This document shows positions 1 to 27,973 of a DNA stretch of 27,973 nucleotides, one piece after another. The position numbers were made by a program, and so were the translations under genes. How positions within the stretch are numbered: position 1 is the stretch's first letter; the number at the start of each line of letters is the position of its first letter. Source of the DNA: a bacterium (lineage in GTDB: Bacteria > CAIWAD01); contig JAUXWS010000072.1 of the NCBI GenBank assembly GCA_030685015.1, forward strand, positions 1 to 27,973, in the 5' to 3' direction. The notes under the pieces were generated by a model. That model saw only the letters and a list, made by a program, of their open reading frames with translations, was not told the DNA's origin and ran no database searches.

Positions 1-51
1 CCAAACCGACGAAGCCCCGTTCCTGAGCAGGACCCGTCATCCGAGACAGAC

Positions 52-77
52 AAGGGGGATCCAGCTGGTTCCCCCTT
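52..77 (-). terminator. Hairpin downstream of tRNA-Thr
   Basis: The 8-bp perfect arms AAGGGGGA (52-59) and TCCCCCTT (70-77) enclose a ten-base loop. On the minus strand the hairpin begins 8 bases after the 3' end of tRNA-Thr. The following bases (GTCTGTCT) are only moderately T-rich, so it is a plausible but not classic Rho-independent terminator. Confidence 0.5.
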
Positions 78-85
78 CTCATCAG

Positions 86-157
86 GCCACCCAGGGGACT
101 TGAACCCCCAACCTACGGTTTACAAAACCGTTGCTCTACCAATTGAGCTAGGGTGGC
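86..157 (-). tRNA. tRNA-Thr(TGT)
   Basis: Read on the minus strand, the sequence folds as a standard cloverleaf. The acceptor stem is GCCACCC/GGGTGGC, the D-stem GCTC/GAGC, and the anticodon stem ACGGT/ACCGT with loop TTTGTAA, giving anticodon TGT (reads ACA, threonine). The T-arm loop contains TTCAAGT. CCA is not encoded. The base after the acceptor stem (complement of position 85) is C, unusual as a discriminator for tRNA-Thr. A TACCTTG promoter-like element lies 14 bases upstream of the mature 5' end. Confidence 0.95.
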
Positions 158-171
158 GAATGGCCGGGGCA

Positions 172-178
172 CAAGGTA
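172..178 (-). promoter_or_regulatory. TACCTTG -7/-10-like element of tRNA-Thr
   Basis: CAAGGTA on the plus strand reads TACCTTG on the minus strand and ends 14 bases before the tRNA-Thr 5' end. The same TAnCTTG pattern precedes several other transcription units here (2548-2554, 5036-5042, 14217-14223, 23945-23951, 26086-26092). No convincing -35 hexamer is seen 17 bases upstream. Confidence 0.5.
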
Positions 179-240
179 GAAAGTCCGGCCCAGGGCCGCG
201 CCCTCCCTCGCCGGGCCGCCCAATGCCCCGGAGTCTTTTC

Positions 241-248
241 TACCTTTG
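241..248 (+). promoter_or_regulatory. TACCTTTG element abutting the deoxynucleoside kinase start
   Basis: TACCTTTG matches the Bacteroidetes -7 box TAnnTTTG exactly and ends only 4 bases before the ATG at 253. If it acts as the -7/-10 element, transcription would start at or near the A of the start codon, giving a leaderless mRNA. This fits the absence of a Shine-Dalgarno sequence before that ATG. It could also be chance. Confidence 0.4.
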
Positions 249-252
249 GCCC

Positions 253-921
253 ATGAAAGGACTGATCGGCATCGCCGGCAACATCGGCGCGGGCAAGACG
301 ACTCTGACGGACTGGCTGGCCCGGCGACTCAGCTGGGATCCCCACTACGAGAGCGTGGCCGACAACCCCTTCTTGCAGGACTTCTACGGCGACATGCCGC
401 GCTGGGCCTTCCACCTGCAGATCTACTTTCTCCAGTCCCGCTATGCCGACCACCTACGCCTCTGCGACGGTGAGCGGGGTGCCATCCAGGATCGCACGAT
501 CTGGGAGGATGTGGAAATTTTCGCCCGCAACCTGTACCAGATGGGGCACATCACCGAGCGGGAATGGCTGACCTACTACCGCCTCTTCCACAACATGTGC
601 CAATTCCTGCGCAAGCCGGACCTGCTCATCTACCTGCGCGCCTCGGTGGACACGCTGGTGGCGCGCATCCAGCAGCGGGGACGCAGCTACGAGCAAGGCA
701 TCTCGCCCGAATACCTGCAGCGCCTGAATCTGCTTTACGAGGATTGGATCGGCCGCATCCGCGACATCCCCGTGATCGTGGTCGAGGCGGACCATCTGGA
801 GATCTACAGCGACCGCGCCAAGATGCGCCAGTTGCTGGACTCGGTCGAGAGCGAACTGGCCCGCCGTCAACTGACCCTGGCCCTCGGCCACCTGCATCCA
901 CCCGTCGAAGCCCTCCGCTGA
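253..921 (+). CDS. Deoxynucleoside kinase (dAK/dGK-like)
   Basis: This 222-residue P-loop kinase should transfer phosphate from a nucleoside triphosphate to the 5'-OH of a deoxynucleoside in purine or pyrimidine salvage, in the cytosol. The Walker A motif GNIGAGKT is at residues 9-16, the family DR-T motif (DRTIWED) at 80-86, and an arginine-rich lid (RIQQRGRSYE) at 138-147. Length fits the bacterial deoxyadenosine/deoxyguanosine kinase family (about 200-225 aa). The frame is open upstream to 100, but that would run through the antisense of tRNA-Thr. The ATG at 253 puts the P-loop at its usual distance from the N-terminus. It has no Shine-Dalgarno and a TACCTTTG element just before it. The gene converges on the protease gene with a 24-base gap. 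Substrate specificity cannot be read from sequence. Confidence 0.9.
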   Translation: MKGLIGIAGNIGAGKTTLTDWLARRLSWDPHYESVADNPFLQDFYGDMPRWAFHLQIYFLQSRYADHLRLCDGERGAIQDRTIWEDVEIFARNLYQMGHITEREWLTYYRLFHNMCQFLRKPDLLIYLRASVDTLVARIQQRGRSYEQGISPEYLQRLNLLYEDWIGRIRDIPVIVVEADHLEIYSDRAKMRQLLDSVESELARRQLTLALGHLHPPVEALR

Positions 922-945
922 TCAGCATCCTTGGCGGGCGAACAC

Positions 946-2517
946 TCAAGGCAGCTCGGCCAGGACCCTGAAGCACGCCCGGGCATTGATGCCGACGGGG
1001 GGGCTTGTCCATGACAGGCCGGGCACTGTGTCCACCCGCTGCCAGGCGTCCGGCCAGGATTCCCGCTTTTCCACATGGTAGGCTGTTGCTCCGATGAGCT
1101 CGTCCCACGTGAGGCGGATGCGGCGGTCGGGCAGCAGGGCGATGCCCACCACCGGTCTGGGCGGGGGCGGCCACGAGGCCGCGGCCAGGGCCGCCCGGTG
1201 CAGGTTGAGGCGGCCGCCCGAGACGGTGATGCCGTCCAGCGAGGGAAGCGGATCGACGGTGGTCAGGATCAGATCCTTGATCACCAGCGCGGCGCCGCCC
1301 GGATCGGCCACCACCAGGGCGGCCAAGCTGTCGGACATGACGGCGTGCAGGAAGGCGACAGCCCCGGCCACGTGGGGTGACGACATGGAGGTGCCGGTCA
1401 GGGGGGTGGTGGTGCCGTTCAGGTAGGTTGAGCGCACCTGCGTGCCTGGCGCCCCCAGATCGATGGTGGTGGCGCCATAGGCCGAACCCGTGTTGCGCAG
1501 GTCGGCCGCGGTCGTGTTGGTGACGGTGATGAGCCAGGGCGAGGAGCAGCTGGTGGGCACGTCCCCTTGCAGATCCACGTTGGCGTTGGTGTTCATGGTG
1601 GCGGCGGCGGAGAGGATGCCCACCGCGCCCATCTCGTTGTAAAGGTCGTTCCAGAGCGGATAGTCGCCCAGCTCGCAATTGGCGAAGTTCACGCCGAAGC
1701 TTGAATTGCTGGCCACCACGTTGGCCCCGATCGCTCCCCCGCTCTCCAGCCACTGGGCCTTCTGCTCCAGGACGTAGTTGTAGGCCACGACCACGACGCT
1801 GGTCAGGGAACTGCTGCCCGCCACCGTCATGAGGCCCACCTCCCAGTTCACGCCGCACACCTGGTTGGCGTTGTCGCCGCGGGCGCCCACGATGCCCGAG
1901 ACATGCGTGCCGTGGCCGTTGAAGGGAAGGGATCCGTCATTGTTGTAGGCGTCCCAGCCGTGCACGTCGTCGATGAAGCCGTTGCCGTCGTCGTCCAGCC
2001 CGTTGCCCGCGATCTCGCCGCTGTTGATCCAGGCGTTGGGGGCCAGGTCCGGATGGGTGAGATCCATCCCTCCGTCCACCACGGCGACCACAATAGGTCG
2101 ACCCAGCGGGTCCGTTCCACCGGTACCAAGATCCCAGGCCTCCGGGGCGTCGATGTCGGCATCGCTCCCCTGCTGCAGGTTCCACTGGAGGGGAAACTCC
2201 GGGTCGTCCGGCGTCAGGCGGTCCTCCAGCCAGTGGTCCGCCTGTGCCCAGCGCAGGGCTGGATGTGTGCGCAGTCCTTCCAGGGTCGGGGGCACGGCGA
2301 GGGATCCATCCAGGACAAGCAGGAAGATGTCCAGACGGGGACACAGCACAGGACCCAGGGTCAGCCCGGCGCCGTCCAGCTGAAGCGCGGCCTGGGCGGG
2401 GGTCGTCTCCTCCGCCAGCCGAACGATCACCTGGCCCGGATGGCAGGGTCCAGCAGCCAGGGCATGGGCGCCGCCGACCAGGCTGGCCAGGAACGACAGG
2501 GTGATGGCCCTCTTCAT
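946..2517 (-). CDS. Secreted subtilisin-like serine protease (S8) with C-terminal FN3-like domain
   Basis: The 523-residue exported protease begins with a signal peptide ([10 protein letters not shown] to about residue 22). The S8 triad is visible: Asp148 in [14 protein letters not shown], His202 in NGHGTHVSG and Ser377 in [12 protein letters not shown]. An acidic, probably calcium-binding loop ([13 protein letters not shown]) lies at 172-184. The segment [16 protein letters not shown] near 300-315 resembles the oxyanion-hole region of a secreted subtilase group I associate with Bacteroidota. A propeptide-like stretch precedes the catalytic domain. The last 75 or so residues look like a fibronectin-III-like module ([18 protein letters not shown]). 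No type IX sorting domain is present, unlike the 782-residue protein at 5324-7672. The ATG at 2517 is chosen because it starts the signal peptide and follows AGAGGAGGA. The frame is open further upstream but without a signal peptide there. Confidence 0.92.
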
Positions 2518-2547
2518 GCGTCCTCCTCTGGATACCTGCAGTGCCGA

Positions 2548-2577
2548 CAAGCTACCAGCCCAGTGGACTTGGGGCAA
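2548..2577 (-). promoter_or_regulatory. Promoter of the subtilase gene (TTGCCC-N17-TAGCTTG)
   Basis: On the minus strand, TTGCCC (2572-2577) is separated by 17 bases from TAGCTTG (2548-2554), which ends 30 bases before the ATG at 2517. The spacing is sigma-70-like and the downstream box matches the TAnCTTG pattern recurring in this window. This is the best-formed example with both boxes. Confidence 0.55.
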
Positions 2578-2626
2578 GCGATGATTGTCCTGTTTTGTCC
2601 GGTGGCACCCAGGACCGTGAAAGAGG

Positions 2627-2660
2627 TTGACAACTTTCTTAAGTTCTCTTGTCAATTTTG
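2627..2660 (+). promoter_or_regulatory. Possible promoter region of citrate synthase
   Basis: A perfect TTGACA occurs at 2627-2632, followed by AT-rich sequence ending CAATTTTG (2653-2660), which matches the TAnnTTTG box except for its first base. Spacing is longer than ideal, and the TAnCTTG element of other genes is only approximated (TCTCTTG, 2645-2651). The region is distinctly AT-richer than its surroundings and lies in the 198-base divergent gap before the start at 2716. Confidence 0.3.
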
Positions 2661-2715
2661 CAACATCATCCGTCCGCGGACGGCACTCCATCGTTCATGC
2701 AGCAAAGGAGTCACC

Positions 2716-4023
2716 ATGTCCACATTGAAGAGCAAAGTAGCGGCTGCCATTCCTCCCATGCAGGAGGAGATCAAGAAGCTGCGCGCCGAGCATGGCACCA
2801 AAGTTCTGGGGGAATGCACCATCGACCAGGCCTACGGCGGCATTCGCGACGTGACCTGCATGGTGACGGAGACCAGCCTGCTGGACAAGTTCGAAGGAAT
2901 CCGCTTCCGCGGCCTTTCCATTCCAGAGTGTCAACAGCAGCTGCCCCACCATCCCGAGGGCGAGGAACCCCAGCCGGAAGGCATTTTCTGGCTCATGCTC
3001 ACCGGCCAGGTTCCCACCAGGGCGGAAGTGGACGAATTGACGGAGGAGTGGCGCAGCCGCGCCAAGGTTCCGGCCCACGTCTTCAAGGCGCTGGACGCCC
3101 TGCCCGTTGACGCCCATCCCATGACCCAGTTCTCGGCGGGCATCCTCGCCTTGCAGACGGAGAGTCAATACGCGAAGAAGTACCGCGAGGGCATGCCCAA
3201 GAAGGAGTACTGGTCCTGGGCCTATGAGGACACGATGGACCTCCTGGCGCGCCTGCCCCAGGTGGCGGCCTACATCTACCGCCGCTCCTACAAGGGCGGG
3301 AAGCACATCGCACCGGATCCCACCCAGGACTGGAGTGGCAACCTGGCCCACATGCTGGGTTACGACAGCAAGGACTTCCGCGAGCTGATGCGCCTCTACC
3401 TGACCATCCATTGCGACCATGAGGGCGGCAACGTCAGCGCACACACCACCCATCTGGTGGGCAGCGCCCTGAGCGACCCCTATCTCTCGCTCTCGGCCGG
3501 CATGAACGGCCTGGCCGGTCCGCTCCACGGACTGGCCAACCAGGAAGTGCTGCGCTGGGTTTTCGAGTTCCGCGAAAAGCTGGGCGTGGACGTGCCCAGC
3601 AAGGAGCAGCTCGAGAAGGCGCTGTGGGACACGCTCAACAGCGGCCAGGTGATTCCCGGCTATGGCCACGCCGTGCTGCGCAAGACGGATCCCCGCTACA
3701 TGGCCCAGCGCGAGTTCGCCCTCAAGCACCTGCCCGAGGACCCGCTCTTCAAGCTGGTCGGCATGATCTTCGAGTCCGCCCCGGACATCCTGCTGAAACA
3801 CGGCAAGGCCAAGAACCCCTGGCCCAACGTCGACGCCCACAGCGGCTGCCTGCTGGTGCACTACGGCATGGACGAGTACGACTACTACACCGTGCTCTTC
3901 GGCGTCAGCCGCGCCCTGGGCGTGCTGGCCAGCCTGATCTGGGACCGCGCGCTTGGTCTGCCCATCGAGCGGCCCAAGACCGTGACCACGGAATGGATCA
4001 AGGACTTCGTCAAGAAGGCCTGA
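2716..4023 (+). CDS. gltA: Citrate synthase, mitochondrial/eukaryote-like type
   Basis: It condenses acetyl-CoA and oxaloacetate to citrate, the entry step of the TCA cycle, in the cytosol. The 435-residue protein carries the three catalytic residues in order: His271 ([10 protein letters not shown]), His318 ([14 protein letters not shown]) and Asp373 (NVDAHSG). These positions nearly coincide with His274, His320 and Asp375 of the pig enzyme. Length and sequence style match the dimeric mitochondrial-like group found in some Bacteroidota and related bacteria rather than the hexameric E. coli GltA. The frame is open far upstream to 1903, but that stretch is antisense to the protease gene. The ATG at 2716 follows AAAGGAG at good spacing. 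The gene appears monocistronic, with a hairpin downstream at 4062-4081. Confidence 0.95.
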
Positions 4024-4061
4024 TCTGACCCTTTAGGATCAATGGGCGGGCGGGGTCCGGA

Positions 4062-4081
4062 CGGGCTTCGCCCGCTTCTTT
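4062..4081 (+). terminator. Terminator-like hairpin after citrate synthase
   Basis: CGGGC (4062-4066) and GCCCG (4070-4074) form a stem with a TTC loop, followed by CTTCTTT (4075-4081). It starts 38 bases after the citrate synthase stop. The short stem and interrupted T-tract make it a modest candidate. Confidence 0.5.
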
Positions 4082-4163
4082 GCCACGCCGCGAACGACGT
4101 GGCGGCGCAGCGTTCATCCTCCTTCCGAGCGCGCCAGCGATGGCGACAGCATGGGGGCATGGC

Positions 4164-5063
4164 ATGCATCTGCTCTCGGCCTCCCGGCGCATGGACCTTC
4201 CCGCCTTCCAGCTGGAGGCCTTCCTGGGACATGCCCGCCGGGGGTGGATGACGGTGCCCCACCCCTTCACTGGACGGCCGCAGCGGATCCGCCTGGTGGG
4301 GCCCGAGGTGGCCGGCATCGTCTTCTGGACCCGGCGGCCGGCGGCCCTGCTCCCCCATCTGGACGAGTTGCGCCGCCTTTGGCGGGACGCCCTGCGCGTC
4401 CACGTCACGCTCACAGGCATGCCGCGGGAGCTGGAGCCCCGCGCGCCGGCTGTGGCCGAGGTGCTGCCCGCCCTGGCCTCCCTCGCGCAAGGCCTGGGTC
4501 CCCGGCACCTGAGCTGGCGCTTCGATCCCCTTCTACTGAGCGAGGGGACGCCGGCCGAGTGGTGGGTGGAGCGCTTCGAAGCCCTGGCGCCCCGCCTGGC
4601 CGGCCATGTCAGTGAGGTGATGCTGTCCTGGCTGGACCTCTATGCCCGCACCCGCCGCAATCTGCTCCCCGTGGAAGGACGCGGCTTCCGCCTGCACAAC
4701 CCCACGCCGGCCGCCCGGCGCGACCTGTTGGACGCATTGGCGGGGGTCGCCCGCCGTCACGGACTGACGCTCAAGGCCTGCTGCGAGCCGGACATGCTGG
4801 AGCACTCACAGGTCCTGCCCGGGGCCTGCCTGGATGGCGCCTGGTTCGAGCAGAGGCGGGGCCTGGTCGCCGGCGCCCTGGGAGCCGCTCCCAGCCGGGC
4901 CGGGTGCGGCTGTTGCCGCTCCCGTGACGTGGGCGTCTACGACAGCTGCGCTTTCGGCTGCCGCTATTGCTACGCCAATCGTCGTCCCCACGAAACGGCG
5001 CCGGCCGATCCCTGGACCCCGCACGCGCCGGGTGATACCTTGCCCCTTGCGCCGGAATGGTGA
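4164..5063 (+). CDS. DUF1848 family protein with cysteine cluster
   Basis: This 299-residue protein opens with the typical family start (LLSASRRMDLPAF), has a central segment VFWTRRPAALLPHL, and ends in a conserved cysteine cluster: CGCCRSRDVGVYD followed by CAFGCRYCYAN. These features match DUF1848, whose biochemical role is not established. The CxxxCxYCYAN pattern resembles metal- or Fe-S-binding cysteines, as in radical-SAM-like proteins, but that is inference. The ATG at 4164 is preferred over one at 4140 because the family normally starts only a few residues before the SASRR motif. Neither has a strong Shine-Dalgarno; GGGGG lies nine bases before 4164. The TGA stop (5061-5063) falls inside the 5' acceptor/D-arm region of tRNA-Leu, a 13-base overlap, and the last codons also contain the tRNA's putative promoter. 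Confidence 0.85.
   Translation: MHLLSASRRMDLPAFQLEAFLGHARRGWMTVPHPFTGRPQRIRLVGPEVAGIVFWTRRPAALLPHLDELRRLWRDALRVHVTLTGMPRELEPRAPAVAEVLPALASLAQGLGPRHLSWRFDPLLLSEGTPAEWWVERFEALAPRLAGHVSEVMLSWLDLYARTRRNLLPVEGRGFRLHNPTPAARRDLLDALAGVARRHGLTLKACCEPDMLEHSQVLPGACLDGAWFEQRRGLVAGALGAAPSRAGCGCCRSRDVGVYDSCAFGCRYCYANRRPHETAPADPWTPHAPGDTLPLAPEW
5013..5042 (+). promoter_or_regulatory. Promoter of tRNA-Leu inside the DUF1848 coding region
   Basis: TGGACC (5013-5018) and TACCTTG (5036-5042) are separated by 17 bases, and the second box ends 8 bases before the mature tRNA 5' end. TACCTTG matches the TAnCTTG pattern upstream of other units here. The element lies wholly within the last codons of the upstream gene. 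Confidence 0.5.
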
Positions 5064-5133
5064 AATGGCAGACACGGGGGACTTAAAATCCCCTGGCCGC
5101 AAGGCCGTGCGGGTTCAAGTCCCGCTTCCGGCA
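5051..5133 (+). tRNA. tRNA-Leu(TAA)
   Basis: This is a class II tRNA with a long variable arm. Acceptor stem GCCGGAA/TTCCGGC, anticodon stem GGGGA/TCCCC with loop CTTAAAA giving anticodon TAA (reads TTA), variable arm TGGCCGCAAGGCCG, T-arm GCGGGTTCAAGTCCCGC, discriminator A at 5133. CCA is not encoded. Its first 13 bases overlap the end of the DUF1848 gene. Confidence 0.95.
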
Positions 5134-5253
5134 ATCCTCGCTTCCCGGAATCCCACACAAGCCAGGGCTTCGAACGGTTGCATGGGCTTCCTGTGGCGCC
5201 AGCCTGCACGTGAACGATGGACGGCCACCAGCCCGCCCTTCCCCGTTCGGTGC

Positions 5254-5287
5254 TTGAGAAAAGGCCCCCACCTCATGGATGGGGGCC
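5254..5287 (-). terminator. Rho-independent terminator of the 782-aa secreted protein gene
   Basis: The arms GGCCCCCA (5263-5270) and TGGGGGCC (5280-5287), extended by an inner CC/GG pair, form a strong hairpin. On the minus strand it is followed directly by TTTTCTC. It lies about 36 bases past the stop codon at 5324. The 5134-5253 stretch between it and tRNA-Leu shows no gene. Confidence 0.8.
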
Positions 5288-5323
5288 AGTGTTTGGGCGT
5301 TCCGCCCCGATGTTGGGCAGGCG

Positions 5324-7672
5324 TTATTTGCTGAGCAGCAGCTTCTGCGTGGAGACGCGACCCTCGCTCTCCAGCTGGGCGAAGTAGACGGCGCTGGCCA
5401 GGCGTCCGCCGTCGAACACGGCGCTTTGCATCTGGCCACTGGCCGCGCCTTCGAAGAGGTTGGCCACCACCTGCCCACGCAGGTTGTAAACCTTCAGACT
5501 GATCTGCGTCCCGGCCGGGGCCCGGAAGTCCAGCTGCGTGGTCGGGTTGAAGGGGTTGGGCACGGCGCTCTCCAGGGCGAAGTCGGCTGGGCGGCCGACG
5601 CCGTCCGCCACGTCGATGTCCGCCTCGGTCAGAACCCACAGCATCAGCTCATTGCCGTTTGCATCGCTGAAGCCCAGGTCGAAGTCGATGCCGTCGGTGA
5701 TGGCGTAGTGCCCCGTGTTCCAGACCAGGTCGTTGCCCAGGGCGTGGGGATAATCGGTCAGGCGCTCGCACCAGACCCAGAAGTCGCCGTCCACCTGGAC
5801 GCCGGCCTCCACCTCGAACTCCCACAGGGTGAGGGCGCCCTGGGTGGTGAGGGTGTAGTCCCCGTTCCAGATCTCGGTGCCCGGCTGCCCGTCGTTGTCT
5901 TCCATGATGTGGATGCGGATGACGCGACCGCCGGCGTTGCCGTTGGGATCATAAAGGCCGAGCGTCACGCTGAGCACGTCCAGGGTGCCCAGGCCCAGTC
6001 GGGAGACATCGTCCACGAACATGGCCGGGTCGCCGCCACTGAAGTAGAAGGCGGGCTCCTGGAAGCTGTAGCCGAACTCGTACTGTCCGGCCGGGCGCAC
6101 ATCGATGGGGCTGACCCACAGCGTGTCGTTGACGGGCACCTGGTCGTCGGGGTTGTTGCCGTAGCTCTTCAGCTCATTCTCGCCGAAGAGAGCGGGCGTC
6201 CAGTTGTAAGTGCGCGTCTGGGAGGAGAGCGGCGGAATGTTGAGCCGGGGCATGATGGGTCCGTTCAACTGATCGTTGACCACCATCCAGGCCTGGATCT
6301 CGCTCAGGGCGGTGGAGCCGTTGTTGGCGTAGCGCACGTAGGTGGGGCACTGGGCGCCCACGGTGCGCGGATAGCTCGGGATGATGTGGGTGCAGGCCAG
6401 GTCGTTGGCCGGCACATCGCTGCCCCAGATCTCCACGTCGTCGATCCACAGGCCGGTGCCGATGCCGCCGTCGTCGTTCCAGTCGGTGGTGATGCGCCAG
6501 CGCAGCCGGACACTCTGGCCACCCCACTCGTTCAGGCTCATGGCGATGTTGCCGTTGAAGGGCATGCCGGGCTGGTAATCGGCCCAGCCGCTCCCGCCCG
6601 GGCGGGAGACGTCGCCATAGTCGTAGAAGAGGGTGGTCCAGGGTCCACCGTTGGCGGAGAGCTCCACGTGGTAGTAGTCCTCCAGCGAATTGTTGCCGTC
6701 GCCATCGAAGTCCAACATGTGGCAGCGGATCCAGAACTCCAGCCAGAGGTCCTGGTCGGCGGGCAGCGTGTAGGCCGGTGAGACAAGCGCGTTGAGCAAG
6801 CCGTGACCCATGGCCGCGTTGGCCGCGTGGGTGGGGCTGTGCGAGCTGGCCGTGCTGAGGGTCCAGGTGTTGCCCGAGGCCCCGCCCGAGACTCCCGTGA
6901 ACTCCGCGGGGGTGGCGATGCCGTCCGCGTTGTTCTGGAGGACCGTGTTGCCGCCCGAGGTGATGACCACGTCATCGACCAGCATGCCGAAGATGGCCGG
7001 ATTGTTGGCCGTGCAGTAGGCGCCGTCGCTGCAGAAAGCGAACCGGAAGGCCACAGTCTGGCCCACGTGGGCGGCCAGGTCCTTGGTCACGGCGCGCCAG
7101 GCGGAAGTCCCCGCCCAGCCGGGAATGCCCGTGCCCATGCCGAAGATCTCGCCGAAACTGTAGAGGCTGCTGTGCGTGTAGGCCCAGGAGAAGCCGGTGG
7201 CCACGGTCCAGGGGCCGCCGTTCACGCTCATCCACACGTTGCAGCCGTCCCAGGCATTGTAGCCGGCCGGCTCGCCGCCCGGGGCCTCCACCGCGTAGCG
7301 CAGCTGGAAGCTGAGCTGGGCCGGGGCCGCTGTGATGGCGACGGCGGGAGTCTCCAGGTACTGCAGCCAGTTGTTGTCATAGCCGTTCAGGGACTGCAGG
7401 CCGCACCACCAGCTGTTGCCGGCGTAGGCATTGAAGGTGGACGTGTGCCAGACGGGCGTGATGGCCGTCAGGTCGACCGTGGTCCACCCGTCCCAGCCGT
7501 TCTCGAAATCCGTGCCGAAAAGCACGGCCTCGGTGCGATCGGACGCGGCCGGTCGCTCGAGGGAGGTCCTCCCCCAGGGCTCGACACGATCGGTGGTGGT
7601 GGCCGCCAAAGCTTGTCCAGCAATGAGCAGCGTGCAAACAACGGCGGCACCCGTCCTCGGGTTGATGGTCAT
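5324..7672 (-). CDS. Secreted multidomain beta-sandwich protein with type IX-like C-terminal sorting domain
   Basis: The 782-residue protein starts with a signal peptide (to about residue 23, ending GQALA). Residues about 50-240 resemble the MAM/immune-inhibitor-A-type jelly-roll module seen in secreted FCB proteins (DFENGWDGWTTVDLT, VWMSVNGGPWT). A second similar module spans about 255-415, with acidic DFDGDGNNSLEDYYHVELSA and GLWIDDVEIWG segments. A CARDB-like segment (PANDLACTHI to about 520) and a further beta-rich domain follow. The C-terminal 80 or so residues are a Por-secretion-type sorting domain: AVPNPFNPTTQLDF, ISLKVYNLRGQVV, then GRLASAVYFAQLES and STQKLLLSK. This implies export across the inner membrane by Sec and then the outer membrane by a type IX-like system, with tail cleavage. 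No catalytic motif is recognised, so the role is unknown (surface adhesion or binding is a guess). The ATG at 7672 follows AAGGAGGAG. Confidence 0.88.
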   Translation of the reverse strand: MTINPRTGAAVVCTLLIAGQALAATTTDRVEPWGRTSLERPAASDRTEAVLFGTDFENGWDGWTTVDLTAITPVWHTSTFNAYAGNSWWCGLQSLNGYDNNWLQYLETPAVAITAAPAQLSFQLRYAVEAPGGEPAGYNAWDGCNVWMSVNGGPWTVATGFSWAYTHSSLYSFGEIFGMGTGIPGWAGTSAWRAVTKDLAAHVGQTVAFRFAFCSDGAYCTANNPAIFGMLVDDVVITSGGNTVLQNNADGIATPAEFTGVSGGASGNTWTLSTASSHSPTHAANAAMGHGLLNALVSPAYTLPADQDLWLEFWIRCHMLDFDGDGNNSLEDYYHVELSANGGPWTTLFYDYGDVSRPGGSGWADYQPGMPFNGNIAMSLNEWGGQSVRLRWRITTDWNDDGGIGTGLWIDDVEIWGSDVPANDLACTHIIPSYPRTVGAQCPTYVRYANNGSTALSEIQAWMVVNDQLNGPIMPRLNIPPLSSQTRTYNWTPALFGENELKSYGNNPDDQVPVNDTLWVSPIDVRPAGQYEFGYSFQEPAFYFSGGDPAMFVDDVSRLGLGTLDVLSVTLGLYDPNGNAGGRVIRIHIMEDNDGQPGTEIWNGDYTLTTQGALTLWEFEVEAGVQVDGDFWVWCERLTDYPHALGNDLVWNTGHYAITDGIDFDLGFSDANGNELMLWVLTEADIDVADGVGRPADFALESAVPNPFNPTTQLDFRAPAGTQISLKVYNLRGQVVANLFEGAASGQMQSAVFDGGRLASAVYFAQLESEGRVSTQKLLLSK

Positions 7673-7833
7673 AACTCCTCCTTGAATGGCGCGGCACTTG
7701 GCTTGTTCACCGCGATCAGGCTTGTCAACATGGTTTTCAACTTAGGGTTTGCCATTCTTGAGAGCAACGAAGCGACATGACTCCTTCAGGATCACGGAAT
7801 GCCACCCGGACACCCAAGACAAGCGCGAAAATC

Positions 7834-9609
7834 ATGACCCGCCCATCCCTGCGACCCCTCCGAACCATCGCCGTCCTGAGCCTGATCCTGGCCGCTCACG
7901 CGCCGCCGGCCCGCTGTCTTCCCCGCGCCGCCGAACTGGATGACCACATCCTGGATAGCCCCCTCGTGCCAGGACTGGTGCCGGCCCTGGGCACCGCCTG
8001 GCTGTTGGACCCGCACTGCCCGCCCCCGCCGGCGGCCTGGCCCCTGCCCCGACACGTCTGGCGGAACGCGCCGTCCACCCCCACCCTTTCCTGGCTGTCC
8101 CGCGCCCGCCCCTGGTCCCGGCCCGATGATGCGGCAGCGGCGCGGGGATTGCTGGCGATCCGAAGTGGAGACTTCGCGGCGGCGCTGGATCCCCGCCTCG
8201 AGCTGGCGACCTGGCGCCTGGACGGCGACGCCGATGGCTCCCTCGACGAGGCAGGGAACGGCCTCGACGCGGAGGCGGTCTGGGCCGGGCGGGCGGCCTT
8301 CTGGCTGCATGTGCGGGACATGGGCCTGGAGGGCGATCTGGACCGGCGCGACCACCCCCTTTGGCGCGAGGATGACCGCTGGCTGTGGGAGGAAAGCCGG
8401 GACGGCACCCTGACCCATGACGAAAGCCGGGCTGGCGCCACCCTCTGGGGGCAAGCCGGCGCCACCTCAACCTGGCAGATCTCCCTGGGCAGCGACCATC
8501 TGCATTGGGGAACAGGCTCCGGCCGCAGCGTCCTGATCAGGGGCGAGGAGGCGCCCGCTGTCTCCCACCTGCGGCTCAGTCTCGAAAGCGGCCGCCTCAG
8601 CCTGCTGCAGATCGTGGGCGAACTGTCCAGCGGCGAGGCGGGGACCCTGGTGCCCAACCCCCAGAATCCGGCCGATCCCAAGGTCCTGCCCCGGGAGAAA
8701 TGGCTGGTGGCCCATCGCCTGGAATGGCGCGGCGACCAGCTGGCGCTGGGCCTGGGCGAGGCGGTGGTGGTGGGGGATCGTCGCCCCGGCCCGGGCTACC
8801 TGGTGCCGGCCGGCTTTCTCTGGAGCCAGCAGCACGCCCAGGGCGACCTGGACAACACCCTGCTCTTCGCCGACCTGCGCTGGCGCCTGCCCGCCCGCCT
8901 GCCTGGCGCCTGGATGCTGTCCGGCGAGCTGGCCGTGGACGACTACACCCTGGGTGAGTGGGGCCGCGCGCTGGAGGGACAGCGCACCGCCTCGCGGATC
9001 GCCCTCGACGGCTGCCCGCTTCCCGTCTGGCGGCGCGGGGACGGCCGCATGGGCGGCATGAGACTTGGCTCCCTGGCCCTGCCCGGGCTGGGCTGGCTGG
9101 GGATCCAGCACACGCGGGCGCGGCCCTACTTCGGCGCACATCGCTGGCAAGTCAGCCAATGGAGCCACGGCCGTGCCTCCCTGGGACCCTTCGAAGACCC
9201 CAACACGCGGGCCACGGAATGGCGCTGGCGCCATGAATGGAATGCCGACCGGCCCCTCGTCTTGCCCGGCCTGCGTGCCGATCCCCTCATCCTGATTTCG
9301 GCGAACCACTTCCATCTGGTGCATGGCGCCAACCCCATGGGACGCAATGTGGGGGGCGACCGTGGATTGGCCCATCGGGAGGGAATGGACGCGGATGAGG
9401 CGCCCTTCCTGGCCGGGCATCTGGAGAAGCGCCGCGGCATGGAGCTGGGCTGCTCGATGGGCCTGCTTCTGGCGACCACGTCCGGCCGCGATCTGGGCGT
9501 GCTCCGGCTGGAGGCGGACTGGATCCAGTGGCGGCGCGAGGGGGAGGAGGCCGCCACCCGGGTCGAAGGCCTCAGCTCCTGGCGGCTGAGCTGGGCGCGC
9601 CCCTTCTAA
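7834..9609 (+). CDS. Exported protein, probable Wzi-like outer-membrane beta-barrel
   Basis: The 591-residue protein begins with a basic N-terminus and hydrophobic stretch (TIAVLSLILAAHAPPARC), consistent with a signal peptide. The body is rich in alternating and aromatic residues and ends in ...LSWARPF; a terminal Phe is typical of outer-membrane barrels. Segments such as LGSDHLHWGTGSGRSVLIRG, LVAHRLEWRGDQLALGLGE and GDLDNTLLFADLRWRL resemble the capsule-assembly Wzi family, a barrel that anchors surface polysaccharide. This is by remembered pattern, not a search. The ATG at 7834 is chosen for the signal peptide. An in-frame ATG at 7777 would add 19 polar residues, and neither has a good Shine-Dalgarno. 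The gene is divergent from the 782-aa secreted protein. It is a stand-alone gene here, without capsule genes nearby. Confidence 0.65.
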   Translation: MTRPSLRPLRTIAVLSLILAAHAPPARCLPRAAELDDHILDSPLVPGLVPALGTAWLLDPHCPPPPAAWPLPRHVWRNAPSTPTLSWLSRARPWSRPDDAAAARGLLAIRSGDFAAALDPRLELATWRLDGDADGSLDEAGNGLDAEAVWAGRAAFWLHVRDMGLEGDLDRRDHPLWREDDRWLWEESRDGTLTHDESRAGATLWGQAGATSTWQISLGSDHLHWGTGSGRSVLIRGEEAPAVSHLRLSLESGRLSLLQIVGELSSGEAGTLVPNPQNPADPKVLPREKWLVAHRLEWRGDQLALGLGEAVVVGDRRPGPGYLVPAGFLWSQQHAQGDLDNTLLFADLRWRLPARLPGAWMLSGELAVDDYTLGEWGRALEGQRTASRIALDGCPLPVWRRGDGRMGGMRLGSLALPGLGWLGIQHTRARPYFGAHRWQVSQWSHGRASLGPFEDPNTRATEWRWRHEWNADRPLVLPGLRADPLILISANHFHLVHGANPMGRNVGGDRGLAHREGMDADEAPFLAGHLEKRRGMELGCSMGLLLATTSGRDLGVLRLEADWIQWRREGEEAATRVEGLSSWRLSWARPF

Positions 9610-9645
9610 GCCGCGTCACGCTTTGCCACATTGCGGCCCGTCCTT

Positions 9646-9717
9646 TACCCCGTGGTGTAATTGGCAACACCTCAGGTTTTGGTCCTGATGTTCCTGGTTC
9701 GAGTCCGGGCGGGGTAG
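9646..9717 (+). tRNA. tRNA-Gln(TTG)
   Basis: Cloverleaf with acceptor stem TACCCCG/CGGGGTA, anticodon stem TCAGG/CCTGA and loop TTTTGGT giving anticodon TTG (reads CAA). The T-arm contains CTGGTTCGAGTCCGG, and the discriminator is G at 9717, as usual for glutamine tRNAs. CCA is not encoded. It lies 36 bases after the Wzi-like gene with no clear own promoter, so it may be co-transcribed. The discriminator base is also the first base of a perfect palindrome. Confidence 0.94.
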
Positions 9718-9744
9718 TAGGGACACGCCATGGCGTGTCCCTAC
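9717..9744. repeat. Perfect 28-bp intergenic palindrome
   Basis: GTAGGGACACGCCA and its exact reverse complement TGGCGTGTCCCTAC adjoin with no spacer, giving a 28-bp perfect palindrome immediately after the tRNA-Gln body. Short perfect palindromes of the GTAGGG...CCCTAC type are dispersed in many environmental bacterial genomes. The stop codon of the decayed FN3-like frame (9741-9743, minus) lies in the right arm. It may double as a tRNA-Gln transcript end, but there is no T-tract. Confidence 0.85.
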
Positions 9745-9974
9745 GTCCAGCAGTCGCTGTCCCATCCCTCGCAGCGGGCTCGCACCTGGAAGACCCGCGT
9801 CATGGGCGGATCCGCCGCCACCATCCATTCCAGCTCCCCGGTCGTGGCCAGGACCGTGGCCCCACCCCAGGGCGAATCCAGCTCCAGCACATCGTAGACC
9901 AGGGCGCCGGGCACAGCCGTTCACCACAGCCTGAGTTGGGGGTCTCCGGCTCCCGTCACCAGCTCGATGATCAG
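9741..9974 (-). pseudogene. Decayed FN3-like domain, broken extension of the laminin-B-like protein
   Basis: One reading frame on the minus strand, entered by a one-base shift at the stop codon of the 9971-10792 gene, encodes about 77 residues: LIIELVTGAGDPQLRLW, an in-frame TGA (9921-9923), then TAVPGALVYDVLELDSPWGG and FQVRARCEGWDSDCWT, stop. It parallels the C-terminal domain of the neighbouring protein almost step by step: LQLSWTPVPGAGVYEILLLETPWGRG ends there with FRVKARCD. I read it as a tandem paralogous FN3-like domain now disconnected by a frameshift and a nonsense codon. It has no start codon or Shine-Dalgarno of its own. A sequencing or assembly error at the two lesions is the alternative. 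Confidence 0.6.
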
Positions 9975-10792
9975 TCGCAGCGCGCCTTGACCCTGAAGGC
10001 GCCCACCTGGTCGCCGCTGGCCGGCCCGGTCCAGATGGTGTCGCTGGTGATGGCCAGGCTTTGCCCCCGACCCCAGGGCGTCTCCAGCAGCAGGATCTCA
10101 TAGACCCCGGCACCCGGCACCGGCGTCCAGGACAACTGCAGGAAGGGCTCCTCCGCCACGACGAGCACCCCGGCGCCAAGCGACGGCACGGCCAGGGTGG
10201 GGCAGGGACCCCACAGACGGACGGAGTCCAAATGGGTCCGCTCGCTGGTGCCGGCGCCGTACTCGGCCACGATGTAAAGCGCTTCAAGATCAGCCATGAT
10301 GTCCGCGAACAGCGCGTCGTTCACCGGGCCGCCTCCTTCCTGGCGAAAGGTGGCGGCGGTCAATGGCACGCTGTAGGTGGTCCACTGGACACCCGGCACG
10401 GCAATGTCGCCCAGCAGGGTGTGGTCCGGACTGGCCAGGATGACCAGGGCCTCGTCGCTGTAATCCTGCTGGGTGGAGCGCAGGGCGAACTCCAGACGAC
10501 CTCCCACATAGTGCTGGGCGTTGTTCAAGGCCTCGGCCGGCATGCAGAAGGCGAAAGTGTTGGGGCCGGGATCGCTGCGGAAGACCTGACCGCCCGGGAA
10601 GCCTTGGGCGGAACTGTGCGATAGACTTGTATAAGCGAGGGGCGGATGGTAGGGTCCGCCCTGGGTCAGGTCGGCCACCAGCCAGCCCTCCGAGTCCGAG
10701 TCAAAGCCCCAGGCCTGGACCGCCTCCGCCCCTTTGCCGACCAGCAGCAGCATGGCGCCGATGCCGACCACCTGAATCAAGCTCTGCCTCAT
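9971..10792 (-). CDS. Secreted laminin-B-like domain protein with C-terminal FN3-like module
   Basis: The 273-residue protein has a signal peptide (MRQSLIQVVGIGAMLLLVG to about residue 25). Residues about 28-195 show the layout of a laminin IV type B-like domain: WGFDSDSEGWLV at the start, YVGGRLEFALRS, then EALVILASPDHTLL, VQWTTYSVPL, and finally THLDSVRLWGPC. The rest is an FN3-like module (LQLSWTPVPGAGVYEI) ending FRVKARCD. It is probably an extracellular binding protein; no enzymatic motif is seen. The ATG at 10792 is chosen because it begins the signal peptide and follows AGGGGGG. The frame is open to 10885 without signal-like sequence. The native 3' end may have been longer: a second, disrupted FN3-like domain follows directly at 9741-9974. 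Confidence 0.8.
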   Translation of the reverse strand: MRQSLIQVVGIGAMLLLVGKGAEAVQAWGFDSDSEGWLVADLTQGGPYHPPLAYTSLSHSSAQGFPGGQVFRSDPGPNTFAFCMPAEALNNAQHYVGGRLEFALRSTQQDYSDEALVILASPDHTLLGDIAVPGVQWTTYSVPLTAATFRQEGGGPVNDALFADIMADLEALYIVAEYGAGTSERTHLDSVRLWGPCPTLAVPSLGAGVLVVAEEPFLQLSWTPVPGAGVYEILLLETPWGRGQSLAITSDTIWTGPASGDQVGAFRVKARCD

Positions 10793-11226
10793 GGTCCCCC
10801 CTATTGCTGTATTGACGTTCCCATCACAGCTGGGGGGAGCAAAGGGCGCGCCATTTGCCGCACTCAATATCCTGTTGAGTTTCAATCACTTTCTCTTGCC
10901 GAAGGGCTGACGCGGCGGACAATTGATCACGACTGTCGGAATTTGGACAATACTTCGGGGCCAAGCCAACGCTTATTCCCTTCTTGGCATAGTCAAAGTG
11001 TAGCGAATACATAAACTGATCTGATCGCCTCGCATGGGGACGGTGCTCGCGTAGGGTTCTTGATGACTGCCACGGGGGGCGCCTGGGCATGAGGCAAGCT
11101 CAGGCAGGGAGGATGTTTCGAACTGGGGACCCGGTGGTCCAGCATGGCAGGTCCTGCCACGGCGTGGCCGGACCCGCCGACGGAGGAGGAAGGCCACGGC
11201 TCCCGCTAGACCGCCTCCGGGATCGA
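10793..11226. other. Intergenic region without a supported gene
   Basis: This stretch lies between the start of the laminin-B-like gene and the end of the dual-receiver protein gene, both on minus. The half near 10860-11030 is noticeably AT-richer and should hold the promoter of the laminin-B-like gene, but I find no TAnCTTG element or clear -35/-10 pair. Two small inverted repeats occur: GGACC-CGGT-GGTCC (11127-11140) and TGGCAGG-T-CCTGCCA (11145-11159). They could belong to a transcript end for the 11227 gene but lack T-tracts. Short open frames here look unselected. Confidence 0.6.
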
Positions 11227-14175
11227 TCAGGCCGGCGCCGGGCGCAGGATGACGCCGCTGCGGCTGCGCGCGTTCATCAGCACACAGAGCGGCTGCTCCA
11301 GACGAAGGTGTCGGACGTGACCCCGCTCCTGAAAGGTCGGCTGTCCCAGCAGCCAGTCCCAGTCCAACTCGCCCTCCCCTTGCTGCGGATTGACGGTGAA
11401 ATAGCCGATCCCCAGCGCCGTCAGGTTCTGGAAGAAATGCGAACCCTGGGATGGCGTGACGATCAGGTCGCGGAAACCGGCCTCGACGATGACCCGCACC
11501 CCCGAGATCTGATCCCAACTGACCGGGATGCCCAGCCACGGATCGGAGCTGCCCCAGCGCCCCACGCCCACCAGCAGGAAGGGGCGCTGCTCCTGGACAA
11601 GCGTGCGGTTGAAGTCGCCCACGGCAGCCGCCACCTCGCGGCTGTGGCGACGCTCGAAGCGTTCCACGTCCACCACCAGCAGGTCGTGGATGTCGTCCAG
11701 GCGACCCGCGCCCAGCACCGAGCTGCTTCGGCAGATGACCCGGGCGGGATCCACCTCCAGGTTCAGCTCATCCAGCTCCTGGGAAAGGACCATGGGCCGC
11801 ATCTGGAGGACGCTGAACTCCATCGTCTCGCCGCCCGTAGGGAAGAGATTGACGGCGAACTCCAGCTCGACGGGCCGGCTCATGCCACGGGAGCCCACCC
11901 GCAGCAGACGGGAGATGATCTCGGCCAGCGGGAAGAGATCGTGCTTGAGGACGGGCGCGAAACTGACGAAGCGGGCCCCCGGCCGCGACAGGCCGTCGTA
12001 GACGGCGTCGTTCTCCGGGCTGTAGACGGATCCCACCCAGGCCAGGGTGCCGTCCCGCTCGGCCTGGTCCAGCTCAAGCGTCTCAAGCTCCGTGCCTTCG
12101 GTGGCGCCCACATGGCTGTCCCCGGTGAGGCGCAGGGCGTAGAACTGCTTCTGCCCGTACTGCAGCGCCTCGCCGGCGTGCATGAACATGCCAAGATGGC
12201 GCGGATAGCGGGGACAGAAGCGCACCGTCTCGGCGCCCTCGGAGACAAGATGGCCCAATCCAAGAGCCACGCTGGCCACCCCGTCTCGATCCATGGCCGG
12301 CGCTGTTGGATAGAAGTTGGTCGAGCGGGCCGTGCCGCTGATGGCCGGGTAGAAGTGGTCGCCATGGCGCGCCCCCTGCAGGCGCTGGATGATGACCGCC
12401 ATCTTTTCCTCCTCCATGCGGTAGGGCGTGGAGCGCATGTAGCTCTTGGCCGCCTGGCAGTAGGTGGACGCGTAGACCAGCTTGATGGCGTCGATCAGCT
12501 CGCGCAGGCGCTGCTCGTGGTCCGCGGAGCTGTTGGGCAGCATGATGGTGCGGTAGATGCCGGCGAAGGGCTGGTACTGGCTGTCCTCCAGCAGGCTGCT
12601 CGAGCGCACGGCGAGCGGCCCGTCGAGCAGTTCGACCACGTGGCGCAGGTCGATCTGGAAGAGCGGCGGGAAGATGGCCGCCAGGAAGCGCTGGCGGATC
12701 TGCTCGTCGACGTCGCAGTCCAGGGCGAAGTCCTGCAGGTCGCCCAGCTCCACGAACTGGTCGAAGACCTCCGTGCAGAGCACGACGGCGGGGGGGATGG
12801 CCACGCGGATGCCCGGCCAGCGCTCCCCCAGGTCGCCCAGGGAGAGCAGGTGGCGCACGAAGGAGAGGCCCCGCGCCTTGCCGCCCATGGAGCCTTTGCC
12901 GATCTGGGCCAGGCTGTTGCGCGGATCGAAGGTCTCGGGATGGAATTCGCTGACGATGCCGCGCGTGCGGTCCAGGCGGTAATCGCCCAGGGCCTCGATC
13001 AGGTAGTGGCGCATGGCTTCCAGCGAAGGGAATTCGTTGACGCGGCGCGGCTCCAGCAGGCGCGAGAGGCCGAACTCGGTGCGCGCCTTCAGCCACTTCG
13101 AGAAATGGCCGCGCTCGGCATGGAAGCGCAGGCTCTCCTCGGGCACCGTCTCCAGGGCGCGCTCCAGGGCGTGCAGGTCCCGCGCCCGGCCGATGGGCGT
13201 GCCGTCGGGCAGGCGGAAGACGAAGTCCCCGAAACCAAAGTTGTCCCGCATGAAGCCGCGCACGTCGCGCAGGAGGTTGCGGCTGTTCTTGCGCACCGCC
13301 CCCACCCCCAGCTGCTCGCCCAGCTCCAGCACGTGGGGTTGGTTGGACTGCAGGAGGATGGGCAGCTCCGGGCTGCGGGCGCGCACCGCCCGGATCAGAT
13401 GCAGGCCGGCGTCGGGGTCCACCTCCCCGGCGCGCGGGAACTCGAGGTCGGTGATGATGCCCAGCAGGTTCTCCCGGTGCGCCTCGAAATCGCGCCAGGC
13501 CTCCTCGTAGGTGCGGGCCAGGAGGATCTTGGGCCGCGCCCGCATGCGGATCACCTTGTGGGCCAGGTTTAGCCCCTCGTCCATCAGCCGGTGGGCCTGC
13601 TGGACGATCTCCTTGTAGATGGCGGGCAGATAGCTGCTGTAGAAGCGGACGTTGTCCTCCACGAGGATGACCGACTGGACGCCCATCACGCGGGAGTCCT
13701 GCTCCACGTTGAGGCGGTCCTCCACCAGCTTGACGATGGCGATGAGGATGCGGAAATCTCCCTGCCAGACGAAGACATGGTCGATCAGGTCCGCCTCGGG
13801 GCCCCCCAGCAGCGGGGCGAGGTGCCGGGCATCGTAGGCCAGAAGGATGACCGGGATCGTGATGCCCGCCCCGCGCAGCTCCCGCACCAGCTGCAGGACA
13901 TGCATGTCGCCCACGTTGACCGTGAGCAGGATCATGTCGCAGGGCTGCCCCGCCTTGAGGGTCTCCAGGGCCTTGCCGGCCCGGGAGACGCGGGTGATCT
14001 TGGGGGCGTGCACCAGGTTGAGACTGGCGAATTCGCTGGCGATGAGATCCTGCAGCTGGCCGTCCTGGGCCAGTAGGAAGGCGTCGTAAAGGCTGGCGAC
14101 GAGCAGGATCTCCGACACCCGGTGCTGGATCAGCTCCTGGAAGCCGGCGATGTGGTCGAAGCGGTTGCGGGTCAT
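11227..14175 (-). CDS. Dual receiver-domain protein with PPDK/PEP-synthase-type ATP-grasp domain
   Basis: The 982-residue protein combines signalling and nucleotide-binding modules. Residues about 20-150 form a receiver-like fold whose acidic pocket is lost (DMILLTVNVGDM, no Asp at the acceptor position). Residues about 165-310 form a second receiver with an apparently intact site: Glu173-Asp174 (LVEDN), acceptor Asp243 (IITDLEFP) and Lys296 (AVRKNS). From about 420 a PPDK/PEP-synthase N-terminal ATP-grasp domain follows: Lys433 in KGSMGGKARGLSFV, PLAVRSSSLLED, and VLQMRPM near its end. The usual phosphohistidine swivel domain and PEP/pyruvate TIM barrel are absent. A distinctive tail carries VGVGRWGSSDPWLGIPV and TPSQGSHFFQNL. 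Similar proteins are annotated in Bacteroidota as PEP/pyruvate-binding proteins of unknown function. The start has GAGGAG upstream and a TACCTTG element at 14217-14223. Confidence 0.85.
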   Translation of the reverse strand: MTRNRFDHIAGFQELIQHRVSEILLVASLYDAFLLAQDGQLQDLIASEFASLNLVHAPKITRVSRAGKALETLKAGQPCDMILLTVNVGDMHVLQLVRELRGAGITIPVILLAYDARHLAPLLGGPEADLIDHVFVWQGDFRILIAIVKLVEDRLNVEQDSRVMGVQSVILVEDNVRFYSSYLPAIYKEIVQQAHRLMDEGLNLAHKVIRMRARPKILLARTYEEAWRDFEAHRENLLGIITDLEFPRAGEVDPDAGLHLIRAVRARSPELPILLQSNQPHVLELGEQLGVGAVRKNSRNLLRDVRGFMRDNFGFGDFVFRLPDGTPIGRARDLHALERALETVPEESLRFHAERGHFSKWLKARTEFGLSRLLEPRRVNEFPSLEAMRHYLIEALGDYRLDRTRGIVSEFHPETFDPRNSLAQIGKGSMGGKARGLSFVRHLLSLGDLGERWPGIRVAIPPAVVLCTEVFDQFVELGDLQDFALDCDVDEQIRQRFLAAIFPPLFQIDLRHVVELLDGPLAVRSSSLLEDSQYQPFAGIYRTIMLPNSSADHEQRLRELIDAIKLVYASTYCQAAKSYMRSTPYRMEEEKMAVIIQRLQGARHGDHFYPAISGTARSTNFYPTAPAMDRDGVASVALGLGHLVSEGAETVRFCPRYPRHLGMFMHAGEALQYGQKQFYALRLTGDSHVGATEGTELETLELDQAERDGTLAWVGSVYSPENDAVYDGLSRPGARFVSFAPVLKHDLFPLAEIISRLLRVGSRGMSRPVELEFAVNLFPTGGETMEFSVLQMRPMVLSQELDELNLEVDPARVICRSSSVLGAGRLDDIHDLLVVDVERFERRHSREVAAAVGDFNRTLVQEQRPFLLVGVGRWGSSDPWLGIPVSWDQISGVRVIVEAGFRDLIVTPSQGSHFFQNLTALGIGYFTVNPQQGEGELDWDWLLGQPTFQERGHVRHLRLEQPLCVLMNARSRSGVILRPAPA

Positions 14176-14216
14176 GAAGGCTCCTCAGCAGACCTGAAGG
14201 TTGCATCGGCCGGGAG

Positions 14217-14223
14217 CAAGGTA
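14217..14223 (-). promoter_or_regulatory. TACCTTG -7/-10-like element of the dual-receiver gene
   Basis: CAAGGTA on the plus strand reads TACCTTG on minus, ending 41 bases before the ATG at 14175, in the 89-base gap after the VOC gene. It matches the window's TAnCTTG pattern. No good -35 hexamer is visible. It suggests the gene can be transcribed independently of gdhA and VOC. Confidence 0.42.
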
Positions 14224-14264
14224 GCACGAGGACGGGGCCGGACCTGCCTGGTCCCTCCGTGCGC

Positions 14265-14639
14265 TCATGGCCGGCCGGCGAATTCCAGGCGGTTGCCGTC
14301 GGGATCGGCCACGGCGAACATGGCGAAGGCGGGGCTGAACTCGATGTAGGGCATCAGCACATGCAGACCGGCGGCGGAGAGGGCCGCCCAGCCGGCCCTG
14401 ACGCTCTCCAGGCCGAAGCAGGGGCAGATCTCGGCGGAGGGCGGCTCCGGCTCCATGTCCCGGGGGGCGCGCCCCGCCTCCAGGTAGAGCGTGGCCCCGC
14501 CGCCTTCCAACAGCAGGCCGGGCGGCATCCCGCCCGCCTCGGTGAAACCGAAATGCGTCGTGTAGAAGTCGCGGGCGCCGGCCAAGTCGCTGACGTAGAC
14601 GGCCAGGACGTGGAGCTGGGTGACCTGGACGGTGGACAT
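14265..14639 (-). CDS. VOC superfamily (glyoxalase/bleomycin-resistance-like) protein
   Basis: The 124-residue protein is a single vicinal-oxygen-chelate unit. It begins VTQLHVLAVYVSDLAGARDFYTTHFGF, the beta-alpha start with a candidate metal ligand His10, contains ATLYLEAGR, and ends VADPDGNRLEF with candidate ligand Glu119. Such proteins include glyoxalase I, dioxygenases and drug-binding proteins; nothing here decides the substrate. It lies 128 bases downstream of glutamate dehydrogenase on the same strand, beyond a putative terminator, and 89 bases before the dual-receiver gene. The ATG at 14639 follows GAGGGA at good spacing. Confidence 0.88.
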   Translation of the reverse strand: MSTVQVTQLHVLAVYVSDLAGARDFYTTHFGFTEAGGMPPGLLLEGGGATLYLEAGRAPRDMEPEPPSAEICPCFGLESVRAGWAALSAAGLHVLMPYIEFSPAFAMFAVADPDGNRLEFAGRP

Positions 14640-14710
14640 GGCATTCCCTCAATTCAAGCAGGCGCATGGATTGTCCCCGGTGATGGCGCCGGATCACCCC
14701 CGCGGATGAG

Positions 14711-14745
14711 AACTGAAACGGCGCCCTCCTGGCGGGGGGCGCCGT
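14711..14745 (-). terminator. Probable terminator of glutamate dehydrogenase
   Basis: A 12-bp stem (one T-G wobble) at 14718-14729 and 14734-14745 closes a TGGC tetraloop. On the minus strand it lies about 22 bases after the gdhA stop (14768) and is followed by TTCAGTTCTC, a weak T-tract. Confidence 0.6.
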
Positions 14746-14767
14746 CGGGTCATGCCCTGGATGATCC

Positions 14768-16111
14768 TTACACGATGCCCTGGTCCATCATGGCGCCCGC
14801 CACCTTGAGGAAGCCGGCGACATTGGCGCCCACCACGTAGTTGCCCGGCGAGCCGTACTGCTCGGCGGCCGCGTAGCAGGCCTCGTGGATGTTCTTCATG
14901 ATGCGGTGCAGGTGGCCGTCCACCTCTTCGCGGCTCCAGCTCATGCGCAGGCTGTTCTGGCTCATCTCGAGGCCGCTGGTGGCCACGCCGCCCGCGTTGG
15001 CCGCCTTGCCCGGGGCGAAGAGGACCTTGTGGGCGTGGAAGTGCTCGACCGCCTCCGGCGTGCAGGGCATGTTGGCCGCCTCGACCACGGCGATGCAGCC
15101 GTTCTTGACCAGGGCCTTGGCGCTGGCGCCGTCCAGCTCGTTCTCGCAGGCGCTGGGCATGGCGATGTCCACCTTGACTTCCCAGGGGCGCTTGCCGGGC
15201 ACCCATTGGCAGCCGAACTTGTCGGCGTACTCCTTGGCGCTCTTGCGGTAGACGGCCCAGAGCGTGCTCATGTAGACGAGCTTCTCGCCTTTGATCCCAT
15301 CCGGGTCGTGCACGTAGCCGTACTCGTCGCCCAGGGTGACGACCTTGCCGCCCAGCTCGTTGATCTTCTCGACGATGAAGGTGCCCACGTTGCCGTAGCC
15401 CGAGATGGACACGGTCCTGCCCTTGAGGTCCTGGTCCTTCTTCTTCAGCATCTCCTCAAGGAAGTAGACGGCGCCGTAGCCCGTCGCCTCCGGGCGGATC
15501 AGGCTGCCGCCCCAGGCGATGCCCTTGCCCGTCAGCACGCCCGTGAACTCGTTGCGCAGGCGCTTGTACTGGCCGAACATGAAGCCGATCTCGCGGCCGC
15601 CCACGCCGATGTCGCCCGCCGGCACGTCCGTGTTGGGGCCGATGTGGCGGGACAGCTCGGTCATGAAGCTCTGGCAGAAGCGCATCACCTCGTTGTCGCT
15701 CCGTCCTTTGGGCTGGAAGTCGCTGCCGCCCTTGCCGCCGCCCATGGGCAGCGTGGTGAGGGCGTTCTTGAAGACCTGCTCGAAGGCCAGGAACTTGAGG
15801 ATGCTGAGGTTGACGGTGGGGTGGAAGCGCAGGCCGCCCTTGTAAGGGCCGATGGCGCTGTTCATCTCGATGCGGAAGCCGCGGTTGACCTGGACCTTGC
15901 CCTGGTCGTCCACCCAGGGCACACGGAACATGATGACGCGCTCGGGCTCCACCATCCGCTCGAGGATGGCGTTCTGCTCGAACTCAGGATGCCGGGCCAG
16001 CACGGGCTCCAGGCTCATGAGCACCTCTTCGACCGCCTGGTGGAACTCAGGCTGTCCCGGATGGTTGGTCTTCACTCCATCCAGTATTTTGCTGATATAC
16101 GCACGGCTCAC
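14768..16111 (-). CDS. gdhA: Glutamate dehydrogenase, hexameric NADP-type
   Basis: It interconverts 2-oxoglutarate plus ammonium and glutamate using NAD(P)H, in the cytosol. The 447-residue length and sequence match the small hexameric bacterial family. Visible motifs are the substrate site KGGLRFHP (91-98), catalytic Lys127 in PMGGGKGGSDF, Asp167 in DVPAGDIGVGGREIGFM, and the Rossmann loop SGYGNVGTF (237-245). The cofactor-discriminating region (VVTLGDEYG) is not the classic SDS of the E. coli enzyme, so NADP preference is likely by family but unproven. The start is GTG at 16111, preceded by AAAGGAGA with a 7-base gap. It stands directly downstream of the 2-oxoglutarate dehydrogenase/M3 peptidase cluster on the same strand, after a 240-base gap with two hairpins. 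Confidence 0.96.
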   Translation of the reverse strand: MSRAYISKILDGVKTNHPGQPEFHQAVEEVLMSLEPVLARHPEFEQNAILERMVEPERVIMFRVPWVDDQGKVQVNRGFRIEMNSAIGPYKGGLRFHPTVNLSILKFLAFEQVFKNALTTLPMGGGKGGSDFQPKGRSDNEVMRFCQSFMTELSRHIGPNTDVPAGDIGVGGREIGFMFGQYKRLRNEFTGVLTGKGIAWGGSLIRPEATGYGAVYFLEEMLKKKDQDLKGRTVSISGYGNVGTFIVEKINELGGKVVTLGDEYGYVHDPDGIKGEKLVYMSTLWAVYRKSAKEYADKFGCQWVPGKRPWEVKVDIAMPSACENELDGASAKALVKNGCIAVVEAANMPCTPEAVEHFHAHKVLFAPGKAANAGGVATSGLEMSQNSLRMSWSREEVDGHLHRIMKNIHEACYAAAEQYGSPGNYVVGANVAGFLKVAGAMMDQGIV

Positions 16112-16144
16112 GGGTCTCTCCTTTAATTAACCCGTTGAACTACA

Positions 16145-16187
16145 GGCTCTTGCGAGCCCACCACCCATCACGCCCCCCGAGCGGGGG
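16145..16187 (-). promoter_or_regulatory. Two hairpins in the leader region of glutamate dehydrogenase
   Basis: GGCTC-TTGC-GAGCC (16145-16158) and CCCCC-GAGC-GGGGG (16174-16187) lie 34-76 bases upstream of the gdhA GTG. They could mark the end of the upstream M3 peptidase transcript or be part of the gdhA 5' untranslated region. There is no T-tract on the minus strand. I do not recognise a known riboswitch. Confidence 0.35.
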
Positions 16188-16351
16188 TTCGTTAAGCGAA
16201 GAACAGGCGAGCTTCACGCATCGTCTGTCCGGTTCACCAATGAAAGTAGTTCCGTGGTACGGCGGGTGCAAGCTTGGGCCCGCGCTTCCACGCCCCGCCA
16301 CGGCTTTCCAGCGGTCTGGCCCCCAGCCGCCCGGCCCCAAGGGCTCCACCC

Positions 16352-18394
16352 TCAGGCCAGCAGGCCATCCCGTCGCAGGAGGGCGTCCGGATCCGGCTTG
16401 CGGCCGCGGAAGGCGACGTAGAGGTCCATGGGATGGGCGCTGTTGCCCCGGGACAGCACGTTGGCCCGGAAACTCTCGGCCGTGGCCGGGTTGAAGATGC
16501 CCTCCGCCTGGAACTGCTCGAAGGCATCGGCCTCCAGCACCTCGGCCCACTTGTAGCTGTAGTAGCCGCTGGAGTAACCGCCGGCGAAGATGTGGCTGAA
16601 GGCCGGGCTGCTCGCTGTCCCCTCGACCAGGGGCAGCACGCGGGTGGAGGCCAGCCGCTCGCGCTCGAAGTCCGCCACGTCGCCCACCTCGCCCGGATCG
16701 TTCAGGTGCCAGGCCATGTCGAGCAGGGCGAAGTTGAGCTGGCGCAGGCTGGAGTAGCCGGCCTGGAAGCGGCGCACCTTCTTCACTTTCTCGATGAGGT
16801 CGGCCGGGACGGGATCGCCCGTCTGCCAGTGCCCGGCGAAGAGGGCGAGGGCATCCGTCTCGGTGATCCAGTTCTCCATGATCTGGCTGGGCAGCTCCAC
16901 GAAATCCCAATAGACGCTGGTGCCGCCCATGGATTGGTAGCGGCACTCGCTGAGCAGGCTGTGCAGGGCGTGGCCGAACTCATGGAACAGGGTGCGCACC
17001 TCGTCCAGGCGCAGAAGGGAGGGCTGCTCCCCGGCCGGCGGCGTGAAGTTGCAGACGATGGCGACGTGGGGCCGGGTCATTTCCCCGCGCCAGGTGCCCT
17101 GATCGCGCAGGGTGGTCTGCCAGGCGCCGCCTTGCTTGGTGTCCCGCGGGAAGAGGTCCACATAGAAGAGGCCCACCAGGGCGCCGTCGCGGCTGACGCG
17201 GAAGACGCGCACGTCCTCGTGCCAGGCCGTCACGTCCCGCCGCTCCTCGAAGCGCAGACGGTAGAGGCGGCCGGCCACCTGGAACATGCCCTCCAGCACT
17301 TTCTCCAGCGGGAAGTAGGCGCGCAGCACCTCCTCGTCGAAGTCGAGCTGCTGCTTCTTGAGCCGCTCCGACCAGTAGGCGAAATCCCAGGGCATCAGCT
17401 CGGCCGGACCCCCTTCGGCGCGGGCCAGCTCCGCCACCTGGGCCACGTCGCGCTCCGCCGCGGGACGGCTGGCCGCCAGCAGGCGGTCGAGGAAGCTCAT
17501 GACGGTGGGCGGGTCGCAGGCCATGCGCTCGGCCAGCACATAGGCGGCATGGCCCGGGAAACCCAGCAGGGCGGCCCGCTCGTGGCGCAGGGCGACCGAG
17601 CGCTTGAGCAGGCCCTGGTTGTCCAATTCGCCGCCGTAGGCCCGGCCGTTGTAGGCGCGCCAGACCTGCTCGCGCAGGTCGCGGCGGGCGCTGTAGGTCA
17701 TGAAGGGCACCATCGAAGGTGCCTGGAGGGTGACCACCCAGCCCTCCTTGCCCCGCTTCCGGGCCTCCTGGGCGAGGCCGGCCCGCACCGTCTCGGGCAG
17801 GCCGACCAGCTCCTCCTCCGTGCCCAGGTGCAGGTCCCAACCGTTGGTGGCCTTGAGCACGTTGCGGGAGAACTGCGGACTCAAGGTGGACAGCTCCTGG
17901 TCGATGGCGCGCAGGCGCTCCTGCTTGTCCATGGGCAACAGCGCGCCGTTGCGCGTGAAGCCCAGCCAGGTCTTCTCCAGGAGGCGATCCGACTCGGGGT
18001 CGAGGCCCAGGGCGGCCCGCTGCCCGTACACGGCCTGGATGCGGGCGAAGAGGGCGGGGTCAAGGCTCAGGTCGCTGGACAGCTCGGCCAGCTTGGGGCT
18101 GATCTGCTCGGCCAGGGCTTGGTGCTCGGGTGTGCCGTGGGCGCCGAAGAGCACGAAGTAGATGCCGGCGACCAGGTCCAGATCCTCGCTGGCCCGCTCC
18201 AGCGCGACGATCGTGTTGGCGAAATCGGGCGGGGCGGGGTTGGCCTTGATCTCCTCCACCTTGGCTCGCGTGCGGCGGAGGCCCTCCTCGATGGCGGGCA
18301 GGTAGTGCTCCGTGGCGATGCCCTGGAAGAGAATGCTCTTGAAGTCGTCGGCCGCGACCTGGAAGGGCGCGAAGGGGTCGGTCAGGTGGGTCAT
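16352..18394 (-). CDS. M3 family oligopeptidase (oligopeptidase A/Dcp-like)
   Basis: The 680-residue zinc metallopeptidase cleaves short peptides and probably acts in the cytosol, since no signal peptide is seen. The zinc motif HEFGH occupies residues 471-475, and Glu500 (YWDFVELPSQIMENW) is the likely third ligand. The C-terminal part contains the usual AGYSSGYYSYKWAEVLEADAF segment. Length equals that of oligopeptidase A (PrlC) and peptidyl-dipeptidase Dcp (about 680 aa), and I cannot separate these two. It is the last gene of the apparent sucA-sucB-lpdA operon, starting 34 bases after lpdA with GGGAAG before the ATG. This suggests coupling of peptide breakdown to 2-oxoglutarate oxidation. 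Confidence 0.93.
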   Translation of the reverse strand: MTHLTDPFAPFQVAADDFKSILFQGIATEHYLPAIEEGLRRTRAKVEEIKANPAPPDFANTIVALERASEDLDLVAGIYFVLFGAHGTPEHQALAEQISPKLAELSSDLSLDPALFARIQAVYGQRAALGLDPESDRLLEKTWLGFTRNGALLPMDKQERLRAIDQELSTLSPQFSRNVLKATNGWDLHLGTEEELVGLPETVRAGLAQEARKRGKEGWVVTLQAPSMVPFMTYSARRDLREQVWRAYNGRAYGGELDNQGLLKRSVALRHERAALLGFPGHAAYVLAERMACDPPTVMSFLDRLLAASRPAAERDVAQVAELARAEGGPAELMPWDFAYWSERLKKQQLDFDEEVLRAYFPLEKVLEGMFQVAGRLYRLRFEERRDVTAWHEDVRVFRVSRDGALVGLFYVDLFPRDTKQGGAWQTTLRDQGTWRGEMTRPHVAIVCNFTPPAGEQPSLLRLDEVRTLFHEFGHALHSLLSECRYQSMGGTSVYWDFVELPSQIMENWITETDALALFAGHWQTGDPVPADLIEKVKKVRRFQAGYSSLRQLNFALLDMAWHLNDPGEVGDVADFERERLASTRVLPLVEGTASSPAFSHIFAGGYSSGYYSYKWAEVLEADAFEQFQAEGIFNPATAESFRANVLSRGNSAHPMDLYVAFRGRKPDPDALLRRDGLLA

Positions 18395-18428
18395 GGGGCT
18401 TCCCGTCTATCTGGTGTTCGATGCGTGA

Positions 18429-19823
18429 CTATAGATGCAGGGCACGGCCGTCCACCGCCAGGGCCGCCTCCTTGATGGCCTCGGCGTAGGTGGGGTGGGC
18501 GTGGCAGATGCGGGCCAGATCCTCCGCCGCCGCCTTGTACTCCATGGCGACGACCGCCTCGGCGATGAGATCCGCCGCCCGCGGGCCGATCATCTGCACG
18601 CCCAGGATCTCGTCGGTGGCGGGGTCGGCCAGGATCTTGACGAAGCCCTCCTTCTCCCCCGCCGCCCGGGCCCGCCCCAGGGCGATGAAGGGAAAGCTGC
18701 CCGCCTTGTAGGCCCGGCCCTCGCGCTTGAGATCGTCCTCGGAGCTGCCCACCGCCGCCACTTCGGGCCAGGTGTAGACAACGCCGGGAATGAGGCGGTG
18801 GTCGAGCTGGGGCTGCTGCCCGGCGATGCGTTCGGCGACGCAGACGCCCTCCTCCTCCGCCTTGTGGGCCAGCATGGCTCCGCCGATCACGTCCCCGATG
18901 GCCCAGATGCCCGCCACCCGGGTCCGCAACTGGCCGTCCACCGGGATGAAGCCCCGTCCGTCCGTCTTCAGGCCGGCCGCCTCCAGCGCCAGGCCCTCCG
19001 TGTTGGGCCGCCGGCCGATGGCGACCAGGCAGTAGTCCGCCTTCAGCTCCAGCTCCTTGCCCTTGGCCGAGGTGGCCTTGACCAGCACCTCGCTCCCCAG
19101 GTTCTCCACCTGGCTGACGCGGGCGCCCAGGTGGAAGGCGAAACCCAGCTTCTTGAGGCTGCGCTCCAGCTCCTTGCCCAGGTCGGCGTCCATGGCGGGC
19201 AGGCAGCGCTCGAGCGCCTCCAGCACCTCCACCCTGGTGCCCAGCCGGGCGAAGACGCTGCCCAGTTCCAAGCCGATCACACCCGCCCCGATCACCAGCA
19301 GGCGCTTGGGGATCTCCGGCAGCTGGAGCGCTTCCGTCGAGGAGATGACGCGCTCCTTGTCGATGCGGCAGAAGGGCAGATCCAGGGGCTTGGAGCCGGT
19401 GGCGATGACGATGTGGGCGCTCTCGATCTCCACCGTCCCGCCCGCCCCCTCCACCGCCACCCGGGTGGGCGCCAGGAAGCGGGCGACCCCGTGCAGGCGC
19501 TGGATCTTGTTCTTCTCGATCAGCTTGTCGATGCCCAGGGCGGTCAGCTGCACGACCTTGTCCTTGCGCGCCCGCATGGCCGGCCAATCCACCGAGAGCT
19601 TGTCCAGGCGGATGCCGTGCCCGGCGAAGGCCTTGGCCGCGTGGTGGTAGTGTTCGCTGGAGTCCAGCAGCGCCTTGGAGGGGATGCAGCCCACGTTGGT
19701 GCAGGTGCCGCCCAGGCGCTCATGTTTCTCGACCAGGGCCACGGAGAGGCCCAGCTGGGCGCAGCGGATGCCGGCCACATAGCCGCCCGGGCCGCCCCCG
19801 ATGATGGTGACGTCAACTCTCAA
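18429..19823 (-). CDS. lpdA: Dihydrolipoyl dehydrogenase (E3)
   Basis: This FAD-dependent enzyme reoxidises dihydrolipoamide of 2-oxoacid dehydrogenase complexes with NAD+. The 464-residue protein has the FAD Rossmann motif IIGGGPGGYVAGI (7-19), the redox-active disulfide GGTCTNVGCIPSK (Cys41/Cys46), the NAD-binding motif IGAGVIGLELGSVF, a second FAD motif AIGDVIGGAMLAHKA, and the C-terminal His443-Glu448 pair in HAHPTYAEAI. The start is a TTG at 19823, which places the FAD motif at the normal N-terminal position and follows AAGGAGG with a 7-base gap. It lies third in the sucA-sucB-lpdA order, 65 bases after sucB, so it most likely serves the 2-oxoglutarate dehydrogenase complex. Confidence 0.96.
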   Translation of the reverse strand: MRVDVTIIGGGPGGYVAGIRCAQLGLSVALVEKHERLGGTCTNVGCIPSKALLDSSEHYHHAAKAFAGHGIRLDKLSVDWPAMRARKDKVVQLTALGIDKLIEKNKIQRLHGVARFLAPTRVAVEGAGGTVEIESAHIVIATGSKPLDLPFCRIDKERVISSTEALQLPEIPKRLLVIGAGVIGLELGSVFARLGTRVEVLEALERCLPAMDADLGKELERSLKKLGFAFHLGARVSQVENLGSEVLVKATSAKGKELELKADYCLVAIGRRPNTEGLALEAAGLKTDGRGFIPVDGQLRTRVAGIWAIGDVIGGAMLAHKAEEEGVCVAERIAGQQPQLDHRLIPGVVYTWPEVAAVGSSEDDLKREGRAYKAGSFPFIALGRARAAGEKEGFVKILADPATDEILGVQMIGPRAADLIAEAVVAMEYKAAAEDLARICHAHPTYAEAIKEAALAVDGRALHL

Positions 19824-19888
19824 CCCGTCGCCTCCTTGCGTTCATCCTGCGGGGCCACCGGGCTCCCCGCCTCCTCCCGCCGCCTCCC

Positions 19889-21118
19889 TCAGACCTTGAG
19901 CAGAAGGCGGACGGGTTCCTCCACCAGCTCCTTGATCCGCTTGAGGAAGCCCACCGACTCCCGCCCGTCGATGAGGCGGTGGTCGTAGGACAGGGCCAGA
20001 TACATCATGGGGCGGATCTCCACCCGGCCCGCCACCGCCACCGGCCGGTCCTGGATGGCGTGCAGGCCCAGGATGGCGCACTGGGGCGGATTGAGGATGG
20101 GCGTCGAGAGCAGGCTGCCGAACACGCCGCCGTTGCTGATGGTGAAGGTGCCCCCCGTCATCTCCTCGATGGTGATGCGGTTCTCCCGGGCCCGGGCGGC
20201 CAGGCGGGCGATCTCCTCCTCCAGCCCCTCGAATCCCTTGTCCTGGGCGTCGCGGATGACCGGCACGACCAGGCCCTTGGGCGCGCTGACGGCGATGCCC
20301 AGGTCCACGTAGCCCGGCTCCACCAGCTCCGTCCCCTCCAGGCGGCTGTTGACCATGGGAAATTCCTGGAGGGCGCGCACGGCGGCGGCGGCGAAGAAAC
20401 TCATGATGCCCAGGTCGACCTGGTGCAGCTCGCGGAAGCGCTCGCGCCAGGCGGCGCGCAGGGCCATGACGGCGCCCAGGTCCGCCTCGTTGAAAGTGGT
20501 GAGCATGGCCGTCTCGCGCCGCACGGCCACCAGGCGCTCGGCCAGTTTCTGGCGCAGGGTGCTGACCGTCGTGCGCGTCTCCCGCCGCGTTTCCGCCCCG
20601 GCCGTGCGCTCTGCGGCGGACACCGGAGCCGCGGCGGGCGTTGGCGGAGCATCGGCGAGGCGGTCCCGGGCGGTCTGCACGTCGTCCTTGGTGATGCGTC
20701 CCCCCGGTCCGCTGCCCGCCACCTGCCTGGGTGTGAGGCCCCGTTCGGCCATCAGTTTGCGGGCGGCGGGCGAGCGGGCCGGCGCCCCGGCCGCAGGCCC
20801 TTCCGGCGCGATGGCCGTGGAGGCTGGCGTCGTGGCCAGGGCGGCCGCCTCGGCCATGCTGGGGCGGGTCGGCGGAGCGGCGCCGTCGGCCTCGATGTGG
20901 CCGGCCACGGCGCCCACCGCCAGGGTGCTGCCCGCCGCCGCCGCCACACGCAGCACGCCGGCGGCGGGGGCGGCCACCATCAGGGTGGCCTTCTCCGATT
21001 CCAGCTCCAGGATCTCCTCGTCCGCCTCGACCGGCTCGCCGTCGCCTTTCAGCCAGGCGGCGATGGTCACTTCCTGGATGGACTCCCCCGGACTGGGCAC
21101 GCGGATTTCCACCGTCAT
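19889..21118 (-). CDS. sucB: Dihydrolipoyllysine succinyltransferase (E2 of 2-oxoglutarate dehydrogenase)
   Basis: It transfers the succinyl group from lipoamide to CoA and forms the core of the complex. The 409-residue protein has one N-terminal lipoyl domain with the lipoylated Lys43 ([11 protein letters not shown]), an Ala/Pro-rich linker, a peripheral-subunit-binding domain ([20 protein letters not shown], about 116-150), a second Ala/Pro linker, and the catalytic domain ending with DHRLIDGRE (His380, Asp384) and VRLLLKV. The ATG at 21118 starts the lipoyl domain and follows AGGAGGAG; the frame is open to 21151 without support. The gene lies 13 bases after sucA, so the two are certainly co-transcribed. 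An E2 for another 2-oxoacid is possible from motifs alone, but the adjacent E1 makes succinyltransferase nearly certain. Confidence 0.95.
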
Positions 21119-21131
21119 GGCTCCTCCTGTC

Positions 21132-23915
21132 TCAGGCAAAGGCCCGATCAATCAGCATCCGTTGTTCGGCCCGGTGCCGGCGCGCCATGCCGGTGGCGGT
21201 GGCGGCGGCGGCGCGGCGGCTCACCAGCTCCAGCGGCCGCAGGCGGAAGACCCGTTGCAGCCAACTCCAAGCGCCCATGTTCTCCGGCTCCTCCTGCACC
21301 CAGATCCAGCGCTCCGCCCCGGACCAGCGGTCCAGCGCCCCGGCCAGGCGGGCGGTGGGCAGCGGGGCCAGCTGCTCCAGGCGCAAGATGGCCAGATCCC
21401 GCCGTCCTCCCTCGCGCCGGGCCGCGTCCAGTTCGTAGTAGAGCTTGCCGCTGCAGAGCAGAACGCGGCGGACCTGGCCCGGATCGGCCTCCTCGTCGTC
21501 CAACACGTCCCGGAAGGCCGTCCCCGGTCCGAAGTCGGCCAGCGGGCTGACAGCGGCGGGGTGGCGCAGCAGGCTCTTGGGCGAGAGGACGATGAGCGGC
21601 ACGCGGAAGGGCCGCTTCAATTGCCGCCGCAGCAGATGGAAGAAGTTGGCCGGCGTGGTGGCGTTGGCCACCTGCAGGTTGGCGCCGGCGCAGAGCTGCA
21701 GGAAGCGCTCGGGGCGGGCGCTGCTGTGCTCGTGGCCCTGCCCCTCGTAGCCGTGGGGCAGCAGGCAGACCAGCCCGCTGTGCTGGTGCCATTTGGTCTC
21801 GGCGCAGCTGATGAACTGGTCGAAGATGATCTGGGCGCCATTGGCGAAGTCCCCGAACTGGGCCTCCCAGATGGTCAAGCCGTCGGGCGTGGCCACGCTG
21901 TAGCCGTAGTCGAAGCCCAGCACGCCGTACTCGCTCAGGGGCGAGTTGAGCACGGTGAAGGGCGCCTGGCCCTCCTCCAGGTTGGCCAGGGGAATCCACC
22001 GCTCGGCGGAGTCCGCGATGGTGAGGGCGGCGTGGCGGTGGCTGAAGGTGCCGCGCACGCTGTCCTGACCCGACAGGCGCACTGGGTGACCTTCGCGCAG
22101 CAGGGTGCCGAAGGCCAGGGCCTCGCCCAGGGCCCAGTCCAGGGCGCGACCCTCCTCGAGCAGGGTGCGGCGCTGTTCGTAGAGGCGGATCGCTTTGGGC
22201 AGCAGGGGGCGGTCGCCGGGCAGGGCCAGCAGGCGCCGTCCCGTGTCGAGCAGGAAGGCGTCGGCCAGACCGGTGGCGGGCGAGACCTGCTCGAAGTCCT
22301 CATCCCGGGCGCGCCGCAGCTCCCGCCACACACCGCCCAGGGACTCCCGCATGGGCACGACCGTCATCCGGGCCGCGGCGGCCAGCTCCTCCTCCATCTC
22401 GGCGCGGAAGGCGCGCTCGATCTCGCCCGCCTCGGCCTCGCTCATCTGGCCCTGCTCCACCAATTGGCGGCGATAGATGGTCAGGGCGTCGGGATGGCGG
22501 GCGATCGCCTCATAGAGCAGGGGCTGGGTGAAACGGGGTTCGTCGCCCTCGTTGTGGCCGTGCTTGCGGTAGCCCAGGATGTCGATGAAGACGTCCCGCT
22601 TGAACTCCTGGCGGAACTCGAGGGCGAGGCCCACCGCGTGGATGACCGCCTCCACATCGTCCCCGTTGACATGGAAGACCGGGGAGAGGGTCGTCTTGGC
22701 CAGGTCCGTGCAGTAGGTGCTGCTGCGGCCCTCCAGGTAGCCCGTGGTGAAGCCCACCTGGTTGTTGAGGACGAGGTGGATGGTCCCGCCCGTGCGATAG
22801 CCGGGCAGCCGGGACATCTGCAGCACCTCGGCGACGATGCCCTGCCCGGCGATGGCGGCGTCCCCGTGGATGAGGAGGGGGGCGATCCGGCTCTCGTCGC
22901 CGCCGTGGCGGGCCAGCAGCTTGGCCCGCACGATCCCCTCCACCACCGGATCCACCGCCTCCAGGTGGGAGGGGTTGGGCGCCAGGCTGAGGTGGACGCG
23001 GCGACCGTCGGCCAGCACCCGGTCCGAGGAGTAGCCCAGGTGGTACTTGACGTCGTTGGTGAAATCCACGTCCTCGTAGTCCAGGTCCTGGAACTCGGCG
23101 AAGAGCTGGGCGAGGGGCTTGCCCATCACGTTGACCAGCACGTTGAGGCGGCCGCGGTGGGGCATCCCGATGACGAACTCCTCGATCCCCAGCTTCGCCC
23201 CCGACCCGATGATGGCGTCGAGGGCGGGGATGACGGCGTCCACCCCCTCGATCGAGAAGCGCTTCTGTCCGGTGAAGCGGGTGTGGAGGAGCTTTTCGAG
23301 CAGGACGGTCCGCGTCAGCATGCGGTAGACGTGGCGGCGCTCCTCGGGCGCGAAGGAGCGCTGGTTGCGCGACCCCTCCATGCGCTGCTGCAGCCAGTCC
23401 AGGACGACGGGATGGCGGATGTAGCGGAACTCGACGCCCACCGAGCGGCAATAGGTCTCCTCGAGGAAGGCGATGATCTCGCGCAGGGGCGCCGTGCCGA
23501 GGCCCAGTTGGGAGCCGGCGTGAAAGGGGCGGTCGAGGTCGGCCGCCTCCAGCCCGAAGGTCTCCGGGTCGAGGGGAGGCCGATAGGGGCGCCGCGAGCG
23601 GACGGGATTGGTGCGGGTGAACAAGTGGCCGCGCAGGCGGTAGCCGTCGATGAGGGCCAGGACGCGGCTCTCCCGCGCAAAGTCCTCGCGCACCCGGCGC
23701 ATCGGTTCGCCGCAGATGTCCTCCTCCGCTCCGCCCGTCCGGCGGGCGGCGGCCAAGGCCTCGGGAGCCTGGCGGGCGAACTCGAAGCCTTCGAAGAAAC
23801 GCCGCCAATCGGCGGGCAGCGTCTCGGGTTGGCTCAAGTACTGTTGGTAGTATGCATCCACGACGCGGGGTTCCGCTTGATGCAGCCAGGGAAGCGGACT
23901 CATGGGTGGGCGCAT
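21132..23915 (-). CDS. sucA: 2-oxoglutarate dehydrogenase E1 component
   Basis: This thiamine-diphosphate enzyme decarboxylates 2-oxoglutarate and succinylates E2-bound lipoamide, a TCA-cycle step. The 927-residue protein has the family length. Motifs include [10 protein letters not shown] (90-99), [13 protein letters not shown] (248-260), [11 protein letters not shown] (349-359) and [11 protein letters not shown] (384-394), which build the active and cofactor sites; [11 protein letters not shown] near 450; and the transketolase-like second half ending with [14 protein letters not shown]. The N-terminus contains the [11 protein letters not shown] assembly segment. The ATG at 23915 is the first of two (the other is 23903). 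It has a GGAAAGG stretch very close upstream and a TAGCTTG promoter element 29 bases upstream. It is the first gene of sucA-sucB-lpdA-M3 peptidase. Confidence 0.96.
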
Positions 23916-23944
23916 GCCTTTCCGTGACGGTTACTCACGCGGGC

Positions 23945-23951
23945 CAAGCTA
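23945..23951 (-). promoter_or_regulatory. TAGCTTG -7/-10-like element of the sucAB-lpdA operon
   Basis: CAAGCTA on the plus strand reads TAGCTTG on minus, ending 29 bases before the sucA ATG. This is the same distance as for proS (29) and the protease (30). The hexamer 17 bases further upstream reads ATGGAA, a poor -35 match. Confidence 0.5.
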
Positions 23952-24038
23952 AGGAAGCGGTGTTGGATTTCCATGCCCCTCATGGGCTTTGCACGACGGA
24001 TTAACAGGTGGACAGATCAAAGTCATGATCAGGACCAG

Positions 24039-24240
24039 AATCGCTATCGGGATCGCTATGGGGATCGGGATCGAGTACCACGTCCCTGGTTCGGTCCTGC
24101 TCGATGCGCGGGTGTGAGAGCTATGCCGGCAGGGCAGCCATCTCGTCGCGAGGGAGGAGTTCGATATCGATATCGATATCGATATCGATATCGATCCCGA
24201 TAGCGATCCCGATAGCGATCCCGATAGCGATGGGGATTGG
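24039..24240. repeat. Inverted arrays of GATNNC hexamers
   Basis: The right array (24163-24240) consists of thirteen consecutive six-base units: five GATATC, three GATCCC-GATAGC pairs, then GATGGG and GATTGG. The left array (24039-24075) carries the reverse complement of the same units (GCTATC, GGGATC and variants) in about six copies. The two arms, about 87 bases apart, can pair over 12-base GATAGCGATCCC-type segments, and GATATC is self-complementary. The arrays fill the 373-base gap between the divergent sucA and arginine deiminase genes. Six-base periodicity gives open dipeptide-repeat frames (Arg-Tyr/Asp, Ser-Ile) that I regard as incidental. Confidence 0.88.
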
Positions 24241-24288
24241 TTCGACGCATTGCCGCACATTGGCTGCCGATCAAATCCGAGGTCGCCC

Positions 24289-25533
24289 ATGCCCGTCCGG
24301 ATCCAGTCCGAGATCGCCCCGCTGCGCACCGTGCTCCTGCACCAGCCGGGCTTCGAGCACCGCAAGACCGTGCCCTGGAACAAGGACGCCCTCCTCTTCG
24401 ACGACATCCTGGACCTGGACGCCGCCCGCCAGGAGCACAAGGATTTCTCCCTGCTGCTGGCCCAGCACGGGGTGGAGGTCCTCTTCCTGATGGATCTGCT
24501 CAAGGAGATCTGCGCCGAACCGACCCAGCGCCGCGCGCTCTACGAGTCCCTCCTCCCGCCCCGCGTGCTGGAGGCGGTGGACTGGCGGCGCCTGCAGCCC
24601 TGGCATCTGGTGCACGGCTTTCCCGACGAGGCCTGGCTGAACTCGCGCTCCCTCATCCAGCCTCTTCCCAACCTGTACTTCCAGCGCGACCCGGCCTTCG
24701 CCGTGCCCGGCGCCCTGGTGATCGGCCATCCCTGCTGGCCCGCCCGCCGGGCCGAGAGCCTGCTGCTGCGGGAGGTCTTCCGCCGTCATCCCCGCTTCGA
24801 CGGACTGCTCATCTGGGACGGTCTGCTCGATCTGCCCAAAGCCCACGTCGAAGGGGGCGACGTGCTGGTGCCGGACGAATCGACCGTGATGGTGGGCATC
24901 AGCGAGCGCACGAGCGAGGCGGGGGCCGAGGCCCTGGCCGCCTGGCTCTTCGCCCACACGCCGGTGCGGCGCCTGCTCAAGATCTGGCTGCCCGCCAAGC
25001 GCGACTTCATGCACCTGGACACGGTCCTCACTTTCCTCGACCACAGCCGCATCCTCACCATGCCCTATCTCTGGGAGCGGCCCGACCTCTACGCCCGCAT
25101 CGCCCAGGAGGCCCAGCGACTCTGCGAAAGGCTGGGCCACCCCTACACCGGACCCCTGCCCGAGGAGCTGCTGGCCGGCACCCGGCTGGAGGTGCTGCAC
25201 GACGACGGCCGCCGGGAGCGCCACGCCATGGTGCTGGCCGGGCTGGCCGAGTGCGGCCTGGTCGAGCCGGACTGGACGGTGACGGTGGGCGGCTCGGCGG
25301 AGCAGTACGCGCGGGCCGAGGCCCACATCGTGGCCGCCCTGCGCGAACAATGGAACGACGCGGCCAACACCTTCGCCCTCAAGCCCGGGCAGGTGCTCTG
25401 CTATGACCGCAATGTGGACACCCTGCGCGCCCTTGAGGAGGCCCACGTCGAAGTGGTGCGCTTCGCGGGCAGCGACCTGGTGCGCGGGCGGGGCGGGGCG
25501 CGCTGCATGACCTGCCCCTTGTGGCGGGACTGA
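24289..25533 (+). CDS. arcA: Arginine deiminase family protein
   Basis: It is predicted to hydrolyse arginine to citrulline and ammonium in the cytosol. The 414-residue protein has the guanidino-modifying-enzyme catalytic set: Asp134 in LYFQRDPAF, Glu188 in HVEGGDVLV, His242 in MHLDTVLTFLDH, and the nucleophile Cys406 in GRGGARCMTCPL. Asp, Glu, His and Cys occur in the family order, and the length matches bacterial ArcA (about 410 aa). The ATG at 24289 follows GAGGT at 6 bases; the frame is open upstream to 24250 without a Shine-Dalgarno. No ornithine transcarbamylase, carbamate kinase or antiporter gene is adjacent, so a complete ATP-yielding deiminase pathway is not shown here. A related amidinotransferase or peptidyl function is less likely. 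The upstream gap contains hexamer repeats and no TAnCTTG element. Confidence 0.88.
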   Translation: MPVRIQSEIAPLRTVLLHQPGFEHRKTVPWNKDALLFDDILDLDAARQEHKDFSLLLAQHGVEVLFLMDLLKEICAEPTQRRALYESLLPPRVLEAVDWRRLQPWHLVHGFPDEAWLNSRSLIQPLPNLYFQRDPAFAVPGALVIGHPCWPARRAESLLLREVFRRHPRFDGLLIWDGLLDLPKAHVEGGDVLVPDESTVMVGISERTSEAGAEALAAWLFAHTPVRRLLKIWLPAKRDFMHLDTVLTFLDHSRILTMPYLWERPDLYARIAQEAQRLCERLGHPYTGPLPEELLAGTRLEVLHDDGRRERHAMVLAGLAECGLVEPDWTVTVGGSAEQYARAEAHIVAALREQWNDAANTFALKPGQVLCYDRNVDTLRALEEAHVEVVRFAGSDLVRGRGGARCMTCPLWRD

Positions 25534-25580
25534 CGCTGGCCGCTGGGCTTGCGGCTGTCGCTGTCCTCCCGGCAGGGTTC

Positions 25581-25653
25581 TGTCATCCCAGTGAAAGTTG
25601 GGATCCCACGGGCCGCTCCAAGTCCTGTCATCCCGGCGAAAGCTGGGATCCCA
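25581..25653. repeat. Two copies of a TGTCATCCC...GGGATCCCA element
   Basis: Copies at 25581-25608 and 25626-25653 begin 45 bases apart and differ at three positions (CCCAGTGAAAGTTGGG against CCCGGCGAAAGCTGGG). Each is an imperfect inverted repeat around GAAAG. This resembles the GTCATTCCCGCGAAAGCGGGAATCC family dispersed in many bacterial genomes. Confidence 0.8.
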
Positions 25654-25705
25654 TGTGCCACTCCAGCATTTCCCATGTCTTGCGGCGCAAGCGCCACGCC
25701 ACCTT

Positions 25706-25737
25706 CCCACCTTTCTTCTGGCGAGAAGAAAGGTGGG
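25706..25737. repeat. 32-base perfect inverted repeat (14-bp arms)
   Basis: CCCACCTTTCTTCT (25706-25719) and AGAAGAAAGGTGGG (25724-25737) are exact reverse complements around a GGCG loop. As RNA it would be a very stable hairpin. There is no T-tract on either side, so I label it a repeat rather than a terminator, though it could end the arginine deiminase transcript. Confidence 0.85.
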
Positions 25738-25776
25738 CCAAAGAAGCGCTCTCCAAGACATCACCGGCCCTAACTA

Positions 25777-25794
25777 GCCCGCCTCACGGCGGGC
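25777..25794. repeat. GCCCGCC-TCAC-GGCGGGC hairpin
   Basis: A 7-bp perfect stem closes a TCAC loop. It has no T-tract on either strand and is part of the repeat-rich intergenic region. Confidence 0.6.
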
Positions 25795-25872
25795 GTCGGA
25801 CAGAGGGCCGCATCAAATGAGCCGGTCACCCATGTCACTGGTTCAGGTCTTCGACCTTCACCGCGTGATACC

Positions 25873-25957
25873 TCCTTCTCCCTGCCAGGGTGAAGGCCGG
25901 GATGGGGGTTCGCTGCCTGCCACCTTCCCCGCTCCGGGTGGAAGGCGGGGATGGGGC
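25873..25957. repeat. Two related imperfect hairpin repeats
   Basis: The copies at 25873-25908 and 25921-25957 share the layout CCTTC-rich arm, GGGTG(A/G)AAGG-rich arm, then CGGGGATGGGG-like tail. Both fold as imperfect stems (CCTTC.CCCT/AGGG.GAAGG in the first, CCTTCC/GGAAGG in the second). They resemble widely dispersed intergenic repeats of the CTCCC...GGGTGAGGG kind. Confidence 0.65.
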
Positions 25958-26085
25958 ATGCGCCAAGCCATGTTTTCGACCCCCTCGCGTGTCACACAGT
26001 GTCAATCTGGGCCTGCGAGCCATTCCCTTGCCCTGCTTTTGCCCTGCTTTTTTTCGACGAGAACGCAGGAAGAGGCGACTCTGCG

Positions 26086-26092
26086 TATCTTG
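26086..26092 (+). promoter_or_regulatory. TATCTTG -7/-10-like element of proS
   Basis: TATCTTG ends 29 bases before the proS GTG, the same distance as the sucA element. It is preceded by AT-rich sequence (T-run at 26048-26054) but no clear -35 hexamer at 17 bases. Confidence 0.48.
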
Positions 26093-26121
26093 GGCGCCAA
26101 ACACTGAAACGAGGACGCATC

Positions 26122-27558
26122 GTGGCCCGCAACATCACGCCCCGCGCCCAGGACTATTCCGAGTGGTACCTGGACGTCATCAAGGCCGGCCAGCTGGCCG
26201 ACTACGCCCCCGTCAAGGGCGCCATGGTCATCCGCCCCACCGGCTACGCCCTGTGGGAGAGCATCCAGGCCGACCTGGACCGGCGCTTCAAGGAGACGGG
26301 CCACGTCAACGCCTATTTCCCCCTGCTCATCCCCGAGTCCTTCATGACCAAGGAGGCCGAGCACGTGGAGGGCTTCGCCCCGGAGTGCGCGGTGGTCACC
26401 CACGGCGGCGGCAAGAAGCTGGAGGAGCCGCTTTACATCAGGCCCACGAGCGAGACGATCATCGGCCACATGTACGCCAAGTGGCTGAGCAGCTGGCGCG
26501 AGCTGCCCATTCTCATCAACCAGTGGGCCAATGTCCTGCGCTGGGAGATGCGCACGCGCCTCTTCCTGCGCACCAGCGAGTTCCTCTGGCAGGAGGGCCA
26601 CACCGCCCATGAGACGGCGGAGGAGGCGCAGGAGGAGACCCTGCGCATGCTCGAGGTCTACCGCGCCTTCGCCGAGGACTTCCTGGCCATCCCGGTGGTG
26701 AAGGGCCGCAAGACCGAGCAGGAGAAGTTTCCCGGCGCGGTGGCGACCTACTGCATCGAGGGCTTCATGCAGGACGGCAAGGCCCTGCAGATGGGCACCA
26801 GCCACAACCTGGGGCAGAACTTCGCCCGCGCTTTCGAGATCACCTTCACCGGGCGGGACAACACCGAGCAGTTGGCCTGGACGACCAGTTGGGGCGTCTC
26901 CACCCGCCTGGTGGGCGCCCTCATCATGGCCCACTCCGATGACGACGGCCTCGTCGTGCCGCCCCGCATGGCGCCGCGCAAGGGCGTGGTGGTGCCTCTG
27001 TGGAAGAGCGAGGAGGAGCGCGGCGCGGTGGAGCCCTTCGCCCGCCGCGCCTATGAGCTGCTGCAGGGGAAGCTGGGCGCCCTCAAGGTGATCTGGGACG
27101 GCGATGTGGACAAGCGTCCGGCCGACCGCTTTTTCGGCTGGGTGCAGCAGGGCATCCCCTTCCGCCTGGAGATCGGCCCCCGCGACGCCGCCCAGGGGAC
27201 GGTCTGCCTTGTCCTGCGCCACAGCCGCCAGAAGCTCATTCTCAGCCTGGCCGAGCTGGAGGAGCGGATCGAGGGCCTGCTTGAGACGATGCAGGAGGAA
27301 CTCTTCCGCCAGGCCCTGGAGCGCCGCCAGGCCGGCACCCGCCGCGTGGAGAGCTGGGAGGAGTTCCAGGCGGCCATTGCCGATCGCTGCTGGGTGGAGG
27401 CCCACTGGGACGGCACCACCCAGACCGAGGCAGCCATCAAGGAGGCGACCAAGGCCACCATCCGCTGCCTGCCCTTCGACTGGCCGGAGGAGGCCGGCCG
27501 CTGCGTGTTCAGCGGCCAGCCCAGCACTCGGCGTGTCCTCTTCGCGCTCGCCTACTGA
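26122..27558 (+). CDS. proS: Prolyl-tRNA synthetase, archaeal/eukaryote-like (type 3)
   Basis: This class II aminoacyl-tRNA synthetase charges tRNA-Pro in the cytosol. The 478-residue protein lacks the INS editing insertion of the E. coli type and matches the short archaeal/eukaryote-like group, also found in some bacteria. Visible are the motif 2 region (EEPLYIRPTSETI at 101-113, then NQWANVLRWE and RTSEFLWQEGHTAH) and the motif 3 region (STRLVGALIMAHSDDDGLVVPP). The C-terminal extension is present and ends with the conserved Tyr (VLFALAY). Most cysteines of the zinc site found in some relatives are absent (GRCVFSGQPS). The start is GTG at 26122, six bases after GAGGA. The frame is open from 25951, but that part is repeat-rich and has no family similarity. 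Confidence 0.96.
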   Translation: MARNITPRAQDYSEWYLDVIKAGQLADYAPVKGAMVIRPTGYALWESIQADLDRRFKETGHVNAYFPLLIPESFMTKEAEHVEGFAPECAVVTHGGGKKLEEPLYIRPTSETIIGHMYAKWLSSWRELPILINQWANVLRWEMRTRLFLRTSEFLWQEGHTAHETAEEAQEETLRMLEVYRAFAEDFLAIPVVKGRKTEQEKFPGAVATYCIEGFMQDGKALQMGTSHNLGQNFARAFEITFTGRDNTEQLAWTTSWGVSTRLVGALIMAHSDDDGLVVPPRMAPRKGVVVPLWKSEEERGAVEPFARRAYELLQGKLGALKVIWDGDVDKRPADRFFGWVQQGIPFRLEIGPRDAAQGTVCLVLRHSRQKLILSLAELEERIEGLLETMQEELFRQALERRQAGTRRVESWEEFQAAIADRCWVEAHWDGTTQTEAAIKEATKATIRCLPFDWPEEAGRCVFSGQPSTRRVLFALAY

Positions 27559-27576
27559 ACCAGATCTACCCTTCCA

Positions 27577-27613
27577 AATGAGAAGCGCGCGTCCACCGGA
27601 CGCGCGCCTCATT
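27577..27613 (+). terminator. Hairpin terminator after proS
   Basis: GCGCGCGTCC (27585-27594) and GGACGCGCGC (27598-27607) form a perfect 10-bp stem with an ACC loop. It is extended by AATGAG (27577-27582) pairing with CTCATT (27608-27613) across an AA bulge. It starts 19 bases after the proS stop. The T-tract is minimal, but the position and stability favour a terminator role. Confidence 0.65.
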
Positions 27614-27620
27614 CGGGTTG

Positions 27621-27973
27621 GCTGATCAGAAGCTGATCGGCCTCGGTGTCTTGGTCGGCTGCATCCGCCCCTAGCAGGGCCGCGCCCCGCGCCGGTCCTG
27701 CGGGCGGATCAGCCGCTGAACCTGATCAGAAGTAGATCGGCCTCGGTGTCTTGGTCGGCCGTATCCGCCCCTAGCAGTGCCGCGCCCCGCGCCGGTCCTG
27801 CGGGCGGATCAGCCGCGGTATCCATTCACAAGCTGCTCAGCCGCGATGTCTTGGTCGGCTGCATCCGCCCGTGGCAGTGCCGCGCCCCGCGCCGGTCCTG
27901 CGGGCGGATCAGCCGCGGTATCCATTCGAGAGATACTCGGCCTCAGTATCCGGGTCGGCTGCATCCGCCCGTG
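27621..27973. repeat. 100-bp tandem repeat, three full copies and one partial, running off the window
   Basis: Units start at 27621, 27721, 27821 and 27921 (53 bases of the fourth) with exact 100-base spacing and no indels. A 36-base core is identical in the three full copies (27681-27716, 27781-27816, 27881-27916), and the remaining 64 bases vary moderately. Each full unit can fold into a long imperfect hairpin. In copy 1, CGGCTG (27656-27661), TCCGCCC (27664-27670) and GCAGG (27674-27678) pair with CCTGC (27697-27701), GGGCGGA (27702-27708) and CAGCCG (27710-27715). A 100-base unit is not a multiple of three, so a repeated protein domain is unlikely. No gene is seen in it. Confidence 0.92.

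Follow-up and report, generated by a model that had tools for sequence, protein, structure and literature searches.

The window analysed here is the whole of contig JAUXWS010000072.1 (27,973 nt; assembly GCA_030685015.1), and all coordinates refer to it. An exact search of the window returned six copies of the heptamer TAnCTTG, all on the sense strand of the genes that follow them and all at the positions given in a first-pass annotation, with zero extra copies. Shuffled versions of the window were expected to hold 1.9 +/- 1.2 copies, and six were reached in 1 of 100 shuffles.

Boxes in the window and in related genomes

Two of the six copies precede tRNA genes. A TACCTTG resembling a -10 element, preceded by TTTC, lies at 172..178 on the minus strand, 14 nt before the mature 5' end of tRNA-Thr (85-157, minus strand), and a second TACCTTG (5036..5042, plus strand) ends 8 nt before the mature 5' end of tRNA-Leu (5051-5133, plus strand); both distances had been noted earlier and agree with the tRNA coordinates. 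The tRNA-Leu box falls within the 3' end of an open reading frame (4164-5063). A weaker form, CACATTG, is located 11 nt before tRNA-Gln (9627..9633, plus strand).

The remaining copies precede protein-coding genes. As first described, TAGCTTG at 2548..2554 (minus strand) lies 30 nt before the ATG of a subtilase gene (2517), and TATCTTG at 26086..26092 (plus strand) lies 29 nt before the GTG of proS (26122). For sucA, encoding the E1 component of 2-oxoglutarate dehydrogenase, the reported distance of 29 nt from TAGCTTG (23945..23951, minus strand) holds only for the ATG at 23915; an in-frame ATG at 23903, favored by our gene caller, places the box 41 nt upstream. The sixth copy, TACCTTG at 14217..14223 (minus strand), is found 41 nt before the ATG (14175) of a gene (11227-14175) that had been described as encoding a dual-receiver protein. 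Here the box is confirmed but the identity is not, as the product matches mainly PPDK_N (PEP-synthase-like) and its receiver match is weak. The variant TACCTTTG, previously reported ahead of a deoxynucleoside kinase gene, was likewise seen at 241..248 (plus strand), ending 4 nt before the ATG at 253. Because its first T is positioned 12 nt before this ATG, the kinase mRNA is predicted to be leaderless.

Several of these boxes are kept in related genomes. The tRNA-Thr box recurs at the same distance as TATCTTG in L001 and as TATCTTC in L005, and TAGCTTG is present upstream of the subtilase orthologue in L001 and of the PPDK gene orthologue in L005, which belongs to a different genus. At the place equivalent to the CACATTG of the window, tRNA-Gln of L001 carries CACCTTG. 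In the kinase orthologue of L001, TACCTTG is followed by 5 nt and ATG, so that its first T is likewise 12 nt before the start codon; thus, both box lengths occur at this gene. No TAnCTTG is kept upstream of tRNA-Leu in L001, and no clear TAnCTTG signal was found in G004, a class-level relative. Since a search of the metagenome-assembled genome for 16S rRNA found none, the placement of the lineage rests on RpoB and kinship labels.

Enrichment, strand and distance across the genome

Genome statistics were obtained from 1.49 Mb, or 41%, of the same genome (68% GC), with gene starts assigned by a simple gene caller written for this analysis. Upstream of genes, TAnCTTG occurred 45 times versus 3.4 in shuffled sequence, ranking first among all XX.XXXX patterns, and CTACnTT occurred 46 times versus 2.5. 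The octamer TAnnTTTG (9 versus 3.4) is not the dominant box here, and TATAAT was absent from the upstream regions of this sample (0 versus 1.4). A lack of enrichment over coding sequence had been named beforehand as the outcome that would speak against the box; its density proved to be 15 times higher in intergenic than in coding sequence, and 17 times higher on contigs picked blind to box matches. The orientation is equally marked, with 21 sense and 0 antisense copies between tandem genes and a ratio of 8 to 0 on the contigs fetched blind. An unguided de novo motif search, as proposed in the first-pass annotation, returned the Shine-Dalgarno motif and CtacCTTG. The Shine-Dalgarno sequence AGGAGG is strongly enriched (73 versus 24.3), and apart from it TAnCTTG is the strongest motif of the sample. 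A two-block expectation-maximization model fitted to all upstream regions was muddied and no better than its reverse-complement controls; therefore, anchored counts were used in its place.

The exact heptamer is present in approximately 10% of upstream regions, versus 0.5% in shuffles, and TAnnTT in 27%, which suggests that many promoters are weaker or escape recognition. The genes downstream of TAnCTTG serve housekeeping functions and include pyrF, pyrC, a cdsA-like gene, ettA, sufE-like and recC-like genes, sucA, proS, and tRNAs.

Distances to start codons are structured. TAnnTTG ends 4-5 nt before the start codon in 11 cases versus 2.2 expected, is almost absent at 9-20 nt (1 versus 13.1), and is again frequent at 21-30 nt (23 versus 10.3). 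A positional peak had been anticipated and is present; rather than being sharp at 29-30 nt, however, it is broad, spanning 21-30 nt, and is accompanied by a second peak at 4-5 nt. This pattern fits a -10 element with a putative transcription start 5-6 nt past TAnCTTG, for which the leaderless starts and the tRNA 5' ends provide indirect support. On such a model, boxes ending 4-5 nt before the ATG would give leaderless mRNAs, and those ending at least 21 nt before it would leave space in the mRNA for a Shine-Dalgarno site. In three whole genomes of the genus, the leaderless pattern CTAnCTTG-N4/5-ATG showed a modest excess over the reversed control (24 versus 11).

Probable promoter architecture and the primary sigma factor

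In sigma-70 numbering, the box would read T-12 A-11 n-10 C-9 T-8 T-7 G-6, in most cases with T-16 Y-15 n C-13 ahead of it. A TTG at -35 and TAnnnT are coupled at a single offset, 23, which holds 61 cases versus approximately 7 for each other offset. Of the 433 TAnnnT sites, 61 have this TTG at -35 to -33; among TAnCTTG boxes it accompanies just 4 of 64, as compared with 19 of 97 other TAnnTT boxes (Fisher P 0.02). The subset bearing it displays T-12, A-11, T-7, TTGAC, and the 17-nt spacer of sigma-70 promoters. Among TAnnnT sites found through the -35 element alone, T-16 and C-13 are favored, and position -8 is T in 64% (z 9.5), so that the A of a TATAAT-like middle is not preferred. The base after TAnCTT is G in 64 cases and T in 17, corresponding to 1.83 times the expectation for G, 0.87 times for T, and 0.1 times for A. 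After TAnCTTG follow G (24), T (16), C (14), and A (10). TAnnTT would be the core common to most recognizable promoters. Boxes lacking G-6 more frequently have TTG(AC) at -35 with the canonical 17-nt spacer, and most TAnCTTG boxes lack this upstream element.

A homology search for sigma factors returned one RpoD-type (group-1-type) protein, one FliA-type protein, RpoN, and five other region-2 matches, here taken as ECF factors; no second group-1/2 sigma was found in this search. The RpoD-type sigma comprises 276 aa at its predicted start and begins at region 1.2 without a region 1.1, which is the short architecture of Bacteroidota, and it falls below the RpoD_Cterm cut-off. Its regions 2.3-2.4 equal those of Bacteroidota apart from conservative changes, including a 20-residue segment common to both, and it is 68-71% identical to the sigma-A copies of Schleiferia, Flavobacteriales UBA972, and Neolewinella. 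One genome of Calditrichota and one of Marinimicrobia also encode a short sigma-A of this type, a hint that the trait characterizes the FCB group and not Bacteroidota alone. The known sites of FliA-type, ECF, and RpoN sigmas differ from TAnCTTG. With one group-1-type sigma in the inventory and housekeeping and tRNA genes downstream, the earlier proposal that TAnCTTG is the principal sigma recognition element is well supported. Very probably, TAnCTTG is the strong form of a -10 promoter element read by the short, Bacteroidota-type sigma-A of this lineage.

Other readings of the box account for the data less well. TAnCTTG could belong to an alternative sigma, as is thought for the SM5 motif of Flavobacterium psychrophilum, with the primary sigma recognizing another box; TAnnTTGY has the same spacing and is grouped with alternative-sigma motifs (PMC9723704), and the scarcity of the -35 TTG at TAnCTTG could mean two promoter classes. 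This is improbable given the tRNA and housekeeping genes downstream, the rank of the motif beside Shine-Dalgarno, and a sigma inventory in which only FliA-type, presumed ECF, and RpoN factors remain; moreover, the TAnnTT sites found through the -35 element have T-16, C-13, and T-8 in common with TAnCTTG. It seems less likely still that the box is the ordinary sigma-70 -10 element of GC-rich genomes, with nCTTG reflecting base composition. T-12, A-11, T-7, TTGAC, and the 17-nt spacer each agree with the canonical promoter, and TAnnnT with an uninformative middle is known from high-GC Actinobacteria and Deinococcus-Thermus (PMC3160421), but T prevails at -8 in a genome whose composition favors C or G, TATAAT is missing, and the base after TAnCTT departs from expectation. 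An operator for a widespread transcription regulator could likewise be short, conserved, and repeated ahead of many genes; however, TAnCTTG is not palindromic, is strictly strand-oriented, and sits near tRNAs and approximately 12 nt before leaderless start codons, where RNA polymerase itself must sit, making this explanation hardly credible.

Relation to known promoter systems

The Bacteroidota -7 element TAnnTTTG is read by sigma-ABfr (Bayley 2000 and Vingadassalom 2005, cited through PMC7366714). The likeness to this motif pointed out in the first-pass annotation holds, inasmuch as the TA-n-C-TT core is common to both, as are a short primary sigma and possibly, in some promoters, a TTG further upstream. 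The C at position 4, by contrast, does not set the two apart: Bacteroidota comparison sets averaging 38% and 52% GC, treated with the same pipeline, also yielded TAnCTTTG. What does differ is the length, the box here lacking one T and carrying G at -6 instead of -5. Shine-Dalgarno sites, strongly enriched in the present genome, are generally lacking in Bacteroidota (PMC3155529).

It may be, with roughly even chances, that a lineage of the FCB group has shifted its main box by one base, from TAnCTTTG to TAnCTTG, and has both Shine-Dalgarno-led and leaderless mRNAs alongside a sigma of the Bacteroidota type. As the DNA-reading helix of the sigma is nearly identical, the position of the G would then be set by polymerase parts outside region 2.4 or would drift freely. 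A rival to this proposal, though not to the promoter assignment, is that high GC alone removed the T and that any GC-rich Bacteroidota would look alike. The modest GC content of the comparison sets leaves room for this view; plasmids of Salinibacter and Hymenobacter, used as GC-rich Bacteroidota controls, revealed neither the short nor the long box clearly, and both lengths occur at the kinase gene. Nevertheless, in the 52% GC set the sense-to-antisense ratio is 10:0 for TAnCTTTG and 1:5 for TAnCTTG, and the base after TAnCTT in Bacteroidota is G in 9 cases and T in 83, so that G reaches 0.43 times expectation after composition correction versus 1.83 here. A purely compositional origin is therefore possible but rather unlikely.

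Bacteroidota promoters have long seemed an oddity of their phylum, and an uncultured relative of the phylum, whose primary sigma is of the same type, appears to use the same box family at a different spacing. This provides a usable promoter model for predicting gene starts and operons in the lineage, as well as a natural test of which part of the sigma or polymerase sets the conserved G at -6 or -5.

Comparison with other systems further delimits the box. Some promoters here share T-12, A-11, T-7, and TTG(AC) at -35 with a 17-nt spacer with the sigma-70 consensus TTGACA-N17-TATAAT, but differ from it in having T rather than A at -8, no TATAAT preference, and T-16 Y-15 n C-13 in place of a TGn extension. 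As in the TA-led leaderless genes of Actinobacteria and Deinococcus-Thermus (PMC3160421), putative leaderless mRNAs are recognizable by a -10 box approximately 12 nt ahead of the start codon, although the box is TAnnTTG here and plain TAnnnT there. A counterpart in spacing is SM5 of F. psychrophilum, TAnnTTGY, which starts at -12, has a 1-bp-shorter spacing and G at -6, and belongs to a minority, SM4-6 jointly covering 7% of start sites (PMC9723704). TA and TTG are likewise one base closer here than in TAnnTTTG, with G at -6 when numbered from the predicted start; unlike SM5, however, TAnCTTG is the main motif, is found on tRNA and housekeeping genes, and follows no pyrimidine rule at -5 (30 of 64).

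Occurrence and conservation of the box

The six TAnCTTG boxes proposed by the first-pass annotation lie exactly where it had placed them, before tRNA-Thr (172-178), the subtilase gene (2548-2554), tRNA-Leu (5036-5042), the dual-receiver gene (14217-14223), sucA (23945-23951) and proS (26086-26092), with no further ones within the window; its box-to-tRNA distances of 14 and 8 nt are borne out by the tRNA positions. The tRNA-Leu promoter box falls inside an ORF (4164-5063) that overlaps the start of the tRNA (5051-5133) by 13 bases.

Motif statistics were drawn from 1.49 Mb of the source assembly (3.61 Mb, 105 contigs, 97% complete, ~68% GC), in which the window is contig 72, with genes called by a home-made caller. 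Because part of the sampled contigs had been chosen from the pattern's own hit list, key counts were repeated on contigs chosen without it. The anticipated enrichment over coding sequence was recovered in both cases: TAnCTTG was 14.8 times denser in intergenic than in genic sequence (82 vs 37 hits), and 17 times denser on the independently chosen contigs (30 vs 10 hits). Upstream regions held 45 copies against 3.4 ± 1.8 in dinucleotide shuffles, and no pattern of like form ranked higher; the copies between tandem genes were 21 sense and 0 antisense. De novo discovery, likewise suggested earlier, yielded the Shine-Dalgarno sequence and CtacCTTG when run unguided. Upstream enrichment was weak for TAnnTTTG (9 vs 3.4 expected) and absent for TATAAT (0 vs 1.4 expected) in the same sample.

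Other intergenic elements were also observed. TCGnTAT-type patterns are over-represented in the sampled intergenic sequence (45 vs 3.5 expected). In the window, repeats resembling GATATC and GATCCCGATAGC occur in runs (~24155-24240) upstream of an arginine-deiminase-family gene (24289-25533), and an inverted repeat, TTGACAA-N15-TTGTCAA (2627-2655), precedes the citrate synthase gene, which starts at 2716, and is a possible operator.

In a same-genus relative (L001), the box occupies the equivalent place before tRNA-Thr, the deoxynucleoside kinase gene and the subtilase gene, and a weaker form precedes tRNA-Gln; tRNA-Leu there is without a box. In a sister genus (L005), TATCTTC precedes tRNA-Thr and TAGCTTG the PPDK_N/receiver gene (11227-14175 in the window). 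Sister-genus upstream regions favour TAnATTC, TAnATTG and TAnCTTG, T at -6 again being rare, and those of a class-level relative gave no clear box signal.

Spacing and probable promoter architecture

If the box is a -10 element with transcription starting 5-6 nt downstream, the mRNA would either start at the start codon or leave room for a ribosome site, intermediates being rare; peaks at 4-5 and 21-30 nt and a gap at 9-20 nt are therefore predicted. Measured to start codons predicted by a simple gene caller, TAnnTTG boxes ended 4-5 nt away in 11 cases (2.2 expected) and 9-20 nt away in one (13.1 expected). The peak claimed near 29-30 nt is present but broader, at 21-30 nt (23 vs 10.3 expected). 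Control patterns had no such profile. The window's kinase (ATG at 253) is a predicted leaderless case: TACCTTTG is followed by 4 nt, and TACCTTG in L001 by 5 nt, the first T lying 12 nt before the ATG in both. About 18 genes look leaderless (box end 4-5 nt before the ATG; e.g., window 253, L111:1425 and L103:13844), alongside strong Shine-Dalgarno usage (AGGAGG, 73 vs 24.3 shuffled), a combination unlike Bacteroidota.

Anatomy was checked by anchoring on TTG rather than on the box and counting TAnnnT by offset. TAnnnT lay 23 nt past TTG in 61 cases, vs ~7 at other offsets, and from this spacing the TTG reads as a -35 element with the canonical 17-nt spacer. The boxes so anchored, selected without nCTTG, carry T-8 in 64% of cases and favour T-16 and C-13; T-16, Y-15 and C-13 are common to TAnCTTG boxes too. 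The -35 TTG accompanies 4/64 TAnCTTG boxes vs 19/97 of those reading TAnnTT and then C or T (Fisher P 0.02). We infer, as the simplest reading, that these boxes form a single promoter class, where the -35 can be replaced by a -10 that is strong (C-9, G-6).

Sigma factors and genes served

Homology searches found one RpoD-type sigma-factor match (276 aa), one FliA-type match, RpoN and five other region-2 matches, taken to be ECF. The RpoD-type protein begins at region 1.2 and scores 259 bits against RpoD_Cterm, under the cut-off of 354. Bar small changes, a 20-residue segment is as in Bacteroidota, Calditrichota and Marinimicrobia copies; Aminicenantes and Polarisedimenticola copies have a different one. 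Calditrichota and Marinimicrobia loci (L260, L262) encode a short Bacteroidota-type sigma-A, 65-69% identical to this lineage's copy, which indicates that this type occurs in other FCB phyla too. Downstream of boxes, 20 proteins were checked, with named matches including pyrF, pyrC (dihydroorotase), recC-like, RlmC/RlmD-like, phosphatidate cytidylyltransferase-like, EttA, SufE-like and acetaldehyde dehydrogenase; sucA, proS and tRNAs also follow boxes. Judged from these matches, the spread is that expected of a primary sigma factor.

Placement and comparison with known promoters

By kinship labels, two relatives share the genus, one the family and one the class; beyond these four the labels drop to 'same domain'. 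Public MAGs among the four are LaPlata_bin-1558, '8_bin.8' and, probably, SulCav_PC08_3_68_11 (citrate synthase 93% identical). An RpoB tree unites the lineage with Bacteroidota, Calditrichota, Marinimicrobia and two further relatives at 100% support; the lineage branches outside Bacteroidota, with candidate sister groupings at 54-78% support. A window protein (5324-7672) weakly matches Por_Secre_tail, the C-terminal sorting domain of type IX secretion, with a score just under cut-off, and may represent another FCB-type trait.

A literature search for 'TANNTTGY' returned PMC9723704 only; because coverage was limited and an earlier report elsewhere is possible, no claim of first report is made for the box. 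Bacteroidota promoters carry TAnnTTTG, with TTTG near -33 (PMC7366714). The same pipeline was run on 44 Bacteroidota loci and on Aminicenantes loci, the latter giving TATAAT-like patterns. In the Bacteroidota loci it recovered TAnCTTTG (sense:antisense 8:0 in the lower-GC set, 10:0 in the higher-GC set), and TAnCTTG was not favoured. C at position 4, originally proposed as the difference from Bacteroidota, is therefore common to both, and this lineage's box is instead one T shorter. After TAnCTT, G follows 64 times and T 17 times here, vs 9 and 83 in Bacteroidota (Fisher P ~1e-21, uncorrected for base composition). Base composition may be the cause of the shorter box; once it is corrected for, observed/expected ratios are 1.83 (G) and 0.87 (T) in this lineage, vs 0.43 and 2.16 in Bacteroidota. 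A control with GC-rich Bacteroidota sequence (Salinibacter and Hymenobacter plasmids) gave no clear signal for a box of either length. In Flavobacterium psychrophilum, TAnnTTGY (PMC9723704) has spacing equal to that of this lineage's box and is a minority motif.

Follow-up and report, generated by a model that had tools for sequence, protein, structure and literature searches.

The window, the whole of contig C72 (27,973 bases) in an assembly of 3.61 Mb and 105 contigs, ends within a tandem array of units of about 100 bp, each able to form a long hairpin. The array lies downstream of proS and raises the question of what such a repeat is: a selected DNA or RNA element, part of a gene, a cluster of mobile palindromes, or a minisatellite. 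It is an insertion private to this lineage, located in the spacer between two convergent genes and neither coding nor dispersed, and in our judgement it is probably a non-coding minisatellite of the VNTR type.

Architecture of the array

TRF detects the array at 27637-27970, with a period of 100, 3.3 copies and a score of 473. Counted from 27617, the units measure 100, 100, 100 and 57 bases with no indels, so that the array reaches the end of contig C72; the three full units and partial fourth at 100-base spacing of the original prediction are thus borne out. Each unit consists of an imperfect palindrome of about 60 bases and a linker of about 36. The copies are direct and head-to-tail, with a unit length in the range of minisatellites and VNTR loci (tens to about 100 bp). 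The features of the region are:

26122..27558, + strand: proS, prolyl-tRNA synthetase, left flank of the array (Pfam ProRS-C_1, tRNA-synt_2b, HGTP_anticodon; congener ortholog 87% identical)
27577..27615, no strand: terminator-like hairpin between proS and the array, from sequence and folding; aligns in position with the congener's bidirectional terminator-like hairpin
27617..27716, + strand: array unit 1, hairpin 27656-27715, 26 pairs
27717..27816, + strand: array unit 2, hairpin 27756-27815, 24 of 26 pairs
27817..27916, + strand: array unit 3, hairpin 27856-27915, 25 of 26 pairs
27917..27973, + strand: array unit 4, cut at the end of contig C72; probable continuation at 44321-44369 of contig C50, minus strand

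All six frames of the array contain stops, as is expected of a non-coding, frame-independent VNTR. Since, in addition, 100 is not a multiple of three and the neighbouring met-zincin gene ends exactly at the edge of the array, the array is not part of a repetitive protein gene, the finding that had been named as one that would overturn the original prediction. A CRISPR array was also considered and rejected; its spacers should be unrelated, whereas the 'spacers' here can be aligned to each other and are homologous.

The other side of the array

The right-hand extent of the array, hidden at the window end as had been pointed out, was found on contig C50, whose last 49 bases are the only other match to the unit in the genome. 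Read in reverse, C50 opens with GGTCGGCTGCATCCGCCCGTGGCAGTGCCGCGCCCCGCGCCGGCCCTGC, followed directly by the stop codon of a met-zincin of 906 aa (DUF5117/DUF4953) that is convergent with proS. C72 and C50 overlap exactly over 21 bases at their ends. Support for the join comes from the congener G002 (contig DYSB01000164.1), in which the same convergent gene pair is adjacent (proS 87% identical; met-zincin 63% identical over the last 75 residues). If the overlap is the true join, the array spans about 385 bases and holds four units, of which the last breaks off inside the hairpin; if copies were collapsed, the number of units is greater than four. The unit count may be in error, as both contigs break inside the array.

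In G002 about 90 bases separate the two stop codons, and the array is absent. This spacer contains one hairpin flanked by A/T runs on both sides, by appearance a bidirectional terminator. This spacer is intact, and shows that the array was gained in the present lineage or, less parsimoniously, lost from that of the congener; the absence at a syntenic site also provides the variable presence among close relatives that is typical of VNTR loci. In G003, of the same family, proS and the met-zincin gene are not neighbours; G001 yielded no proS, and its met-zincin gene is cut by a contig end. The hairpin at 27577-27615 of the window is without the flanking A/T runs of its counterpart in the congener, and looks like a decayed terminator. 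That the unit derives from the ancestral spacer was also considered and rejected; GTCGGCGGATATTACCCGTG in the congener and GTCGGCTGCATCCGCCCGTG are similar, but not significantly so (P about 0.07-0.1).

Structure of the unit hairpin

Unit 1 folds into a single long hairpin, in which 26 pairs are capped by a CCC loop, at -64.1 kcal/mol for the 100 nt, compared with -43.9 +/- 3.6 for shuffled sequences (z -5.7). When the hairpin region is folded alone, units 1, 2 and 3 give -50.5, -39.0 and -43.7 kcal/mol, more stable than 100%, 99.2% and 99.9%, respectively, of 4007 sampled 67-base windows of the same genome. As single-stranded DNA, unit 2 shows a modest excess over shuffles (z -1.8). The hairpin of the original prediction therefore exists, but with 26, 24 and 25 pairs in the three units rather than 18.

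Five columns vary within the hairpin. Three of these are in bulges and harmless, including the predicted change from CTA to GTG, which is neutral to pairing; the other two are in the stem and each breaks one pair (T-C and C-A). The C50 unit additionally has a G-U pair converted to G-C. A hairpin is thus found in every full unit, and no two-sided compensatory change was seen among the three to four units compared; an RNA function is accordingly without support from covariation, although so few units could hardly show any. A scan of the region found no T-run terminator and no sigma-70 promoter, so that of the features of an intrinsic (bidirectional) terminator the GC-rich stem is present and the T run is absent. 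No Rfam family matches the array at gathering score. Two sub-threshold matches were taken as chance: the tail of Atu_C9 on the GC-rich proS hairpin, and MIR820 (E 0.8).

Variation between the units

The full units are 90, 86 and 83% identical in pairwise comparison. Twenty of the 100 columns vary: the linker, of 36 bases, accounts for 15 of them and the hairpin part (64 bases, positions 37-100) for 5, a concentration in the linker that is significant (Fisher p = 1e-4). The 5' arm had been placed in the variable part of the unit; these counts contradict that assignment. The longest invariant run covers 38 columns, at unit positions 63-100 (P = 0.0004 with 20 variable columns placed at random), and the window contains three exact copies of its sequence, where none is expected. 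The predicted invariant core of 36 bases is therefore present, and slightly longer, in the three full units; it does not extend to the last unit on C50, which has GGCCC where the others have GGTCC and in which the outer 3' arm is missing. Of the five changes in the 5' arm, three fall in its four unpaired positions (hypergeometric p about 0.009, calculated post hoc and on few independent events). Adjacent units are the most alike: units 1 and 2 are 90% identical, while units 3 and 4 share the same linker type and the GTG bulge. Stepwise tandem duplication is expected to give such a pattern.

Searches for the unit elsewhere

Neither DNA nor covariance searches of the 3.6-Mb genome found a dispersed copy of the unit, and 40 other genomes gave none either, except for a 41-bp match in G029 (L003), a GC-rich stretch judged from its sequence to be chance. 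The search for the core in the genome and its relatives thus returned no copy outside the array on C72 and C50. The covariance model of the hairpin matched the array only, within its own genome, and nothing in three relatives; one match in C9 (L195; E 0.6) is GC-rich and was likewise judged to be chance. An exact scan for a 24-base core gave 0 matches in GTDB 220 (84,980 species genomes) and in IMG/VR (2.9 million viral contigs), collections which may omit the genome of the window itself. Plasmids and phages contained no match to the array at blastn sensitivity.

Other repeats of the genome

A TRF census of a 0.95-Mb sample of the genome revealed further tandem arrays. By the criterion of stops in most frames, several of these are non-coding; others resemble protein repeats. 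The non-coding arrays have periods of 44, 135 and 37 bp, and several are located no more than a few hundred bases from a contig start, which suggests that such arrays break the assembly. Units of 44 bp belonging to one family are found at the starts of C1 and C17, and also in C48, C67 and C94; C10 opens with 822 bases of the 135-bp unit, and the 37-bp array is in C41. The array between proS and the met-zincin gene is therefore one of several minisatellites and no isolated oddity.

Some further repeats were observed. The 44-bp non-coding family (GGTCAGATGATGGGTCAGACC...) occupies L091 192-343 and L107 163-331 as well as its sites in C48, C67 and C94, repeatedly near contig starts. At L100 1-931 (the start of C10) the 135-bp tandem unit contains (TCGATA)n runs, and a similar TCGATA run is present at 24161-24231 of the window. 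L145 7088-7384 consists of GGTGNTGCCCT 11-mers with a 44-bp period (6.8 copies), and all three frames of one strand are open. A palindromic repeat, GTCATCCCNGCGAAAGCNGGGATCC, occurs as two tandem copies at 25580-25665 of the window and in ten copies in the whole genome at up to 2 mismatches; it is a dispersed, REP-like family, similar to repeats of other bacteria.

Origin of the array

Long hairpins promote replication slippage and template switching. By such a process, a stretch of the proS/met-zincin spacer able to form a hairpin may have been duplicated at a site free of coding constraint. Unequal recombination between the copies would then have expanded and homogenised the array, the hairpin most strongly, while the linkers drifted. 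The resulting array, a private minisatellite with a unit of about 100 bp that was seeded by its hairpin, would have no essential function. Of the two explanations in the original prediction, selection or very recent homogenisation, homogenisation of a structured unit fits the data. Selection of the unit as DNA or RNA does not find support: compensatory changes are absent, two arm changes break pairs, the congener has no ortholog, and no match was found in Rfam, plasmids, phages or other genomes. Some observations do count against a minisatellite. The concentration of variable columns in the linker and the preference of 5' arm changes for unpaired positions could also be explained by selection on the hairpin, and the unit hairpins are extremely stable relative to windows of the genome.

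The hairpin is better conserved than the linker, and the neighbouring terminator-like hairpin has no T runs, which leaves room for a role between the two genes. RNA hairpins formed from either strand could act as a barrier to convergent transcription, stopping or stabilising the 3' ends of the proS and met-zincin mRNAs in place of the T-run-less terminator hairpin. The array sits exactly between the convergent genes, adjoining the met-zincin stop codon, its hairpins are very stable (about -39 to -50 kcal/mol), and the congener's hairpin at the same place has the T/A runs that are missing here. However, no hairpin is followed by a T tract, nothing is conserved outside the genome, and the two arm changes break pairs with none compensatory. 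We regard this explanation as unlikely. A specific form of it, in which an array of T-run-less hairpins superseded a decayed bidirectional terminator as a multi-copy barrier, kept by homogenising the hairpin and not the linker, is slightly less probable again; much the same applies to a role as barrier or mRNA-end stabiliser in general. Should the hairpins indeed stand in for a decayed terminator, the locus would offer a modest natural example of how tandem duplication gives rise to a new transcription barrier.

A cluster of REP/BIME/REPIN-like palindromes mobilised by a RAYT transposase is very improbable: the unit is palindromic, extragenic and clustered, but it exceeds REP length, all copies have the same orientation, and the many dispersed copies expected were not found in the 3.6-Mb genome by either search. 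An artefact of short-read assembly, suggested by the two contigs ending in the array with a 21-base overlap, is equally improbable, because units differing at 20 columns are distinct sequences and the flanks are syntenic with the congener, leaving only the unit count in doubt.

Comparison with known repeats

Assigning the array to the private minisatellites, and joining two contigs by synteny, is mostly housekeeping. Arrays of this kind have been surveyed in 'Satellites in the prokaryote world' (PMC6749651), and are few in most species. Like bacterial satellites and minisatellites (VNTR loci), the array is head-to-tail, intergenic and species-private, with near-identical copies; it differs in that its unit holds an unusually long and stable hairpin. 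The stem-loop sequence families (PMC2267715) are likewise intergenic repeats with a common stem-loop, but they are repeat families defined by clustering within genomes, whereas the present unit is confined to one array. REP, BIME and REPIN elements (PMC3116915, PMC2817692, PMC3733652) are 20-40 bp long and usually of high copy number genome-wide, with BIMEs alternating in orientation. They too are clustered extragenic palindromes, with proposed roles at transcript 3' ends; the array unit has 100 bp and is repeated directly, at one place.
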